Assembly (NCBI RefSeq): GCF_031180885.1 | Contig: NZ_JAPSLK010000004.1 | Span: forward strand, 1 to 64,000 | From: Saccharothrix sp. | Lineage (GTDB): Bacteria > Actinomycetota > Actinomycetes > Mycobacteriales > Pseudonocardiaceae | DNA length: 64,000 nucleotides | Direction of reading: 5' to 3' | In this document: piece after piece, positions 1-64,000 of the stretch | Layout: each line of letters begins with the position of its first letter | Numbering within the stretch: position 1 is the first letter of the stretch | The notes under the pieces: model-generated | Databases searched by the model: none | What the model saw: the letters and a program-made list of their open reading frames with translations, nothing else | What the model was told of the DNA's origin: nothing | Translations under genes and position numbers: made by a program

Positions 1-185
1 GTTCGTCCCCCGTACGGCCTGCCGGAGGCAACCACCCTTCGCTCCTCTTCGCAACCGGTGAAGCGTGGTTGCGAAGAGGAGCGAAGCGCGGTTGGGCTGC
101 GCCCGGGCCGTACGGGGGACGAACCGAGGCCCTTCCTGTGGCTGATAGCCCGAGCGAAAGCAGCGCCTGCGGCGCAAAAGCACGC
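1..185. repeat. Long palindromic repeat, copy 1
   Basis: The first 19 bases pair perfectly with bases 106-124 (outer stem), and a second perfect 16-bp stem lies inside (about 41-56 with 68-83, loop about 57-67). A 26-base conserved flank (about 125-150) follows, then a short hairpin around GCGCC-TGC-GGCGC. The same element recurs at 27897-28135 with near-identical outer arms and flank but a different inner stem that is again perfectly paired. The left edge is cut by the window start by about one base. It carries no credible protein; small reading frames across it are artefacts of the palindrome. It could be a REP/MITE-like dispersed repeat or a structured RNA. Confidence 0.9.
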
Positions 186-241
186 GGCCGGTGGTGGGTG
201 TCCGGTTGGGTCGGCGGGTGCGGTTGTGGCGGGGGCTCCCG

Positions 242-276
242 TATCTACTCCCGAGTAGGTTACTCTGAAGTAGATA
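242..276. promoter_or_regulatory. Putative operator of the acyl-CoA dehydrogenase operon
   Basis: Two 12-bp palindromic boxes, TACTCCCGAGTA (246-257) and TACTCTGAAGTA (261-272), sit 15 bp apart inside a larger inverted repeat whose ends read TATCTACT and AGTAGATA. They lie 30-64 bases before the GTG start of the first dehydrogenase. TACTC-N2-GAGTA-type palindromes are typical of TetR-family sites controlling fatty acid genes in actinobacteria; the regulator itself is not in the window, so the assignment is inference. Confidence 0.6.
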
Positions 277-305
277 GCCGTCGGGTGTGGAACAGGGGTG
301 TCGCG

Positions 306-1631
306 GTGGCGAGTACCACGGGGCAGGGCAGGCGGGACCCGATGGGGATGGCGTTGGCCGTCCTCAACCGGGTCGCCGCGTCGGACGTGCTGGACCGGTT
401 CGGGCTGCGCAAGCCGGTCGAGCGCGGGGTGTACGAGGCGACCAAGAGCGGGTTCCGGACCGTCGCCGCCGCTGGGCGCAGGTTCGGCGCGGTGCAGAAG
501 CTCGGCAAGCCCGCGCGGTTGCCGAACCGCCCCGAGCAGGGGTTGTTCGACATCACGCCGACCGACGAGCAGCAGATGATCATCGAGATGCTGCGCGAGT
601 TCGCCGCCGAACAGCTCCGGCCGGTCGCGGCGGACGCGGACACCGCCTGCGCCGCGCCGCCCGAGGTCCTCGCCGCGATGAACGAGTTGGGCGTCAGCCT
701 GGTCGGCGTCCCCGAGGAACTGGGTGGCGCGGGTAGCGAGCGGTCCGCGGTCAGCGGTGTGCTCATCGCCGAAGCGCTGGCCCACGGGGACATGGGTCTC
801 GCGGTGGCGTGTCTCGCGCCCGCCGCCGTGAGCACCGCGCTGACCCTGTGGGGCGACGCGGGGCAGCAGTCGACGTACCTGCCCGCGTTCACCGGCGACA
901 ACGTCCCCGCCGCCGCGTTGACCATCCAGGAGCCGCACCCGCTGTTCGACCCGTTCGCCTTGCGCACCAAGGCACACCGGTCCGGCGGCGGGTACGTCCT
1001 CAACGGCGTCAAGGCCATGGTGCCCGACGCCGCCAAGGCCGAGCTGTTCGTGGTGGCCGCCGACCTCGCCGGTCGTGGCCCGGCGCTGTTCCTGGTGGAG
1101 TCGAGCACGCCGGGCCTGACCGTCGAGGCCGACCCCGGCATGGGGTTGCGCGCCGCCGGCATGGGTCGGTTGCACCTGGACGACGTCACCCTGCCCGCGA
1201 CCGCCCTGCTGGGCGACGAGAAGTCCTATGCGGACTGCGTGCGGCTGTCGCGGCTCGGGTGGTGCGCGCTGGCCGTGGGCACCGGGCAGGCCGTGCTGGA
1301 CTACGTGATCCCCTACGTCAACGACCGGGTCGCGTTCGGCGAGCCGATCAGCCACCGGCAGGGCGTCGCGTTCTCCGTCGCCGACATCGCGATCGAGCTG
1401 GAGGGCATGCGCCTGGTCACCTACCGCGCGGCCGGCCGTGCCGAGCAGGGCAAACCGTTCGCCCGGGAGACCGCGCTGGCGCGGGCGCTGTGCGCGGACA
1501 AGGGCATGAAGATCGGCTTGGACGGGGTGCAACTGCTGGGCGGGCACGGGTTCGTCAAGGAACACCCGGTCGAGCGGTGGTACCGGGACCTGCGTGCGGT
1601 CGGGCTGGCCGAGGGCGTCGTCCTCGTCTGA
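306..1631 (+). CDS. Acyl-CoA dehydrogenase family protein (FadE24-like)
   Basis: Flavin-dependent acyl-CoA dehydrogenase fold protein of 441 residues, expected to take part in acyl-CoA oxidation in the cytoplasm. A conserved lead-in of about 80 residues (MGMALAVLNRVAASDVLDRFG) precedes the usual N-terminal helical domain (about 81 onward), the middle beta domain with a TIQEP-type strand near 207, and a C-terminal helical domain ending in LLGGHGFVKEHPVERWYRD. GTG 306 is chosen; ATG 342 is an alternative. It is followed after 16 bases by a second dehydrogenase. The pair resembles, from memory, mycobacterial FadE24/FadE23, which are adjacent and isoniazid-inducible; the substrate is unknown. The two proteins probably form a hetero-oligomer like other paired actinobacterial FadEs (inference). 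Confidence 0.85.
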   Translation: MASTTGQGRRDPMGMALAVLNRVAASDVLDRFGLRKPVERGVYEATKSGFRTVAAAGRRFGAVQKLGKPARLPNRPEQGLFDITPTDEQQMIIEMLREFAAEQLRPVAADADTACAAPPEVLAAMNELGVSLVGVPEELGGAGSERSAVSGVLIAEALAHGDMGLAVACLAPAAVSTALTLWGDAGQQSTYLPAFTGDNVPAAALTIQEPHPLFDPFALRTKAHRSGGGYVLNGVKAMVPDAAKAELFVVAADLAGRGPALFLVESSTPGLTVEADPGMGLRAAGMGRLHLDDVTLPATALLGDEKSYADCVRLSRLGWCALAVGTGQAVLDYVIPYVNDRVAFGEPISHRQGVAFSVADIAIELEGMRLVTYRAAGRAEQGKPFARETALARALCADKGMKIGLDGVQLLGGHGFVKEHPVERWYRDLRAVGLAEGVVLV

Positions 1632-1647
1632 GGGCGGAAAGGTAATC

Positions 1648-2853
1648 ATGATCAACCTCGAAGTTCCCAAGAAGTTCGAGCAGCTCGTCGACCAGGCGCA
1701 CCAGGCCGCCGCGGAGTTCCTGCGGCCCAACTCGCGCAAGTACGACGAGGCCGAGCACACCTACCCCAAGGAACTGGACATGCTCGCCGCGCTGCTGGAC
1801 GGCCTGTCCGCGGCCGGCGGCGGCGCCGGCGCGGGCGGTGTGCGGCGCGCCTCGGACAAGTCCAAGGACGGCAACCGCAACGGCTCGAACCTCCAGTTGC
1901 TGCTGGGCACCATCGAGATGTGCTGGGGTGACGTCGGCCTGCTGCTGAGCATGCCGCGCCAGGGCCTGGGCAACGCGGCCATCGCGTCGGTCGCCAACGA
2001 CGAGCAGCTCAAGCGGTACCACGGCAAGTGGGCCGCGATGGCGATCACCGAGCCGGACACCGGTTCCGACTCCGGCGCCATCCGCACCACCGCCGTGAAG
2101 GACGGCGACTACTACGTCCTCAACGGCGAGAAGATCTTCGTCACGGCGGGGGAGCGCGCCGACTGCGTGGTGGTGTGGGCGACCCTGGACCGGTCGCTGG
2201 GCAAGGCCGCGATCAAGTCCTTCGTCGTCGACCGCGACACGCCCGGCTTCGAACTGGTGCGGCTGGAGCACAAGCTCGGCATCCGCGCCTCCGACACCGC
2301 GCACTTCCGCCTGGACAACGTGCGCGTGCACAAGGACAACCTGCTGGGCAGCCCGGAGATCAACACCGAGCAGGGCTTCGCCGGCGTCATGCAGACCTTC
2401 GACAACACCCGCCCGCTGGTGGCCGCGATGGCCGTCGGCGTGGCGCGGGCGGCGTTGGAGGAGACCCGGCGGGTGTTGGCCGAGGCTGGGGTGGAGGTCG
2501 ACTACGACCGCCCGGCGAACTCCCAGCACGCGGCGGCGGCCCGTTTCTTGAAGCTGGAGGCCGACTGGGAGGCCGCGTACCTGCTGGCGTTGCAGGCGGC
2601 GTGGATGGCCGACAACCGCAAGCCGAACTCGCTCCAGGCCTCCATGGCCAAGGCGAAGGCGGGCCGGACCGGTTCGGACGTCACCCTGGGCTGCGTGGAA
2701 CTGGCCGGCAGCACCGGGTACAGCGAGACGTCCCTGCTGGAGAAGTGGGCGCGCGACTCGAAGATCCTGGACATCTTCGAGGGCACGCAACAGATCCAGC
2801 AGCTCATCGTGGCCCGGCGGCTGCTGGGCAAGTCGTCCGCCGAGCTGAAGTGA
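1648..2853 (+). CDS. Acyl-CoA dehydrogenase family protein (FadE23-like)
   Basis: Second dehydrogenase of the operon, 401 residues. ATG 1648 is preceded by a GGAAAGG ribosome site and gives an N-terminus MINLEVPKKFEQLVDQ like FadE23 homologues. The substrate/FAD-binding signature AITEPDTGSDSGAIRTTA lies near residue 132 and the C-terminal DIFEGTQQIQQL motif near 376, the region that closes the active site in this superfamily. The gene is cotranscribed with the preceding one (16-base gap) and its stop codon abuts the stop of the convergent MBL gene within TGATCA. Specific chain length or substrate cannot be read from the sequence. Confidence 0.88.
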   Translation: MINLEVPKKFEQLVDQAHQAAAEFLRPNSRKYDEAEHTYPKELDMLAALLDGLSAAGGGAGAGGVRRASDKSKDGNRNGSNLQLLLGTIEMCWGDVGLLLSMPRQGLGNAAIASVANDEQLKRYHGKWAAMAITEPDTGSDSGAIRTTAVKDGDYYVLNGEKIFVTAGERADCVVVWATLDRSLGKAAIKSFVVDRDTPGFELVRLEHKLGIRASDTAHFRLDNVRVHKDNLLGSPEINTEQGFAGVMQTFDNTRPLVAAMAVGVARAALEETRRVLAEAGVEVDYDRPANSQHAAAARFLKLEADWEAAYLLALQAAWMADNRKPNSLQASMAKAKAGRTGSDVTLGCVELAGSTGYSETSLLEKWARDSKILDIFEGTQQIQQLIVARRLLGKSSAELK

Positions 2854-3591
2854 TCACCGAAGGGCTTGGTCGACCATCCCGTTGAGCGGGCCGCGGGCCA
2901 GGCCGCCGTGGCCTGGGACCAGGGTGTCGGCCGGAAGGTCCCGCAGTGAGGCGATGGCGTCCGCGGCGCCCTGCTCGGAGGTGTTGAACACCTCGGGCAG
3001 GCGCTGCGGGCCCTCGCCGCGGCGGGACGTCGGGTGGCCGGTCACCAGCGCGTCGCCGCTGAACAGGACACCCGTCGACGGCATCAGGTAGGCGGTGTGC
3101 CCGCTGGTGTGCCCCGGTGTCGGCACCGCCACCAGGCCGCCCGGCACGTCCAGCGGCACGTTCGGCGGGACGACGGTGACCTCCGACAGCGACATCCTGA
3201 TCCGCGGGAACACCGCCCGCACCGTGTCGAACACCCACCGCCGGCTCGCCCGGTGCCCGCACAGCCGCAGCATCTCCAGCGGTGTGATCTGCTCCAGGTA
3301 CTCCCGGCGCGCGTGCCGGGCCTCCTCCGCACCGGTCATGACGGGAGTGCCGAAGCGGCCGGCCATGGTCGGGACACCGCCGATGTGGTCGAGGTGGGCG
3401 TGGGTCAGCAGGATCGCGGTGACGTCCTCGGGGCGGTGCCCGATGGACTCGATGGAGGCGAGCAGGGCGGCGGAGTCGTTGAGGTAGCCGGTGTCCACGA
3501 GGGTCAGCGCCGACCCGTCCGACACCAGCGCCCAGTTGACGTTCGTCCCGGTGACCATGTGGACCCGGTCGTTCACCCGCGTCACGTGCAC
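2854..3591 (-). CDS. MBL-fold metallo-hydrolase
   Basis: Metallo-beta-lactamase-fold hydrolase of 245 residues. The metal motif HAHLDH is at about 64-69, with further ligands in PGHTSGHT (about 157-164), SGDALV and VPGHGG near 228. The fold binds two metal ions, normally zinc, and hydrolyses esters, thioesters or lactones; nothing points to a particular substrate. The start is GTG at 3591-3589, with an AGGGTG ribosome site that overlaps the end of the upstream kinase gene (4-base gap), so the two are probably one transcript. It converges tail to tail on the dehydrogenase operon. Confidence 0.85.
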   Translation of the reverse strand: MHVTRVNDRVHMVTGTNVNWALVSDGSALTLVDTGYLNDSAALLASIESIGHRPEDVTAILLTHAHLDHIGGVPTMAGRFGTPVMTGAEEARHARREYLEQITPLEMLRLCGHRASRRWVFDTVRAVFPRIRMSLSEVTVVPPNVPLDVPGGLVAVPTPGHTSGHTAYLMPSTGVLFSGDALVTGHPTSRRGEGPQRLPEVFNTSEQGAADAIASLRDLPADTLVPGHGGLARGPLNGMVDQALR

Positions 3592-3595
3592 CAGG

Positions 3596-4507
3596 TCACC
3601 CTAGCCGGCGGCGCGGCGCGAGCAGCGTGGTGGCGATCGCGACCTGCACCGGTTCCAGCGCGGGCTTGCCGTCCTCGACGTCCCACAGCGCGTTCTGGAG
3701 CACCCGGCCCAACGTCCACGCGGTCGCCCGGTCGCGGTCGAGGGACAGGGCGTCGGTGAGCAGGTCGAACCGGCGGCGGACGCCTCCGGGCACGTCGCCG
3801 GCCACGGCCTCCCAGCGGTTGTCCAACGCCGGCAGCAGGTCGAAGCCGGGGTCGCCGGCCAGGGACTCCGGGTCGATCGCCAGCCACGGTTCCCGCTCGC
3901 CCGCCAGGACGTTGTCGTAGTGCAGGTCCCAGTGCAGCAACCGGTCACCCGGCTCGGGCAGCACCTCCGCCACCGCCGCCGCGCACGTGCGGACCAGCGC
4001 CGCGTCCTCGGGTCCCAGGTGCCGCACCGCCCACGGGACCTGGTCGAGCATGGCGGCGGCGATGTCGGACAGCCGGCGCAGGCCCGGCGGCGCGGGGACG
4101 GCGGTCAGCCGGGCCAGCAGGCCCGCCAGGACGGTCAGCGCCTCCTCGTCGTCGGCGACCGACGACAGCGGGCGGGTGGCGTCCAGGCGTTCCAGCAGCA
4201 TCACGCCACCGCCGGCGTCGTGGTCCAGCAGGCGCACCACACCGTCGCCGTCCCAGGCCCGCAGACCCGCCAACGCGCCCGCGGTCTCCTCGGTGGGCGG
4301 CTGGAGCCGCAGCACGGCCGGCGTTCCGTCGGCGCGCACGACGGGCAGCACGAGCGACGCCATCCCGTTGCGGACCGGGCCGTCCGGGCGCAACGACCAC
4401 GTTTCCAGGTTCTCGGCGATGGACGCGGGCAGCGCGGCCAGCCACGCGCGGCCTTCGGGGGAGCGGTGCGACCGGACGAGCGCGTCGGGGATGTCGAAGG
4501 AGATCAT
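3596..4507 (-). CDS. APH(6)/hydroxyurea-type phosphotransferase
   Basis: Kinase of 303 residues with the fold of the streptomycin 6-phosphotransferase/hydroxyurea resistance family (APH_6_hur). The catalytic loop reads LLHWDLHYDNVL (about 190-201, catalytic Asp about 195), followed by WLAIDPE (about 208-214) and GDPGFDLLPAL, the metal-binding DFG-like segment of this family. Known members phosphorylate aminoglycosides, but many actinomycete paralogues have no proven resistance role. ATG 4507 is chosen; a TAGTGT -10-like box at 4523-4518 suggests a very short leader. It heads a two-gene unit with the MBL hydrolase and is divergent from the lipoprotein gene. Confidence 0.82.
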   Translation of the reverse strand: MISFDIPDALVRSHRSPEGRAWLAALPASIAENLETWSLRPDGPVRNGMASLVLPVVRADGTPAVLRLQPPTEETAGALAGLRAWDGDGVVRLLDHDAGGGVMLLERLDATRPLSSVADDEEALTVLAGLLARLTAVPAPPGLRRLSDIAAAMLDQVPWAVRHLGPEDAALVRTCAAAVAEVLPEPGDRLLHWDLHYDNVLAGEREPWLAIDPESLAGDPGFDLLPALDNRWEAVAGDVPGGVRRRFDLLTDALSLDRDRATAWTLGRVLQNALWDVEDGKPALEPVQVAIATTLLAPRRRLG

Positions 4508-4579
4508 CGTTGTCCCGACACTACCCGGCTGATGCGGATCGGTGATCGCGTTGTGGGTCTGCGCGGGGTCGGGGTCACC

Positions 4580-4591
4580 TAGGCTGCGCGC
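4580..4591 (+). promoter_or_regulatory. Putative -10 box for near-leaderless lipoprotein mRNA
   Basis: A TAGGCT hexamer at 4580-4585 lies 6 bases before the ATG at 4592, with no ribosome site between. This spacing is typical of leaderless or nearly leaderless actinobacterial transcripts. Confidence 0.4.
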
Positions 4592-5575
4592 ATGATCAGG
4601 GCGTTCCGGCGGGTTGCCGTCGCAGTGGGGTTGGCGGTCGCGGTGAGCGCGTGCACCACCCAAATCACCGGTTCGCCCGTGCCGGTGCCCAACCCCACGA
4701 CGCGGGAGAAGGCGACGGCCACCGCGAAGAGCCTGCTGGGCGACCTGCCCGCGGTCGACCCGTGCGGCTACCTCGACACCCGGGACGTGGAGCGGTTCGG
4801 CCAGGTCACGGCCGAGCCGCCGGAGTCGCTGGACTCCTGCCGGTTCACCGTCAAGACCTCCGGCGGGACGAGCCTCGACCTCCAGTTCGGGTCGCTGGAC
4901 CAGGTCGGCTCCGAGCGCGAGCTGGAAGGGAAGCCGGAGGACTACAAGGAGCTGCGGATCGTCGAGGAGCCCGAGGAGGCGATCCGGTGCGCCCGGCTGC
5001 TGGTGTTCGAGGACTTGGTGACGCTGTCGGTGAGCGTGGACAACTTCAGCTCGGACTCGGCGTCACCGGCCGAGATGTGCCGCATCGCCGACCACGCCGC
5101 GAAACTCGTCGCCGACCGGGTGTTGGACAAGAAGGTCGAGCACCGCGAGTTCGGGGCGAAGTCCGTGGGGCGGTTGGAGGCGTGCGGGGCGGTGCGGGCG
5201 AGCCTGGCGAAGGTGCCCGGCCTGACCAGCCCCAAGGCCCACGAGTACCCGGCCGCCCACCAGTGCCGGTGGAGCAACGACGGCCGCCTGTCCACGCCCC
5301 GCGCCCGCGTCACCTACGCGGTCGGCAAGCCGACCGAGCCCGGCGGCGAGAACACCGTGCGGGAGGACGTCGCCGGCCGCCCGACCGTGATCATCAGGTC
5401 CTCCGCCTCTTCGGTGGCGTTCTGCGCGGCGGAGACCACGCACATCCCGTTCGAGCGCGGGTTGCAGGAACTGGCGGTGGTCACGGTGACCCTGCCCTCG
5501 GGCACCCCGGCGGACCAGGCCTGTGCGGCGGTCAAGGAGATCGCCGCCGAAGCCTGGGCCAAGCTGCCCAAGTAG
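4592..5575 (+). CDS. DUF3558-like lipoprotein with two related modules
   Basis: Exported lipoprotein of 327 residues. A short signal peptide ends in the lipobox AVSAC with the lipidated Cys near 21, followed by a Thr/Pro-rich linker. The rest resembles DUF3558 lipoproteins of Pseudonocardiales, which are usually about 180 residues. Here two modules follow one another, each with a spaced Cys pair: DPCGYL...DSCRF (about 58 and 83) and EACGAV...HQCRW in the second half. The function of the family is unknown; a role at the cell surface is implied by the signal. It is monocistronic, divergent from the kinase and convergent with the MerR gene. Confidence 0.72.
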   Translation: MIRAFRRVAVAVGLAVAVSACTTQITGSPVPVPNPTTREKATATAKSLLGDLPAVDPCGYLDTRDVERFGQVTAEPPESLDSCRFTVKTSGGTSLDLQFGSLDQVGSERELEGKPEDYKELRIVEEPEEAIRCARLLVFEDLVTLSVSVDNFSSDSASPAEMCRIADHAAKLVADRVLDKKVEHREFGAKSVGRLEACGAVRASLAKVPGLTSPKAHEYPAAHQCRWSNDGRLSTPRARVTYAVGKPTEPGGENTVREDVAGRPTVIIRSSASSVAFCAAETTHIPFERGLQELAVVTVTLPSGTPADQACAAVKEIAAEAWAKLPK

Positions 5576-5580
5576 CTCAC

Positions 5581-5628
5581 GGCAGGTAGGCGGCCGGCGC
5601 GGTTCAGGGCAGGTAGGCGGCCAGCGCG
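5581..5628. repeat. 27-bp-period duplication of the merR-like gene 3' end
   Basis: A 21-base stretch starting GGCAGGTAGGCGGCC at 5581 is repeated with one mismatch at 5608. The second copy encodes the last residues of the MerR-type regulator; the first lies just beyond its stop, so the gene tail was duplicated. Confidence 0.75.
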
Positions 5629-5942
5629 CCCCGCGACTGCTGGAGGTCCGCGATGCGCTCGTCCAGCGCGGCCAGCTCGCGGGTGAGGATCGCGCGCACC
5701 TCGGGGCACAGGCCCACCCGGGCCTCGTCGCCGTACGTGCACGGCAGCAGCGAGCGGATCACCTGCGTGGACAGCCCGGTGCCCAGCAGCGCGCGGATCT
5801 GGCGCACGGTGGTGACCGCCGTGTCGTCGTAGTGGCGGTAGCCGTTGGCCGCGCGGGAGGTCTCCAGCAGGCCCTGGGACTCGTAGTACCGCAGCAGCCG
5901 CGGACTCACCCCGGTCCGCGCGGACAGATCGCCGATCAGCAT
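5604..5942 (-). CDS. MerR family transcriptional regulator
   Basis: Small MerR-type regulator of 112 residues. The winged helix-turn-helix is at 1-70 (LIGDLSARTGVSPRLLRYYESQGLL, then NGYRHYDDTAV), followed by a dimerisation helix (VRAILTRELAALDERIADLQQ, about 80-102). The effector region is very short, with a single Cys within LLPCTYGDEA and another in GLCPEV, so the signal is probably a small molecule or redox cue (inference). It is divergent from the LLM oxidoreductase, and a palindromic operator sits between the two starts. ATG 5942 is the only reasonable start. Confidence 0.9.
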   Translation of the reverse strand: MLIGDLSARTGVSPRLLRYYESQGLLETSRAANGYRHYDDTAVTTVRQIRALLGTGLSTQVIRSLLPCTYGDEARVGLCPEVRAILTRELAALDERIADLQQSRGALAAYLP

Positions 5943-5963
5943 GTGACGCCCCCCGAGAGCGTG

Positions 5964-5993
5964 TTGACCTTGACACCGGTGTCAGTGCTTAAC
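5964..5993 (+). promoter_or_regulatory. MerR-type promoter/operator for the LLM oxidoreductase
   Basis: A TTGACC -35 hexamer (5964-5969) and a CTTAAC -10-like hexamer (5988-5993) are separated by 18 bases holding a perfect palindrome TGACACCGGTGTCA (5971-5984). An operator placed inside the spacer is the hallmark of MerR-family activation by DNA untwisting. The downstream ATG is at 6002, so the transcript has almost no leader. Confidence 0.75.
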
Positions 5994-6001
5994 GTCGGAG
6001 C

Positions 6002-6817
6002 ATGGTCGAACATTTCGCCTTGGAGGTCGTGCTGCCCGACGAGTCGCCGGACATGCCGCCGGAACGGCTCGCCGAGCTGGCGGCGCACGCGGAAACCCTG
6101 GGCTACCAACGGGTCTACCTGCCCGACCACGTCCTGCCGCCGGGCGCGTACGGGATGGACGCGTACGGCGGCGTGTACGAACCGCTGGTCGCCTTGTCCT
6201 ACATCGCCGCCCGCACGCGCACGATCGAGTTGGGCACGTCCGTGCTCGTGGTGCCGTTGCGCGACCCGTTCGTGCTGGCCAAGCAGGTGGCGACGCTGGA
6301 CCGGTTGTCCGGTGAGCGGTTCGCGCTGGGCATCGGGGTCGGGTGGGACCGGGTCGAGTTCGCGAGCGTCGGCTCGGACTTCACCGACCGGGGTGCGCGC
6401 ACGGACGAGGCGATCCGGTTGCTGCGGCACCTGTTCGAGGGTGAAGGCCCGTTCGAGGGGCGTTATCACGGCTACGAGACCGGGGTGTTCGAGCCGCGGC
6501 CCCGGCGGCGCGTGCCGATCGTCGTGGGTGGGATGAGCGACGCCGCCGTGCGCCGGGCCGCCCGGTTCGGGGACGAGTGGCAGGCGGTGGGGGTCGACCC
6601 GGACGGGTTCGCCGCGCGGCTGGCGCGCCTGCGGTCGTGGTCGGACCGGCCGGTGAGGCCGACCGTGCGGATCGCTTATCCGAGCGGGGACGTGGCGAAG
6701 GTGGTCGAGGAGGCGCGGGCCTTCGGGGAGGCCGGGGCGGAAGCGGTCGCGGTGTGGTTCAGCCCGGTCGACGGGTTCGCCGACCGGATGGCCGAGTTCG
6801 CCGAAGCCGTGCGCTGA
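6002..6817 (+). CDS. LLM-class (F420-type) oxidoreductase
   Basis: TIM-barrel oxidoreductase of the luciferase-like monooxygenase class, 271 residues. Seen in the sequence are the N-terminal LAELAAHAETLGYQRVYLPDHVLPP block, the central TIELGTSVLVVPLRDPFVLAKQVATLDRLSGERFALGIGVGW block, and the VPIVVGGMSDAAVRRAARFGDEW block, the usual order in actinobacterial F420-dependent members. The substrate is unknown. The MerR-type promoter in front makes it the likely target of the divergent regulator. It is followed by a strong hairpin shared with the convergent hydrolase gene. Confidence 0.85.
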   Translation: MVEHFALEVVLPDESPDMPPERLAELAAHAETLGYQRVYLPDHVLPPGAYGMDAYGGVYEPLVALSYIAARTRTIELGTSVLVVPLRDPFVLAKQVATLDRLSGERFALGIGVGWDRVEFASVGSDFTDRGARTDEAIRLLRHLFEGEGPFEGRYHGYETGVFEPRPRRRVPIVVGGMSDAAVRRAARFGDEWQAVGVDPDGFAARLARLRSWSDRPVRPTVRIAYPSGDVAKVVEEARAFGEAGAEAVAVWFSPVDGFADRMAEFAEAVR

Positions 6818-6824
6818 ACCCCGC

Positions 6825-6850
6825 GGGGTGGCGGAGCCGCCCGCCACCCC
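6825..6850. terminator. Bidirectional terminator hairpin
   Basis: GGGGTGGCGG (6825-6834) pairs perfectly with CCGCCACCCC (6841-6850) around a 6-base loop, between the stops of two convergent genes. Confidence 0.7.
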
Positions 6851-6859
6851 GGGAACCGG

Positions 6860-7717
6860 TCAGCCCAGGACGCGGCCCAGGAAGCCGCGGGTGTAGCCGG
6901 CGACGGTGTCGAGCTGGTCCTCCAGCGCGAAGTGGCCGGCGTCGAGCAGGTGGATCTCCGCGTCCGGCAGGTCGCGGCGGTAGGCGGTGGCCCCGTCCGG
7001 CCCGAAGATCTCGTCGTTGCGGCCCCACACCGCCAGCAGCGGCACCTGGCTGTCGCGGAAGTACTGCTGGAAGGCCGGGTAGGCGTCGAGGTTGTTCTTG
7101 TAGTCCCGGAACAGCGCGAGCTGCACCTCGGCGTTGCCCGGCCGGTCGAGCAGGGGCTGGTCGTGGGACCAGGTGTCGGGGCTGATCCGGCTCACGTCCT
7201 TCACGCCGTGCGTGTACTGCCAGCGCGTGGCGTCGGCGGTGAGCAGTGCGCGCACGGCGGGCTCGGTGTCCGGGCCGGGGGCGGTGGCGTAGGCGAACAG
7301 GGGTTCCCAGAACGGCGTGAAGCCCTCCATGTAGGCGTTGCCGGACTGGGTGACGATCGCGCTGACCCGCTCGGGCTGCCGCGAGGCGATCTTGAGGCCG
7401 ATCGGCGCGCCGTAGTCCTGGACGTAGAGCGCGTGCCGGTGCACACCGAGCCGGTCGAGCAGCGCGGTCGTCACCTCGGTGAGCCGGTCGAAGGTGTAGT
7501 CGAAGCTGTTGACAGAGGGCGCGGAACTCTGCCCGAACCCGATGTGGTCCGGCGCGATCACGCGGTAGCGGTCGGCCAGGGCCGGGATCAGGTGCCGGAA
7601 CATGTGCGAACTCGTCGGGAACCCGTGCAGCAGCACGATGGCGGGCGCGTCCGGGTGCCCGGCCTCCCGGTGGAACACGCTCAGGCCGTCGATGTCGGTG
7701 TGGTGGTAGGTCGTCAT
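6860..7717 (-). CDS. Alpha/beta hydrolase, epoxide hydrolase/dehalogenase-like
   Basis: Alpha/beta-hydrolase of 285 residues. The oxyanion segment LLHGFPTSS is at 29-37. The nucleophile elbow reads VQDYGAPIG, with Asp about 101 rather than Ser, which places it with epoxide hydrolases and haloalkane dehalogenases. The acid and base are probably in WGRNDEIFG and DAGHFALED near the C-terminus. The substrate is unknown. It is divergent from the CGNR regulator, and a CTAAC/GTTAG operator overlaps its promoter, so control by that regulator is likely (inference). Confidence 0.85.
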   Translation of the reverse strand: MTTYHHTDIDGLSVFHREAGHPDAPAIVLLHGFPTSSHMFRHLIPALADRYRVIAPDHIGFGQSSAPSVNSFDYTFDRLTEVTTALLDRLGVHRHALYVQDYGAPIGLKIASRQPERVSAIVTQSGNAYMEGFTPFWEPLFAYATAPGPDTEPAVRALLTADATRWQYTHGVKDVSRISPDTWSHDQPLLDRPGNAEVQLALFRDYKNNLDAYPAFQQYFRDSQVPLLAVWGRNDEIFGPDGATAYRRDLPDAEIHLLDAGHFALEDQLDTVAGYTRGFLGRVLG

Positions 7718-7726
7718 GGCGTTTAC

Positions 7727-7756
7727 CTAACTGTTCAAGTCGCTCAGAACGGTTAG
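7727..7756. promoter_or_regulatory. Operator 1 of the hydrolase/CGNR divergent promoter
   Basis: A 30-bp unit with arms CTAACTGTTC and GAACGGTTAG forming an inverted repeat over a 10-base spacer. It is repeated in related form at 7779-7808, 52 bp away (about five helical turns). It lies 10 bases before the hydrolase start. Confidence 0.7.
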
Positions 7757-7778
7757 ATCAACCCAAGCACGGCCCGTG

Positions 7779-7808
7779 CTAACCTGTCAAGCGTCTGAAA
7801 AAGGTTAG
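7779..7808. promoter_or_regulatory. Operator 2, overlapping the CGNR gene ribosome site
   Basis: Second 30-bp unit with arms CTAACC and GGTTAG, sharing CTAAC-N-TGTCAAG-like sequence with operator 1. Its right arm runs into the AGGAGG ribosome site (7807-7812), consistent with autorepression of the regulator gene. Confidence 0.7.
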
Positions 7809-7816
7809 GAGGACGG

Positions 7817-8350
7817 GTGCTGACCGACGCGCTGCGCGCCCACGACTGGCCCGAACGGCCGCTGGCCGACCAGCCCCTGGGCATCGACCTCCTCAACACC
7901 CGGTGGATCACCGGCACCACCTGGTACGACGTCCTCGACCACGACGACCTGACCCGCGCCTGGCTCGCCGACCACGGCCTGCCCACCGATCCCGTGCCCC
8001 GCGCCGAACTCCGGCAGACCCGCGAGGCCGTGGTCGCCGCCATCGCCGACGAGGCGAACCTGCCCGCCCTGGACACCTTGCTCGACCACGGCCGCCTGCG
8101 CCTCACCGTCGACGCCGAGCACCCGGACGTCGCCGACCCGGCGTGGCACGCGGCCTGGGTGTGCCTGCGCGACTACCTCCGCCTGCGCGCCGAGTCCCCC
8201 GACCGCATCCGCAAGTGCGCCAACCCGGACTGCGTCCTGCACTTCGTGGACACCTCGCGCACCGGCCGCCGCCAGTGGTGCTCCATGACCGCGTGCGGCA
8301 ACCGCCTCAAGGCGCGCCGGCACCACGGGCGGCAGCGCGCACAAGCGTGA
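7817..8350 (+). CDS. CGNR zinc-finger (ABATE domain) regulator
   Basis: Protein of 177 residues with an N-terminal ABATE/DUF1470-type domain (GIDLLNTRW near 22-30) and a C-terminal CGNR zinc finger: RKCANPDCVLHF...RRQWCSMTACGNRLKARRH, with zinc-ligand Cys about 134, 139, 155 and 160. Such proteins are predicted stress- or ligand-responsive DNA-binding regulators. The GTG start at 7817 has an excellent AGGAGG site 4 bases upstream. The two matching operators in front suggest that it regulates itself and the divergent hydrolase. Its last 44 bases overlap the 3' end of the convergent MFS gene. Confidence 0.9.
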   Translation: MLTDALRAHDWPERPLADQPLGIDLLNTRWITGTTWYDVLDHDDLTRAWLADHGLPTDPVPRAELRQTREAVVAAIADEANLPALDTLLDHGRLRLTVDAEHPDVADPAWHAAWVCLRDYLRLRAESPDRIRKCANPDCVLHFVDTSRTGRRQWCSMTACGNRLKARRHHGRQRAQA

Positions 8351-9458
8351 GCGTCCACAGGCACCCGAGCAGTGCGATCAGCCCCGCCCCGGCCAATGCC
8401 CAGGGGATACCGGCCGACCGGGCCACCAGCCCCAGCAGCATCGGCCCGCCACCCAGCCCGAGGTCGAGGAACGCGCTGGCCGTGCCCGACGCCGCGCCTC
8501 GCTCGTGCGGGCGCGCGGTGGCGAACACGGCCGAGAAGAACGCGGGCGTGCTGAACGTGACCCCCAACGCCAGCAGGACGGTCCCGGCGACCAGGCCGAC
8601 CGGAGTGCCCCACACCGCCGCCAGCCCCAACCCGAGCCCGATCGACGCCAGCGCCCCGGCCGCCAGCGGCAGCGACGGCAGCCGGTCGGGCACCCGCGCG
8701 AACGCGATCCGGCTGATCACCACCACGATCCCGTAGACGAACAACGGCAGGCTGGTGTTCGTCAGCCCCACGTCCCGCGCGTGCAGCGCCGCGAACGCCA
8801 GGAACCCGCCGATCGCCGCCAACGACGCGCAGAACCCGATGCTCGGCGCCACCGCCGGCCGGTGCACCAACCGCAGCCCGGCGTGCCCGCGCTCCCCGCC
8901 CGTCCCCCTGATCAACGCCGCCAACACCGCCGCCACCACGCTGAGCCCGGCCGCGCCCACCCAGGCCGCCCCGAACCCGCCCCGCTCCACCAGCACCTCG
9001 CCCAGCGGCGGCCCGAACGCCAACCCCAGGTACAGGCCCAACGAGTTGTAGCTGAGCGCCTCGCCCATCCGCGCCGGCCCGGCCAGGTCCGCCAGCGCCG
9101 CGAAAGACGCCACGAAGAACGCCGCCTCCGCCACCCCCAACAGCAACCGCAACCCCACCACGACGGCCGTGGACCCGGCCAACGCCGTCAACCCCATCCC
9201 CACCGCGCACAGCAAGGCGCCACCGACCAGCAACGGCCGCCGACCCAGCCGGTCCGACAACACCCCCGCGAACGGCCGCAGGATCAACGCCGAGATCGCG
9301 AATGCCCCGAACGCCACCCCCGCCGCCGCCTCGTCCCCGCCCAACGGCCCGGTGACGTAGAGCGGCAACGTGTAGACGGCCACCCCGGTGGCCGTGAAGT
9401 ACCCCAGATCCGCCACCGTGAGCAACACGAACCCACTGGTGAACAACCTGTCACCCAC
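8307..9458 (-). CDS. MFS transporter
   Basis: Major facilitator permease of 383 residues with about 12 membrane segments. The loop 2-3 motif LSDRLGRRPLLVGGALL and the central amphipathic loop rich in basic residues mark the MFS fold. Size and N-terminal topology resemble small-molecule efflux pumps; the substrate is unknown. The GTG start at 9458 overlaps by 8 bases the stop codon (9453-9451) of the second frame of the upstream XRE-type regulator, so translation is coupled. It converges on the CGNR gene with a 44-base overlap. Confidence 0.85.
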   Translation of the reverse strand: MGDRLFTSGFVLLTVADLGYFTATGVAVYTLPLYVTGPLGGDEAAAGVAFGAFAISALILRPFAGVLSDRLGRRPLLVGGALLCAVGMGLTALAGSTAVVVGLRLLLGVAEAAFFVASFAALADLAGPARMGEALSYNSLGLYLGLAFGPPLGEVLVERGGFGAAWVGAAGLSVVAAVLAALIRGTGGERGHAGLRLVHRPAVAPSIGFCASLAAIGGFLAFAALHARDVGLTNTSLPLFVYGIVVVISRIAFARVPDRLPSLPLAAGALASIGLGLGLAAVWGTPVGLVAGTVLLALGVTFSTPAFFSAVFATARPHERGAASGTASAFLDLGLGGGPMLLGLVARSAGIPWALAGAGLIALLGCLWTLTLVRAAARGAGAP

Positions 9459-10309
9459 ACGCCCATCGTGAGCCGGACCCCTCGGTCCCGCGACCCGGGC
9501 TAGCGGATGAGGGCGGCGAACCGCCGAACCTCTCGAACCCGCCCCACCCCGCGACGAACCGCTGCTTCAACCCCACCAGTTTCCGCCGCACGAGGTCACC
9601 ACCCCACGGCGCACCCACCGTCGCCTGCGCCGCCGCCACCGTCGCCTGCGCCGCCGCCACCGTCGCCTGCGCCGCCGCCACCGCCGACTCGGGCTCCGCC
9701 GCACACGCGTACGCGTCCGCCAACCGCACGCTGAACAACGCCCGACTCGACCGCGAATTTACCGGCGTCCTCCGCAACGCCTCCGGCGCGCACTCCACCG
9801 CCCGCGCCGCCAACCCCGCCGCGTCACGCCCCGTCGCGTCACGCCGCACCGCCAGGTCCCGGAAGCACGCGGCCCGCCCGGCGTCGAGCAGCATCAACCC
9901 TTGGCGCGACGGCAACGTCCGCAGATCCGGCGACAACCGCTCAGCCCGCTCCAACGCGCGCAGGCACGACACCTCGTCCCCGCTCGCGCCGTGCACCCGC
10001 GCCTCCAGCAGCGAAGCCAGGAAGTCCACCGCCGCATCCCCGGGAGCCTCGAGCGTCCCGACCCTCCGCACGCCGCTCGTCCTCCACCGCCGACCACAGC
10101 GCCAACAACTCGCGGTCGTGCAGCAGATCAACGCACCGGGCGGCGAGATCGGGTGGCGGCCGACGGGTACCGGCTTCGACCTTGCTGATCAGCGAGTGGT
10201 GGTAGCCCAGGAGATTGCCGAGTCCCGCCTGGGTCAAACCGGCGGCCGTGCGCGAATCCCGCAGCCTACGGCGGACTCCACCCGCGCGCTGACATGTCGC
10301 GGGGCGCAC
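9451..10309 (-). pseudogene. XRE-family regulator with TPR-like C-terminus, frameshifted
   Basis: The N-terminal part (from about 10309) encodes a helix-turn-helix, VRRRLRDSRTAAGLTQAGLGNLLGYHHSLISKVEAGTRRPPPDLAARCVDLL, and then LLALWSAVEDERRAEG. From about 10070 the coding signal moves to another frame (EAPGDAAVDFLASLLEARVHGASGDEVSCLRALERAERLS...), which is helical and TPR-like and continues to 9451. Together they make a full-length actinomycete XRE regulator interrupted by a frameshift near 10060-10090. The C-terminal half contains three VAAAQAT repeats. The last frame overlaps the MFS start. It may be a genuine pseudogene or a sequencing error. Confidence 0.7.
9617..9679. repeat. Three 21-bp tandem repeats in the TPR-like region
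   Basis: Three near-identical 21-base units beginning ACCGTCGCCTGCG encode VAAAQAT three times on the minus strand. In-frame repeat expansion keeps the helical phase of the protein. Confidence 0.85.
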
Positions 10310-10402
10310 TACCGGCGCCGTTGGACGCTCGCGTATTTCCCGGCCCCGAAACCGCGCGAGCGTCCAACAGCCGGGTACTGGTCCTGGTCCTCAGTCGATC
10401 GC

Positions 10403-10482
10403 CGCCGTCCTCGGGCGGCCCCCGCCGTCCTCGGGCGGCCGCCGCTGTCGTCGGGCGGTCGGCGCTGTCGTCGGGCGGTCGG
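10403..10482. repeat. Four 20-bp tandem repeats
   Basis: Units of 20 bases start at 10403, 10423, 10443 and 10463, with consensus CGCYGTCSTCGGGCGGYC. The first two and the last two form sub-families. The array lies immediately downstream of the small acidic protein gene and ends 2 bases before its stop codon. Confidence 0.85.
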
Positions 10483-10484
10483 CG

Positions 10485-10691
10485 CTAGACGGGGTCGGGC
10501 TCGTCGTCGAGGGGGACGACGCGCTGCTGGTCGGCGACGTCGGCCGGGTCGGCGTGCAGCCACGCCTCGCCCAGCGGTTCCAGGTCGTCGGGCTCGGCGT
10601 CCGGGTCGACCGGGGTGCGCTGGTCGACGGTGTCGCGCTCGGGGAGGTCCACCGCGTCGGCGTGCCGGAAGACCTCGTCCTCGACGCCCAT
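10485..10691 (-). CDS. Small conserved acidic protein
   Basis: Protein of 68 residues, very rich in Asp and Glu (MGVEDEVFRHADAVDLPERDTVDQRTPVDPDAEPDD...), with no membrane segment or Cys. It resembles short acidic hypothetical proteins common in actinomycetes, known to me only by appearance; no function is established. The start is supported by an AAAGGGG site about 8 bases upstream of ATG 10691. Third codon positions are almost all G or C, as in real genes here. It is divergent from the next gene. Confidence 0.7.
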   Translation of the reverse strand: MGVEDEVFRHADAVDLPERDTVDQRTPVDPDAEPDDLEPLGEAWLHADPADVADQQRVVPLDDEPDPV

Positions 10692-10789
10692 GGTCGAGCC
10701 CCTTTCGTCGTGTCCGGTGCGGGTCCTTGCGTCCCTGTTCTACCCCGGTTGCCTGGCGGGCGCGAAAGAAAGTAGGCACGATCGACGGC

Positions 10790-11140
10790 GTGACCCTCCC
10801 GCTGTTCGGCGACCCGGCGCCCGGCCCGGACCTCGACCCGCACCCCGGCGTGCCCGGCGAGGCGTGGGCGGCCGACCAGTTCCGCGGGCGAGGGCTGCGG
10901 ATCGGGCGGAACAGGACGGTGCACCGGGCGGGTTTCGTGCTGGACGAGCGCGGCGTGGAGATCCCCGCGCCGGACTGCCACGCCGGCTACTTCGCCGCCG
11001 GCCGTCCGTGGTGGCAGGTCTACTTCCCGACCACCGACCCGGTCGACTGCGGCCTGTGCCTGGACGCCCGCCGCCACTCCTCAGCCCCACAACGCCTACC
11101 CGGCCAACTGACCCTCGACCTGGGCGACCTCTCCGCCTGA
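10790..11140 (+). CDS. Small hypothetical protein with Cys cluster
   Basis: Hypothetical protein of 116 residues beginning VTLPLFGDPAPGPDLDPHPG. The middle has RIGRNRTVHRAGFVLDERG and PDCHAGYFAAGRPWWQVYFP, and the end has DPVDCGLCLDARR, so one isolated Cys-His and a CxxC could bind a metal. I do not recognise the family. GTG 10790 is chosen because coding codon usage begins there; a much longer frame upstream lacks it. It stands alone and is followed by 450 bases of low-complexity DNA. Confidence 0.6.
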   Translation: MTLPLFGDPAPGPDLDPHPGVPGEAWAADQFRGRGLRIGRNRTVHRAGFVLDERGVEIPAPDCHAGYFAAGRPWWQVYFPTTDPVDCGLCLDARRHSSAPQRLPGQLTLDLGDLSA

Positions 11141-11590
11141 CCCGAACACCCTCGCCCACCCAGCTCCGCCCCGCCCACCACTGCCGCCCGCCCACCCCGC
11201 CGCCCTCACCACCCTCGCGGGCCCCGCCGACCCGGCCGCCCTCACCCACACCCACGCGCCTCGCCGACCTCGCGCGCCTCGCCTGACCCGCGCCCGTCCG
11301 CCTCGCGCATGACCCCCGGCGGCCAGCCCGCCTCGCACGGCCCCGCCGACTCCGCCCGCTCCGCCCGCCTCGCACCCCGCCTCCCTCGCGTGTGACCCCG
11401 CCGACCTCACCCGACTCGCGCACCCGCCAGCCCCGCGCGCCCCTGCCAGCTCCGGCCTGCCTCGCGCGCCCCTGCCAGCTCCGGCCTGCCTCGCGCAGCC
11501 CCGTTCGCCCTGGGCCGCCTCGCGAGCCTCCGCCGGGTCCCTGCTGGGGTGCTCGGTCGGCTTCTGAACCGGTCCCACGTGGAGCAACCC
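11141..11590. other. C-rich low-complexity intergenic stretch
   Basis: The stretch is dominated by CCCGCC, CTCGC and CACC words, with strong C over G on the plus strand. All six frames are open for long distances only because stop codons are rare; none shows sensible protein. A 29-base unit is duplicated in tandem at 11434-11462 and 11463-11491. The minus strand has G-quadruplex potential. Confidence 0.6.
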
Positions 11591-11658
11591 TACGCGTGAT
11601 CACGCTCGAAGCTGCGCAAAGCACCCTCCGTGATGAGCGAAGTTGTAATAAACACCCG

Positions 11659-11730
11659 TTGACCGCGCAAGAATGCGCACATAGTGTGCCCCGCAAGCAC
11701 AACGTGGTGTGTGACATACGACAACGTCAC
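11659..11730 (+). promoter_or_regulatory. Promoter/operator of sugar ABC operon
   Basis: TTGACC (11659-11664) is a -35 candidate and CATAGT (11680-11685) a -10 candidate. Between them lies the inverted repeat GCGCA-AGAA-TGCGC (11665-11678), the type of element bound by LacI-family repressors. A second inverted repeat GTGAC...GTCAC lies at 11711-11730. The region is clearly AT-richer than its surroundings. No LacI gene is in the window. Confidence 0.5.
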
Positions 11731-11759
11731 GCACCCCCCTTGGCGCGAGGAGAGTGCAC

Positions 11760-13019
11760 ATGAGCAACCGGTGGTGGAAGGTGCTCGCCGCGGCGACAGT
11801 CGTGGTGAGCGCCGCGGCCTGTGGTGGTGGCGGAAGTGGCTCGGACGGGGGTCCGGTCACGTTGACCTACGCGATCTGGGACAAGGACCAGCAGCCCGCG
11901 ATGGAGAAGATCGCGCAGGAGTACACCAAGGCCCACCCCAACGTCACCGTCAAGGTCCAGCTCACCGCCAACAAGGAGTACTGGACCAAGCTCCAGACCG
12001 CGGTCACCGGCGGCAGCGCGCCCGACGTGTTCTGGATGAACGGCCCGCGCATCGGCCTCTACGCCGCCCAAGGCGTCCTCCAGCCGCTGGACGAGCAGAT
12101 CTCCGCCGCCGGCGCGGACACCGCCGCCTACCCGAAGTCCCTGGTGGACCTCTACACGTTCGAGGGCAAGAAGTACGGCCTGCCCAAGGACTACGACACC
12201 ATCGGCCTCTGGTACAACAAGACCCTCTTCGACGCGGCCGGCGTCAAGCACCCCGACGCCACCTGGACGTGGGACGACCTCAAGGCCGCCGCGGCCAAGC
12301 TCACCGACCCCGCCAAGGGCCAGTACGGCATCGCCGCCCCCGCCGACTCGCAGGCCAACTACTACAACACGATCTTCCAGGCCGGTGGCACGGTCATCTC
12401 CGACGACGGCAAGAAGTCCGGGTTCGGCGACCCGGCGACCATCGAGGGCCTGAAGTTCTGGGTGGACCTCATCAAGGCCGGTTCCTCACCGACGGTCCAG
12501 CAGATGTCGGACACCGAGCCCACGCAGCTCTTCTCCTCCGGCAAGGTCGCCATGTACTACGGCGGGTCGTGGGAAGCCAACGGGTTCGCCAAGAACGCCG
12601 ACCTGACCGGCAAGGTCGACGTCGCCCCGCTGCCCAAGGGCAAGAAGCAGGCGGTCGTCATCCACGGTCTGGCCAACGTCGCCTACGCCAAGTCCAAGAA
12701 CCCCGAGGAAGCCGCCGACTTCGCCGTGTTCGCCAGCGGCAAGCAGGCTCAGCGGATCCAGGCCGAGGCGGGCGCGGTGATCTCCGCCTACCAGGGCACG
12801 CAGGACACGTGGGTCAAGGCGCACCCGCAGTTCAACCTCCAGGCGTTCATCGACCAGGTCCCCAACTCCGTCCCGCTCCCGCGCTCCAAGAACACCTCAG
12901 CCTGGACCAAGCACGCCGAAGACCTCCTGCTCAAGGCGTGGACCGGTGAGAAGGACGTCGCCGACGCGGCGAAGGAACTGGCCAAGGCCGTGGACGAGGA
13001 ACTGGGCAAGGAGAAGTGA
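11760..13019 (+). CDS. ABC transporter sugar-binding lipoprotein
   Basis: Extracellular solute-binding protein family 1 member of 419 residues. The signal peptide ends with a lipobox VVSAAAC (lipidated Cys about 21), followed by a Gly/Ser linker. The mature part has the usual sequence of such receptors (LTYAIWDKDQQPAMEKIAQEYTKAHPNVTVKVQL...). It captures an oligo- or monosaccharide outside the membrane and delivers it to the two permeases encoded next. ATG 11760 follows an AGGAG site by 7 bases. Its stop overlaps the next start (GTGA). No ATPase gene is present, so it probably uses a shared MsiK-type ATPase encoded elsewhere (inference). Confidence 0.92.
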   Translation: MSNRWWKVLAAATVVVSAAACGGGGSGSDGGPVTLTYAIWDKDQQPAMEKIAQEYTKAHPNVTVKVQLTANKEYWTKLQTAVTGGSAPDVFWMNGPRIGLYAAQGVLQPLDEQISAAGADTAAYPKSLVDLYTFEGKKYGLPKDYDTIGLWYNKTLFDAAGVKHPDATWTWDDLKAAAAKLTDPAKGQYGIAAPADSQANYYNTIFQAGGTVISDDGKKSGFGDPATIEGLKFWVDLIKAGSSPTVQQMSDTEPTQLFSSGKVAMYYGGSWEANGFAKNADLTGKVDVAPLPKGKKQAVVIHGLANVAYAKSKNPEEAADFAVFASGKQAQRIQAEAGAVISAYQGTQDTWVKAHPQFNLQAFIDQVPNSVPLPRSKNTSAWTKHAEDLLLKAWTGEKDVADAAKELAKAVDEELGKEK

Positions 13020-13978
13020 CCACGCTGGAGGAGGTCCCCGTCGCCGCGCCGCAGCGCGCGGTGGCGGGGCGACCCGCGCGCAAGCGGCTGCGCCGCCGGG
13101 AGTGGCTGTGGGGCTTCGCGTTCATCGCGCCCAACGGCCTGGGCCTGCTGGCCTTCTACATCTGGCCGGTGTTCCAGACGCTGTACTACAGCTTCACCGA
13201 GTGGGGCGCGTTCGGCGGCCACACGTGGATCGGCGCGGAGAACTACGTCAAGCTCGTCTCCGACCCGGAAGTGTCGGGAGCGCTGAAGAACACGCTGCTG
13301 TACGCGGCGCTGGTGCTGCTCGGCGTGCCGATCTCGCTGGTGCTCGCGGCCCTGATCAACACGCCGGGGCTGCGCGGCGCGGCGGTGTACCGGGTGCTGT
13401 ACTTCCTACCGGTGGTCACCATGCCGGCGGCGGTCGGCATGGTGTGGCGGTGGCTCTACAACGGTGACATCGGCCTGATCAACCACGTGCTGTCGCTGGT
13501 CGGCATCGAAGGCCACCACTGGGTCGCCGACCCGAGGTTCGCCTTGTACGCCACGGCGGTCGTGGGCATCTGGATGACCGTCGGCTACAACATGGTGATC
13601 TTCGCGGCGGGCCTGAAGGGCATCCCGAAGGACCTCTACGAGGCCGCCGAACTCGACGGCGCCGGGCCGGTCCGGCAGTTCTTCAGCATCACGCTGCCGA
13701 TGCTGAGCCCCACGGCGTTCTTCGTCACCGTGCTGACCTCGATCGGCGCGTTGCAGGTCTTCGACGTCATCTACCTGATGCTGGGCTCCAACAGCGCCGC
13801 GCTGCGCAACCCGGCCATCGACGAGAACCAGACGATCGTGTTCCTGTTCTTCGAGCGGGCGTTCGTGGACAACGACAAGGGGTACGCGGCGGCCATCGCG
13901 TTCGTGCTGCTGCTGGTGATCCTGCTGCTGACGATCGTGCAGTTCCGGGCGCAGAAGAGGTGGGTGCACTATGCCTGA
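13016..13978 (+). CDS. Sugar ABC transporter permease (MalF-like)
   Basis: Inner-membrane permease of 320 residues with about six membrane segments. The ATPase-coupling EAA loop reads YEAAELDGAGPVRQFFSITLPMLSP, in the canonical position near 200-225. The cytoplasmic N-terminus is long and basic (RKRLRRREW). GTG 13016 overlaps the stop of the binding-protein gene by 4 bases, indicating translational coupling. It pairs with the next permease to form the channel. Confidence 0.92.
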   Translation: MTTLEEVPVAAPQRAVAGRPARKRLRRREWLWGFAFIAPNGLGLLAFYIWPVFQTLYYSFTEWGAFGGHTWIGAENYVKLVSDPEVSGALKNTLLYAALVLLGVPISLVLAALINTPGLRGAAVYRVLYFLPVVTMPAAVGMVWRWLYNGDIGLINHVLSLVGIEGHHWVADPRFALYATAVVGIWMTVGYNMVIFAAGLKGIPKDLYEAAELDGAGPVRQFFSITLPMLSPTAFFVTVLTSIGALQVFDVIYLMLGSNSAALRNPAIDENQTIVFLFFERAFVDNDKGYAAAIAFVLLLVILLLTIVQFRAQKRWVHYA

Positions 13979-14798
13979 GCGGGTGGCCCGGCGGACGTGG
14001 CCGGTGCACGCGGTGCTGGTGGTCGGGGCGCTGGTCATGGTCGCGCCGCTGGTGTGGGAGTTCCTGACCTCGGTGAAGTCGTTCGGCGAGTCGGTGCGGG
14101 TGCCGCCGACGATCCTGCCGGGGACGTGGGACTGGTCGAACTACACCAAGGTGTTCCACAGCATCCCGTTCGGCGAGCAGTTGCTGAACACGGTGCTGAT
14201 GACGGCCGGGCGGACCGCGGGCCAGTTGCTGCTGTGCTCGATGGCGGCCTACGCGTTCGCGCGGCTGGCGTTCCCCGGGCGGGACGTGATCTTCATGCTG
14301 TTCCTGTCCGTCCTGATGGTGCCCAGCCAGCTGTTCCTGATCCCGCAGTACCAGATCATGCAGGAGCTGGGGTGGCTGAACTCGTTGCAGGCGCTGATCG
14401 TGCCGGGCGTGTTCAGCGCGTTCGGGACGTTCCTGCTGCGGCAGTTCTTCCTGTCCCTGCCCAAGGACTTGGAGGAAGCCGCCGGTCTGGACGGCGCGAA
14501 CCCGTTGCGGATCTACTGGCACATCATGCTGCCGCTGGCCCGGCCCGGTCTGGTGGCGCTGGGCATCCTGACCGTGCTGTGGTCGTGGAACGACCTGATG
14601 TGGCCGCTGGTGGTCAACAACGACCCCGAGCAGATGACGCTGTCGGCGGGCCTGGCCACGCTCAAGGGCGAGCACTTCACCGACTACCCGGTGCTGATGG
14701 CCGGATCGCTGCTGGCGACGCTGCCCGTCATCGTGGTGTTCATCGTCATGCAGAGGCGCGTGCTGGAGGGCATCGCGTTCACCGGTTCGAAGGGATGA
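13971..14798 (+). CDS. Sugar ABC transporter permease (MalG-like)
   Basis: Second permease of the importer, 275 residues, about six membrane segments. The EAA loop is LEEAAGLDGANPLRIYWHIMLPLARP. ATG 13971 overlaps the preceding gene by 8 bases. The length and the position after a MalF-like gene are typical for carbohydrate uptake family CUT1 systems. It is followed after 4 bases by a dehydrogenase that probably acts on the imported compound. Confidence 0.92.
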   Translation: MPERVARRTWPVHAVLVVGALVMVAPLVWEFLTSVKSFGESVRVPPTILPGTWDWSNYTKVFHSIPFGEQLLNTVLMTAGRTAGQLLLCSMAAYAFARLAFPGRDVIFMLFLSVLMVPSQLFLIPQYQIMQELGWLNSLQALIVPGVFSAFGTFLLRQFFLSLPKDLEEAAGLDGANPLRIYWHIMLPLARPGLVALGILTVLWSWNDLMWPLVVNNDPEQMTLSAGLATLKGEHFTDYPVLMAGSLLATLPVIVVFIVMQRRVLEGIAFTGSKG

Positions 14799-14802
14799 GG
14801 CG

Positions 14803-15975
14803 TTGACGGACCTGCGGATCGGCGTCATCGGGTACGGGCTGCGCGCGCCCCTGGTCGCGCACGCCCACCAGCCGGGGCGGGGGAGTGCGGTGGTGGCGGT
14901 GGCCGACCCCCGCCCGGAGCGGCGCGAGTTGGCCGAATCCACTTTCGGCGCCTTCACCACCCCGGACGCCGACGAACTGCTCAAAGCGGACTTGGACGCG
15001 GTCTTCGTGCTCAGCCCCGACCACCTGCACGTCGAGCACGCACTGGCCGCGTTCGACGCGGGCATCCCCGTCTACCTGGAGAAACCCCTGGCGATCACGG
15101 TCGCGGACGCCGACCTGATCCTCGCCAGAGCCCGGTCTTCCGGTGTGAAGGTCTACATCGGACACAACATGCGCCACATGTCCGTGGTGCGGACCATGCG
15201 CAAGCTGATCCTCGACGGGGCGATCGGCGAGGTGCAGGCGGTGTGGTGCCGGCACTTCGTGGGGCACGGCGGTGACTACTACTTCAAGGACTGGCACGCC
15301 GAACGCGCCAAGGGCACCGGGCTGCTGTTGCAGAAGGGCGCGCACGACCTGGACGTGATCCACTGGCTCGCCGGCGGATACACGCGGCGGGTCAACGCGA
15401 TGGGTGCGCTGTCGGTCTACGGGCGGGTGACGGATCGGCTGGCGTCGCCGCAGTACAAGACGGGGCACGACTGGGACGAGTACCGGGGCAACTGGCCGCC
15501 GTTGGCGCAGACCGGGTTGAACCCGGTGATCGACGTCGAGGACCTGTCGATGGTCAACATGGCGTTGGACAACGGTGTGCTGGCGTCCTACCAGCAGTGC
15601 CACTTCACGCCGGACTACTGGCGGAACTACACGGTGATCGGCACCGAGGGCCGGTTGGAGAACATCGGGGACACGCCGGGTTCGTCGGTCCACGTCTGGA
15701 ACCGGCGGCACCGGGGGTACGCGGAGCCCGATGTGGTGGTGCGGATTCCTGAGGCCGAAGGCGGCCACGGAGGGGCCGACCCTCGGATCGTGGCGGAGTT
15801 CCTGGGGTTCGTGCGGGCGGGCGGGGCCACGTTGACCTCGCCGGTGGCGGCGCGGGAGGCGGTGGCCACGGGGTGTGCGGCGACGGAGTCGTTGCGGGCG
15901 GGTGGTGTGGTGGTGGATGTGCCCGCGTTGGCGGAGGAATTGGTGGCGTATTACGAGCGCGGACAGGTGGAATGA
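14803..15975 (+). CDS. Gfo/Idh/MocA-family oxidoreductase
   Basis: NAD(P)-dependent dehydrogenase of 390 residues. The Rossmann start is IGVIGYGLRAPLVAHAHQPG (5-24), EKPLAIT carries the family Lys that contacts substrate, and a long C-terminal alpha/beta domain follows. Members oxidise or epimerise sugars, inositols and related compounds. It uses TTG 14803 as start, preceded by a GGATGAGG site, 4 bases after the permease stop. Its place in the operon suggests that it processes the sugar imported by the ABC system. The exact substrate is not visible. Confidence 0.88.
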   Translation: MTDLRIGVIGYGLRAPLVAHAHQPGRGSAVVAVADPRPERRELAESTFGAFTTPDADELLKADLDAVFVLSPDHLHVEHALAAFDAGIPVYLEKPLAITVADADLILARARSSGVKVYIGHNMRHMSVVRTMRKLILDGAIGEVQAVWCRHFVGHGGDYYFKDWHAERAKGTGLLLQKGAHDLDVIHWLAGGYTRRVNAMGALSVYGRVTDRLASPQYKTGHDWDEYRGNWPPLAQTGLNPVIDVEDLSMVNMALDNGVLASYQQCHFTPDYWRNYTVIGTEGRLENIGDTPGSSVHVWNRRHRGYAEPDVVVRIPEAEGGHGGADPRIVAEFLGFVRAGGATLTSPVAAREAVATGCAATESLRAGGVVVDVPALAEELVAYYERGQVE

Positions 15976-16120
15976 ACAACTCGTCCACATGGTGAGATCG
16001 CGGTCGGTGGTGCCTTAGGGTGTCACTCGTTCGGTGTTTTCGCTGGTGGCGCGCTTGCGGGTGGCTTGAAGCGGTAGCCGTGAGTGACGCTCACGAGTGA
16101 TCTTTTGCTAAGCTCCCGAC

Positions 16121-16195
16121 CACTGGTCGAGAGGCGCTGCAACGGACTCCGCGTCCGCCACGCTCGACCAGGTGGGACCACCGCAAGGGCGCCTT
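16121..16195 (+). ncRNA. S-adenosylhomocysteine (SAH) riboswitch
   Basis: Outer stem CTGGTCGAG (16123-16131) pairs with CTCGACCAG (16163-16171). The conserved core GAGAGGCGCTGCAACGG follows the first arm, CCGCCACGCTCG precedes and enters the second, and AAGGGCGCC lies downstream, where GCGCC (16189-16193) can pair with GGCGC (16133-16137) as the pseudoknot. This is the known architecture of SAH riboswitches, which turn on SAH recycling genes such as metH and ahcY when SAH accumulates. It ends about 17 bases before the metH ribosome site. One base of the usual CCAGGCUCG core differs (CCACGCTCG). Confidence 0.88.
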
Positions 16196-16224
16196 CCATG
16201 TGATGAACCATGGGAGGAGTCCGG

Positions 16225-19839
<3,615 letters not shown>

Positions 19840-19887
19840 GCCCCGGACCGTCCCGGCGAGCGGTGCCGGCCGGGCGTCGGCGATGCT

Positions 19888-20733
19888 GTGCGCGTGGAGT
19901 ACGTGTCCAGAGTGCCGCGACCGCCGCTGGACGGGCTGATCGACGACCTCTACCACCTGGAGGGCGCGCCGCCGTACGCCCGGCTGACGCTGCCGCCGAT
20001 GCCCGGGGCGTTGCTCATCGTCAACCTCGGGGCGCCGTTCCGCATCCGCGCCGGCACGGACATCGAGACGGCCGAGTACGCCGACGGCTGCGTGGTCACC
20101 ACGCCCACCCGCGCGTTCGACTTCGGCTACCCGCCCTGGACCCGATCCGTGGGCGTGCACTTCAAGCCGTGGGGGCCGGCGGCGTTCCTGCCGATGCCCG
20201 CGGCCGAGCTGTGCGACCGGCCGGTGACCCTGGAGCAGGTCTGGGGTCGGCCCGCCGTCGCGGAGTTGCGGGACCGGCTGGCCACGGCGCACGGACCGCA
20301 CGAGATGCTGGCGCTGCTCGAGGACGAGCTGATGCGACGGCTGTCCGAGACCACCGGCCTGGGGCTGGTGCGCCACACGAGCAGCGTCATCGCGGCGGCC
20401 GGCGGGGCGGTGGCGATCGGCGACCTGAGTGCGGCGGCCGGTGTCAGCAGCACCCATCTGGCACAGCGGTTCAAGGGGCTCATCGGCGTCACGCCGAAGC
20501 GGCTGGCCCGCGCCTACCGCTTCACCGCCACCGTGTTCGCGATCGACCCCGCCGGACCGGTCGACTGGAGCGACCTCGCCGGTCGCGCGGGCTACTTCGA
20601 CCAGGCCCACTTCGGCCACGAGTTCCGGGAGTTCACCGGGCTCACGCCGACCCGGTACCTCGAAGTACGGCGGCGGTTCCTGCGCGAACACCCCGATCAC
20701 CCGTTCGAGGGCTGGCCGCTGCCGGCCGATTGA
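19888..20733 (+). CDS. AraC-family transcriptional regulator
   Basis: Regulator of 281 residues. The N-terminal half (DUF6597-like: YHLEGAPPYARLTLPPMPGALLIVNLG) is a predicted ligand domain; the C-terminal third has the two AraC helix-turn-helices (IGDLSAAAGVSSTHLAQRFKGLIGVTPKRLARAYRF, then LAGRAGYFDQAHFGHEFREFTGLTPTRYLE). The start is GTG 19888 or GTG 19894. It lies just upstream of the RibD-like reductase gene on the same strand and may control it; no operator is obvious. Confidence 0.88.
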   Translation: MRVEYVSRVPRPPLDGLIDDLYHLEGAPPYARLTLPPMPGALLIVNLGAPFRIRAGTDIETAEYADGCVVTTPTRAFDFGYPPWTRSVGVHFKPWGPAAFLPMPAAELCDRPVTLEQVWGRPAVAELRDRLATAHGPHEMLALLEDELMRRLSETTGLGLVRHTSSVIAAAGGAVAIGDLSAAAGVSSTHLAQRFKGLIGVTPKRLARAYRFTATVFAIDPAGPVDWSDLAGRAGYFDQAHFGHEFREFTGLTPTRYLEVRRRFLREHPDHPFEGWPLPAD

Positions 20734-20799
20734 TTTCTTACAAGAGCGACGGCCCACGAACCGCTAGCTTGGCGGCACCTTGGAGCAGAGGAGAGCGCC

Positions 20800-21381
20800 G
20801 TGGGCAAGGTGGTCATGTACAGCTCGGTGTCCGTGGACGGTTTCATCGCGGGCGAGGACGACCAGCCCGGACCGCTGTTCGACTGGTTGACCAGCGGTGA
20901 CGTCCCGTTGGACGACAGCGGCGTGCTGAAGGTGTCGCAGACGTCCTACGACTACACGCGGCCGTACTGGGACCAGGTCGGGGTGACGATCGCCGGCCGC
21001 CACGTCTTCGACATCACGGACGGCTGGGACGGGAAGCCTCCGGCCGGGGTCGACCAGGTGGTCGTCGTGACGCACCGGTCGGCGCCCGAGGGCTGGGACC
21101 CCGCGGCGCCGTTCCACTTCGTCGACGGCGTCGAGGCGGCCGTGGCCAAGGCGCAGGAGCTCGCGGGGGACCGCATCGTCGAGGTCGCCGCCGGGGACGT
21201 CGGTGGTCAGGCGCTCGCCGCGGGCCTGGTGGACGAGGTGCGCATGGACGTCGTGCCCGTCGTGTTCGGGTCCGGCAAGCGCTACTTCGGGTCGGTTGAC
21301 GCGCAGCACCTGTTGGAGGACCCCGACGTGGTGATCCAGGGCAACCGGGTGCTCCACCTGCGCTACCCGGTGCGCCGTTAG
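20800..21381 (+). CDS. Dihydrofolate reductase-fold (RibD C-terminal) protein
   Basis: NADPH-dependent reductase-fold protein of 193 residues: MYSSVSVDGFIAG at the N-terminus, ITIAGRHVFD-like segment near 65, and EVAAGDVGGQALAAGLVDEVRMDVVPVVFGSGKRYF near 135-170, as in the DHFR/RibD C-terminal family common in actinomycetes. Real substrates of these stand-alone proteins are mostly unknown. GTG 20800 has a GAGGAGAG site upstream. It is followed after 25 bases by an alpha/beta hydrolase that is probably cotranscribed. Confidence 0.85.
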   Translation: MGKVVMYSSVSVDGFIAGEDDQPGPLFDWLTSGDVPLDDSGVLKVSQTSYDYTRPYWDQVGVTIAGRHVFDITDGWDGKPPAGVDQVVVVTHRSAPEGWDPAAPFHFVDGVEAAVAKAQELAGDRIVEVAAGDVGGQALAAGLVDEVRMDVVPVVFGSGKRYFGSVDAQHLLEDPDVVIQGNRVLHLRYPVRR

Positions 21382-21406
21382 GCTCCCCCCGGAACGAGGA
21401 GGGAGC

Positions 21407-22183
21407 ATGCCGCACACCCGCGCCGCGGACGGCACCAAGATCGGCTTCGACGTCCTGGGCGACGGCGACCCGTTGGTGCTGCTGGCCGGTCAAGCCAACT
21501 CGCGGCACTGGTGGGACCCGATCCGCGCCGACTTCGCCGCCGTCCACCGCACGATCGCCCTCGACACCGTGGGTACCGGCGAGAGCGACGAGCCGGCGGA
21601 CGACGACTACTCGATCCACCGGTTCGCGTCCGACGTCATCGCCGTGCTGGACGAACTCGGCATCGCCCGCGCCCACGTCTACGGCACGTCGATGGGCGGC
21701 AAGGTGGCCCAGCGGCTGGCCATCGCCCACCCCGACCGCCTGAACGCGCTGGTGATCGGCTGCACGTCCCCCGGCGGCGCGGGTGGCCTGGTCGCGGACC
21801 GCGAGGTGCTCCGCCCGCTCGCCCTGTCGAAGCGCCAAGCCCGGGAAGCCTTGCTGGACCTGATGTTCACGCCCGAGTACGTGCAGCACCACACCGGTCC
21901 GTACCACGTGCTCGGTGACCCCGAGATGTCCCTGCCGGCCCGCCGGGGCCACAAGCGGGCCAGCGATGCGCACGACGCCTGGGACGAACTGCCGAAGATC
22001 ACCGCGCCGACCCTCGTCCTGCACGGGTCCGCCGACCGCTTCAGCCCGGTGGACAACGCGAGGCGCCTCGCCTCGCGCATCCCCGGCGCGGAACTCGTCG
22101 TGATCGAGGGCGCCCGGCACGCGTACTTCGAGGAATTCCGCGCCCGGGCCACCCCGGCGGTCCTCGACTTCCTCGCCCGCTAG
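21407..22183 (+). CDS. Alpha/beta hydrolase
   Basis: Serine hydrolase of 258 residues. The nucleophile elbow GTSMGG is near 101-106, the acid probably lies in LHGSADRFSPVD and the base in EGARHAYFEEF. The N-terminus ADGTKIGFDVLGDGDPLVLLAGQ is typical of 3-oxoadipate enol-lactonase or esterase-like family members. A GAGGAGGGAGC ribosome site supports ATG 21407. The stop codon shares the CTAG tetramer with the stop of the convergent MOSC gene. Confidence 0.87.
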   Translation: MPHTRAADGTKIGFDVLGDGDPLVLLAGQANSRHWWDPIRADFAAVHRTIALDTVGTGESDEPADDDYSIHRFASDVIAVLDELGIARAHVYGTSMGGKVAQRLAIAHPDRLNALVIGCTSPGGAGGLVADREVLRPLALSKRQAREALLDLMFTPEYVQHHTGPYHVLGDPEMSLPARRGHKRASDAHDAWDELPKITAPTLVLHGSADRFSPVDNARRLASRIPGAELVVIEGARHAYFEEFRARATPAVLDFLAR

Positions 22184-22662
22184 CCCAGGCTCAGGACCGC
22201 CGGACCCCGCCGCAGCACCCCGTCGTCGAGGGGCACGCACCGCATCCCGCCCCGACCCCGGAGCGCCCGCATCGTGCCCGGCCCCAGCACCGCGTCCAGC
22301 CATGCGCACGGGTTGGCCGGGCGGTGGACCTCGAAGCGGACGGGGCCGTCGCCCGAGTCGAGGGTGAACACGTCGTGCCGGACCAGGCCGTTGACGTCGA
22401 AACCGCGCAACACGATGTTGCGCCGCACCAACAAGGGGTCCGCACCCGCGTCCAGGGCCTCGACCGCGAACACCGTCACGGCCGCGTTCCGGTGGGCCGG
22501 GTGGTTGAAGTACCGGTCGCCGACGATGCCCAGGCCCGCCCGCACGACGACGTGGTCGCGGGAGGCGGGCTCGGGGTCCGTGCGCGGCCCGTCGGCGGGG
22601 CGGCCCTCGTAGGCGTGCACGGCGGACACCTGCAGCGCCACGATCTCGACCGGTGTGCTCAC
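22180..22662 (-). CDS. MOSC-domain protein
   Basis: MOSC domain protein of 160 residues. The domain binds molybdenum cofactor-type sulfur carriers in other proteins. Seen are [40 protein letters not shown] and [17 protein letters not shown], the usual MOSC blocks with the conserved Cys. Small stand-alone MOSC proteins have been tied to detoxification or sulfur transfer, but no substrate is evident here. The GTG start at 22662 overlaps the msrA stop (GTGA), so it is translated together with msrA, hinting at a shared oxidative or sulfur role (inference). Confidence 0.85.
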
Positions 22663-23162
22663 CGCTCGCCGAGCTGCCACTCCGGGCGGACGTAGTGGCA
22701 GGTGTACCCGTTCGGGTAGCGCTCCAGGTAGTCCTGGTGCTCGGGCTCGGCCTCCCAGAAGTCGCCGGCCTGGGCGACCTCGGTGACGACCTTGCCCGGC
22801 CACTTGCCCGAGGCGTCGACGTCGGCGATGGTCTGCTCGGCCACCCGCTTCTGCTCGTCGCCGTCGTAGAAGATCGCCGAGCGGTAGCTGGTGCCGATGT
22901 CGTTGCCCTGGCGGTTGCGGGTCGTCGGGTCGTGGATCTGGAAGAAGAACTCCAGGATCTGCCGGTAGCTCAGCCGCGCCGGGTCGTAGACGATCTCGAT
23001 GGCCTCGGCGTGCGTGCCGTGGTTGCGGTAGGTGGCGTTGGGGACGTCGCCGCCGGTGTAGCCCACCCGGGTGGAGACGACACCGGGGTGGCGGCGGAAC
23101 AGGTCTTGCATGCCCCAGAAGCACCCGCCCGCGAGGACGGCCTTCTCGGTGACAGTGGCCAT
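22659..23162 (-). CDS. msrA: Peptide methionine sulfoxide reductase A
   Basis: MsrA of 167 residues, reducing methionine-S-sulfoxide in proteins. The active-site motif GGCFWG places the catalytic Cys at about 14; [35 protein letters not shown] and SAIFYDG follow as in all MsrA. No C-terminal resolving Cys pair is seen, so recycling probably relies on an external thiol such as mycothiol or thioredoxin (inference). ATG 23162 follows AAGGAG by 9 bases; an earlier in-frame start lacks support. Confidence 0.95.
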
Positions 23163-23325
23163 GTTGGTCGCTCCTTGGATCCGGTTCCTGTCCAGGTCAA
23201 CGCTCTCACGTCCGCGCCGCATCCCGACACCGGTTGTGATCTCACCCGCGCGTGTGCAGTCGCGTGCCCGGTAGGGGTGACGTGCGCGGTTCCGACTCGC
23301 CGGGCCGGTCGGAGCCGCGAGCAGC

Positions 23326-23472
23326 GTGGGGGTCGACGCGCCGAGCCCGGAGGACCCCGTGACCCTCTCCTACCCGGAACTCCGCAAGGTCCTCAAGCCC
23401 ATGGGCGACCCGCAGGCGGACGCCGTGGTGAGCGACTCTCCGCGCGCGGAGAAGCAGCCGGCGGCGCACTGA
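23326..23472 (+). CDS. Possible micro-protein or gene remnant
   Basis: A 48-codon frame from GTG 23326 ends at 23472 (…[32 protein letters not shown]…). Third codon positions are nearly all G or C, which marks real coding sequence in this genome, but there is no convincing ribosome site and no recognisable family. It may be the tail of a deleted gene. Its stop codon lies inside the 26-bp repeat that follows. Confidence 0.35.
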
Positions 23473-23528
23473 GGCGGCGCAGATAGGCGGTGTACTGAGG
23501 CGGCGCAGATAGGCGGCGTACTGAGGCG
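23469..23528. repeat. 26-bp tandem repeat, two and a third copies
   Basis: A unit beginning CTGAGGCGGCGCAGATAGG occupies 23469-23494 and 23495-23520, and CTGAGGCG starts again at 23521. The array separates the micro-ORF from the stop codon of the MocR gene. Confidence 0.85.
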
Positions 23529-24932
23529 TCACACGGCGATCGTCGGCACGACGGGCGCACCGGCCGGCTCGGTCGCGAACCGCCGCCACGCCGCCGCCAG
23601 ACCCGTCACCGCCTGCGAGATCACCTCCGGCGTGGCGACGAACGGCAGCCGCAGCCGGTCGGTGCTCCCGCCGGACGCGTCCAGCGCTCTACCGGGCAGC
23701 ACGGCCACCCCGTGCCGCAGCGCGACCTGGGCGAACGCGGCGGCGTCGGTCCCGGGCAGCCGCACCCACAGCGTCTGCCCGCCCTCCACCGGCGTGAACT
23801 CCCACTCCGGCAACTCCGCCCGCAGCAACGCGCACAGGTGGTCGTGGCTCGTCCGCAGGTGCGCCACCCGCTCCGCCCGCACGGCCTCGAAGTCCCGCAC
23901 CAGCTCCGCCGCCGCGAACTGGTCGAGCACCGCGCTGCCCAGGTCGTGCACCGCCTTGAACCGCGCCAGCCGTGCGACCAACGCGGCGGGCGCACGCACC
24001 CACCCGACCCGCAGACCGCCCCACACGACCTTGCTCAGCGAACCCACCGCGAGCACCGACGGCACGAGCGGGGGCGCGGGCGCGCCGGTGAAGTCCAGGT
24101 CGGCGAGGGCGTCGTCGAACACCAGCGGGGTGTCCCCGGCGACCCGCACCAGCCGCCGCCGTTCCAGCGGGCTCAGGGTGTGGCCGGTGGGGTTGTGGAA
24201 CGTCGGCACCGCGTAGACCAGCGCCGGGCGGCGGTGGGGCAGCGCGTCGGCCAGCCCGCCGGGTGGCGCGGTCGTGATGACGGCGGCGGCCTCGCGGAAC
24301 AGGTCCAGCGCGCCGGGGTAGGTCGGTGCCTCGACCAGCACCTCGTCACCGGGCGCGACCAGGGCGCGGGTGATCAGCGCGAGCGCCTGCTGCCCGCCGC
24401 TGGTCACCAGGACCTCGTCGGGCGAGGTCGGCGTGCCCGCCGCGGTGAAGTGCGCGGCCAGCGCGGACCGCAGTCGCGGGTGGCCCAGCGGGTGGTAGCC
24501 CAGGTCGTCGGCGGGCAGGTGGGACAGCGCGCGGCGGTGGGCCTCGAACAGCGAGGGCGGCGGGCGCAGCGGTCCGGCGCACGCGAACTGGAGGACGCCG
24601 TCGGGCGGTTCCAGCAGGTTGAGGAACATGGGGTTGGCGGTCTCCGCCCGCGCGGACGAGGGACTGCCGTGCGGGACCCACGTGCCGCTGCCACGCCGCC
24701 GGGTCAGCCGGCCTTCCTGGCGCAGCAGGTCGTAGGCGGCGACCACGGTGGTGCGGCCGACCGCGAGGCCCGCGGCGAGGACCCGGTCGGGCGGCAGGAG
24801 CGTGCCGCCGGGGAGTCGTCCGTCGTCGATCAGCTCGCGCAGGCGGGACGCGAGCAGCAGGTAGAGCGATCCGCGCCCGGCGGACCACCGTCCGAGCGCG
24901 CCGACCAGGTCGTCCACCGGGATTGGCCTCAC
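23529..24932 (-). CDS. MocR-type regulator (GntR HTH + aminotransferase fold)
   Basis: Fusion of 467 residues: a GntR winged helix (about 20-85; SRLRELIDDGRLPGGTLLPPDRVLAAGLAVGRTTVVAAYDLL) and a fold-type I aminotransferase domain (110-460) with HNPTG at 246-250 and the PLP Lys about 301 in GSLSKVVWGGLR. MocR proteins use PLP, or an amino acid bound to it, as effector. It is divergent from a trans-sulfuration enzyme, and ACCAAT boxes lie between the two, one inside its own first codons (GTG 24932 start). Regulation of the neighbouring PLP enzyme gene is likely. Confidence 0.92.
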   Translation of the reverse strand: MRPIPVDDLVGALGRWSAGRGSLYLLLASRLRELIDDGRLPGGTLLPPDRVLAAGLAVGRTTVVAAYDLLRQEGRLTRRRGSGTWVPHGSPSSARAETANPMFLNLLEPPDGVLQFACAGPLRPPPSLFEAHRRALSHLPADDLGYHPLGHPRLRSALAAHFTAAGTPTSPDEVLVTSGGQQALALITRALVAPGDEVLVEAPTYPGALDLFREAAAVITTAPPGGLADALPHRRPALVYAVPTFHNPTGHTLSPLERRRLVRVAGDTPLVFDDALADLDFTGAPAPPLVPSVLAVGSLSKVVWGGLRVGWVRAPAALVARLARFKAVHDLGSAVLDQFAAAELVRDFEAVRAERVAHLRTSHDHLCALLRAELPEWEFTPVEGGQTLWVRLPGTDAAAFAQVALRHGVAVLPGRALDASGGSTDRLRLPFVATPEVISQAVTGLAAAWRRFATEPAGAPVVPTIAV

Positions 24933-24977
24933 AAGCAGACCAATCTAGCCGAATTGGCTCTCAACGCGGACCAATTC
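24921..24977. promoter_or_regulatory. ACCAAT boxes between MocR and trans-sulfuration genes
   Basis: Four copies of the core CCAAT/ATTGG occur: GATTGGCC (24921-24928), GACCAATC (24938-24945), GAATTGGC (24951-24958) and GGACCAATTC (24968-24977), in mixed orientation. Repeated short boxes in direct and inverted order are usual for MocR regulators. Confidence 0.6.
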
Positions 24978-24996
24978 GCCGGTCAAGATCGTTCCC

Positions 24997-26154
24997 ATGC
25001 GCCCAGACACCCGAGTAGTCCACACCGCGGTTCCCGACCTGACGGGCAGCCGCCCGCTGGCCGTGCCGCTGTACCAGACCTCCGGCTTCGCCTTCACCGA
25101 CGCGGACACCTTCGCCGACGCGATGAACCGGCCGGACGGGGCCTTCGTCTACACCCGCCTGGGCAACCCGACCGTCCGGGCACTGGAGAACGCGGTCGCG
25201 GACCTGGAGGGCGGTGCCGCCGCGCTGGCGACCTCGTCCGGAATGGGCGCGATCAACGCGGTCCTGCTCGCCACCCTCTCGGCCGGCGACCACGTGATCG
25301 CCCAACGCTCCCTCTACGGCGGCACCCACGCCCTCTTGCGCGACATGGAGGCGCGGTGGGGCATCGAGGTGACCTTCGTCGGGGGTCACGACCCGGCCGA
25401 GGTTCGCGCGGCTCTGCGTCCCCGGACGAAGGTGCTGTACCTGGAGACGATCTCCAACCCGACCGGTCACGTCAGCGACCTGGCGGCCCTGTCCGAGGCG
25501 GCCGGCGACGCTGTGGTGGTTGTGGACAACACCTTCGCCACGCCCTTGCTGTGCCGGCCGATCGAGCACGGTGCGGACGTGGTGGTGCACTCGACCACGA
25601 AGTACCTGGGCGGCCACAGTGACGTGACCGGCGGTGTGGCGGTGTTCGCCGATGCCGATCGGCACCGGCACACCTGGCACCACGGCATCGAACTGGGCGT
25701 GACGCCGGATCCGTTCGCGGCCTGGCTCATGATCCGCGGCCTGCGCACGTTGGCCCTGCGGATGCGCCGGCATGTGGAGAACGCGGCGGTGCTGGCGCAT
25801 CGGCTGGTCGAGCACCCGTCCGTGCGGGCCGTTCACTGGCCGGGCTTGCCGACCCACCCGAGTCATGAGGTGGCGAGCAAGCTGTTGGACGGGTTCGGCG
25901 CCGCGTTCTCGTTCGACCTGGCGGACGCGGAAGCCGGTCGCAGGTTCGTGAGCGCGTTGGAGTTGGTGCACCTGGCTCCGTCGCTGGGTGGGACGGAGAC
26001 CTTGGTGCTGCACCCGGCCGGCACCTCTCACCGGCAGTTGTCGGAGGAGGAGTTGACCGAGGCCGGCATCTCGGGCGGCACGATCCGGCTGTCCGTGGGT
26101 GTCGAGGACCCGGATGACCTGTGGGAGGACATCGCCCAGGCCCTGGCCGGCTGA
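24997..26154 (+). CDS. Trans-sulfuration PLP enzyme (Cys/Met metabolism family)
   Basis: Fold-type I PLP enzyme of 385 residues, Cys/Met metabolism family. YTRLGNPTVRALENAVADLEGG (52-73), SSGMGAINAVLL (80-91) and the PLP Lys about 202 in HSTTKYLGGHSD are characteristic. Family members are cystathionine gamma-synthase/lyase, methionine gamma-lyase or O-acylhomoserine sulfhydrylase; sequence alone does not decide, though the YTR and the unreduced core fit a lyase or synthase acting on Met or homocysteine derivatives. Control by the divergent MocR protein is likely. It ends next to a strong bidirectional hairpin. Confidence 0.9.
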   Translation: MRPDTRVVHTAVPDLTGSRPLAVPLYQTSGFAFTDADTFADAMNRPDGAFVYTRLGNPTVRALENAVADLEGGAAALATSSGMGAINAVLLATLSAGDHVIAQRSLYGGTHALLRDMEARWGIEVTFVGGHDPAEVRAALRPRTKVLYLETISNPTGHVSDLAALSEAAGDAVVVVDNTFATPLLCRPIEHGADVVVHSTTKYLGGHSDVTGGVAVFADADRHRHTWHHGIELGVTPDPFAAWLMIRGLRTLALRMRRHVENAAVLAHRLVEHPSVRAVHWPGLPTHPSHEVASKLLDGFGAAFSFDLADAEAGRRFVSALELVHLAPSLGGTETLVLHPAGTSHRQLSEEELTEAGISGGTIRLSVGVEDPDDLWEDIAQALAG

Positions 26155-26202
26155 GACCCGCTGCGCGCGCCCCGAGGGGGTGGGGCGCGCGCAGCGTGCG
26201 GG

Positions 26203-26204
<2 letters not shown>
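26155..26204. terminator. Bidirectional terminator hairpin
   Basis: CTGCGCGCGCCCC (26161-26173) pairs perfectly with GGGGCGCGCGCAG (26182-26194), and GACCCG/CGGGTC extend it outward. It lies between two convergent genes and touches the stop codon of the minus-strand one. Confidence 0.8.
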
Positions 26205-27090
<886 letters not shown>

Positions 27091-27093
27091 TTA

Positions 27094-27111
27094 TTACCGA
27101 ACGATCGGTAA
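27094..27111. promoter_or_regulatory. TetR-type operator 1
   Basis: The 18-bp near-perfect palindrome TTACCGAACGATCGGTAA lies 49 bases before the hydrolase start; it shares ACCGwwCGwwCGGT with operator 2. Confidence 0.75.
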
Positions 27112-27140
27112 AGCAACGTGACGAGGGCGACCTTGCGTCT

Positions 27141-27158
27141 TGACCGTTCGTTCGGTAA
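27141..27158. promoter_or_regulatory. TetR-type operator 2
   Basis: TGACCGTTCGTTCGGTAA, a second copy of the same palindrome 47 bp from the first (centre to centre), 11 bases before the regulator ATG. Autoregulation is implied. Confidence 0.75.
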
Positions 27159-27168
27159 ACAGGCGGGT

Positions 27169-27726
27169 ATGCCACGCCCACCTTCCGTGCAGGACGACGA
27201 GCTGTTCGACCGGTTGGCCGAGGTCTTCCGCACGACCGGCTACGAAGGCGCGTCCCTGGGAGCGCTCGCCGAGTCGACGGGGCTCAAGCGCGCGTCGCTC
27301 TACCACCGGTTCCCCGACGGCAAGGCGCAGATGGCCGAGGCTGTCCTGGAGCGGGTGGAGCGGCTGTTCGACGAGTTGTTGGTGCCGATGCGGACCGATC
27401 CGGACCCACGGGCGGGGGTGGTGCGGACGGCGGAGTTGTTCGGCGAGTTCTACGGCGGCGGGCTGCTGTCGTGCGTGCTGGACACCCTGCCGTTGAGTGG
27501 TGCGCCGGAGTCCGTGCGGCGGCGGGCGGCGCAGGTGGCCGAGGTGTGGGTCTCCGCGATGGCCGACGTGGCGCGGCGGGGTGGTCGGTCGGTGGAGGAG
27601 GCTCGGGCGGCGGCTGAGGACGCGTTCGCGGCGGCGGAGGGTGGCTTGGTGTACGGGCGGCTGTTCGGGGATGGGGGGCCGTTTCGGCGCGCCTTGGCGC
27701 GGTGGCCCGACTTGTTGCTTGGGTAG
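27169..27726 (+). CDS. TetR-family regulator
   Basis: TetR-type repressor of 185 residues. The N-terminal helix-turn-helix is FDRLAEVFRTTGYEGASLGALAESTGLKRASLYHRFPDGKAQMAEAVLE (about 11-60); the C-terminal ligand domain is helical with SCVLDTLPLSGAP near 105. This resembles the TetR subgroup that has a LmrA/YxaF-like C-terminal domain. ATG 27169 is the only start compatible with the operator at 27141-27158. It probably represses itself and the divergent haloperoxidase-like gene through two identical-type operators. Confidence 0.9.
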   Translation: MPRPPSVQDDELFDRLAEVFRTTGYEGASLGALAESTGLKRASLYHRFPDGKAQMAEAVLERVERLFDELLVPMRTDPDPRAGVVRTAELFGEFYGGGLLSCVLDTLPLSGAPESVRRRAAQVAEVWVSAMADVARRGGRSVEEARAAAEDAFAAAEGGLVYGRLFGDGGPFRRALARWPDLLLG

Positions 27727-27896
27727 CTGGCCCTCGCTTCGCGCTGCTGGGGAGGAACGCGCTTCGCGCTCCAGGACGCGCTGCGCGCTTTCAAGATCGA
27801 CGCGCTGGCGCGCTGTCAAGATCAAAAGCTTGAAAGATCAAAAGCTACAAGCGGCGCTCGCCGCGCGGCAGGCCCCCGGGGGGTGGAAGGGCGTCG
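27727..27896. other. Flank of the second palindromic repeat
   Basis: No gene. Short GC hairpins of the GCGCTGCGCGC and CGCGCTGGCGCGC kind occur. An unusually AT-rich patch repeats AAGATCAAAAGCT twice in direct order near 27818-27849. The stretch may be part of the same repeat element as the palindrome that follows; the window start hides the equivalent flank of copy 1. Confidence 0.5.
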
Positions 27897-28053
27897 GTTC
27901 GTCCCCCGTACGGCCTGCCGGAGGCAACCACCCTTCGCCCTTCCTGGCAACCGGAAAAGCTGGTTGCCAGGAAGGGCGAAGCGCGGTTGGGCTGCGCCCA
28001 GGCCGTACGGGGGACGAACCGAGGCCCTTCCTGTGGCTGATAGCCCATAGGGC
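27897..28053. repeat. Long palindromic repeat, copy 2
   Basis: The 124-bp palindrome (27897-28020) has the same 19-20-bp outer arms as copy 1 at the window start, and the same 26-base flank after it (28021-28046). Its inner 16-bp stem has a different sequence from copy 1 on both arms yet is again perfectly paired. No protein is encoded. Confidence 0.92.
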
Positions 28054-28135
28054 GCGCCTGCGGCGCGAAAGAGCGCCGCTGCGCGGCGAAAGAGCGCCGC
28101 TGCGCGGCGGAAGAGCGCCGTTGCGCGGCGAAGAG
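28054..28135. repeat. Array of small GC hairpins with 21-bp period
   Basis: After the palindrome come GCGCC-TGC-GGCGC and then three 21-base units (28073-28093, 28094-28114, 28115-28135), each a GCCGC-TGC-GCGGC hairpin followed by GAAAGA or a variant. Copy 1 has a single related hairpin in the same place, so the array has expanded here. Confidence 0.85.
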
Positions 28136-28171
28136 TAAAAGCGGCCGGTGCCCCCTCACCCTTGGCGCGAG

Positions 28172-28915
28172 CTAGCGCGATCTGCCGTACACGGTGGCCA
28201 AGGCCTTTGCGATCTCGTTGGACACGGTGTCGGGCAGGTCGGGCGGGTCGTTCTCGTTGCTCACGACGTCCACCGACACGGAGATGACCGTTCGTCCGAC
28301 GCGGTAGGTGTGGCGGCTGAAGGAGCCGTTGGCCGGCTGTGCCCCGCTGCCGGTGTCGGCGTGCAACTGGTAGCGCACGTAGCCCTCGTAGCCGTTCTGC
28401 CCGAGGCCCGGTCCGGTGGTCTCGGCGGTCTTGACCGAGAGGCGCTGGTCGCCGGCGTCCCTCTGCTCCTTCTCCAGCGCGGCCCGGCGGCACTCGATGT
28501 AGTCGCTGGACTTGCGCGTCTGCACCCACTCCTGTGCCCCGGCCTCGTCCGGGAACACCGCGGACGTGGACGAGACGTACCACTTCGCCTCGCCGCGTTG
28601 GAGCTGTGGACCGACGTGTCGGGCCGACAGGGGGAGCTTCGCGTAACCCGTGCCGTACCCGCAGTCGCCTTCGACCAGGGCTTCGGCCGCGCTCTCGGGC
28701 CGGAAGACCGTCCACGGGCCGCCCAGGTCGGCCTGGGTGAGGACGGCGGCCTGGGCCAGGGCGGTGGTGGCGGGGTCGGCGGTGGGTGGGGTGGACGTCG
28801 TGGGGGAGGGTGGGTTGCCGGTGACCGACGGGGCGGTGCTGTCCTCGCCGCTGGCGCACCCGGTCAGGGCGAGCGTCGAGACGGCCAGGACCCGCAGCCA
28901 TCGTGAGGCGTCCAC
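28172..28915 (-). CDS. Exported lipoprotein, unknown function
   Basis: Lipoprotein of 247 residues: signal peptide with lipobox LALTGC (Cys about 19), a Ser/Thr/Pro linker (about 25-50), then a soluble domain with one Cys pair (GDCGYGTG, YIECRRA). The folded part (LTQADLGGPWTVFR...EWVQTRKSSDYIECRRAALEK...VRYQLHADTG...VSVDVVSNEN) looks like the sensor-type extracellular domains common in actinomycete lipoproteins; I cannot name a family with certainty. It stands alone, divergent from the DUF1905 gene. Confidence 0.75.
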   Translation of the reverse strand: MDASRWLRVLAVSTLALTGCASGEDSTAPSVTGNPPSPTTSTPPTADPATTALAQAAVLTQADLGGPWTVFRPESAAEALVEGDCGYGTGYAKLPLSARHVGPQLQRGEAKWYVSSTSAVFPDEAGAQEWVQTRKSSDYIECRRAALEKEQRDAGDQRLSVKTAETTGPGLGQNGYEGYVRYQLHADTGSGAQPANGSFSRHTYRVGRTVISVSVDVVSNENDPPDLPDTVSNEIAKALATVYGRSR

Positions 28916-29023
28916 CGGTCACCCGCTTTCCCGATGCATCGTCCAGCTTGGACAGTCACGGTAGACGGTGTGGGCGCGGGCCGCCCGCCGGGAATTGTCG
29001 GGGGTCTGTGCGATCCTCGGTGC

Positions 29024-29326
29024 GTGGTCATCGAATTCGACGCCGAACTGTGGATCTGGGACGCCCGCCGCGACGACAGCTGGACGTTCGTGAGCCTGCC
29101 CGTGGACTCCTCCGAGGAGATCCGCGAACTGGTCGGCGGTGCGCGCCGCGGGTTCGGTTCGGTGCGCGTGCGGGTGACGGTGGGGGGCACGACGTGGTCG
29201 ACGTCGATCTTCCCGGACAGCGCGCAGGGGTGTTACGTGCTGCCGGTCAAGCGGGCGGTGCGCAAGGCGGAGTCGTTGGAGGCGGGGGATGTGGCTCGGG
29301 TGTCCGTGGAGCTGGTCGACTTCTGA
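29024..29326 (+). CDS. DUF1905 domain protein
   Basis: Small beta-barrel protein of 100 residues: FDAELWIWDARRDDSWTFVSLPVDSSEEIRELVGGARRGFGSVRVRVTVGGTTWSTSIFP...CYVLPVKRAVRKAE. This is the complete DUF1905 domain, whose role is unknown; it is often found fused to or near YdeI-like proteins. GTG 29024 is chosen because the preceding in-frame sequence lacks coding codon use. No ribosome site is clear, so the mRNA may be leaderless. Confidence 0.8.
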   Translation: MVIEFDAELWIWDARRDDSWTFVSLPVDSSEEIRELVGGARRGFGSVRVRVTVGGTTWSTSIFPDSAQGCYVLPVKRAVRKAESLEAGDVARVSVELVDF

Positions 29327-29332
29327 CGGGTG

Positions 29333-29905
29333 TCAGGTGCCGGTGGCGCTGGGGAGGAGGGGTGGGCAGCCGGCGGTGACGTAGGTGGGGTCGTACTCGA
29401 AGTGCCAGTACTCGTTGTCGTAGCGGCGGCACCAGCCGAGGCTGGTGGCGTTGCGCTCCACCCACTGCGCCGCCGAGTGGGGCTGGATGTCGACGGCCCG
29501 GCCCCGGACGTGCTCCGACTTCTCCGGTGGCAGCACGTACTTCGCGGCCAGGTCCTCGGTGCCGAACTTGCGGACGGCTTCCTCGAACTCCGCGCGTTGC
29601 TGGGCCCGGCTGCGCTTGCCGTCGTTGAGGCACAGGCGGATGTCCTGGGTGGCGGCGGTCGCGGTCAGGCGGTGCCAGGCGGCTAGGACGTCGGGGTGCA
29701 GGCCGTCGGGTTGCTCGTCCACGTACCTGTTGTCGACGGGGCAGGGCGGTCCGGTTGGCGGGCCCGGGATTTCCTCGCGGATCGCCAACGGGCGGCCTGG
29801 TTGGGGGTCGTAGACGGGGAGCCGGCCGGCGGCGCCCAAAGCGACGACGGCTGCCGTGGCCAGGACCAATGTGGTCAGGAGCAGGACTGTGATGCGGGTC
29901 GACAT
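29333..29905 (-). CDS. VanY-type D-alanyl-D-alanine carboxypeptidase
   Basis: Exported peptidase M15B (VanY/Ddl-type D,D-peptidase) of 190 residues. An N-terminal membrane anchor or signal (VLLLTTLVLATAAVVALGAAG) precedes the catalytic domain with NDGKRSRAQQRAEFEEAV, SEHVRGRAVDIQP (zinc His and Asp) and NEYWHFEYD (catalytic Glu and zinc His). It trims peptidoglycan stem peptides. ATG 29905 lies 2 bases after the beta-lactamase stop, so both come from one transcript. This suggests that the operon remodels or protects the wall against beta-lactams. Confidence 0.88.
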   Translation of the reverse strand: MSTRITVLLLTTLVLATAAVVALGAAGRLPVYDPQPGRPLAIREEIPGPPTGPPCPVDNRYVDEQPDGLHPDVLAAWHRLTATAATQDIRLCLNDGKRSRAQQRAEFEEAVRKFGTEDLAAKYVLPPEKSEHVRGRAVDIQPHSAAQWVERNATSLGWCRRYDNEYWHFEYDPTYVTAGCPPLLPSATGT

Positions 29906-29907
29906 GG

Positions 29908-30831
29908 TCAGGTCAGGGTCTCCGCCGCGTAGGCCGCTGCCTGGGCCAGGAGGGCCTCGTCGTACTTGGCGTCGGCCGTCGGCTTGTCGGACATGATGGC
30001 GATCACCAGCGGCGCGGAGCCCGGGGGCCAGGTGATCGCGATGTCGTTGAGGGTGCCGTAGTCGCCGGTGCCGGTCTTGTCGGCCACGGGCCACGTGGGC
30101 GGGAGGCCGGCGCGGATGCGGCGGGAGCCGGTGGTGCTGCGTTCCAAGAGATCCTTGAGGAACGCGCGCTTGTCCGAGGGGAGGATGTCCTCCAGGACGA
30201 GCTTGCGGTAGTTCGTGCCGATGGCCCCGGGCGTCGTCGTGTCGCGGGGGTCGCCGGGGATGGCGGTGGTGATGTCCGGTTCCACGCGGTCCATGCGGGT
30301 CACCTCGTCGCCCAACTCGCGGGTGAACGCGGTCAGGGCGGACGGGCCGCCGAGTTCCTTGAGCAGGAGGTTGCCGGCGGTGCCGTCGCTGTAGCGGACG
30401 GCGGCGTCGCACAGCGCGCGCAGGGTCATGCCCGTGGCGACGTGCTGCCTGGTGATGGTGGAGCTCTTCATCAGGTCCGTTTCGGAGTAGCGCACCAGCG
30501 TGTCCAGGTGGGACAGCGGGTTGCGGTGCAGGACGGCCGCCGCGGCCAGGCCCTTGAACGTCGAGCAGAACGCGAAGCGCTCGTCGGCGCGGTGGGCGAC
30601 GGTCGCGCCGGAACCGGTGTTCACTGCGTAGACGCCCAGACGGGCCGCGAAGTTGCCTTCCAGCTCGAACAAACGCGAGTGGTGCTCGACTGTCGACGTG
30701 GTGGTCGGGGCCGAGGAAGTGGTCGACACGGCCGGTGTGCGCGACGGAGTCGTGACGTCTGGCCGGCTCGTGCAGGCCGCGAGGGGGAGGAGGGCCGCGC
30801 CCAGCAGGGTGCGGCGGGTCAGGTGAGCCAC
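29908..30831 (-). CDS. Class A beta-lactamase, Tat-exported lipoprotein
   Basis: Serine beta-lactamase of 307 residues. The start LTRRTLLGAALLPLAAC holds a twin-arginine motif and a lipobox (Cys about 20), so it is probably exported folded and anchored. Catalytic elements: STFK (Ser about 90, Lys about 93), YSDG (147-150), EPDITTAIPGDPRDTTTP (general base Glu about 184) and DKTG (251-254). Two motif changes stand out: SDG instead of SDN, as in mycobacterial BlaC, and Thr where class A enzymes have Asn of ExxLN. It is cotranscribed with the VanY-type peptidase and faces a LysR gene. Confidence 0.92.
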   Translation of the reverse strand: MAHLTRRTLLGAALLPLAACTSRPDVTTPSRTPAVSTTSSAPTTTSTVEHHSRLFELEGNFAARLGVYAVNTGSGATVAHRADERFAFCSTFKGLAAAAVLHRNPLSHLDTLVRYSETDLMKSSTITRQHVATGMTLRALCDAAVRYSDGTAGNLLLKELGGPSALTAFTRELGDEVTRMDRVEPDITTAIPGDPRDTTTPGAIGTNYRKLVLEDILPSDKRAFLKDLLERSTTGSRRIRAGLPPTWPVADKTGTGDYGTLNDIAITWPPGSAPLVIAIMSDKPTADAKYDEALLAQAAAYAAETLT

Positions 30832-30842
30832 GTGGGTCCCGA

Positions 30843-31133
30843 TCAGTCCAGGAGGAACAGGCCGAGGGTCGCGCCGGAGGTCCACACCACCAGCAGCGCC
30901 CAACCCAGCACCAGGCCGGTGCCGAAGGCACGCAACGACGGCCGGCCGCGCACGGCGAGCCAGGCACCGCCGAGCGCGGCGGCGAACAGAACCGCGGGCG
31001 CGGCGACGGGGGCGATGAACAGGGCGATGCCGAACACCTGCATCCCGGCGAGCACGAACACGAGCACCCCGAACACGGCCGCGAGCACCCTCGCCACGGC
31101 GACCTCGAAGCGGGTCGGTCCGGTGTCCACCAC
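30843..31133 (-). CDS. Small membrane protein
   Basis: Protein of 96 residues with three predicted membrane helices (VLAAVFGVLVFVLAGMQVFGIALFIAP, PAVLFAAALGGAWLAV, GTGLVLGWALLVVWTSGATLGLFLL). The family is unknown to me. It is the first gene of the beta-lactamase operon (12 bases before the next start). GTG 31133 or 31130 is the start. A role in export or in sensing wall stress is possible but not shown. Confidence 0.7.
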   Translation of the reverse strand: MVDTGPTRFEVAVARVLAAVFGVLVFVLAGMQVFGIALFIAPVAAPAVLFAAALGGAWLAVRGRPSLRAFGTGLVLGWALLVVWTSGATLGLFLLD

Positions 31134-31239
31134 GTGCGCTCCCCTCGAACCGTGAGGCCGCGACTTTCAGGCGGCCGAGCCGCCGCGACGGAGTCGCGGC
31201 AACCAACGCTGACGTCCACCAGAGTTGCAGGACCGCCTG

Positions 31240-31286
31240 TATGCCGTCCAAGACGGGAATGGCGGGATCGATGCTGTTCCGGCATA
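31240..31286. promoter_or_regulatory. LysR binding region between the beta-lactamase operons
   Basis: TATGCCG (31240-31246) and CGGCATA (31280-31286) form an inverted repeat 33 bases apart; GGAAT and GTTCC form a second one inside. Such interrupted dyads between divergent promoters are usual for LysR/AmpR regulators. Confidence 0.5.
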
Positions 31287-31296
31287 TAGTGAGCGT

Positions 31297-32166
31297 GTGG
31301 ACGTGGTCGCGGCCTGCAAGGCGTTCGTCTCGGTCAGCGGGTGCGGCAGCTTCACGGCCGGGGCCGCCGCCGCGCGCATCCCGCAGTCGGTGGCCAGTCG
31401 GCGGATCGCGGCGCTGGAGAAGCACTTCGGCGCGCGGCTGCTCACGCGGTCCTCGCGCAGTGTCGCGCTGACCCCGTTCGGCCAGGAGGTGCTGCCCTCG
31501 GCGCGGCGGCTGGTGGAGTTCGCGGAGGCGTTGGAGCACGACGCCGAGCAGGCCCGGCTGCGGCCGTTCCGGCTGGCCGTGCCGCTGGTCAGCGCCGCGC
31601 GCCCGCTGGCCCGGCTGGTCGCCGAAGCCCGCCGGCACGACCTCACGCTCGACCTGCACCCGGCGCCGCCGGCCCGCCGGGCGGAACTCGCCCGGACGCT
31701 GGAGGTGCGCGCGGCGCTGGTGGCGGTGCCGCCGGACGACGGGGTGTGGCGGGTGCCGCTCGGCCTCGCCGGCCGGGACGACCCGGGTCCGGCGAAGGCG
31801 ATCTACGTGGAGACCCTGCGCGCGGGCCGGGCCGATCGGGGCGTGCGCGGTCGGCGGATCTGGATCGAGGGCGAGGACGACGTGCCGCACGTCCGCGACC
31901 GCATCATCCGGCTCGGTGACGCCGTGGGGCTGCGGCCCGCGCAGGTCGTCGTCACGTCCTCGCTGGTGGCGGCCACGGCGGAAGTGCTCGCGTCCACCGA
32001 CCTGCTGCTGTGCTCACCCGGTCAGGCCGAGGACCTGGGGCTGCACTGGCTCCCGATCGGCGAGATCCAACTCGCGCGCGGCTACGACGTGACGGCCCGG
32101 TCCCGTGAGGACGCCCAGCGCATCCGTGCGCTCCCGCCGGTCGGCGCGTGCCTGGGAGCCGCGTGA
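31297..32166 (+). CDS. LysR-family regulator of the beta-lactamase locus
   Basis: LysR-type regulator of 289 residues. The helix-turn-helix is at 1-60 (VVAACKAFVSVSGCGSFTAGAAAARIPQSVASRRIAALEKHFGARLLTRSSRSVALT), followed by a periplasmic-binding-fold domain. GTG 31297 is chosen because the HTH starts there. Its stop overlaps the start of the second beta-lactamase (GTGA), and it is divergent from the first. LysR regulators beside class A beta-lactamases (BlaA/AmpR type) respond to wall fragments; the same role here is inference. Confidence 0.88.
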   Translation: MDVVAACKAFVSVSGCGSFTAGAAAARIPQSVASRRIAALEKHFGARLLTRSSRSVALTPFGQEVLPSARRLVEFAEALEHDAEQARLRPFRLAVPLVSAARPLARLVAEARRHDLTLDLHPAPPARRAELARTLEVRAALVAVPPDDGVWRVPLGLAGRDDPGPAKAIYVETLRAGRADRGVRGRRIWIEGEDDVPHVRDRIIRLGDAVGLRPAQVVVTSSLVAATAEVLASTDLLLCSPGQAEDLGLHWLPIGEIQLARGYDVTARSREDAQRIRALPPVGACLGAA

Positions 32167-33062
32167 CCACCGGGGTGCTGCGCGACCTGCGGGCGGTGCT
32201 GGACGACGGCGGCCTGCGTGGTTCGTTCCTGGTCCGCGACCTGGACACCGGGGACGAACTCGGCATCGACCCCGAGCTGGAGTTCCCGGTCGCGTCACTG
32301 GTCAAGGTGCCGCTGGCGGTGGCCACGCTGGAACGCGTCGAGCGCGGCGAACTCGACCCGGCCGCGCCGGTGGTGCTCGCGCCCGGCCGCAGCACGATCC
32401 CCGGGCCGACCGGCGCGAGCAAGTTCCGCCACCCCGCCACGGTCGCGCTGGAGGACGTGCTCTACCTGAGCACGTCGGTCAGCGACAGCGTGGCCGCCGA
32501 CGCCCTGTTCACCCTCACCCCGCCCGCCGCCGTCACCGCCGAACTGCGCCGGCTGGGCTACGACGGCATCGCGGTCCGCCACCTCATGCAGGACCTGGTG
32601 GAGACGCCGGCCGAGCGGTTCGCGCCCACCGACGTCCACCTGGCGCACTCGCTGGCGATCACGGCGGCGACCGAGGGACGCGGCCACCCGGTGCCACAGC
32701 TGGACATCAGCCGGGCCAACTCGGGGTCGGCGCGCGCGTTCGTGGACCTGCTGCACGGCCTGTGGCGGCCCACGACGATCACCCCGGCGGTCGCGGCCCG
32801 GGTGCGGGAGTTGATGCGGGACAACGTGTTGCGGCACCGGCTGGCCCCGGACTTCATGTCCGACGCGACCCGCTGGTCGTCCAAGACCGGCACGTTGTTG
32901 AACCTGCGGCACGAGGTGGGCGTGGTCGAGCACGCCGACGGCCAGGCCTACGCGGTGGCCGCGTTGACCGAGTCGCGGGTGCCGGCGGTGGTGCAGCCCG
33001 GCGCGGAGGCGTTGATGGCGCAGGTGGCGCGGACGTTGCGGGATCGGCTGCGGATGTGTTGA
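32163..33062 (+). CDS. Second class A beta-lactamase-like serine hydrolase
   Basis: Penicillin-recognising fold protein of 299 residues, no signal peptide. Ser-x-x-Lys is PVASLVKVPL (Ser about 45, Lys about 48), the SDN position reads SDS (107-109), and KTG is at 241-243 (SSKTGTLL). The omega loop ExxLN-PGD of true class A enzymes is absent; the corresponding region reads PAERFAPTDVHLAHS. It could therefore be a cytoplasmic esterase-like or slow-turnover binder rather than a lactamase. The GTG start is coupled to the LysR stop, so regulator and enzyme are made together. Confidence 0.8.
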   Translation: MTTGVLRDLRAVLDDGGLRGSFLVRDLDTGDELGIDPELEFPVASLVKVPLAVATLERVERGELDPAAPVVLAPGRSTIPGPTGASKFRHPATVALEDVLYLSTSVSDSVAADALFTLTPPAAVTAELRRLGYDGIAVRHLMQDLVETPAERFAPTDVHLAHSLAITAATEGRGHPVPQLDISRANSGSARAFVDLLHGLWRPTTITPAVAARVRELMRDNVLRHRLAPDFMSDATRWSSKTGTLLNLRHEVGVVEHADGQAYAVAALTESRVPAVVQPGAEALMAQVARTLRDRLRMC

Positions 33063-33091
33063 AACGCTCGGCTCCCGGGTAAGACGGGAGG

Positions 33092-33620
33092 ATGTCGACC
33101 GGAGATCCGCTGGACGAAGTTGCCGAGTTCGACCGGGACTCGTTGCGCGGACAGCGACGCCATACCGGCGTCCCGGCCGCCCGGGTGGGTGGTGGCGGCG
33201 AGCCTGGCCGCGCGCGGCGGCGCGGTGTGGGTGCCGGTGGCCGGTGCGCTGGCGCGGCTGGGGGAGCGGCGGGCGGCGGTGCGCGGACTGGTGGCGGCCG
33301 GGGTGGCGTTGCCGTTGGGACACGTGCTCGGCTCGGTGTCGGCGCGGCGGCGTCCGCCGGCGGCGCGGTTGCCCGCGCGGCGGGCGTTGCCCGAACGGCC
33401 GGACTCGTCGTCGTTCCCGTCCAAGCACGCGATGACCGCGGCGGCGTCCGGCACCGCGGTGGGGATCGAGAGCCCGCGGGCCGGGATCGCGATCGCGCCA
33501 TTGGTCGCGGTTATCGCGTACAGCCGGGTGCGGACCCGCGTGCACTGGCCGTCGGACGTGATCGGCGGGCCGGCGCTCGGGGCGGCGGTGGCCCTCGCGG
33601 TCCACAAGCGACTCCGGTGA
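33092..33620 (+). pseudogene. PAP2-family phosphatase, probable frameshift
   Basis: The C-terminal part (in the frame ending at 33620) has SSFPSKHAMTAAASGTAVG and YSRVRTRVHWPSDVIGGPALGAAVAL, the second and third PAP2 signature motifs with catalytic His residues. The N-terminus in that frame has only a TTG (33120) or GTG (33189) start without a ribosome site, whereas another frame from ATG 33092 reads DEVAEFDRDSLRGQRRHT, as expected for a PAP2 N-terminus. The change of frame lies near 33165-33190. An intact short PAP2 protein starting at 33189 is the alternative. Confidence 0.55.
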
Positions 33621-33834
33621 CGGCTGCGCACGTCACGACCGAAACCCCGGATGAGCCCGAAATTCCCCTGGAGGTGGCCTGATGCGCGGCGGTAAACGTC
33701 ACGGTTGGTCACGAATTCTGCTGTTACGCACAGTCACCGTGGGACTGGTTTACACAATGGGGTAACTGTACGGCGTGTCGTCGCGTCGGTGTCCATCATG
33801 GGAACGCAAGTCCCTTACAGATGGAGGTTTTCCC

Positions 33835-34212
33835 ATGCGCACTCTCCACCGCTTGGTCGCTGCGGGCGCCCTGGCCGCACCCCTCCTCATCGCCGGCGCG
33901 GGCCTGGCTTCCGCTGACGCTGCGTACGGTCAGCAGACCGCCGTCGCCGGTCCGAACGGCGCGTGGACGCACACCGTGGTCGCCTTCGCCGACGACGACG
34001 GCAACACGTTCTTCCACGAGCACGCCGCGGCAGCGGGTCCGGACGGGGCCGGTTCGTTCAGTACCACGTCATGGACGAGTGACGGCGACAACGGCGACGG
34101 CGACGGTGACTGGCACGACGGTTCGAGCGCGGGCTACCACAACGAGGAAGCCTTCGCCGGTGACGGCGGTGCGTTCTACCAGGAGACGTTCTCCTTCGCC
34201 GACAGCGACTGA
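33835..34212 (+). CDS. Small secreted acidic protein
   Basis: Secreted protein of 125 residues. The signal peptide MRTLHRLVAAGALAAPLLIAGAGLASA is followed by about 98 residues rich in Asp, Gly, Ser and Phe (AFADDDGNTFFHEHAAAAGPDGAGSFSTTSWTSDGDNGDGDGDWHDGSS...) with no Cys. The Asp-Gly-Asp clusters could bind calcium. No family is recognised. ATG 33835 has a GGAGG site 8 bases upstream. An AT-rich promoter-like region (TTTACACAATGGGGTAACTG near 33749-33768) precedes it. It ends in a large hairpin terminator. Confidence 0.75.
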   Translation: MRTLHRLVAAGALAAPLLIAGAGLASADAAYGQQTAVAGPNGAWTHTVVAFADDDGNTFFHEHAAAAGPDGAGSFSTTSWTSDGDNGDGDGDWHDGSSAGYHNEEAFAGDGGAFYQETFSFADSD

Positions 34213-34257
34213 CCGCTCTGGGCAGTGCTGAGCCGGCAGGACACAACCCGGTCGATG

Positions 34258-34305
34258 CGGTCCGTCCGCGACGATCCCCGGTGCGGGACCGCCGCGGACG
34301 GACCG
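34258..34305 (+). terminator. Hairpin terminator
   Basis: CGGTCCGTCCGCG (34258-34270) pairs perfectly with CGCGGACGGACCG (34293-34305), 46 bases after the secreted protein stop. Confidence 0.6.
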
Positions 34306-34387
34306 TTCCCGACGCCGGTGACCGCTGTCATCGGAATCTCATGCGGGAGTCCTTGGCGTCGCCCGCGTGGGCAACGATGAGACGGGG

Positions 34388-35045
34388 ATGACCGACCCGG
34401 AACTGGGACCGCAGCGCCCCTGGTTCTGGCAGCAAGAACCGCAAACCCAGCCAAAGGAGCCAGCGCCCGCGCACCCGCCGGCCGCTTTTCGGTGTGCTGA
34501 GGAAACTGCTTTGTCGTACCCCCATGAGATAATTGAAGCGGGGGCCGGAGGCAGGCCCTCGCAGCCACCGCTGTTCGGCCTGCGGGCGCAGCCACCGCAG
34601 CCACCGTTGTCGCCGCGGCCACCGTTGTCGCCGCAGCCGTTGCAGCCGTTCGTGGGTGCGTTGCCGCATGTGCCGCCACCCCAACCCAAGCGGCGCAAGG
34701 GGTTGCTGGTCGGCGTCCTCGCGTCGTCCTCACCCTGGTCGCCGGACCGACCACGTGGCTGCTGTGGCCCGCCCGCCCCCCCAGAACCGCGAACCCTTCG
34801 AAGCCGCCCTCGCCGCCCTCCACCGCTGCACCGCCCTCGAACCGGACGGGGCGGTGGCCTCAGCTGTCGTCGTGGCCGCGCTGGAACGCGTCGACCGCGC
34901 CGACCGCGGCCGGTGGGTCGACCCCCTCGATGACCTCCACCGGCCGTACGCGGCCAGGCGCATGGCCGAACTCGCGCTGCTGGAAGACATCCGTGCCGGC
35001 TCTCTGTCCAGAGTGGACGATGTGGACTACTGGTCCGAGTGGCAC
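34388..35045 (+). pseudogene. Pro-rich membrane-anchored protein, broken by frameshifts
   Basis: From ATG 34388 a Pro/Gln-rich segment (PPQPPLSPRPPLSPQPLQP) leads to PKRRKGLLVGVLAS. The membrane helix continues in a second frame (VVLTLVAGPTTWLLWPARP), and after a run of seven C near 34770 a third frame carries REPFEAALAALHRCTALEPDGAVASAVVVAALERVDRADRGRWVDPLDDLHRPYAARRMAELALLEDIRAGS... Together they would make a cytoplasmic Pro-rich tail, one membrane span and an extracellular helical domain, a common actinomycete layout. Two frameshifts and the abutting remnant on the other strand point to decay; homopolymer errors are possible. Confidence 0.55.
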
Positions 35046-35219
35046 GACACTGCCGTCCGCCAAGCCCGTCACGACCCGGCCCCGTCCGTCGAACTGCACG
35101 TCCTCCGGCCCGTGCCCGCCCGTGGCGACACGGCGCACGACCTCCAGCGGGGCCGTGCGGCCGTTGTCGACCAGACGGGCGGGACGCCAACGACGGGGCT
35201 CGATCAGGCGGCGGGTCAC
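35040..35219 (-). pseudogene. N-terminal fragment of an SMP-30/strictosidine synthase-like protein
   Basis: From GTG 35219 the minus strand reads TRRLIEPRRWRPARLVDNGRTAPLEVVRRVATGGHGPEDVQFDGRGRVVTGLADGSVV, which is the start of a six-bladed beta-propeller lactonase-like protein (GPEDV...GRVVTGLADG). It then loses sense where the plus-strand broken gene begins, so only about 60 of the usual 300 residues remain. It lies 24 bases after the esterase stop and would be cotranscribed with it. Confidence 0.55.
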
Positions 35220-35243
35220 GGCCCCGACCTTGGTGGGACCTGG

Positions 35244-36386
35244 TCAGATCGCCGAGCAGTCCGGCTTGTCGGTCCAGTCGGTCCCGCAGTGGTAGAGGGT
35301 GATCGAGGTGTTGTAGCCGTAGCGCGCGCCCAGGGTGTTGTACTCGGTGACGTCCACGCGGCCGGCGACGTAGTGGTCGGTGGGCGTGCCTGACGCCGTC
35401 TCGGTGTAGGCCGGGCCAGAGGTGGTGGTCGTCGGGGCGGTGGTGGTGATGCCCCAGAACCGGACCAGGTGGTGGGCGGCGCAGATGTTCACGTCGAGGA
35501 TGTAAGCGCCGGCCGTGCCGCACTGGGTGGACCCGCTGCCGGGGTCTACCGGGTGGCCGTGGGCCATGCCGGTGATCTCGAAGTGCTCGACCGTGCCGCC
35601 GTAGACCCGGTGCGGGTAGCCGCCGACCGTGTCGCTCACGTCCGGGGCTTGGTCCGTGCCGTTGACGTTGGTCCACTGCTCGACCAGCTCCACCGCGTTC
35701 ATCGGCCGCACGGTGGTGTCCGACGTGCCGTGCCAGACCGACACCTTGGGCCGCGGACCCGAGTAGGAGAACGCCGCCCGCACCCGGTCACCCCACTGCT
35801 GGGGTGTCAGGTTCACGCCGGGGTTCATGCAGTTGAACGCACTGGCGACGGAATTCGCGCAGCCGTAGGGGAGTCCGGCGATGACACCGCCGCCGGAGAA
35901 CACGTCCGGGTAGGTGGCGAGCATGACCGACGTCATACCGCCGCCCGCGGACAGCCCGCTGACGTAGGCGGCGGTCGCGCCGACGTCCTGGCGGGTCCGG
36001 TCGACCATCTGCTTGATGGACAGCGCCTCGCCCGAGCCGCGCCGGGTGTCGCCGGGCTCGAACCAGTTGAAGCACGAGTTCGCGTTGTTGGCCGACCGCT
36101 GCTGCGGGAACACCACGGTGAACCGGTGCTGGTCGGCCAGCTTCGTCCAGCCGGTGCCCGAGGCGTAGGCGGTCGCGTTCTGGGTGCAGCCGTGCAGGGC
36201 CAGCACGACGGGCCGGCCGGACGGCAGGCCGTCCGGCACGTACCGGAACATCTGGAGGTTCCCGGGGTTGGTCCCGAAACCGGTGACCTCCCGCAGGGTG
36301 GCGGCGGAGGCCGGGGTGGCGATGAGCACGGCGGCGGCCAGGGCCGTCGCGGCGGCGAGCGCCGCGGCAGGGGTGCGTATCGGCAT
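35244..36386 (-). CDS. Secreted PHB-depolymerase-family esterase
   Basis: Extracellular esterase of 380 residues. A signal peptide ending in ATPASAA precedes an alpha/beta-hydrolase of the esterase-PHB family: VVLALHGCTQNATAYASGTGWTKLADQHRFTVVFPQQ, nucleophile in VSGLSAGGGMTSVMLATYPDVF, ASCFNW-like Cys residues, acid and base in VWHGTSDTTVRP and GMAHGHPVD. A Thr-rich linker (TTTAPTTTTSGPAYT) leads to a short C-terminal module with a Cys pair (YHCGTDWTDKPDCSAI). Likely substrates are polyhydroxybutyrate, feruloyl or acetyl-xylan esters. ATG 36386 is followed by a classical signal. Confidence 0.9.
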   Translation of the reverse strand: MPIRTPAAALAAATALAAAVLIATPASAATLREVTGFGTNPGNLQMFRYVPDGLPSGRPVVLALHGCTQNATAYASGTGWTKLADQHRFTVVFPQQRSANNANSCFNWFEPGDTRRGSGEALSIKQMVDRTRQDVGATAAYVSGLSAGGGMTSVMLATYPDVFSGGGVIAGLPYGCANSVASAFNCMNPGVNLTPQQWGDRVRAAFSYSGPRPKVSVWHGTSDTTVRPMNAVELVEQWTNVNGTDQAPDVSDTVGGYPHRVYGGTVEHFEITGMAHGHPVDPGSGSTQCGTAGAYILDVNICAAHHLVRFWGITTTAPTTTTSGPAYTETASGTPTDHYVAGRVDVTEYNTLGARYGYNTSITLYHCGTDWTDKPDCSAI

Positions 36387-36516
36387 GACGCTTCCTCCAC
36401 GTTGAGGTGATCGCAGTCACATGCGTTACGCCGATGCTAGGAACGCCGAAGCCGCTGGTCTTTGGTGGACATCACCATTTTCACGGAAGGCGATGTGGTG
36501 CCGGGCCACGTCCGGG

Positions 36517-36729
36517 TCAACGGTGCTCGGCCAACCAGTCCTCGAAGGACTCCGCCAACCCGGGCAGCACGCGCAGTTCGCCGAACCGGTGGCCCTTGCG
36601 CATGTTCGCCCACACCACCCCGAAGTCCCCGGGGTCGATGCCGACGTCGGCCGCGAGCCGCCGGGCCGCGTACTCGGCCGCCGCGTCGCGGTCGTGCAGC
36701 CACGTGGAGCGCTCGCGGGTCGGGTGCAT
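36517..36729 (-). CDS. Small conserved hypothetical protein
   Basis: Cytoplasmic protein of 70 residues (MHPTRERSTWLHDRDAAAEYAARRLAADVGIDPGDFGVVWANMRKGHRFGELRVLPGLAESFEDWLAEHR) with mixed alpha/beta character and no Cys or membrane segment. Codon use is strongly typical of the genome. No ribosome site precedes the ATG at 36729, so translation may be leaderless. The family is not recognised. Confidence 0.6.
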   Translation of the reverse strand: MHPTRERSTWLHDRDAAAEYAARRLAADVGIDPGDFGVVWANMRKGHRFGELRVLPGLAESFEDWLAEHR

Positions 36730-36761
36730 GGGGCAAAGCTAGGCACTACCGGCGGCCGGAT

Positions 36762-36814
36762 CCATGTGGTGGGACCACTGTTCCGAGCGCGGGACATGTG
36801 GCCCCACCACATGG
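36762..36814. repeat. 12-bp inverted repeat between small genes
   Basis: CCATGTGGTGGG (36762-36773) pairs perfectly with CCCACCACATGG (36803-36814); the 29-base loop contains another ACATGTGGC copy. It lies between two minus-strand genes and could terminate the upstream one or serve as an operator for the downstream one. Confidence 0.6.
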
Positions 36815-36826
36815 GCTCAGCCAGGG

Positions 36827-37132
36827 TCAGGAGGTCGGGTCGTCGTCGTGGTCGTGGTCGTCGTAGAGCACCCACAGGTCGCCGTCGTCGCAGCGCCACT
36901 CGTCCCAGCGCCCGACGACGACACCCGCCGCGCCGGCCGACTCGCACAGCACCTGGTTGTGGAAGTCGCCGTAGTACTCCCAGTCGTCGTCCGGATCGTC
37001 GGGGTCGTCGTTGTTGTCGCGCACGGTGGACGACGTCACGTCCACCGGAGCCGCGGTCGCGGGGGCGGCGGTGCCGACGGTGGCGGCGCACAGGCCGGCG
37101 GCGACGAGGGCCAGCGCGAGGGTTCGGTTCAT
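36827..37132 (-). CDS. Small secreted acidic protein
   Basis: Secreted protein of 101 residues. The signal peptide MNRTLALALVAAGLCAATVGTAAPATAA precedes a mature part with many Asp residues (NNDDPDDPDDDWEYYGDFHNQVLCESAGAAGVVVGRWDEWRCDDGDLWVLYDDHDHDDD) and one Cys pair. The acidic tail could chelate metals. ATG 37132 has an AAAGGAG site 8 bases upstream. It follows the terpene cyclase gene after a 22-base gap on the same strand and may be cotranscribed with it. Confidence 0.75.
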   Translation of the reverse strand: MNRTLALALVAAGLCAATVGTAAPATAAPVDVTSSTVRDNNDDPDDPDDDWEYYGDFHNQVLCESAGAAGVVVGRWDEWRCDDGDLWVLYDDHDHDDDPTS

Positions 37133-37154
37133 CGAGGTGTCTCCTTTGGACGGT

Positions 37155-38228
37155 TCAGCGGACGAGGTCGTCCCACCACCAGGCGATGGCGGGGATGGGC
37201 GGTGGACCGGGGTCGGGGTCGGAGGGGTGGTCGGACCAGCCCGGTTCGGGCCGCACGGGCGGGGCGTCGTCGTCGAACGCGGTGTAGCGGGGCACCGCCA
37301 GCGCCCAGTCGGTGTTGCCCCGGATCGAGTGGCCGAGGCTGTCCAGGTGCAGCCGCAGCGCGGAACTGCACGGCCTCGCGGTGGCCTGCTCGCGCAGCGT
37401 GAGGAACCGGGACATGATCCGGTCGCGCAACCCGACCGCCGCGCGCACCGCCTCGTCGGGGGACAGGCCCTGGTGGTGGATCAGGACGTTGACGACGTTC
37501 TGCTCGGTGTTGTCCTCGGCGAACTCCTTGAAGTACGAGTGCAGGTCGTTGTCCCACGAGTCGATCAGGTAGGCCATCTCGCGCAGCGCGCGCACCGGCA
37601 GCGAGTCCATCTCGGCCGCCGGCACCTCCGCCCGGTTGGCGATCTCCAGCAGTTCGAGGGTGGGCGCGCCGCCCGCGGAGTTCAGGCGCTGCACGGCGTA
37701 GTCCTCCAGCGAGGGCATGTGCCCGCACTCCCGGTTGGCGACCTGCCAGGCCACCGCGAACAGCCACGCGCGGTGCGCGTCGATGAACCGCTGGACCTGC
37801 ACCGGGGTGGCGCACGCGTGCATGTCACGGGCGATGTCCTGCAACGCCAGGGCGAACCGGTCGTCGGACAACGGGTGCCACGGCGCTTCCAGCGCGCGCT
37901 GGACGAGCGTGGCCGAGGTGAGGTAGTCGTGTGCGCTGGTGCTGTAGTCGCCGACGTCGCAGCGCATGTCGTCGTAGATGAACCCCCAGTACGCCCAGCG
38001 GGCGGCGACCTGGAGGCCGTCGTCGTCGGCGTGCGGCGCGAACCGGCCGAACAGCTCGGCGCTGTTGGTGCCGATGATCCGCCGGCGCTGGCGGTCGTCC
38101 GCGCACAGCCCGATGCGGTCGATCCACTCGATCGCGCGCTGCTCGGCCTCGGCCACGCGGGGGTGGATGGCGGCCGGGATGGGGCAGTAGAACGGCGGCA
38201 TCCGGACCGGTGACTCGACGGTGATCAC
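37155..38228 (-). CDS. Class I terpene cyclase
   Basis: Bacterial terpene synthase of 357 residues. The Asp-rich metal motif DDMRCD is at 86-91, a pyrophosphate-sensor Arg near 181, the NSE triad NDLHSYFKE at 227-235, and the RY pair at 314-315 (AVPRYTAF). The N-terminal FYCPIPAAIHP block is typical of actinomycete sesqui- and diterpene cyclases. It ionises a prenyl diphosphate and cyclises it; the product cannot be predicted. GTG 38228 or ATG 38201 is the start. The divergent prenyl synthase supplies a plausible substrate. Confidence 0.93.
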   Translation of the reverse strand: MITVESPVRMPPFYCPIPAAIHPRVAEAEQRAIEWIDRIGLCADDRQRRRIIGTNSAELFGRFAPHADDDGLQVAARWAYWGFIYDDMRCDVGDYSTSAHDYLTSATLVQRALEAPWHPLSDDRFALALQDIARDMHACATPVQVQRFIDAHRAWLFAVAWQVANRECGHMPSLEDYAVQRLNSAGGAPTLELLEIANRAEVPAAEMDSLPVRALREMAYLIDSWDNDLHSYFKEFAEDNTEQNVVNVLIHHQGLSPDEAVRAAVGLRDRIMSRFLTLREQATARPCSSALRLHLDSLGHSIRGNTDWALAVPRYTAFDDDAPPVRPEPGWSDHPSDPDPGPPPIPAIAWWWDDLVR

Positions 38229-38458
38229 GCGGGACTCCCGTCGGCGCGACGTGCTCGCCGGTGACCCCGGCCCGGTCGAGCACCGGGGTCACCGGGAGCC
38301 GGTGCTGCGCGACGCCCGTGAGGACGTGATCGACCGCGCGGCACGGGAACGGGGAGTGCGCGTCCGGGTGGGACGTCGGCGTTCGGCGAACAACCGCGGA
38401 AGCCGGGGGGTGGCCGGAGGCGGCGTGCGGGTTCTCCGGTCGGGTCGTCGTCAGGCAT
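38225..38458 (-). CDS. Possible small ORF coupled to the terpene cyclase
   Basis: A 77-codon frame starts at ATG 38458 behind an AGGAG site with good spacing, and ends in a GTGA overlap with the cyclase start, the usual coupling geometry of this genome. The product is Pro/Arg/Gly-rich (MPDDDPTGEPARRLRPPPGF...). After about 30 codons the third positions lose their G/C bias, and another frame looks more coding, so a frameshift or chance is possible. Confidence 0.3.
   Translation of the reverse strand: MPDDDPTGEPARRLRPPPGFRGCSPNADVPPGRALPVPVPRGRSRPHGRRAAPAPGDPGARPGRGHRRARRADGSPA
38260..38293. promoter_or_regulatory. Leader hairpin upstream of the terpene cyclase
   Basis: GGTGACCCCGG (38260-38270) pairs perfectly with CCGGGGTCACC (38283-38293) with a 12-base loop, 32 bases before the cyclase start on the minus strand. 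It could be an RNA hairpin in the leader or an operator. Confidence 0.4.
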
Positions 38459-38926
38459 CGGGGCTCCTGGGATCTCGTGGACCACCGGTTCGGGGACGCG
38501 GGAAGAAGGCCGCCAAGCGGCCGAAATGGGCGCGACCGCGTTGTCGCGGAAAATGACGTGCACACCGACGGTCGCGCACCGGGGAGATCTTTTCAAGCGC
38601 GCCGGCGACGACCACGCCAAGGCGTTCTCCGCGACCACCCGAAAGTGTGGGCATCACTACCGGGGAACTGGGAAAGAGCGGGTCAACGGGTCCGCCGCGA
38701 CCGGAACGGGCGCTGGATTCCGTTGACCTGCAAGGGTTCCCGGTAACCGAATGGGCGGGTCGAACGCGCAGCGCGACGGCGGGACACCCTTTCGGGGCCG
38801 GCCGGCGGGGCCGGCCGCGTGTTAATTTTCCAAGCACATCCCCGCGGTGCCGAGCACCGTTGACGTCCCCTTCATTTCGCCCGGCTGCGGGCGTCGCCAT
38901 TCGCTCGAATCGCGTCCGGAGGAATC
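38459..38926. other. Intergenic region between the divergent terpene operons
   Basis: No convincing gene. The segment presumably holds both divergent promoters. A GGCCGGCC-loop-GGCCGGCC hairpin (38797-38817) followed by GTTAATTTT sits about 100 bases before the prenyl synthase start, in the orientation of an attenuator or terminator. A GGAGGAATC ribosome site precedes ATG 38927. Confidence 0.5.
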
Positions 38927-40030
38927 ATGACGACCGGTCATCTCGTCGACGTAGCCGCGCCGGCGGAACCCCGCGAGGTCGACTTCGACCGCGTCCGGCG
39001 GGACGTGGACGCCCACCTGGCCGACTTCCTCGACCACAAGCGCCGCACCGCGCCCGACGCCTGCCTGTCCGCGCTGGTGGACCTGGTGCGCGACTTCATC
39101 GCGGGCGGCAAGCGGCTGCGCCCGCTGTTCTGCTGCTGCGGGTGGGTCGCCGCGGGCGGTGAACCCGACGACCCGGCCGTGCTGTGGACGGCGGCGGCGC
39201 TGGAGCTGTCGCACTCCTTCGCGCTGATTCACGACGACATCATGGACGCCTCGGACCTGCGGCGCGGCCGGCGGACCGTGCACCGGTCGGTGGCCGACGA
39301 CTGCGCCGAGGACTGCGGCTGCGACCGGGACGCGGCCGAGCGGTTCGGCGAGAGCACCGCGATCCTCGTCGGCGACCTGTGCTTCGCCTGGTGCGACGAA
39401 CTGCTCACCCGGCCGCGCCTGCCCGAGGAACGGCTGCGCACCGTGCGCAAGCTCGTCGGCACCATGCGCACCGAGCTGATCGCGGGCCAGTTCCTGGACA
39501 TCGCGCCGCCGTCGGAGGAGCAGCCGATGAGCCGGGCGTGGCGCGTGGTGCGGCTCAAGACCGCCCGCTACACGGTGGAACTGCCGTTGCAGATCGGCGC
39601 CGCGCTGGCCGGCGCGGACCGGCGGCTGCTGGCCGCGTGCAGCGCGTACGGCGCCCCGCTGGGCGAGGCGTTCCAGCTGCGCGACGACCTGCTGGGGGTG
39701 TTCGGCGACCCGGCGGTGACCGGCAAACCCGACGCCGACGACCTGCGCGCCGGCAAGCGCACGGTGCTGATGGCGTTGGCGTGGAAGGAATCGACGCCCG
39801 AGCAGCGGGAGGTGATCCGCGGCCTGCTCGGCGATCCCGCGCTGACCGCAGCGGACGCCGAACGGCTGCGGGAGGTGATCCGGGCGACCGGGGCGCGGGA
39901 GCGGGTCGAGCAGATGATCCAGGCCCGGGCGAACCGGGCGCTCGCCGCGCTGCGCACCGCGCCCGTCACCGCGGCGGCCCGGCACGCGTTGACCGACCTG
40001 GTCGCCCTGGCCACCCGGCGCGCGCGGTGA
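38927..40030 (+). CDS. Polyprenyl diphosphate synthase
   Basis: Trans-prenyltransferase of 367 residues that condenses isopentenyl diphosphate with allylic diphosphates. GGKRLRP (60-66), the first Asp-rich motif DDIMD (103-107) and the second DDLLG (253-257) are present. Chain length is probably C15-C20 as in actinomycete GGPP synthases near terpene cyclases (inference). It has unusually many Cys residues, about ten, including FCCCGW near 69-72 and DDCAEDCGCDRD near 125-134. Its stop overlaps the ABC ATPase start (GTGA). Confidence 0.93.
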   Translation: MTTGHLVDVAAPAEPREVDFDRVRRDVDAHLADFLDHKRRTAPDACLSALVDLVRDFIAGGKRLRPLFCCCGWVAAGGEPDDPAVLWTAAALELSHSFALIHDDIMDASDLRRGRRTVHRSVADDCAEDCGCDRDAAERFGESTAILVGDLCFAWCDELLTRPRLPEERLRTVRKLVGTMRTELIAGQFLDIAPPSEEQPMSRAWRVVRLKTARYTVELPLQIGAALAGADRRLLAACSAYGAPLGEAFQLRDDLLGVFGDPAVTGKPDADDLRAGKRTVLMALAWKESTPEQREVIRGLLGDPALTAADAERLREVIRATGARERVEQMIQARANRALAALRTAPVTAAARHALTDLVALATRRAR

Positions 40031-40659
40031 CCGGCGACTTCAGCCTGCGGGCGGTCAACATCCACAAGTCCTACGGGACCCGCCCGGTGCTGCGCGGCGT
40101 CGACTTCACCCTGCGGCCCGGCGAGATCATGGGCGTCATCGGCGAGAACGGCGCGGGCAAGACCACGTTGCTGCGCGTGCTCGCGGGCGAGCTGAAGGCC
40201 GACCGCGGCGAGGTGCTGCAACGCGACCGGCTGGGCTACTGCCCGCAGCGGATCGTGGTCAACGACGAGCTGACCGTCGAGCAGCACCTGCGCTACTTCC
40301 AGTGCGCCTACCAGCTCGACGACCTCGGCCGCGCGTACGAGCTGCTGGAGCGGCTGGACCTGGCGAAGTACCGCAACCGCAAGGCCGGCGTGCTCAGCGG
40401 CGGCACCCGGCAGAAGCTCAACCTCACCATCGCGCTCATGCACGACCCCGGCGTGGTGCTGATGGACGAGCCGTACCAGGGCTTCGACTGGGAGAACTAC
40501 CTGAACTTCTGGGCCATCACCAACGAGCTGCGCGACCGCGGCCAGTCCGTGCTGGTGATCTCGCACATCGCCCACGACGTCGAGCGGTTCGACCGGATCC
40601 ACCGGCTGCGCGCCGGTCGGGTGGTCGACGAGGACGCACCCGAGAGGATCACGACATGA
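40027..40659 (+). CDS. ABC transporter ATP-binding protein
   Basis: ABC ATPase of 210 residues. Walker A is GENGAGKTT (about 39-47), the signature is LSGGTRQKLNL, Walker B is GVVLMDEPYQG, and the switch His is in VISHIAHD. This is the exporter-type ABC-2 arrangement with a separate permease. GTG 40027 overlaps the prenyl synthase stop, and its own stop overlaps the permease ATG (ATGA), so all three proteins are translationally coupled. That link suggests export, or membrane handling, of a prenyl or terpene product (inference). Confidence 0.92.
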   Translation: MTGDFSLRAVNIHKSYGTRPVLRGVDFTLRPGEIMGVIGENGAGKTTLLRVLAGELKADRGEVLQRDRLGYCPQRIVVNDELTVEQHLRYFQCAYQLDDLGRAYELLERLDLAKYRNRKAGVLSGGTRQKLNLTIALMHDPGVVLMDEPYQGFDWENYLNFWAITNELRDRGQSVLVISHIAHDVERFDRIHRLRAGRVVDEDAPERITT

Positions 40660-41780
40660 CCTCCTGGTCGGAACTCCGGTCGGAGCTGAGGGCGTTCCGG
40701 ACCTCGCTGGACGACCGGACGACGTGGCAGGCGTGCCTGCTCAAGGCGGTCTTCTTCGAGATCTCCCAGCACGCCCGCAACCGGCTGGCACTGGCGTTGG
40801 TCGTGTTCTTCATCCCGATGTGGCTGGGGCTGGTGAAGGGGATCATCCCGAGCAACCCGGTCGACTTCCACTCGGCGGTGACCGACGGCGTGCTGCGGGT
40901 GCCCGCGAACGAGCTGGCGACGATCTCCGGCGCGATCAACGCGGTGACCCTGATCATCGGGTTCATGATGTTCGCCGCCGTGCGCAGGTCCAGCGACTTC
41001 GACACCCGGCTGGTGCTGGCCGGGTACTCGCGGGCCTGCCTGCTGACCGCGAAGCTGGTGGCGCTGGTGGTGATCTCGGTCGCGGTGGCGTCCTACGCGG
41101 GGGTCGTCATGACCCTGTTCTGGGACCCGCGACTGCCGTGGTGGTTGGGGTTCAGCCTGTTCATGAGCGGGCTGACCTACGGCGGGATGGGGATCGTGCT
41201 GGGGCTGGTGCTGTCCACCGAGCTGGCCGGCATGTTCGTGATCATCATGATCAGCCTGGTGGACGTGATGATCCAGAACCCGGTGATCAACCCGACGTCG
41301 AACCAGGACGTCGTGCGGTTCCTGCCCACGTACGGGGCGATGCAGACGGGCGCGGCGGCCGGGTTCACCGACCAGGGGTCGCTGGGGTACGCCTCGATCG
41401 CGTTGCTGTGGCTGGTCGGGTTCGCGTGCGTGGGCGTGGCGGCGTTCTACTTGCGCACCAAGGACCACGCGCAGCACGCACCGGTTCCGGAAACACGGGG
41501 TTCAACGCCGGCGGTGGTGGTTGTCGCCACCCGGGCGGACGGGTCGTTGGAGGTGCGGTCGATGTCGGGTCCGGTTGTCGTGTGTTCGCACTTGGCGCCT
41601 TGTGAGACGAAGTGCGAGGTTCCCGCGCCGCGTGCGAAGCCCCGTGCTCCTCGTCGGAGCCGGGGGGCGACGGCGGCTGCATCTCCCGCGTCGCACACGG
41701 CTGTCCCTACGCACACAGCGGTTGCCACTCACACGGCCGCTTCCGGTGCCACGGCGGCCGAAGCTGCGGCTCGTTCGTAA
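40656..41780 (+). CDS. ABC-2-type permease with Cys/Ala/Pro/Thr tail
   Basis: Membrane protein of 374 residues with about six membrane segments (FIPMWLGLVKG, AINAVTLIIGFMMFAA, LVALVVISVAVASYAGVVM, GFSLFMSGLTYGGMGIVLGLVLS, MFVIIMISLVDVMI, IALLWLVGFACVGVAAFYL). After the last segment comes a tail of about 90 residues with three Cys (VVVCSHLAPCETKCEVPAPRAKPRAPRR) and Ala/Thr/His repeats (SHTAVPTHTAVATHTAA), unusual for this family. It is the channel partner of the coupled ATPase. Confidence 0.88.
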   Translation: MTSWSELRSELRAFRTSLDDRTTWQACLLKAVFFEISQHARNRLALALVVFFIPMWLGLVKGIIPSNPVDFHSAVTDGVLRVPANELATISGAINAVTLIIGFMMFAAVRRSSDFDTRLVLAGYSRACLLTAKLVALVVISVAVASYAGVVMTLFWDPRLPWWLGFSLFMSGLTYGGMGIVLGLVLSTELAGMFVIIMISLVDVMIQNPVINPTSNQDVVRFLPTYGAMQTGAAAGFTDQGSLGYASIALLWLVGFACVGVAAFYLRTKDHAQHAPVPETRGSTPAVVVVATRADGSLEVRSMSGPVVVCSHLAPCETKCEVPAPRAKPRAPRRSRGATAAASPASHTAVPTHTAVATHTAASGATAAEAAARS

Positions 41781-41885
41781 CCACCGCTGAGCCACGTGGG
41801 TCACTGGGCCGTTCGGGCGGTCTTCGGGTGATCATGCGCGGGACCGGGAACCGTAGTCCGTGATGCGGCTTGCGGGGAGGCGGTC

Positions 41886-43178
41886 GTGCGCGGGTGGCTG
41901 GTCGGTGTGGTCGCGGTGCTGGTCTGCGGGTGCGGCGGGTTGGGCGCGACGCCGGCCGACGCCCCGAACACGCTGGTCACGATGGGTTTCGGCCAGCCCG
42001 ACGAGCACGCCACCGCCCGGGTCGCGGTGTTCCGGGCGGCCCACCCCGAGGTCGACGTGCGGATCAACGAGGGCGCGTTCGACGAGCAGCAGTTCCTGTC
42101 CGCCGTCGCCGCCGAGGACCCGCCGGACCTGGTCTACGCCGAGCGCCGCAAGCTGGGCAGCTACGCGGCACGGGGTGCGGTGCTGAGCCTGGACGACTGC
42201 GTCCGGGAGCACGGGGTGGACCTCGGCGAGTTCCGGGAAGCGGCGCTGCGCCAGGTCACCCACGAAGGCCGGGTGTACGGGCTGCCGGACTTCGCGATGA
42301 CCCGGGTGTTGATCCTGAACAACTCCGCGCTGCGCGCGGCCGGTGTCGATCCCGCATCAGTGTCCACAACGGACTGGAGCGCGCTCGCGGAACTCGTGGC
42401 GCGGCTCAACCGGCCCAAGCGCATCGCGTTCGACCCCAAGGTGCCGGAGTTCCTGCCGTTGTGGGCCAAGGCGAACGGGGTGGACCTGGTCGGAACTCGG
42501 CTGGACGACCCGCGTGTGGTGGAGGCCGTCCGGTACACGGCCGAACTCGTGCGCCGGCAAGGGGGTTGGGCGTCGTTCAAGGCGTTCCGCGACACCTTCG
42601 ACCAGTTCGGCGCGCAGAACGCCTACGTCACCGGGCAACTCGCCGCCATGCCGATGGAATCCTGGTACCTCAACACCCTCGCGACCAACTCACCGGACGT
42701 GGACGTCACCATCGCGCCGTTCACCGACCGGCGGGGGCGGCCGCTGACCGAGTCGTCGGGCCAGGCGTGGGCGATCCCGAAAGGCGCGCGGCACCCCGAC
42801 CTGGCGTGCCGGTTCCTGGTGACGATGACCGACGCCGACACCTGGGTCACCGCGGCGACCGCGCGGCGGGACGCGTTGGCGGCAAAGGGAAAACCCTACG
42901 GCGGCACGTTCACCGCGAACCGGGTGGCGGACGAGCGGATCTTCCGGGAGGTGTTCGACCCGCGCGGGAACCGGATCCTCGAACGCGGGGTGCCGCAGGT
43001 GTTGGCGTTGCAGGACGAGGCGTTCGCGCTCGCGCCCAGCCCGGCGGCCAGTGAGCTGGTGCGGGCGTGGGAGGGCGGGGTGAACCGGGTGCTGACCGGG
43101 CGGCAGAGCCCGGAGGACGCGATGGCCCAGGCCCAGCGGGAAGCCGAACGGGCGCTGCGCCGGGTCGGTGCGCGGTGA
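41886..43178 (+). CDS. ABC transporter solute-binding lipoprotein
   Basis: Family 1 solute-binding protein of 430 residues. The short signal ends in lipobox LVCGC (Cys about 16). The mature part contains TLVTMGFGQPDEHATARVAVFRAAHPEVDVRINEGAFDEQQFLSAVAAEDPPDLVYAERRKLGSYAARG, the standard receptor beginning. GTG 41886 has a GGGGAGG site. The ligand is probably a carbohydrate, judged only by family. The stop overlaps the first permease start (GTGA). As in the first importer, no ATPase or regulator is encoded here. Confidence 0.88.
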   Translation: MRGWLVGVVAVLVCGCGGLGATPADAPNTLVTMGFGQPDEHATARVAVFRAAHPEVDVRINEGAFDEQQFLSAVAAEDPPDLVYAERRKLGSYAARGAVLSLDDCVREHGVDLGEFREAALRQVTHEGRVYGLPDFAMTRVLILNNSALRAAGVDPASVSTTDWSALAELVARLNRPKRIAFDPKVPEFLPLWAKANGVDLVGTRLDDPRVVEAVRYTAELVRRQGGWASFKAFRDTFDQFGAQNAYVTGQLAAMPMESWYLNTLATNSPDVDVTIAPFTDRRGRPLTESSGQAWAIPKGARHPDLACRFLVTMTDADTWVTAATARRDALAAKGKPYGGTFTANRVADERIFREVFDPRGNRILERGVPQVLALQDEAFALAPSPAASELVRAWEGGVNRVLTGRQSPEDAMAQAQREAERALRRVGAR

Positions 43179-44059
43179 CCGGCCGGGCGGGGTGGTGGTT
43201 CCTCCTGCCGTGGATCGTCGGGTTCCTGGCCTTCACCGCCGGGCCGATGGCGTTCAGCCTGTGGCTGTCGCTCAACCACTACGACATGCTCGAACCGCCC
43301 GAGTACGTCGGCCTGGACAACTACCGCGAGGCCCTGACCGACGACCGGGTCGGCACCGCGCTGTGGAACACCCTGTTCTTCACCGCCTTGCACGTGCCCA
43401 GCCAGGTCGTCCTGGCGCTCGCGCTGGCGGGTCTGCTGCGCCGGGCCGGGCGGGCGGCGGGGTTCTTCCGCACGGTCGTCTACCTGCCGGTGATGACGCC
43501 GCCGGTGGCGCTGGCCGCGCTGTTCCTGTTGCTGCTCAACGGCCAGAACGGCGCGGTCAACGCGTTCCTGGGCTGGTTCGGCTTCACCGGGCCGAACTGG
43601 ACCACCGACCCGGTGTGGATCAAACCCGGGCTGGTGGTGATGAGCCTGTGGACCGTGGGCAGCACGGCCGTGCTCTACCTGGCGGCGCTGACCCGGGTGC
43701 CGCCGGAGCGCTACGAGGCGGCGCGACTGGACGGGGCGAGCCCGTGGCGGCAGTTCTGGCACGTCACCCTGCCCGGGATCAGCGGCACGGTGTACTTCAC
43801 GGTGGTGGTGAACACGATCGCGTCGCTCCAGGTGTTCACCGAGGCGTACACGATGTTCTTCGGCGCGCGCGGCAAGCAGTCCGGTGAGGGCGACGCGGCG
43901 CTGTTCTACGTCATCCACCTGTTCCGCGAGGCCTTCGAGTCGTTGCGGATGGGGTACGCGTCGGCGTTGGCGTGGGGGTTGTTCGTGGTGATCGCCGTGG
44001 TCACGGCCGTGCAGGTGCGGTTGTCACGGCGGTACGTGCACTACGAGGGCGAGCGGTGA
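43175..44059 (+). CDS. Sugar ABC transporter permease 1
   Basis: MalF-like permease of 294 residues with about six membrane segments. The EAA loop is YEAARLDGASPWRQFWHVTLPGISG. GTG 43175 overlaps the stop of the receptor gene. It starts almost directly with the first membrane helix (WWFLLPWIVGFLAFTAGPMAFSLWLS). It pairs with the next gene product. Confidence 0.9.
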   Translation: MTGRAGWWFLLPWIVGFLAFTAGPMAFSLWLSLNHYDMLEPPEYVGLDNYREALTDDRVGTALWNTLFFTALHVPSQVVLALALAGLLRRAGRAAGFFRTVVYLPVMTPPVALAALFLLLLNGQNGAVNAFLGWFGFTGPNWTTDPVWIKPGLVVMSLWTVGSTAVLYLAALTRVPPERYEAARLDGASPWRQFWHVTLPGISGTVYFTVVVNTIASLQVFTEAYTMFFGARGKQSGEGDAALFYVIHLFREAFESLRMGYASALAWGLFVVIAVVTAVQVRLSRRYVHYEGER

Positions 44060-44874
44060 TGAAGCGGGTGGGGGTGTGGTCGGGGCTGCTCGTCGTCGCG
44101 GTGGCGTTCGGGTACCCGTTCTGGTGGCTGGTCAGCGCTTCGCTCAAGGACCGCGCGCACGTGTTCGACAACGCGCTGCTGCCCAGGCCGTTCTCGCCGG
44201 GCAACTACGTCGAGGTGTGGCGGGCGGTGCCGTTGACGACGTGGATCGTGAACAGCGTCGCGGTGGGGGTGGCGGCGGCCCTGGCGGCGACGGCGGCGAG
44301 CGCGGTGGTGGCATTCGGTTTCGCGATGTTCCGGTTCCGGGGGCGGACACTGCTGTTCGGCGTGGTGCTGGCGACGATGATGCTGCCCGGCGCGGTGACC
44401 ATGGTGCCGGTGTACCTGGAGTGGCACGCGCTGGGCCTGGCGACCACGCAGATCCCGTTGTGGGCGCAGAACCTGTTCGGGTCGGCGTTCTACATCTTCC
44501 TGCTGCGCCAGTTCTTCCTGGGCTTGCCGCGGGAGGTCTTCGACGCGGCCCGGGTCGACGGTGCGGGGGCGTGGCGGTTGTTCACGAGCATGGCGGTGCC
44601 GTTGGCGCGTCCGGGGTTGATCGTGGTGTTCGTGTTCGAGCTGAAGGCGGCGTGGACGGACCTGATCAAGCCGTTGATCTACCTGCGCGACCCGGATCTG
44701 TACACCCTGTCGCGCGGGTTGAAGACGGTGCTGGACCGATTCGGGGAGGGTGGGGAGGCGCAGTGGGAGCTGGTGCTGGCGGCGAGCGCCGTGGCCACGG
44801 TGCCGATGGTCTTGCTGTTCCTGGTGGCACAGCGGTACTTCGTGCGCGGCACGGTCACCCAGCACGTCGAATAG
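44059..44874 (+). CDS. Sugar ABC transporter permease 2
   Basis: MalG-like permease of 271 residues, about six membrane segments. The coupling loop is FDAARVDGAGAWRLFTSMAVPLARP. The ATG at 44059 overlaps the preceding stop as TGATG; GTG 44056 is an alternative start in the same frame. It completes the membrane part of an importer that must borrow an ATPase from elsewhere. Confidence 0.9.
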   Translation: MKRVGVWSGLLVVAVAFGYPFWWLVSASLKDRAHVFDNALLPRPFSPGNYVEVWRAVPLTTWIVNSVAVGVAAALAATAASAVVAFGFAMFRFRGRTLLFGVVLATMMLPGAVTMVPVYLEWHALGLATTQIPLWAQNLFGSAFYIFLLRQFFLGLPREVFDAARVDGAGAWRLFTSMAVPLARPGLIVVFVFELKAAWTDLIKPLIYLRDPDLYTLSRGLKTVLDRFGEGGEAQWELVLAASAVATVPMVLLFLVAQRYFVRGTVTQHVE

Positions 44875-44952
44875 CCCAGTGCGCGGAAATGTCCCGCCGA
44901 CCGGGGCGGACGTGCTTACACTGCGCTCAAACGGGGACCTGGGGGAGTGCGC

Positions 44953-45546
44953 GTGGACGACAGCGGGAGCAGCAGTAGCGACAGTTCGTCGAGCAGTGGG
45001 AGCAGTTGGAGCGACAGCTCGTCGAGCAGCGGCTCCAGCTGGGACAGCAGCAGCAGCTTCGACCGGGCCGACTCCTACTTCGACCAGCCCGGCCAGGTCG
45101 GCGGGTACGAGTCCTACCCGCCTCCCGTGCCCGGTCAGCCCCACCCCTACCCCGGCTACCAGCAGCCTTACTACGACAACCAGCACGGCCGGTACCACCA
45201 CGGCCACCCGTCCCACCACAGCCACCACGTCCACCACTCCCGCCACCGGTTCGAGCGCGGCCGGGGCGGTCGTGGGAGCCTGGCCGGGGCGCCCGGGTGG
45301 GTGCAGGCGTTCGTGTGGATCGGGGTGGTGCTCGCGTTCGGCGGGGTCGCCATGTTCCTCGCGGAGGTGCTGAGCCACGCCGGCTCCGCCATGGACCGCA
45401 CTGGACCGTTCGGCGTGTCGGACCCGTACGCCGTACCCGGCCAACGCGACACGCCGGACCTCGGGGGCGCCGTCGTGCTGTTCTTCGCCGGGTTCGTGCT
45501 GGTCTTCATCGGCGTCCTCGGGCAGGCCACCTCCCGGCGGCCCTGA
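44953..45546 (+). CDS. Ser-rich/His-rich two-span membrane protein
   Basis: Protein of 197 residues with three zones: an N-terminal Ser-rich tract (SSSSDSSSSSGSSWSDSSSS, about 5-40), a Tyr/Pro/His-rich tract (YPPPVPGQPHPYPGYQQPYYDNQHGRYHHGHPSHHSHHVHHSRHR, about 54-98), and two membrane helices (WVQAFVWIGVVLAFGGVAMFLAEVL and GGAVVLFFAGFVLVFIGVLG). The His cluster could bind metal. GTG 44953 fits the GGGGGAG site better than GTG 44947. No homologue is recognised. Confidence 0.75.
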   Translation: MDDSGSSSSDSSSSSGSSWSDSSSSSGSSWDSSSSFDRADSYFDQPGQVGGYESYPPPVPGQPHPYPGYQQPYYDNQHGRYHHGHPSHHSHHVHHSRHRFERGRGGRGSLAGAPGWVQAFVWIGVVLAFGGVAMFLAEVLSHAGSAMDRTGPFGVSDPYAVPGQRDTPDLGGAVVLFFAGFVLVFIGVLGQATSRRP

Positions 45547-45551
45547 CCGGA

Positions 45552-46463
45552 TCAGACCGCGCAGCGCAGCGGGCCCCCGTGGTAGGCGATGGCGTCGCCC
45601 AGGGCCGCCGCGATGTCGATGTCAGTGCCGTTGGTGTCCGCGTACGCGCGGTGGAGGTTGAGGACGAGGCGTTCGCTGTCCGGGAGGGCGGCGAACTCGC
45701 CCAGGTCCGCCTCGCGGGCCGCTTCGAGCGGGGTCAGGCCGCGGGACGTCGCCGACTCGGCGGTGTTCGCCACGAACTCGTAGTAGCGGGCGTGGGCGGC
45801 CAGCACCTCTGTCCACTGTGGACCTTCGACGAGCGGGCCGTGGCCGGGCACGACCACCAGCGGGTCGAAGGTGCGCAGCCAGTCGAGGGACTTGAGCGCG
45901 CCGGACAGCGAGCCCATCGCGATCAGCGGGGTCACGCCGTGGAAGACCAGGTCGCCGGTGAACAGCACCCGGTCCTCGGGCAGCCACGCCACCGCGTCGC
46001 CGAGGGTGTGGGCGGCGAAGCCCGGGTGGCGCACGACGATCGGCTTGTCGCCCGCGTGCAGGGTGATCTCGTCGCGGAACGTCAGCGAGGGCGCGCGGAC
46101 GGCGTCGATGCCCCAGTCCGGGGTCGGCGACCACACGGGCGGGGTGTTGGCCAGGATGAAGTCGGCCAGCACCCCCTGCCGGGTCAGCTCGTGCGCGGCG
46201 ATGACCGTGGTCGGCGGGAGCAGGGCGTTGCCGTAGACGTGGTCGCCGTGCAGGTGGGTGTTCAGCGCGACCGTCACCGGCGCGCCGCCGGTCGCCGCGG
46301 ACACCGCGTCCAGGAACGCCTGCGTCCTGCGGCGGGTCGCGCACGTGTCGACCAGCACGACCTCGCCGCCGGCGTGCACCGCCCCGGCGTTGTTGATCCA
46401 CCACGTGCCGTCCGCCTGCACCCACGCGAACACGCCGGGCGCGACTTCCCGAAGATCGGTCAT
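45552..46463 (-). CDS. MBL-fold metallo-hydrolase
   Basis: Metallo-beta-lactamase-fold hydrolase of 303 residues. Metal motif NTHLHGDHVYGN (about 68-79), further ligands in HPGFAAHTLGD, FTGDLVFHG and VVVPGHGP. The resemblance is to MBL hydrolases of the cyclase/lactonase type. It follows the SMP-30 gene by a few bases on the same strand, so both probably process the same lactone or ester. ATG 46463 is preferred to GTG 46472 because it places the start before the conserved EVAPGVFAWVQ block. Confidence 0.85.
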   Translation of the reverse strand: MTDLREVAPGVFAWVQADGTWWINNAGAVHAGGEVVLVDTCATRRRTQAFLDAVSAATGGAPVTVALNTHLHGDHVYGNALLPPTTVIAAHELTRQGVLADFILANTPPVWSPTPDWGIDAVRAPSLTFRDEITLHAGDKPIVVRHPGFAAHTLGDAVAWLPEDRVLFTGDLVFHGVTPLIAMGSLSGALKSLDWLRTFDPLVVVPGHGPLVEGPQWTEVLAAHARYYEFVANTAESATSRGLTPLEAAREADLGEFAALPDSERLVLNLHRAYADTNGTDIDIAAALGDAIAYHGGPLRCAV

Positions 46464-46473
46464 GCCGCGCAAC

Positions 46474-47379
46474 CTACCGAACGGGCGAGTGCACCGGCCG
46501 CGCGCCGTTGACGTTGAACAGCAACGAGTAGACCGACGTGGTGGCGGTGATGAACAGGCGGTTGCGCTTGGGGCCGCCGAAGCACACGTTCGACACCACT
46601 TCGGGCACGCCGATCCGGCCGAGCAGCGTGCCGTCCGGGTGGATGCAGTGGACGCCGTCGCCGGCCGCCGCCCAGATCCGACCCTGCTCGTCCAGCCGGA
46701 TGCCGTCGAACTGGCCTTTCGTGCACCGCGCCACCTCGTCGCCGCCGCGCAGCTTGTCGCCGTCGACCTCGAACGCCCGGATGTGGTTGCGCTGCGTGTC
46801 GACGATGTAGAGCGTGGTCCAGTCGGGCGAGAACGCGAGGCCGTTGGGTCGCTCGAAGTCGTCGGCGACGACCCGGACTTCCCCGGTGATCGGGTCGGCC
46901 CGGTAGACGTGGCACGCCCCGATCTCCGACTCCGCCCGCACGCCTTCGTAGTCGCTGAGGATGCCGTAGGGCGGGTCGGTGAACCACACGCTGCCGTCGG
47001 GCGCCACCACGACGTCGTTGGGGCTGTTGAACCTCTTGCCGTCCACCCGGTCGGCGAGGACTGTGGTCGAGCCGTCGTGCTCGGTGCGGGTGACCCGCCG
47101 TTCGCCCTGCTCGCAGGTGATCACCCGGGCCTGCGCGTCGAGCGTGCGGCCGTTGGCGTACCCGGCGGGGGCGCGGAAGACGCCGACGTGGCCGGTGGTC
47201 TCGTCCCAGCGCAGGACCCGGTCGTTGGGGATGTCGCTCCACAGCAGGTACCGGCCGGCGGGCACGTACGCAGGCCCCTCGGTCCACTTGCCGCCCGACC
47301 ACAGCCGTTCCAGCAGGTCGTCACCGAAGATCAGCAGCCGCTCGTCGAGCGACTCCACCTTGGTCGGGATGACATCCAT
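46474..47379 (-). CDS. SMP-30/gluconolactonase-family lactonase
   Basis: Six-bladed propeller hydrolase of 301 residues. WTEGPAYVPAGRYLLWSDIPNDRVLRWDETTG carries the conserved metal Glu; FNSPNDVVVAPDGSVWFTDPPYG holds the Asn ligand and substrate strand; ERPNGLAFSPDWTTLYIVDT and FDGIRLDEQGRIWAAAGDGV hold the remaining ligands. It hydrolyses sugar lactones in known relatives. ATG 47379 has a GAGGAG site 6 bases upstream. It heads an operon with the MBL hydrolase and is divergent from an Lrp regulator. Confidence 0.9.
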   Translation of the reverse strand: MDVIPTKVESLDERLLIFGDDLLERLWSGGKWTEGPAYVPAGRYLLWSDIPNDRVLRWDETTGHVGVFRAPAGYANGRTLDAQARVITCEQGERRVTRTEHDGSTTVLADRVDGKRFNSPNDVVVAPDGSVWFTDPPYGILSDYEGVRAESEIGACHVYRADPITGEVRVVADDFERPNGLAFSPDWTTLYIVDTQRNHIRAFEVDGDKLRGGDEVARCTKGQFDGIRLDEQGRIWAAAGDGVHCIHPDGTLLGRIGVPEVVSNVCFGGPKRNRLFITATTSVYSLLFNVNGARPVHSPVR

Positions 47380-47454
47380 GCCTAGCTCCTCAATGCCGAA
47401 TCTCATCTGGTCGTCAGCTTATACTGCTTGACAGCATCTGGTGAGGAGTGCGCG

Positions 47455-47904
47455 ATGGACGACACTGACCGGGCCGTGCTGGCGCTGCTGCGGGAGGACG
47501 CGACCCTGTCCTACGCGGCTCTGGGGGCGCAGGTGGGGCTGTCCGCGGCGGCGGCGCACGAGCGGGTGCGCAAGCTGCGGGAGCGCGGGGTGATCCGGCG
47601 GACCACGATCGAGGTCGACCCCGCCGCGCTCGGGTTGGACGTGCTGGCGTTCGTCCTGGTCGACTCGTCGGCGTGGGTGGGGTCGCCGGAGACCGCCGAC
47701 GCTTTGCGCGCCCTGCCCGCGGTGGAGGAGGCGCACATCGTGGCCGGGAAGGCGTCGCTGCTGCTGAAGGTCCGGACGGCCGGGACGCGCGAGTTGCAGG
47801 TGGCGCTGCGGGAGGTGCACGACATCGCGGGGGTGTCCGGGACGAACGCGATCGTGGTGCTGGAGACGTGTTTCGAGCGGTCGGCGGACCCGGGTTCACG
47901 CTGA
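47455..47904 (+). CDS. Lrp/AsnC-family regulator
   Basis: Lrp/AsnC regulator of 149 residues. The N-terminal helix-turn-helix is DDTDRAVLALLREDATLSYAALGAQVGLSAAAAHERVRKLRERGVIRRTTIEVDPAALG (2-60); the C-terminal RAM domain follows (LPAVEEAHIVAGKASLLLKVRTAGTRELQVALREVHDIAGVSGTNAIVVLET). ATG 47455 follows GAGGAG by 6 bases. It probably controls the divergent lactonase operon. The intergenic region has a TATACT box at 47420-47425 on the plus strand. Its 3' end overlaps the convergent SnoaL-like gene by 9 bases. Confidence 0.9.
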   Translation: MDDTDRAVLALLREDATLSYAALGAQVGLSAAAAHERVRKLRERGVIRRTTIEVDPAALGLDVLAFVLVDSSAWVGSPETADALRALPAVEEAHIVAGKASLLLKVRTAGTRELQVALREVHDIAGVSGTNAIVVLETCFERSADPGSR

Positions 47905-48312
47905 GCAGGCGGCGGCGATCGTGCCGGTGTCCCAGTAGAACGGCCGGACCTCGGTGATGCGCCCGTCCTCGACGGTGATCACCTGGAGGATCGGGAACTC
48001 CAGCTCCCGACCGGTCGCGCGGACGCGGGCGTGCACGCGGGTCAGCACCACCAGCGGGCTGGTGCGGGTCAGGAACTCCTGCTCCACCAGGTCGAAGCGC
48101 TCCCACGTCCGGCTCATCCGGAGGAAGAACCGCTCCATGCCGTCGTGTCCGCGCCACACGCCGCCGTAGGGCAGCGATTCCGCTTGGTGCAGCACGACAT
48201 CGGGGGCGAAGAACGGTGCGAGCGGCGCGAAGGACGCCTGTCCCGGCCCGCCCGCGGCGAGGTAGTCGACCTCGGCGGCGTACATGCCTTCGAGCACTTC
48301 GAGAGCGGTCAT
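47896..48312 (-). CDS. SnoaL-like/NTF2-fold protein
   Basis: Small alpha+beta barrel protein of 138 residues: LEGMYAAEVDYLAAGG at the N-terminus, FFAPDVVLHQAESLPYGGVWRGHDGMERFFLRMSRTWERFD in the middle, and QVITVEDGRITEVRPFYWDTGTIAAAC at the end, the usual order of SnoaL-like/ketosteroid isomerase-like proteins. Functions range from cyclases to dehydratases to non-catalytic. ATG 48312 is chosen; upstream sequence is low-complexity. Confidence 0.8.
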   Translation of the reverse strand: MTALEVLEGMYAAEVDYLAAGGPGQASFAPLAPFFAPDVVLHQAESLPYGGVWRGHDGMERFFLRMSRTWERFDLVEQEFLTRTSPLVVLTRVHARVRATGRELEFPILQVITVEDGRITEVRPFYWDTGTIAAACSA

Positions 48313-48571
48313 GAAGATCATCCTGCGGCCGGCGCGGGGCTCGCCGCCGGCGGCGATCGGACGCAGTGGTCGGCGGCGATGGGTTGGCGGCGGTGGTCGC
48401 CGCTGCCCCTGCTCGGCCACGGGGCTCGCCGGCGGCGGTGGTCGGCGGCGGTGGTGGTCGGCGGCGGTGGTCGGCCGCGCGGGTCGGCCGCGGTGGTCGC
48501 CGCCGTCCCGCTCGGCTGCGGGAGTCGCCGCCGTCCCCGCTCGGCTGCGCGGATCGCCCCGGTCGGCCGCG
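48313..48571. other. GGTGGTCGGCGGC-rich low-complexity spacer
   Basis: No gene. The segment consists of imperfect repeats of GGTGGTCGGCGGC and CGCTCGGCTGCG words. All six frames are open by composition only. Confidence 0.6.
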
Positions 48572-48604
48572 GTGGTCCCGTGCGGGCGCCTCGCACGGGA
48601 CCAC
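48572..48604 (-). terminator. Terminator of the secreted protein gene
   Basis: GTGGTCCCGTGCG (48572-48584) pairs perfectly with CGCACGGGACCAC (48592-48604), a 13-bp stem with a 7-base loop, 7 bases beyond the stop of the minus-strand secreted protein gene. Confidence 0.75.
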
Positions 48605-48610
48605 CTGTGG

Positions 48611-49228
48611 TCAGCCGATCGTCGTGGTGGTGATGACCGGGTTCGGGTTGGGGTAGCAGCGGGTCGGGACGTTGACGTTGCCGATGAACGAGGACACGAC
48701 GGCGGTGAACGTCAGGCCCGGGTCGCTGTAGGAGGTGCCGTACAGCTTGGTCTGGATCGTGCCGGACGAGCCCGCCTTGAGCTGCACGGTGACCGTGGGC
48801 AACTCGAAGGTCGAGCCGCCGGCGATGGGACCGCTCGCGGACAGGGTCGCGATCCCGCCGCTGACGGTCAGGCTGGTGGTGCCCACGTTCGACCCGCCGG
48901 ACAGGGTGGCGGACACGTACGTGGAGTTCGCCGGGATCGGCACCTTCAGCGCGAGCGACTGCACGCGCCGGACGGTGTAGCCGTTGACCGACGAGGGGAC
49001 GGTGTTGGGCGCCGGGTCGATCACGACCGCGAGGCCGCCGCCGGGCGCGACCGTCGCGGGTGCGGTGACCTCGGCGCTCTGGCTGAGGGTGAAGTTCTCC
49101 GGGCCGACCGGGGTGCTGCCCTGGCAGGCGAAGTTCGCCGTGTGCGGGACGGCGACCGCCGTGGGTGCGAAGGCGACGGTGGCGACGGCCGCCAGGGCGA
49201 GCGCGGACAGGGTTCGACGAGGTGTCAT
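48611..49228 (-). CDS. Secreted beta-rich protein (DUF6801-like)
   Basis: Secreted protein of 205 residues. The signal peptide MTPRRTLSALALAAVATVAFAPTAVA precedes a beta-rich, Thr/Ser/Val-rich mature domain with one Cys near each end (NFACQGS, PTRCYPN), which could form a disulphide. It resembles actinobacterial secreted proteins of the DUF6801 kind, whose role is not known. It is monocistronic with a strong terminator. Confidence 0.7.
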   Translation of the reverse strand: MTPRRTLSALALAAVATVAFAPTAVAVPHTANFACQGSTPVGPENFTLSQSAEVTAPATVAPGGGLAVVIDPAPNTVPSSVNGYTVRRVQSLALKVPIPANSTYVSATLSGGSNVGTTSLTVSGGIATLSASGPIAGGSTFELPTVTVQLKAGSSGTIQTKLYGTSYSDPGLTFTAVVSSFIGNVNVPTRCYPNPNPVITTTTIG

Positions 49229-49534
49229 CAGGGTTACCTCGGTTCACTGGGGTGGCAGGGAGTGCAGAGAGCCGCGGCAACGAGATCGTTACTTGTGAAT
49301 AGTCTTCACGTCAAGGAAGGGTGGTAGAGGGCAAGATCGTTGTCGGTGACGGTCGGTGGTGTTGGCGGCGGGTGGCTGCGCCGGGGTGGTGACCTGCGGT
49401 TGTGTCGTGGGGAGTTGCTGGTCGCCCGGATGGTGGTGCTCGGTCTACGCAGGGCGTTCGGACGCCGCCGGGCGGGTGGTTATGTGTTACCCCCGGTTTA
49501 CCCCACCGAGTGCGCAGTGGACGCCGCCAAGGGG
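49229..49534. other. Intergenic gap
   Basis: No supported gene. It holds the promoter of the secreted protein gene at its left and lies downstream of PhoX at its right. Frames open here have poor codon bias. Confidence 0.5.
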
Positions 49535-50995
49535 TCAGACGCCGATTCGGCCCCACGGTCCCCAGATGGCGAACGTCATCCCCCTTGAGGCTTGGATGTT
49601 GACGAACAGGGTGTGGCCGTCGGGGCTGAAGGTCGAGCCCGCGAACTCGTCGTTGAACCGGGGCGTGCCGGTGCTGCTGGTGAGGCGGTTGAGGGCGATG
49701 TCGAACAGTTGGCCGTCGCGGGCCAGGCCGCGCAGGTAGTTGTCGTTGACGCCGTCCTCGCAGACGACGAGCGTGCCGCGCTTGCTGGTGGTGACGTTGT
49801 CCGGGAAGTCCAGCACGTCCGGGCCGGGGGACTGGTAGAGCAGCGTGAGGACGCCGGAACTCGTGTCGTAGCCCCAGATCTGTCCGGTTCCGTTGCCGTA
49901 GCCGCCGACCGTGTCCGGCCCGGTCTCGGCGGGACCGCCGCCCTGGGTGGAGGTGAAGTACACGACGCCGCGGTCGTAGGCCGAGCCTTCCAGCCGGGAG
50001 AACAGGGCCGCGCCTTGGGCTTGGCCCTGGGCGGCGACGTGGTTGAGCGCGGTGTCGTTGGTGGTGGGGGCGGGTTGGCCCGCGGTGTAGGGGAAAGTCG
50101 GGGCCGGGTCGTCGATGTCGACCCATTCGGTCTGGTAGCTGGTGCCTTGGGGTTGGGCGGCTTCGAGGTGGGCGTTGGGGATGTTCTTGATCTTGAGCAT
50201 TTGCAACCGGCCCTGGTTGTCGAGCTTGCCGGTGGCGAACGGGCTGCGGCGGGGGCGGTAGCGGTAGAAGCCCGAGGCGAAGCCGAAGTTGTCCTCGGTG
50301 AGGTAGAGGTAGCCGCCGAGCGGGTCGAAGGCGACCGATTCGTGGGCGAAGCGGCCGGCGGCGGTGATCGGTTCGCGGTCGGACTCGCCGCGGACGGGGA
50401 CTTCGAAGATGAAGCCGTGGCGCTGGGTGAGGTTGACGTTGGGCGCGCCGGTGAAGTCGGGGCCGACGTCGGGGCCGTTGATGGTCTCTTCGCAGGAGAT
50501 CCAGGAGCCCCAGGGCATCCGGCCGCCGGAGCAGTTCATCATCGTGCCGTTGAGGCTGGTGTGGGAGCGGACGACTTCGCCGTAGCGGGTCACTTCGACG
50601 GTGGTGGTGCCGCCTTGGGCGGCGGTGTCGTAGGCCTTGGCGGTGTCGCCGAAGGCTTTGCCGGGGCCGTTGAGCTCGTGGTTGCGGACGAGGAGGTAGT
50701 TGCCGCGGGGGGCGGGGAAGGCGCCCATGCCGTCGTGGCGTCCGGGGAGGACGGTCTTGTCGTCGAGGACGACGGTGGACTCGGTGTCGTGGAAGGACCG
50801 GTAGTGGAAGCCTTCGGGCAGCCACAGGCGGACGGTTCCGTCGCGGAGGTCGGGGATCGGGGTCAGGGGGTTGGCCCTTGATCGGGCGGTGCGGGTGGCG
50901 GCGGGTGCGGCTGCGGCTCGGTTGAGGAAGCCGGCGAAGGGGCCGCCCAGCAGGGCACCGGCAACGGCTCCACGCAGAACGGTACGACGATCCAT
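49535..50995 (-). CDS. PhoX-family (DUF839) phosphatase, Tat-exported
   Basis: Protein of 486 residues with a twin-arginine signal (MDRRTVLRGAVAGALLGG). The mature part has PhoX/DUF839 blocks: ALNRV-like N-terminus, VRNHELNGPG, GGTTTVEV, NCSGGRMPWGSWISCEETING (metal-site Cys/Glu region), FAHESVAFDPLGGYLYLTEDN and VVCEDGVNDNYLRGL. PhoX enzymes are calcium/iron-dependent alkaline phosphatases of the outside; some DUF839 members are not proven phosphatases. ATG 50995 places the RR motif at the start. It is preceded by a G-rich spacer. Confidence 0.85.
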   Translation of the reverse strand: MDRRTVLRGAVAGALLGGPFAGFLNRAAAAPAATRTARSRANPLTPIPDLRDGTVRLWLPEGFHYRSFHDTESTVVLDDKTVLPGRHDGMGAFPAPRGNYLLVRNHELNGPGKAFGDTAKAYDTAAQGGTTTVEVTRYGEVVRSHTSLNGTMMNCSGGRMPWGSWISCEETINGPDVGPDFTGAPNVNLTQRHGFIFEVPVRGESDREPITAAGRFAHESVAFDPLGGYLYLTEDNFGFASGFYRYRPRRSPFATGKLDNQGRLQMLKIKNIPNAHLEAAQPQGTSYQTEWVDIDDPAPTFPYTAGQPAPTTNDTALNHVAAQGQAQGAALFSRLEGSAYDRGVVYFTSTQGGGPAETGPDTVGGYGNGTGQIWGYDTSSGVLTLLYQSPGPDVLDFPDNVTTSKRGTLVVCEDGVNDNYLRGLARDGQLFDIALNRLTSSTGTPRFNDEFAGSTFSPDGHTLFVNIQASRGMTFAIWGPWGRIGV

Positions 50996-51287
50996 CGCCG
51001 CATCGTGCGCCCGGGTGGGTGGTCGCGCAAGTGGTGAGGTGGGGGGATGGCGGGGGTGGGCGAGGGTTTGCGGCAAGGGTTTTGCGGCCGGGGGTATTGC
51101 GGCGGGGGTATTGGGGCGGGGTCGTGGGGCTGCGGTGTGGGGTTGTGGTGTGGGGTTGCAGTGGATGGGCGTGCTGCGGCGGGCGGGCGAGCTGTGGCGG
51201 CGGCGGTGCGGTGGCGGTGTGGCGGCGGTGCGGGGGTGTGGCGGGAGTTGGGTTGCGTTGGGCGGGTTGCGTTGGTGGGGTGGACAC
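50996..51287. other. G-rich, skewed non-coding stretch
   Basis: The plus strand is packed with GGGGG, GGGGTATTG, TGCGGTGTGGGG and GGCGGCGGTG words, with little C, for about 260 bases. Several runs of four or more G within short distance give G-quadruplex potential. No gene is credible. Confidence 0.6.
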
Positions 51288-51443
51288 CTACCGGCAGCCG
51301 AAGCCCACCTCCCAACCGGTACGCCACCTGCTCACCATGCCCCGGTCGAACATGCCCGGGTCGAACACGCCTATGGCGAACATGCCCAAGGTGAACATGC
51401 CCGGGTCGAAGGTCAGCACCGCCCGGTCCACATCGCAGAGCAC
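51288..51443 (-). CDS. Short protein with pentapeptide-like repeats
   Basis: Minus-strand frame of 51 residues from GTG 51443: VLCDVDRAVLTFDPGMFTLGMFAIGVFDPGMFDRGMVSRW... Five five-residue units of the type F-x-x-G-M/V follow one another, which resembles pentapeptide-repeat coils. Codon third positions are G/C-biased, supporting translation. A start further upstream is possible. The function is unknown and homologues cannot be named. Confidence 0.4.
   Translation of the reverse strand: MLCDVDRAVLTFDPGMFTLGMFAIGVFDPGMFDRGMVSRWRTGWEVGFGCR
51344..51418. repeat. Five 15-bp tandem repeats
   Basis: Units of 15 bases start at 51344, 51359, 51374, 51389 and 51404, with consensus GGTCGAACATGCCCG. 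They encode the pentapeptide-like repeats of the minus-strand frame. Confidence 0.85.
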
Positions 51444-51699
51444 GGGAGCGGTCCAGGCCCGGCTGGTCGCGCCGCCGTCCCTCGGTACTCCTCGTTGCGC
51501 GTATCGGCCACCGCGCGTGTCAGCCACCGCGCGTGTCAGCCACCTCGGCCCTGCACGCAGGGCGACCACCTGCGCCTCAATGCCGCCGAAAGGATGACCT
51601 TGCTGCGCCGATCGGTGTAACGCTTCCCTTGGCCTCTCCCGACTCCACGGGTAGCGCGCTCGTCCGGGAGATCTCCTGTCACCCCACGGAGGAGAGATC

Positions 51700-52203
51700 A
51701 TGAAGCGAACAGCCGTGCTCGCGGCGGCCCTCGTCGCGCTGTTGGGGGTGCTCGTCGCGCCCGCGCAGGCGGTGCCGGCCGGTGCCCAGGTGGGGATGGA
51801 CCTCGCCAGGGTCCGCTTGGCCACCGTGCACTTCCACAACCTCCAGACCGCCCTGGACGCCGGGTACGTGCCGGCCGGCGACTGCGTCCCCGGCATGGGG
51901 TTCCACTACTTCAACCCGGCACTGGCCGGACCGGGCCTCGACGTCGAGCGCCCCGAACTGCTCGTCTACGCACCGACCCCGAGCGGGCGGTTGCGGCTGG
52001 TGGCGGTCGAGTGGTTCCAGGTCGACGCGGACGGGCGGACCGACACCGACTTCGACCGGCCGTTCCTGTTCGGCGTCGGGTTCGACGGACCCATGGAGGG
52101 CCACGAGCCGGGCATGCCGGTCCACTACGACCTGCACGCGTGGGTGTGGGAGCACAACCCGGACGGGATGTTCGCCGCCTTCAACCCCGGGATCGTCTGC
52201 TAG
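51700..52203 (+). CDS. Secreted conserved hypothetical protein
   Basis: Secreted protein of 167 residues. Signal peptide MKRTAVLAAALVALLGVLVAPAQA, then VRLATVHFHNLQTALDAGYVPAGDCVPGMGFHYFNPALAG...LLVYAPTPSGRLRLVAVEWFQVDADG...PFLFGVGFDGPMEGHEPGMPVHYDLHAWVWEHNPDGMFAAFNPGIVC. The mature part contains two Cys and many His residues (HFHN, GFHYF, GHEPGMPVHYDLHAW) that could bind metal. The sequence looks strongly conserved in style, but I do not know a function. A GGAGGAG site precedes ATG 51700. Confidence 0.8.
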   Translation: MKRTAVLAAALVALLGVLVAPAQAVPAGAQVGMDLARVRLATVHFHNLQTALDAGYVPAGDCVPGMGFHYFNPALAGPGLDVERPELLVYAPTPSGRLRLVAVEWFQVDADGRTDTDFDRPFLFGVGFDGPMEGHEPGMPVHYDLHAWVWEHNPDGMFAAFNPGIVC

Positions 52204-52213
52204 CACCCCCGCC

Positions 52214-52252
52214 GCTCCTGACCGCCGCCGGGACGAGGCGGCGGTCAGGAGC
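52214..52252. terminator. Bidirectional terminator, 16-bp perfect stem
   Basis: GCTCCTGACCGCCGCC (52214-52229) pairs perfectly with GGCGGCGGTCAGGAGC (52237-52252) around a 7-base loop. The right arm covers the stop codon of the minus-strand DinB gene. Confidence 0.85.
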
Positions 52253-52745
52253 GTGCCAGGAGTTGTTCGCGGAGGATGTCGGCGTGGCCGGCGTGCTGGG
52301 CCAGTTCGCGGATCACGTGCAGGTACACCCAGCGGAGGGGGATAGGGCCGCGGCGGTTGCCCGGGAGCAGGTCGTCGAGGGCCAACGACGCGGTGGCCTG
52401 GCGGGACGCTTCGCACGCCTCCCGGTGGGCCTGTTGGATGCCGGCGATGGTGTCCGTCTCGTCCAGGATGAACGACTCGTCCGGGGTCGCCGGGATGCCG
52501 ATCTCCGCCCGCGGTCGGCACGTCACGGCCTCGTCGAACCACACCTTCTCGACGAAAGTCGCGTGCTTCACCAAACCCAGCAACGTCGTCCGCGACGGCA
52601 CCAGCGACCGCCTCACCTGCTCCTCGGTCAGCCCGTCCAGGCACGCGTTGATCATCCGGCGGTGCTCGTCGAGGAAAGCCTCGAACTGCTCGCGCAGCGA
52701 ATGGTTCAGCACGTCCATAGTGGACAGAGTCACGGTTTCGCCCAT
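52245..52745 (-). CDS. DinB-family protein (DUF664)
   Basis: Four-helix-bundle protein of 166 residues of the DinB/DUF664 group. LREQFEAFLDEHRRMINACLDGLTEEQVRRSLVPSRTTLLGLVKHATFVEKVWFDEAV gives the first metal His, and WVYLHVIRELAQHAGHADILREQL the other two (HxxxH). Relatives are mycothiol- or bacillithiol-dependent transferases. The actinomycete context favours mycothiol. ATG 52745 is the start. It is monocistronic and shares a terminator with the secreted protein gene. Confidence 0.88.
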   Translation of the reverse strand: MGETVTLSTMDVLNHSLREQFEAFLDEHRRMINACLDGLTEEQVRRSLVPSRTTLLGLVKHATFVEKVWFDEAVTCRPRAEIGIPATPDESFILDETDTIAGIQQAHREACEASRQATASLALDDLLPGNRRGPIPLRWVYLHVIRELAQHAGHADILREQLLARS

Positions 52746-52946
52746 GCGTGGAGCATTTCAAGGTCGGGTCACCGGAAGCAAGCCGATTCGGTTGTCATAA
52801 TATCTTCAGTGCTGATCAAAGGACGGAATCAAAGCAGCCGAACCCCAGGACAAAGCTGCGGATCAGAAGTACCACCCGCGGGCGCTCGGGGTGCGGAGGT
52901 CGGTGGTTGCCGGCAACGTTCCCCCCAGTCGGGTGACGGGAGGTGC
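52746..52946. promoter_or_regulatory. AT-rich promoter region of cydAB
   Basis: The stretch contains an AT-rich core (TTGTCATAATATCTTCAGTG near 52792-52811). No Rex-type TTGTGAA-N4-TTCACAA site is visible. A GGGAGG site precedes the cydA GTG. Confidence 0.4.
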
Positions 52947-54293
52947 GTGGCGGTGTGGGAGGTCGTCGACTCGGGGAATTTGTTGTTCGCCCGCAATCAG
53001 ATGGCGTTGTCGCTGGGGTGGCACATCGTGTTCGCGTGTTTCGGCATCGCGTTCCCGGCGATCGTGGTGTTCACCGAGTGGCTGGGGCATCGGCGTGGCG
53101 ACCCGGTGCTGAGCGGGCTGGCGCGCACGTGGGCCAAGGCGATGGGGGTGCTGTTCGCGGCGGGCGCGGTGTCGGGGACGTTGCTCTCCTTCGAGATGGG
53201 CATCCTGTGGCCTGGGCTGATGGACCGGTTCGGCGAGGTGTTCGGGTTCCCGTTCGTGCTGGAGGGGTTCGCGTTCTTCGTCGAGGCGATCTTCGTCGGG
53301 GTGTACCTGTTCGGGTGGAACCGGTTGTCGCCCCGCGCGCACATGCTCAGCGCGCTGCCGATGGTGGTCGCGGGGGTCGCGGGCGCGTTCTTCGTGGTGT
53401 CGGCGAACGCGTGGATGAACAACCCGGTCGGCTTCAGCCTGGACGCCGACGGGAACGTGGTGGACGCGCGGCCGTGGGCGGCGATGTTCAGCCCCTCGAC
53501 GTGGCCGCAGTTCACGCACATGTGGCTGGCGGCGTTCATGGTCACCGGGTTCCTGGTCGCCTCGGTGTACGCGGTGGGGATGCTGCGCGGCCGGCGGGAC
53601 CGCCACCACCGGCTGGGTCTGCTCATCCCGCTCGCGGTGGCCGCGATCGCGACCCCGGTGCAGATCGGCGTGGGTGACTGGATCGCCAACACGGTCGCGG
53701 ACAACCAGCCGGCGAAGTTGGCCGCGATGGAGGGCCAGTACGAGACGACCGCCGGGGCGGGCCTGTCGATCGGCGGGATCTACGTGGACGACGAGCTGCG
53801 GTATGCGCTGGAGATCCCGTACGGGCTGTCGTTGCTGGTCCACCACGATCCGGACGGTGTGGTGCCGGGGCTGGAGGAGTTCCCGGCCGATCAGCGGCCA
53901 CCGGTCAACGTCGTGCATTTGGCCTACAACGCGATGGTGCTGATCGGCACGGCGTTGCTGGGGTTGGCCGGGTGGTTCGGCCTGGTGTGGTGGCGTCGGC
54001 GGCGGTTGCCGCGCACCGACTGGTTCCTGCGGGCGGTCGCGGTGTCCGGGGTGGGGGCGGTGGTGGCCATGGAAGCGGGGTGGATCACGACGGAGGTGGG
54101 TCGGCAGCCGTGGATCGTGTACGGGCTCATGCGGACCGAGGACGCGGTGAGTCCGGCGGCCGGGTTGGCGTGGGGGCTCGTGGCGGTGGTGGCCGTGTAC
54201 GCGGTGCTGACGGTGTTCACGGTGATCGTGTTGCGCCGGTTGGCCCGGGGTCGGGAGACGCTGGCGCCGCAGGAGCAGGAGGGGGTCCGATGA
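52947..54293 (+). CDS. cydA: Cytochrome bd ubiquinol/menaquinol oxidase subunit I
   Basis: Integral membrane subunit of 448 residues that oxidises quinol and reduces oxygen using hemes b558, b595 and d. The N-terminal ARNQMALSLGWHIVFACFGIAFP holds a heme-ligand His, FVLEGFAFFVEAIFVGVYLFGWNR holds the conserved Glu residues, the quinol-binding Q loop is short (ALEIPYGLSLLVHHDPDGVVPGLEEFPADQRPPVN), and GWITTEVGRQPWIVYGLMRTEDAVSP is diagnostic. The short loop marks the CIO-type group. GTG 52947 is chosen; GTG 52953 is an alternative. It overlaps cydB (ATGA). Confidence 0.96.
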   Translation: MAVWEVVDSGNLLFARNQMALSLGWHIVFACFGIAFPAIVVFTEWLGHRRGDPVLSGLARTWAKAMGVLFAAGAVSGTLLSFEMGILWPGLMDRFGEVFGFPFVLEGFAFFVEAIFVGVYLFGWNRLSPRAHMLSALPMVVAGVAGAFFVVSANAWMNNPVGFSLDADGNVVDARPWAAMFSPSTWPQFTHMWLAAFMVTGFLVASVYAVGMLRGRRDRHHRLGLLIPLAVAAIATPVQIGVGDWIANTVADNQPAKLAAMEGQYETTAGAGLSIGGIYVDDELRYALEIPYGLSLLVHHDPDGVVPGLEEFPADQRPPVNVVHLAYNAMVLIGTALLGLAGWFGLVWWRRRRLPRTDWFLRAVAVSGVGAVVAMEAGWITTEVGRQPWIVYGLMRTEDAVSPAAGLAWGLVAVVAVYAVLTVFTVIVLRRLARGRETLAPQEQEGVR

Positions 54294-55294
54294 CGTTGGC
54301 GGAGGTGGTGCTGGGGGCGGCGTTCCTCGGTCTGGTGGCGTACGCCCTGTTCGGCGGGGCGGACTTCGGGGGCGGGATCTGGGACCTGACGGCCGGCGGC
54401 ACCGAGCGGGGTCGTGCGGTGCGGGAGCGGGTCGAGCGGTCGATCGGGCCGGTGTGGGAGGCCAACCACGTGTGGTTGATCTTCGTGATGGTGGTGTTGT
54501 GGACGGGGTTCTCCGGCGCGTTCGCCGCCGCCGTGACCACGCTCTACGTGCCGCTCACGCTGGCGGCGTTCGGGATCATCGGGCGTGGCGCGGCCTTCGC
54601 CTATCGCAAGAGCGTCGGCACGTTGGGGATGCGGCGGTTCTTCGGGGCGGCGTTCGCGTTGTCGTCGCTGCTCACGCCGTTCTTCTTCGGGGCGGTGGTA
54701 GGCGGGGTGGCGTCGGGGCGGGTGCCGCCGGGGATCGCGGCGGGGGACGTGGTGGCGAGTTGGGCGAATCCGACGTCGATGCTGGGTGGCGTGCTGGCGG
54801 TGTTGGTGTGCGCGTACTTGGCGGCGGTGTTCCTGTGCGGTGACGCGCGGCGGGACGGGCAGGACGACCTGGCGGCGGCGTTCCGCACCCGTGCGCTGGG
54901 TGCGGGTCTGGTGACGGGTGCGGTCGGGTTGGCGGGGATCGCGGTGCTGCGGGCGGACGCGCCGTTGTTGTTCGAGGGTTTGACCGGGCGCGGGTTGCCG
55001 GTCGTGCTGGCGTCGGTGGCCGCCGGGCTCACCGCGCTGGTCCTGCTGTGGACCCGGCGGTACACGGCCGCGCGGATCGCCTCAGCGCTGGCGGTGGCGG
55101 CGATCCTGACCGGGTGGGCGGTGGGCCAGTACCCGTACCTGCTGCCGGCTTCGGTGACGGTGGAGGAGGCGGCGACCGGTCGGGCCACGTTGCAGGCGTT
55201 GTTGGTCGCGCTGTCGGTGGGCTCGGTGGTCCTGGTGCCGTGCCTGGTCTACCTGTACGTGCTGTTCCAGCGGGCGACCGATGCGCGGACGTGA
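54290..55294 (+). CDS. cydB: Cytochrome bd oxidase subunit II
   Basis: Second subunit, 334 residues, about nine membrane helices. FGGADFGGGIWDL (21-33) and GPVWEANHVWLIFVMVVLWTGFSGAF (53-78) are the CydB hallmark blocks; GQYPYLLPAS lies near the C-terminus. ATG 54290 overlaps the cydA stop by 4 bases. No cydCD exporter genes follow, unlike the usual cydABCD layout; they may be elsewhere. Its stop codon lies inside a 17-bp hairpin. Confidence 0.95.
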   Translation: MTLAEVVLGAAFLGLVAYALFGGADFGGGIWDLTAGGTERGRAVRERVERSIGPVWEANHVWLIFVMVVLWTGFSGAFAAAVTTLYVPLTLAAFGIIGRGAAFAYRKSVGTLGMRRFFGAAFALSSLLTPFFFGAVVGGVASGRVPPGIAAGDVVASWANPTSMLGGVLAVLVCAYLAAVFLCGDARRDGQDDLAAAFRTRALGAGLVTGAVGLAGIAVLRADAPLLFEGLTGRGLPVVLASVAAGLTALVLLWTRRYTAARIASALAVAAILTGWAVGQYPYLLPASVTVEEAATGRATLQALLVALSVGSVVLVPCLVYLYVLFQRATDART

Positions 55295-55327
55295 CCACGT
55301 GGACGCGAACCGCGTCCACGTGGTCAC
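55291..55327. terminator. Bidirectional terminator, 17-bp perfect stem
   Basis: GTGACCACGTGGACGCG (55291-55307) pairs perfectly with CGCGTCCACGTGGTCAC (55311-55327) around a 3-base loop. The left arm includes the cydB stop codon; the convergent peptidase gene ends 6 bases beyond. Confidence 0.88.
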
Positions 55328-55332
55328 GGGGT

Positions 55333-56610
55333 TCAGCTCGCGTAGGGGGCCTTGGCCGCCTTCGCCGCGGTCAGGAACGCGCCCTTGTTCCTGGGCCAGA
55401 ACAGGCTGTCCACGCACGAGTACTGCGGGAAGAACCCGCCGCAGTTGCCGCTGCTGGACCCGATCTCGAAGGTGTAGCTGGCGATGCCGAGGTTGCCGTA
55501 GGTGAAGTCGTCGGTCGTGCCGGGGGTGTCGCCCTCGGCCACCACGGTGTAGCCGTTGAACGCGGCCATCTTGCGGCCCAGGGCCGCGAGTTGGGTCGCG
55601 TTCGGGTTGGTGTTCCACGTCCAGCCCCACGGCGGCATGATCAGGTTGCCGTAGCTGTGGATGGTGATCATCACGCCCGTGGTGGTCACCGGCGCGGGGT
55701 CGGTGTCGCCGGGGCCGCGCTGGTCGGGGAACAGCTGCTTGAACCACGCCTCGATGGCCCTGGTCTCGGGCTCCGACCCGGCGGCGGTGCCCTGGTAGGT
55801 CTCGCCGCACCGGTTGGTGCCCGCGCCGCCCCACTTGAACGTGGAGTTGCGGTTGAGGTCCACGCCGTAGCTCGGCACGGAGCACGAGGCGCCGGTGTTG
55901 TTGGCGTTCTTGCGCTGCATCAGCGGGCGGCTGCCGCCGGAGGCGACGATGTCCACGCCGTCGGGGTTGACGATGGGGATGACCCACAGCTCGGTGGTGT
56001 CCACAATGGACGTCACCTCGGCGTCGGTGCCGTAGCCGCGGGTGAGGTGGTCGATCCAGCGCCACGCCAGCTCGCCGGTGGCCAGTTCCCGCGCGTGCAG
56101 CTGGGCGATCATCGCGAAGCGGGGTTTGGCGGAGTTGGGGTTGAGGGCGCAGTCGCCGGCCTGCTTCCTGGTGATGCAGATGGCTTTGATGTCGTGGCCG
56201 CCCAGGCCGCGGGTCTTGCGCCAGCTGTCGCCGATGTCGTAGACCTGGGTCAACGCCGGGTACGCGGCGGCGACGTCGTCGAGGTGCTTCTCGTGCTCGG
56301 CCACCGTGTGGTAGCCGCCGTAGAACGTCTGGACACCGATGTCCCCGGTGCGGGGCACCGGCTTGTAGACCGTGTCGAACTTCTTCGGCTGGTAGCCCAG
56401 TGCGGTCAGCCGTGCGGCCACGCGCGCGTTGCCGACCACTTGGACGCCGCCGTCGACACCGTGTTCGACGTCGAACCCGGCGTTCTGGAGCGTGCGCTCG
56501 TCGGCTCCCGGGACCTGCCAGTAGTACGGCGTGCCGTCCGGTTGGGCAGCCATCGCGTTGGTGCCCAGCAGCAACAACGCCGCCGTCACCAACCCCACCC
56601 TTACCTTCAT
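55333..56610 (-). CDS. Secreted zinc carboxypeptidase (M14)
   Basis: Secreted metallocarboxypeptidase of 425 residues. Signal peptide MKVRVGLVTAALLLLGTNAMA, a propeptide-like segment (QVPGADERTLQNAGFDVEHGVDGGVQVVGNARVAARLTALGY), then the M14 domain: zinc motif LHARELATGELAW (HxxE), NPDGVDIV, DLNRNSTFKWGG (substrate Arg), third zinc ligand in ITIHSYGNLIMPPWGW, catalytic Glu in YTFEIGSS. It trims C-terminal residues from extracellular peptides. ATG 56610 gives a clean signal peptide. Confidence 0.92.
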   Translation of the reverse strand: MKVRVGLVTAALLLLGTNAMAAQPDGTPYYWQVPGADERTLQNAGFDVEHGVDGGVQVVGNARVAARLTALGYQPKKFDTVYKPVPRTGDIGVQTFYGGYHTVAEHEKHLDDVAAAYPALTQVYDIGDSWRKTRGLGGHDIKAICITRKQAGDCALNPNSAKPRFAMIAQLHARELATGELAWRWIDHLTRGYGTDAEVTSIVDTTELWVIPIVNPDGVDIVASGGSRPLMQRKNANNTGASCSVPSYGVDLNRNSTFKWGGAGTNRCGETYQGTAAGSEPETRAIEAWFKQLFPDQRGPGDTDPAPVTTTGVMITIHSYGNLIMPPWGWTWNTNPNATQLAALGRKMAAFNGYTVVAEGDTPGTTDDFTYGNLGIASYTFEIGSSSGNCGGFFPQYSCVDSLFWPRNKGAFLTAAKAAKAPYAS

Positions 56611-56835
56611 GGAAGACCTCCAGACCAGCCGGCGGTCGGTGCAGGGGTGAGGAGGGGACCGCCGCGCCGAAGGCGAGTATGAGGGCACTGGACGCTTGAT
56701 CAACACCTACGAACGGTGGTCACCCGCATCTGGAGCGTGACGACCGGCGGCGGGGTACGCAGGAACGGCGGTGACGTGGTCGCGCAGGGCGCGTTGGACG
56801 TTCTGCCGGGACACCCCATCGATCACGTCCGCTGC
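56611..56835. other. Gap with a possible micro-ORF fragment
   Basis: On the minus strand a 39-codon frame from GTG 56826 to 56707 reads MIDGVSRQNVQRALRDHVTAVPAYPA..., which resembles the end of a helix-turn-helix but has no complete domain. Nothing else is supported. Confidence 0.3.
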
Positions 56836-57046
56836 TCAGTTGAACGTGATCTCGCCGGCCCCCGACGCCGACTTCAACCCGAACGGGCACCGCGAGACGT
56901 CACTGGTCGGATGACCGCCCGCAGTGACCGAGCGGCCCGGCAGCACCTGGCTGTCCGCGGTCGTCGTCGCACGCGACCGCCCCGGCGACGAGAACCACCG
57001 CGGCGAGAGGACCGGTGATCCGACGGTTCGTCCAGCCGGCGTTCAT
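56836..57046 (-). pseudogene. Small lipoprotein interrupted by one frameshift
   Basis: ATG 57046 follows an AGGAG site by 7 bases and encodes MNAGWTNRRITGPLAAVVLVAGAVACDDDRG..., a signal with lipobox AGAVAC, but stops at 56900. A one-base shift near 56945-56965 gives the sensible continuation VLPGRSVTAGGHPTSDVSRCPFGLKSASGAGEITFN, ending at 56836. The whole would be a lipoprotein of about 70 residues. It is either a recent pseudogene or a sequence error. Confidence 0.5.
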
Positions 57047-57321
57047 CGCAGTCTCCTGGATGTCGAAGTCGCATGCGGCACCAGTGGCCGCAACACCGAG
57101 ACTGCCCCGTCAAATCCGCGTCGATGCTCGTGACCACCGGTTGAGGCGTGCACTTCCGCCGAACCGGTGTGTCCCTCGGCCCGGACGTAGCGATCCGTCC
57201 CCGACCCGGACGCTCGATCGGGACAACCGTCCCACCCGGACAGGTCACCACCGGCCGGTCCGCCAAGAGCGGGCGTTCTCCACGTCGAGCGCGTCTGCTC
57301 TGCTTGGCCCACACTCGGGGC

Positions 57322-57453
57322 ATGAGCGAGCAACCGGAATCGCCACCCCAGCCGGAGCAGCCCGACCACGGTCCGGTGCGCACGCGCGGGGAGACCGACG
57401 TGGACGACGCGATCGGCACGACCGACGACCCGGACCAGCCGCCACGGCAGTGA
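57322..57453 (+). CDS. Small disordered acidic protein
   Basis: Protein of 43 residues, MSEQPESPPQPEQPDHGPVRTRGETDVDDAIGTTDDPDQPPRQ, rich in Pro, Asp and Glu and probably unfolded. Codon bias is typical of real genes. There is no clear ribosome site, so it may be leaderless. No family is recognised. Confidence 0.5.
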   Translation: MSEQPESPPQPEQPDHGPVRTRGETDVDDAIGTTDDPDQPPRQ

Positions 57454-57573
57454 CATGCGGCAGGCCGGGTGAAGGCGCTGCACCTACCGCGCGTACCGGG
57501 CGGCCGGGAGGCGCCGGCCGAGGGGCTGTGCGTGCACACCGCCAAGGTGGCAGGGCGGCAGGAACCGGGCGAG

Positions 57574-58428
57574 TTACCGGGCGAGCATCGCGGTGGCGAG
57601 TTCGTCGGCGGACGCGGCGGGGAGCGCGGTCGCGGCCTGGTCCAGGACGAGCAGGCGGGCGCCGGGGATGTCGCGGGCGAGGGCTTCGCCGTTGCCGACC
57701 GGGAAGAACCGGTCGTGGCGGCCGTGGACGACGAGCGTCGGGATGGTGAGTTCGGGCAGGCGCTCGCGCCACCGCGGCTTGCAGTCGAGCTTGGCGAACA
57801 CCATGCCCATCTGGTTGGCCAGTTGGACCGCCGGCTCGGTGCTCGGCGTGCGGTCGAAGACGCGTTCGGCGGTGGTGCGGGCCGCGTCCGGGTCGTCGCC
57901 GAGGATTTCGGCTCGGGCGGCGGCGAAGTCGGCCACGGCGGCGCGGTCGGACCAGTCGGGCATGGTGAGCGAGAACCGCCGCTTCATGGTCGCCCGGTCG
58001 TGGTCGGGCAGGTCGTCGTCGACCGGGCCGGGGGCGACGGGGCGGGTGCCGATGAGGGTGAGCGCGGCGAACGCGTCCGGGTGGTCGAGCGCGGCGACCT
58101 GGGCGACCATGCCGCCGATGCCGATGCCCGCCAGGTGCGCGGGCCGGTCGTCGAGCCCGCGGGCGAGGGCGGCGGCGTCGGCGGCGAGGTCGCGCAGGGT
58201 GTACGCGGGTGCGTCCGGGTCGACGGTGGTCGAGGCGCCGGAGTCGCGCAGGTCGTAGCGCACGACGTGCCGCCCGCCGTCCGCGAGCGCCGCGCACAGC
58301 TCGTCGGGCCAGGACAGCATGGTCGGGCCGCCCACGAGCAGAACCAGGGGCGCGGTCGCGTCCCCGAAGTGCTCGACGCCGAGCGTGACGCCGCCGGGAG
58401 TGCGGAACGTGTGGACGGCCGGGTGCAT
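57574..58428 (-). CDS. Alpha/beta-hydrolase fold protein lacking catalytic Ser and His
   Basis: Protein of 284 residues with the alpha/beta-hydrolase layout: GGVTLGVEHFGDATAPLVLLVGG, RYDLRDSGAST, and an elbow that reads GIGIGGM where GxSxGG is expected, so the nucleophile is Gly. The acid position is kept (HGRHDRFFPVG), but the usual GAGHALP loop reads LDQAATALP, so the catalytic His is missing too. It is probably a non-catalytic binding protein or a decayed enzyme. ATG 58428 is chosen. It lies 37 bases after the DUF4386 gene on the same strand and may be cotranscribed. Confidence 0.8.
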   Translation of the reverse strand: MHPAVHTFRTPGGVTLGVEHFGDATAPLVLLVGGPTMLSWPDELCAALADGGRHVVRYDLRDSGASTTVDPDAPAYTLRDLAADAAALARGLDDRPAHLAGIGIGGMVAQVAALDHPDAFAALTLIGTRPVAPGPVDDDLPDHDRATMKRRFSLTMPDWSDRAAVADFAAARAEILGDDPDAARTTAERVFDRTPSTEPAVQLANQMGMVFAKLDCKPRWRERLPELTIPTLVVHGRHDRFFPVGNGEALARDIPGARLLVLDQAATALPAASADELATAMLAR

Positions 58429-58465
58429 CGTCAACCTCCAGAGCGACTGCGCGACGGCGGCCAGG

Positions 58466-59176
58466 CTATCGCGCATCCGTGACACCGCTTGGTGTTTCGG
58501 CCTCCGCGACCGACTGCGCGGGCCGGCGCACGCCGCGGACGAGCAGGTACCCGACGATCCAGAACTCGCCGATGGACGCGGGGAAAGCCATGGCGTCGAA
58601 GAGGGTTTGCGCGTCGGGGACGAGGTAGAGGACGAACGGGCTGAGGATGTAGGCGACGCCGCCGACCATGAGGATCCAGCCGAGGGCGCGGGGCATCCAG
58701 CCGGAGCGGAGCACGCACCAGCCCATGGGGATGAGCCACAGACCGAAGAACAGCGCGCCGACGCCCCACATGTTGGAGCTGATCAGGTACAGGACCTGGA
58801 CGGTGCCCGCCGCCTCGCCGAACGGGTCGGCCGAGACCTGGATCGCCGTGCCCACCATCGCCGCGCTCACCAGCACCGCGATCGCGTTGACCGTGCCGAA
58901 CACGGCGATCCCGGCGGCGGCGAAGGAGTTCACGCTGCGGAACAGGCGGTAGAACCAGGCCGCGGTCAGGGCTTGGGCGGCGACCATGGCCAGTTCCAGG
59001 GCGACGCTCACGCGGGCGAGCGACCCGTGCGTGACGAGGTTGGCCAGCGTCGCCTGGGGGTCGCCGGCCGCGAAGAGCTGCGGGCGGATGACGAGGAAGC
59101 CGAGTGCGGCGGTGACGGCCATGGCGAGGTAGAGCCATCCGGTCGTTCTGGCGGTGCGTGCCAAGTCGTGGATCAT
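58466..59176 (-). CDS. DUF4386-family membrane protein
   Basis: Membrane protein of 236 residues with about six helices. GWLYLAMAVTAALGFLVIRPQLF, the ARVSVALELAMVAAQALTAAWFYRLFRSVN block, and PMGWCVLRSGWMPRALGWILMVGGVAYILSPF are typical of DUF4386, whose function is unknown. ATG 59176 has a GGGAGCGGGAC site. TGTCAAACTTTTTGTACA-like and TGACATGGTGTCA palindromes lie upstream, so a dedicated regulator is likely. Confidence 0.85.
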   Translation of the reverse strand: MIHDLARTARTTGWLYLAMAVTAALGFLVIRPQLFAAGDPQATLANLVTHGSLARVSVALELAMVAAQALTAAWFYRLFRSVNSFAAAGIAVFGTVNAIAVLVSAAMVGTAIQVSADPFGEAAGTVQVLYLISSNMWGVGALFFGLWLIPMGWCVLRSGWMPRALGWILMVGGVAYILSPFVLYLVPDAQTLFDAMAFPASIGEFWIVGYLLVRGVRRPAQSVAEAETPSGVTDAR

Positions 59177-59190
59177 GTCCCGCTCCCATG

Positions 59191-59239
59191 TACAAAAAGT
59201 TTGACATGGCCAAGGTAAAGCGGTCCTGACATGGTGTCA
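59191..59239 (-). promoter_or_regulatory. Promoter/operators of the DUF4386 gene
   Basis: On the minus strand a TTGACA -35 (59238-59233) and a TACCTT-like -10 are 17 bases apart. The palindrome TGACATGGTGTCA (59227-59239) covers the -35, and a second motif TACAAAAAGTTTGACATGG (59191-59209) lies downstream of the start site. Confidence 0.5.
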
Positions 59240-59303
59240 AGAATGTTTGACCTCGCAGGACTGGGCGCCTCGCGGGACTGCGCCTCGCGGGACTGGGCGG
59301 GAG

Positions 59304-60215
59304 TCAGATCCTGGTCTGGTACTCGCGGGCCACGTCGACCAGGAGTTGGTGCATGGCGAGTTCGGCGGGGGCGCGGAGGCGGTCCTGGCGGTGGGCCAGC
59401 AGGACGCGGCGCGCGGGGACGTCGGTGCCCAGCGCCAGGACGCGGACGTCCGGGTTCGGGTTGCGGACCGCCGTCCGCGGGGCGAGGGCGATGCCGAGGC
59501 CGACGCTGACCATCGCCTGCGCCTCCTGGTAGTCGTTGGCCTCGAAAGCGATCTTCGGGGTGAACCCGGCCGCCCGGCAGCTGCGTTCGAGGACCTCGGC
59601 CACCGGGTGGTCGTGGGCGCGCACGATCCAGTCCTCTTCGGACAGCTCGGCCATGGTGGTGAACCGCTTGCGCGCCAGGCGGTGGTCGGCGGCGACGATG
59701 AGGACGGTCGGGTCGTCCAGCAGCGGGGTCAGGGAGATGTCGGGGACGTCGACGCGGTTCCACGCGTAGTCCCACAGCAGTGCGAGCCCGACCGTGCCGT
59801 TCTCCAGCAGCTCGACGAGTTCGTCGAACCGGGTGCTGCGGACGTCCAGGCGGAGGTCGGGGTACTGGCGGCGGAACCGGCTGACGACCTCGGGGAGCAG
59901 GGCGCTGGCGACGGTGGGGAACACGCCCAGCGCGATGGTGCCCCGGCGCAGTCCGGCGAGTTCGGCCAGATCGGCCTCGGCGGCGCTGAGCCGACGCAGG
60001 ATCTGGCGGGCGTGGCCGGCCAGCACGGCTCCGGCTTCGGTGGGGCGGACGCCCCGGGCCTGCCGGTGCAGCAGGGGTTGACCGACCTCCACTTCCAGGC
60101 GGCGCAGTTGCTGGGAGACCGCGGAGGCGGTGTAGCCGAGCTGTTCGGCGGCGGCGGTCATCGAGCCCGTGTCGACCACGGCGGCGAGCAGGGCCAAGCG
60201 TCGGACGTCCAGCAC
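59304..60215 (-). CDS. LysR-family regulator
   Basis: LysR-type regulator of 303 residues. The helix-turn-helix is at 1-60 (LDVRRLALLAAVVDTGSMTAAAEQLGYTASAVSQQLRRLEVEVGQPLLHR), followed by the effector-binding domain. It is divergent from the PrpF-carrier operon and probably activates it in response to the substrate acid. ATG 60215 is well placed. Confidence 0.9.
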   Translation of the reverse strand: MLDVRRLALLAAVVDTGSMTAAAEQLGYTASAVSQQLRRLEVEVGQPLLHRQARGVRPTEAGAVLAGHARQILRRLSAAEADLAELAGLRRGTIALGVFPTVASALLPEVVSRFRRQYPDLRLDVRSTRFDELVELLENGTVGLALLWDYAWNRVDVPDISLTPLLDDPTVLIVAADHRLARKRFTTMAELSEEDWIVRAHDHPVAEVLERSCRAAGFTPKIAFEANDYQEAQAMVSVGLGIALAPRTAVRNPNPDVRVLALGTDVPARRVLLAHRQDRLRAPAELAMHQLLVDVAREYQTRI

Positions 60216-60362
60216 GGTGCTCCTCCGGGCGAAAAAGTTGATGCGGTCAGTTCACCGATATGCGACTTCCGTGCAGCTTAGCTTCAGGCTGCTGGTCGCC
60301 AGATGAACTGGCAGTTTGGCCGGGAGGCGCTTCGAACGCCGGGCTGGCGGAGCCAAAGAGCG

Positions 60363-60377
60363 TGAAGTGTTGCTTCA
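60363..60377. promoter_or_regulatory. LysR box candidate
   Basis: TGAAG-TGTTG-CTTCA is a perfect 15-bp palindrome of the T-N13-A kind, about 83 bases before the PrpF gene and between divergent starts. A CTGG-TCG-CCAG palindrome lies nearby at about 60292-60302. Confidence 0.55.
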
Positions 60378-60459
60378 TGGGGGTGCGAAATCTCGTCATT
60401 GTGTTCACGCTCGGCGCGAGGCACGGTAGCCGCCATTCCGAGGGCGTGAAGGAGTGGCA

Positions 60460-61551
60460 GTGCGAGAGATACCGGCGACGTGGATGCGCGGCGGCACCAG
60501 CAAGTGCTGGGTGTTCGAGCGCGATGTGCTCACGGTGCCCGGCCGCGGCGTCGACGACGTGTTGCTGCGGCTGTACGGGAGCCCCGACCCGCGCCAGGTC
60601 GACGGCGTCGGCGGGGCGACCTCCACCACCAGCAAGGCCGTCGTGCTGACCCCCAGCGACCGGCCGGGCATCGACGTCGAGTACACGTTCGCCCAGATCG
60701 GCATCGCCGACGGCCGGGTGGACTGGACGAGCAACTGCGGCAACTGCTCGGCCGTCGTGGGCCCCTACGCGCTGCGGCGCGGCTGGGTCGTGCCCACCGG
60801 CGACGTCACGACGGTGCGCATCGACAACACCAACACCGGCCAGCTGATCGTGGTCGACGTGCCGACGCCCGACGGCCGGGTGACCGAAGAGGGTTCGGAC
60901 CGCATCCCGGGCGTGGCCCGACCCGGACTCGGCGTGCACCTGTGGTTCGTCGAGCCGGCCGGGCGGACGACCGGTGCGTTGCTGCCCACGGGCAACGCGG
61001 TCGACCGGGTGGACGGGGTGCGCGTGACGTTGCTCGATGCCGGCGCGCCCGTCGTGCTCGTCCCCGCCGACGAGGTCGGCGTGGACGGAGCGGCGTCACC
61101 GGCCACCCTCGACGCCCGCGAAGACCTGCTCGGACGGCTCGACCGCATCCGCCGGGCCGCGGCGGTCCGCATGGGTCTGGCCGCCGATCCCGCCGGGGCC
61201 GCCCGCGCCACCCCCAAGCTCGCCCTGGTCAGCGCCGGTCGGGCCGGGCGTTCGGACGTGACCGTGCGGATGCTGTCCATGGGCCGGACGCACCCCGCGC
61301 TGGCCGTCACCGGGAGCGTCGCGCTCACCGCCGCCGCCCACACGCCGGGTACCGTCCTGTCCGACTTCACCGCCGGCGGACAGGAGGTGCTGCGCCTGGA
61401 CACCCCGGCCGGAGTCGTGACCACGCGCGCGGGAACCCGGGACGGGCGGTTCGCGATCGGCGTCACCCGCACGACCCGCCGCATCGGCGACGCGACCCTC
61501 GTCCTGCCCGACGACGAGCCCACGACACCGACCGCAGCGTCGGCCGCCTGA
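60460..61551 (+). CDS. PrpF-family isomerase/tautomerase
   Basis: PrpF protein of 363 residues with the diaminopimelate-epimerase-like double fold. ATWMRGGTSKCWVF (RGGTSK motif) near 5-18, VGGATSTTSKAVVL, and SNCGNCSAVVGPYAL near 90-104 (NCGN, proton-shuttling Cys) are seen; the second half has HPALAVTGSVALTAAA. Relatives are aconitate isomerase, methylaconitate isomerase and 4-oxalomesaconate tautomerase. No prpC/prpD or gallate genes adjoin, so the substrate is open. GTG 60460 follows AAGGAG by 5 bases; the earlier GTG 60454 overlaps that site. Confidence 0.9.
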   Translation: MREIPATWMRGGTSKCWVFERDVLTVPGRGVDDVLLRLYGSPDPRQVDGVGGATSTTSKAVVLTPSDRPGIDVEYTFAQIGIADGRVDWTSNCGNCSAVVGPYALRRGWVVPTGDVTTVRIDNTNTGQLIVVDVPTPDGRVTEEGSDRIPGVARPGLGVHLWFVEPAGRTTGALLPTGNAVDRVDGVRVTLLDAGAPVVLVPADEVGVDGAASPATLDAREDLLGRLDRIRRAAAVRMGLAADPAGAARATPKLALVSAGRAGRSDVTVRMLSMGRTHPALAVTGSVALTAAAHTPGTVLSDFTAGGQEVLRLDTPAGVVTTRAGTRDGRFAIGVTRTTRRIGDATLVLPDDEPTTPTAASAA

Positions 61552-61610
61552 CCGCACCGTCCTGCCCGGACGGGATGCGTCGCGGGCCGGCCGGATGGAC
61601 GAAGAGGACA

Positions 61611-62912
61611 ATGATGTCATCACAGATAATCGCGATCCTGGTCCTGGGCGGCATGTTCGCCGTCGCCACGGTGCTGCCCATCAACATCGGGATCCTCGCG
61701 CTGGTCGCGTCGTTCGTCGTCGGCACGCTCGTGTTCGGCCTGGAGGACAAGGAGATCTTCGAGGGTTTCCCGGTCTCGCTGTTCATCACCGTCGTCGGGG
61801 TCACCTACCTGTTCTCGGTGGCCAAGCTGAACGGCACGATCGACCTGTTGGTGCAGGGCGGGATCCGGCTCGTGCGGGGCCGCGCGAGCCTCGTCCCGTG
61901 GGTGCTGTTCGCCGTCGCCGGCACGTTGACCGCGCTGGGCACCTTCACCCCGGCGGCCGTCGCGCTGCTGGTGCCGATCGGGATGAGCTTCGCGTTCACC
62001 TACCGGATCAGCCCGCTGATGATCGGCATGATGGTGATCTGCGGCGCGCACGCCGGGGCGTTCTCGCCGATGGCGGTGTCCGGTGCGCTGGTGTACGGGA
62101 TCGTGGCCAAGTCCGGCCTGGCGGTCTCCCACGCCGCGTTGTTCTTCGCCAGCCTCGGCTTCAACCTGCTGCTCGCGGCCGGCACCTACGTGCTGCTCCG
62201 CCGCCGGGGCGAGGAGAGCTTCGTCGGGGAATCCGACGGTGTCCCAACCGGCGGAGGTGCGCCTGCGCCGACCGGTGGCGGGGTCGCCACCGCGGTCGAG
62301 CCGCGGACGATCGCGGTGACCTGGCACCAGCGCGCCACGCTCACGGCGCTGGTCGTGCTCGTGGTCGGCGCGCTGGCCTTCCACCTCCAGATCGGCTTCC
62401 TCGCGCTGGCCGCCGGCGCCGTGCTCGCCCTGTTCGACCGCGCGAACCTGGGCAAGGCCGTCGACGGCATCAGTTGGCCGACGATCCTGCTGGTCGCGGG
62501 CATGGTCACCTACGTGGGCGTGCTGGAGCACTCCGGCACCATCGACTGGGTCGCGCACGGCGCGGTGGGGCTGGGAGCCCCGTTGCTGGTGGCGCTGGTG
62601 CTGTGCATCGTCGTCGGTGTCACCTCGGCGTTCGCGTCCTCCACGGCGATCCTCACCGCGACCATCCCGATGGCGATCCCGTTGCTGCTCACCGGATCGC
62701 TGCCGGTCGCGGGGGTCGTCGCCGCGATGGCCATCTCCACCACGATCGTCGACGTCTCCCCGTTCTCCACCAACGGCGCACTGGTCCTGGCGAATGCCCG
62801 GGGGGTCGACCGGAACCGGTTCTACCGGCAGGTGATCTCCTACACCTGCGTGATCGTCGCGCTCGGGCCGGTCGCGGCGTGGGCGGCGCTGGTGCTGCCG
62901 GGTTCGTTCTGA
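61611..62912 (+). CDS. SLC13/MatC-like dicarboxylate carrier
   Basis: Membrane carrier of 433 residues with 10-12 helices in two halves linked by a Gly/Pro loop (PTGGGAPAPTGGG, about 205-225). The N-terminal half (VLPINIGILALVASFVVGTLVFGLEDKEIFEGFPVSLFITVVGVTYLF) matches the MatC dicarboxylate carrier N-terminal domain; the C-terminal half has TILLVAGMVTYVGVLEHSG and VSPFSTNGALVLANA. It probably imports a di- or tricarboxylate used by the PrpF enzyme encoded upstream. ATG 61611 (or 61614) has an AGAGG site. A strong terminator follows. Confidence 0.87.
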   Translation: MMSSQIIAILVLGGMFAVATVLPINIGILALVASFVVGTLVFGLEDKEIFEGFPVSLFITVVGVTYLFSVAKLNGTIDLLVQGGIRLVRGRASLVPWVLFAVAGTLTALGTFTPAAVALLVPIGMSFAFTYRISPLMIGMMVICGAHAGAFSPMAVSGALVYGIVAKSGLAVSHAALFFASLGFNLLLAAGTYVLLRRRGEESFVGESDGVPTGGGAPAPTGGGVATAVEPRTIAVTWHQRATLTALVVLVVGALAFHLQIGFLALAAGAVLALFDRANLGKAVDGISWPTILLVAGMVTYVGVLEHSGTIDWVAHGAVGLGAPLLVALVLCIVVGVTSAFASSTAILTATIPMAIPLLLTGSLPVAGVVAAMAISTTIVDVSPFSTNGALVLANARGVDRNRFYRQVISYTCVIVALGPVAAWAALVLPGSF

Positions 62913-62918
62913 GTGGTG

Positions 62919-62948
62919 GGAAGGCCGCGGCGGGTGCCGCGGCCTTCC
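62919..62948. terminator. Bidirectional terminator hairpin
   Basis: GGAAGGCCGCGGC (62919-62931) pairs perfectly with GCCGCGGCCTTCC (62936-62948) around a 4-base loop, between the carrier gene and the convergent beta-helix gene. Confidence 0.85.
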
Positions 62949-62950
62949 GG

Positions 62951-64000
62951 TCATCGGCTGGAGAAAGCGTCCAACGCGCACACGGTGTTGGTGGCGGCCG
63001 GGTTCTTCGTGCCCTTGCACACGACCTTGATCGTGTGCGACCCGACGGGCAGATCCGTCTTGCGGAACAGCGGGACCTGCTTGGTCACCGAAGGCGCATA
63101 GGCGTCGATGTCGGACTGCGCGAGCGTGCCGTCGATGTAGACGTCCACCTTGCCCATGTTGGGCTGCGTCATGCCGACGTACTGGACGGCCGCACCCGTG
63201 AACGTGTACTCGACCGAGCTGCCCGACTGGACGGTGAAGCTCTCCGAGCCGCGGAAGTCCCGGGTGTCGTTCCAGTTGCGCCACGTGCCCGTGTACTTCA
63301 CGCGGGTGTCCTTGTCGTCGACGTGGGTCCACTGCTGCCGGACGACCGACGTCGACTCCGCGGACCGGGTGCCCTGCGCGTCCACGACGTAGAGCTTGTA
63401 GTCGCCGGGCGATTCCGGGAGCGCGATGGTGGTCGCGGTGCCGCTCGCCCGGGTCATGGTGGGGCCGGGGGTGAAGGTCGTCGTGCCGGACGGGGCGAGC
63501 CAGATCGTCTTGGACGCGTCGCCGGTGCTCCTGATCGGGATCGACGACGCTCCGGTGTCGTTGAAGGTGGACGCCGGCAGTACCCGGTCGGGCCCGCCGC
63601 CGGGCACGATGTCCCGGTACGCCGGTTCGAGGCCGGCCTCCACGGTGATCCGGTACGCCGCCGAGGGCCAGACGTTGTCGGAGTAGGCGCGCACGTCCTC
63701 GATGGTGCTGTTCGGGACGTTCTTGTTGGCGATCTTGTTGATGGTGCCGTAGGTGTTGGTGATGCGCAGGTCGTGCTGGCGTCCCCACGTGCCCGAGTTG
63801 ATCGCGTACGCCACGTTCGGCGAAATGTGCAACACGTTGTCGTGGTGGTTGATGAACGCCGAACCCTCGTCGGGGTGCAGGCCGTAGGTGTGCCCGGCCG
63901 GCACGCCGTGCAGGTAGTTGTGGGCGATCGTGGTGCCGGGTTGGCTGCCCAGCGTGTAGATCGGCGCGGAGTCGGCCAGGCGCTGCATGGTGTCGACGAT
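62951..64000 (-). CDS. Right-handed beta-helix protein with C-terminal binding domain, partial
   Basis: The C-terminal 350 residues of a protein whose start lies beyond the window. The first part (GTTIAHNYLHGVPAGHTYGLHPDEGSAFINHHDNVLHISPNVAYAINSGTWGRQHDLRITNTYGTINK) is right-handed parallel beta-helix sequence, as in pectate lyases and related glycan-active enzymes. A short linker domain and then a beta-sandwich module (WTHVDDKDTRVKYTGTWRNWNDTRDFRGSESFTVQSGSSVEYTFTG...VDVYIDGT) resembling a galactose-binding-like carbohydrate module follow. It is probably secreted. Confidence 0.8.
   Translation of the reverse strand: MVDTMQRLADSAPIYTLGSQPGTTIAHNYLHGVPAGHTYGLHPDEGSAFINHHDNVLHISPNVAYAINSGTWGRQHDLRITNTYGTINKIANKNVPNSTIEDVRAYSDNVWPSAAYRITVEAGLEPAYRDIVPGGGPDRVLPASTFNDTGASSIPIRSTGDASKTIWLAPSGTTTFTPGPTMTRASGTATTIALPESPGDYKLYVVDAQGTRSAESTSVVRQQWTHVDDKDTRVKYTGTWRNWNDTRDFRGSESFTVQSGSSVEYTFTGAAVQYVGMTQPNMGKVDVYIDGTLAQSDIDAYAPSVTKQVPLFRKTDLPVGSHTIKVVCKGTKNPAATNTVCALDAFSSR

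Follow-up and report, generated by a model that had tools for sequence, protein, structure and literature searches.

The 64,000-nucleotide stretch of Saccharothrix sp. DNA analysed here (the window) holds two copies of one long palindromic repeat, at positions 1-125 and 27885-28031, as the earlier note had proposed. Copy 1 (1-125, + strand) is a type-1 arm without its outer part, because the window and contig C71 begin at the same base, and the left end of the arm is lost there. Copy 2 (27885-28031, + strand) is a complete type-1 arm and is longer than first noted, with an outer stem in which 27885-27917 pairs with 27999-28031 at 32 of 33 positions. The motif GCGTCG adjoins the outer arm of this copy, and its module M (27850-27884, + strand), as read from the sequence, combines the small hairpin GCGGCGCTCGCCGC with a stretch that is complementary to the outer arm on the left. 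A gene for a TetR-type regulator (27118-27726, + strand; the gene caller favours a shorter start at 27187) runs towards copy 2, and is convergent with a gene on the other side of the repeat that has no Pfam match (28172-28915, - strand).

Each arm contains an inner hairpin, P3, and two mini-hairpins, P2 and P4. In copy 1, P3 (37-86, + strand) has a 20-bp stem formed by 37-56 and 67-86, and in copy 2 (27933-27981, + strand) a stem of the same length is formed by 27933-27952 and 27962-27981. Complementarity is perfect within each copy, as originally described, but the stem is 20 bp rather than 16 bp long; similarly, the 3' flank is indeed identical between copies, and measures 27 rather than 26 bases. 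The differences between the two inner stems, at stem positions 7, 9, 12 and 14, are mirrored on the opposite arm. P2 and P4 lie at 20-30 (TGCC-GGA-GGCA) and 94-104 (GGGC-TGC-GCCC) in copy 1 and at 27916-27926 and 27989-27999 in copy 2, all on the + strand; these were read from the sequence, and the helices are backed by an alignment of 25 arms. As RNA, copy 2 is predicted to fold with an energy of -134.5 kcal/mol, compared with -66.8 (sd 4.0) in 200 shuffles, none of which was as low (z -17).

Across Saccharothrix genomes, the repeat is a long intergenic DNA hairpin present in dozens to more than 100 copies. The genome of the window itself (G000) carries it in at least 41 places by blastn, a lower bound with 40 of 122 candidate stretches scored, and strong matches to a covariance model, R1 (best E<1e-20), were found in nine of the 25 genomes of the genus, with very unequal copy numbers among its members. 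Matches of any strength occurred in 32 of 200 genomes of the family and 21 of the 25 of the genus, although not all of these are true members because R1 scores any long palindrome, often on both strands, so that only best E<1e-20 was counted as strong; G007, G008, G022 and G024 had no match whatsoever. Plasmids and phages held no match to copy 2. The statement that the repeat fits no known RNA family was borne out, as none of the Rfam families attained the gathering score there: matches at the repeat were sub-threshold and mostly to microRNA precursors, and the single Rfam match in the window, an SAH riboswitch, lies away from it.

A complete unit joins two unlike arms head to head, type 1 and type 2 lying on opposite strands with their M modules facing inward. 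In S. algeriensis, 14 of 15 loci aligned as pairs, 13 of these joining a type-1 with a type-2 arm, and inverted doublets are also the unit in G010 and G015, as in REPINs. Both arms in the window are lone type-1 arms without a detected partner; in G000, a partner was detected for 13 of the 40 type-1 arms counted, and lone arms there were not more decayed than paired ones (2.22 vs 2.92 unpaired cells per arm). Module M is kept in the G000 copies and co-varies with the outer arm in relatives. Within a copy, complementarity between the M segment and the outer arm was 5.56, vs 4.41 (sd 0.15) in shuffles, for 48 representatives of 113 rows, some of them mis-anchored, and none of 3000 shuffles was as high, a count that is not a probability because the rows are related. 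IS200/IS605 elements likewise have a guide-like segment that is complementary to a different part of its own end. As is usual for the palindromes of REPINs, the sites are intergenic, with one of 136 called within an ORF, and they favour convergent gene ends (57 of 108 sites vs 24 of 175 element-free gaps) and avoid divergent gaps. The unlike head-to-head arms, the two mini-hairpins, the co-variation of outer arms and of M, and the preference for convergent sites all go beyond the earlier note. Two widely spaced pairs, one in G009 (9.6 kb apart) and one in G016 (4.3 kb apart), were considered as composite elements and rejected, as by reading they enclose apparently ordinary chromosomal ORFs.

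A functional RNA stem is conventionally proven by compensatory changes, and here paired changes are found in all four helices of the four-way arm. In the alignment of 25 chosen arms, two-sided changes occurred at 34 of 55 pairs, compared with 21.5 in shuffles, none of 500 reaching that number, and 94.8% of cells were paired, vs 36-42% with partners slid by 1-3 columns; further pair types showed no excess (55 vs 55.2 in shuffles). Since the outer arms co-vary between species (in S. algeriensis, moreover, copies with a 3-nt insertion in one outer arm have it in the other as well), compensation is not limited to the inner stem. The proposal that maintenance acts on the fold rather than on the sequence holds at its core: pair-preserving changes occur across the family, in each of seven species groups with enough arms or in the cross-species alignment, but the inner stems of G000 also vary one-sidedly. 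Copies confined to the window, or inner stems varying without keeping their pairing, were the outcomes named beforehand as speaking against the proposal, and with copies elsewhere that carry pair-preserving changes, these did not occur.

The clearest pattern comes from S. algeriensis, in which 52 type-1 arms carry 23 different inner stems and 1195 of 1196 pairs are Watson-Crick. Nearest variants differ by 51 two-sided pair changes vs one one-sided change, and a subset of both arm types found by the right-arm pattern alone gave 759 of 759 pairs, with 44 two-sided and no one-sided changes. Identical inner stems recur at many sites, in up to 27 copies, and several private variants are already paired. 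On balance, and by a cautious judgement, we favour the reading that this is a high-copy intergenic palindromic mobile repeat, REPIN-like in its working and mobilised from elsewhere, with an inner stem maintained mainly by arm-to-arm copying. The element would probably be recognised as a folded single strand. Its spread between intergenic sites, with a preference for 3' gene ends, would be due to an externally supplied protein that transposes it, to gene conversion among the copies, or to the two together. Perfect pairing of the inner hairpin would persist mainly because one half serves as template for the other, whether in hairpin-templated repair, by template switching or by fill-in while the element is copied, and new variants would thus tend to arise already paired. 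We infer all three of these components, namely mobility as the source of copy number, action as a single strand and, probably, correction of the inner stem by arm-to-arm copying. Beyond the copy number and the S. algeriensis stems, the model draws support from the head-to-head pairs, the complementarity of M to the outer arm, the preference for convergent sites, the outer-stem A.C mismatches, the differing arms at orthologous G000 and G016 sites and a filled/empty site pair. Several observations count against it: the energy minimum of the arm is a single long hairpin rather than the four-way form, and the unlike P2 and P4, together with A.C pairs in the outer stem, persist, whereas they should disappear if the whole palindrome were copied. 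The one-sided changes in G000 and G016, a strand asymmetry missing from P3 and reversed in P2, lone arms that are no more decayed than paired ones, the negative searches for a mobility gene, Y1 transposase and DUF222, and the lack of a visible target duplication also weigh against it.

Outer-stem mismatches on the + strand comprise 73 A.C cells vs one G.T cell, an A.C mismatch on this strand being G.U or G.T on the opposite one; the asymmetry is reversed in P2 and not clear in P3 (13 vs 8 position-species combinations). Outer-stem departures that are G.U on the - strand are what might be expected if selection acted on structure alone, with the repeats acting at gene ends as terminators in both directions or as stable RNA hairpins, and single mutations being disfavoured until ordinary mutation and selection supply the partner change. 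The favouring of convergent gene ends, the avoidance of divergent ones and the great stability of the predicted folds point the same way. We nevertheless think this explanation unlikely, since in S. algeriensis one of 1196 inner-stem cells is G.U or A.C even though every copy has many counterparts, several private variants are paired already, and copy numbers differ strongly between members of the genus.

One-sided changes exceed two-sided changes in G000 (32 vs 21) and G016 (30 vs 24), and therefore any arm-to-arm copying would be idle in these genomes, or outpaced by decay and recombination. This one-sided decay, the existence of chimeric stems such as L037 and L047, and the finding that orthologous sites of G000 and G016 hold different, species-specific arms (with zero outer-arm 12-mers in common between 35 and 32 copies, respectively) would suit old, immobile repeats that are homogenised only by homologous recombination and gene conversion, whole hairpins being swapped as blocks without present transposition. 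However, block exchange alone creates no new paired variants, and the very unequal copy numbers, the recurrence of the same inner stem across many sites of S. algeriensis and a filled/empty site pair (L272/L062, without exact borders) all argue against immobility, which we consider improbable.

If the repeat is mobile, as we favour, its mobiliser would probably lie outside the element, and no autonomous partner was found in Saccharothrix by searches for Y1 transposases and DUF222 or by comparison of neighbouring proteins. RAYT or Y1 transposases (PF01797) were absent from all six copy-rich genomes (G000, G006, G009, G010, G015 and G016), with one Y1 transposase found in G023. When the 631 proteins predicted around the elements were compared all against all, no mobility gene emerged among the 22 largest families, which by eye are ordinary-looking genes, e.g. 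those for ABC transporters and response regulators. The earlier suggestion of a REP/MITE-like repeat is supported in its core, the best reading being a REPIN-like repeat without a REPIN-type transposase in the six copy-rich genomes.

A different picture emerges from G174, a relative, in which homologous arms lie on one or both sides of 10 of the 13 DUF222 loci examined (21 in total). Seven loci have inverted repeats of 293-366 bases that are 82-99.7% alike, and these match elsewhere in G174, the matches ending near M. A DUF222-HNH protein could accordingly be the mobilising nuclease, with the Saccharothrix elements as gene-less derivatives whose partner has been lost. Yet eight arm-bearing genomes of the genus contain no DUF222, and among 30 DUF222 loci from eight other genomes R1 matched at one; with linkage to the arms in G174 only, we rejected DUF222 as a universal partner, and we regard the derivative scenario as quite doubtful. 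Target duplication was seen neither at the L272/L062 site pair nor at the G174 element ends.

Fungal mitochondria contain double-hairpin elements, which consist of two hairpins and are reported to be mobile and to vary in the stem. Among bacterial systems, REPINs and REPs with RAYT (TnpA-REP), as described in PMC3116915, PMC3733652 and PMC8266576, share with the Saccharothrix repeat high-copy intergenic palindromes, an inverted doublet unit and heterodimers, and favour convergent and tandem gene ends. REPs are given there as 20-40 bp long, whereas the arms described here are about 130-150 nt (131-147 nt in the window) with two mini-hairpins; the host is also actinobacterial, and the six copy-rich genomes have no Y1 transposase. 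CGTC-tagged REPs (PMC3733652) are likewise seemingly without a dedicated transposase, but are shorter. REPs have a GTAG or CGTC tag next to the stem, for which the GCGTCG adjoining copy 2 is at most a candidate. In IS200/IS605 elements (PMC8266576), subterminal hairpins are accompanied by a nearby guide that is complementary to a different part of its own end, although those guides are tetranucleotides acting on the cleavage site and M is likened to them by its complementarity. Template switching, according to PMC8794818, can produce paired multi-base changes in one event without a one-sided step; it was described there for RNA genes by ancestral reconstruction, and is proposed here for a mobile repeat without reconstruction. 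DUF222-HNH genes are associated with REP13E12 repeats in PMC10589994, and arms flank such genes in G174, in contrast to the checked Saccharothrix genomes, where arms occur without DUF222.

It is possible, and we suggest it tentatively, that these repeats represent a class of single-strand mobile elements of Actinobacteria, with two unlike four-way arms, a guide-like M and an inner hairpin of which half is rewritten at transposition or repair. If so, the inner stem would evolve by paired jumps, and DUF222-HNH, a widespread family without an assigned function, could be a transposition nuclease, given that G174 arms bound such a gene. REPIN-like organisation now extends to genomes without a detected REPIN-type transposase, and because none was found a new mobiliser may exist, DUF222-HNH being one candidate. 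The repeat is a good natural test of how a fold is kept up during spread while its letters change, and the near absence of one-sided intermediates in S. algeriensis makes copying and selection directly testable against each other there.

For genome projects it is also relevant that several contigs of the assembly, including that of the window, begin or finish inside an arm.

Both copies of the palindrome reported in the earlier note are present in the window, at 1-125 and at 27885-28031, the second being larger than first described. As had been claimed, the inner stems are perfectly complementary and differ by mirrored changes (four positions), but they are 20 bp rather than 16 bp long, and the shared 3′ flank is identical over 27 bases after the palindrome, not 26. 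Copy 1 lacks its outer left end because it begins at base 1 of its contig, C71. Against shuffled sequences, the fold of copy 2 gave z = -17 whether modelled as RNA or as DNA; the complementary DNA strand gave -15. Runs of small GC-rich palindromes with AAAGC-like spacers (GCGCCGCTGCGCGGCGAAAGA units) surround copy 2 at 27720-27850 and 28046-28137, and similar small units flank many other copies in this genome (G000).

The repeat family is real, large and conserved. With copy 1 as query, blastn returned 83 matches in G000, representing at least 41 repeat places and one fragment when the better strand per place was counted, a lower bound because 40 of the 122 candidate stretches were scored. The covariance-model search proposed in the earlier note likewise yielded more copies in the genome itself and in the genus. 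The model, R1, was built on 25 chosen arms of the palindrome and, with up to 135 candidates taken in per genus genome, matched 21 of the 25 genus genomes, G000 among them; G007, G008, G022 and G024 had no match. Because R1 responds to long palindromes outside the family as well, and can count a single place on both strands, we restricted the term 'strong' to a best E-value under 1e-20, which left nine of the 25 (G000, G006, G009, G010, G015, G016, G019, G021 and G023). These include Saccharothrix algeriensis DSM 44581 (G006), S. tamanrassetensis (G010) and S. obliqua (G023). At family level, where R1 is equally open to unrelated palindromes and to both strands, 32 of 200 genomes matched, seven of them in the genus. 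Copy 2 as query found matches in 10 of 60 relatives, all ten within the genus, and none among plasmid and phage records. Sequences from G174 (another genus), G004 and other genomes follow the common plan of CCTG, mini-hairpin, variable stem, mini-hairpin and CAGG. The assembly of G000 is broken by the repeat: contigs C71, C25, C76, C68 and C95 each start or end within an arm.

Four helices make up each arm. P1 is the outer stem and P3 the long inner hairpin; P2 (TGCC-GGA-GGCA, TGTC-AAA-GACA and others) and P4 (GGGC-TGC-GCCC and variants) are mini-hairpins placed before and after P3, respectively. Pairing was found in 94.8% of 1369 alignment cells, compared with 36-42% when partners were slid, and all four helices contain at least one pair with both sides changed (one pair in P2, two in P4). 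The minimum-energy fold of a single arm is one long hairpin (-114.7 versus -105.3 kcal/mol for the four-way fold), and the four-way form therefore rests on co-variation, not energy. One-sided departures in P1 were strongly biased on the + strand, with 73 A.C cells versus one G.T (14 versus one position-species combinations); an A.C here would correspond to G.U or G.T when the - strand is read. P2 had the opposite bias (no A.C and 16 G.T cells), and P3 had 13 A.C and 8 G.T position-species combinations. These patterns are a hint that the - strand may be the folded molecule. A long-loop subfamily of arms, at L291 (G016:C1:384400-386400) and L262, has a conserved inner loop and the mini-hairpins TGGC-GGA-GCCA and GCCC-TTC-GGGC.

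Beyond P1 is a module (M) that has a small hairpin of its own and, after it, a segment complementary to that copy's own left outer arm. Among 48 representatives of 113 extracted rows, the mean longest match was 5.56, versus 4.41 (SD 0.15) with arms re-paired; none of 3000 shuffles was as high, a count that is not a probability because some rows were mis-anchored and rows are related. Examples from S. obliqua are AAGGATGACG, with GTCATCC in the outer arm, and AAGGAGAACTGTC, with GTTCTCC. In IS200/IS605 elements, guides pair with cleavage sites (excerpt of PMC8266576).

The full unit joins two different arms, types 1 and 2, head to head. Alignment of 15 S. algeriensis loci recovered 14 such pairs, 13 of them combining a type-1 with a type-2 arm, M modules inward, and the other (L163) joining other arm types; the fifteenth locus (L174) contributed one arm to the alignment, its partner being detected separately. 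The same arrangement occurs in S. tamanrassetensis and G015. Several type-1 arms of G000 have a more divergent partner on the opposite strand, 300-400 nt away; among 40 counted, 13 had a partner and 27 did not, and no greater decay was seen in the lone arms. In G016, a full pair from a different subfamily stands between the orthologues of the genes on either side of copy 2, together with an additional inserted gene.

Paired evolution of the inner stem was clearest in S. algeriensis, where 52 type-1 and 51 type-2 arms were extracted from 64 loci. The type-1 arms, with 23 distinct stems, were Watson-Crick in 1195 of 1196 pairs and, linking nearest equal-length variants, gave 51 two-sided changes to 1 one-sided; the type-2 arms, with 11 distinct stems, were Watson-Crick in 1168 of 1173 pairs and gave 5 two-sided and 9 one-sided changes. 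R1 scores, which are higher for paired arms, had been the basis for choosing many of these loci. In a subset recovered through an 18-base right-arm pattern and the partner arms, all 759 pairs were Watson-Crick, with 36 and 8 two-sided and no one-sided changes (17 and 16 arms). Elsewhere, for the two stem lengths found most often, where each was represented by at least four variants, two-sided to one-sided ratios were 31:13 in S. tamanrassetensis, 12:1 in S. obliqua, 14:1 in G009, 21:32 in G000 and 24:30 in G016; G015 yielded one arm only. Paired change is thus a strong feature of some genomes but not of G000, in which chimeric and decayed inner stems are common.

Template switching can fix pairing in a single event (excerpt of PMC8794818), and arm-to-arm copying is our best account of the S. 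algeriensis pattern; the main rivals are selection on the hairpin and block exchange between copies. Certain copies in this species share a 3-nt insertion, present in each of their two outer arms. Singletons per base amount to 0.0058 on the M side and 0.0031 in P3 plus loop for type 1, and to 0.0043 and 0.0032, respectively, for type 2.

A simple GC-frame gene caller, which had been tried on the window, served to locate 136 element sites relative to genes. One site was called inside an ORF and 27 had no neighbour in the fetched stretch, which left 108 for the gene-orientation count. These comprised 57 convergent, 42 tandem and 9 divergent sites, versus 24, 85 and 66 of 175 gaps that hold no element and span 60 bases or more (Fisher p 3e-12). 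Orthologous flanks were identified between G000 and G016 at L052/L256, L057/L267, L063/L261, L065/L262, L062/L272 and L040/L315; L054/L262 was rejected, as the match falls within the element. The arms differ at all four readable sites (L052, L057, L065 and L040), and no outer-arm 12-mer is common to 35 G000 and 32 G016 copies, which points to overwriting or re-insertion. As to insertion sites, a check suggested in the earlier note, one site is filled in G016 (L272) and empty in G000 (L062), with borders that are not exact.

The inverted doublet is common to REPINs and the Saccharothrix repeat, and compensatory changes have already been published for REPINs (excerpt of PMC3116915). A REP survey describes heterodimers, a bias towards convergent and tandem gene ends, and repeats that seem to have no dedicated transposase (excerpt of PMC3733652). 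The present family is REPIN-like in organisation and is not a REPIN member by the transposase test: the Y1 transposase (RAYT) domain PF01797 was absent from G000, G006, G009, G010, G015 and G016, with one in S. obliqua. In the open-licence PMC literature, judged by title and abstract start, we found no paper describing this repeat family.

DUF222 (PF02720) is a candidate mobiliser in one lineage only, since its association with arms was not repeated outside G174. Arms lie at 10 of the 13 G174 DUF222 loci examined (of 21 matches): at seven they flank the locus on either side, and at three, next to a contig end, they occur on a single side. Self-BLAST found none at the other three of the 13, one of which has a different inverted repeat. 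The inverted repeats of the seven loci are 293-366 bases long and 82-99.7% alike, and where they match other parts of G174, the match tends to stop near M. Both G174 proteins scanned contain DUF222 and HNH domains. The placement of DUF222-HNH genes between long arm-containing inverted repeats (for example, L303 310-2240) is an insertion-sequence-like layout. DUF222 was not found in eight arm-bearing genus genomes (G000, G004, G006, G009, G010, G015, G016 and G023) and is present in G007, G008 and G024, all without an R1 match. In other genomes, R1 matched at one of 30 DUF222 loci; other inverted repeats, without an R1 match, occur at four of five loci in G232 (L407, L415, L422 and L428), with hairpins of about 62 nt, and at three of four in G189 (L411, L419 and L426).

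Elsewhere in the window, an SAH riboswitch (RF01057; 16123-16201, + strand) scored 39.5 bits against a gathering score of 37 and is directly followed by a 1204-codon ORF (16225-19839), and overlapping, GC-rich direct repeats of a GGCGGCGGTGGTC-type unit occupy 48335-48567.
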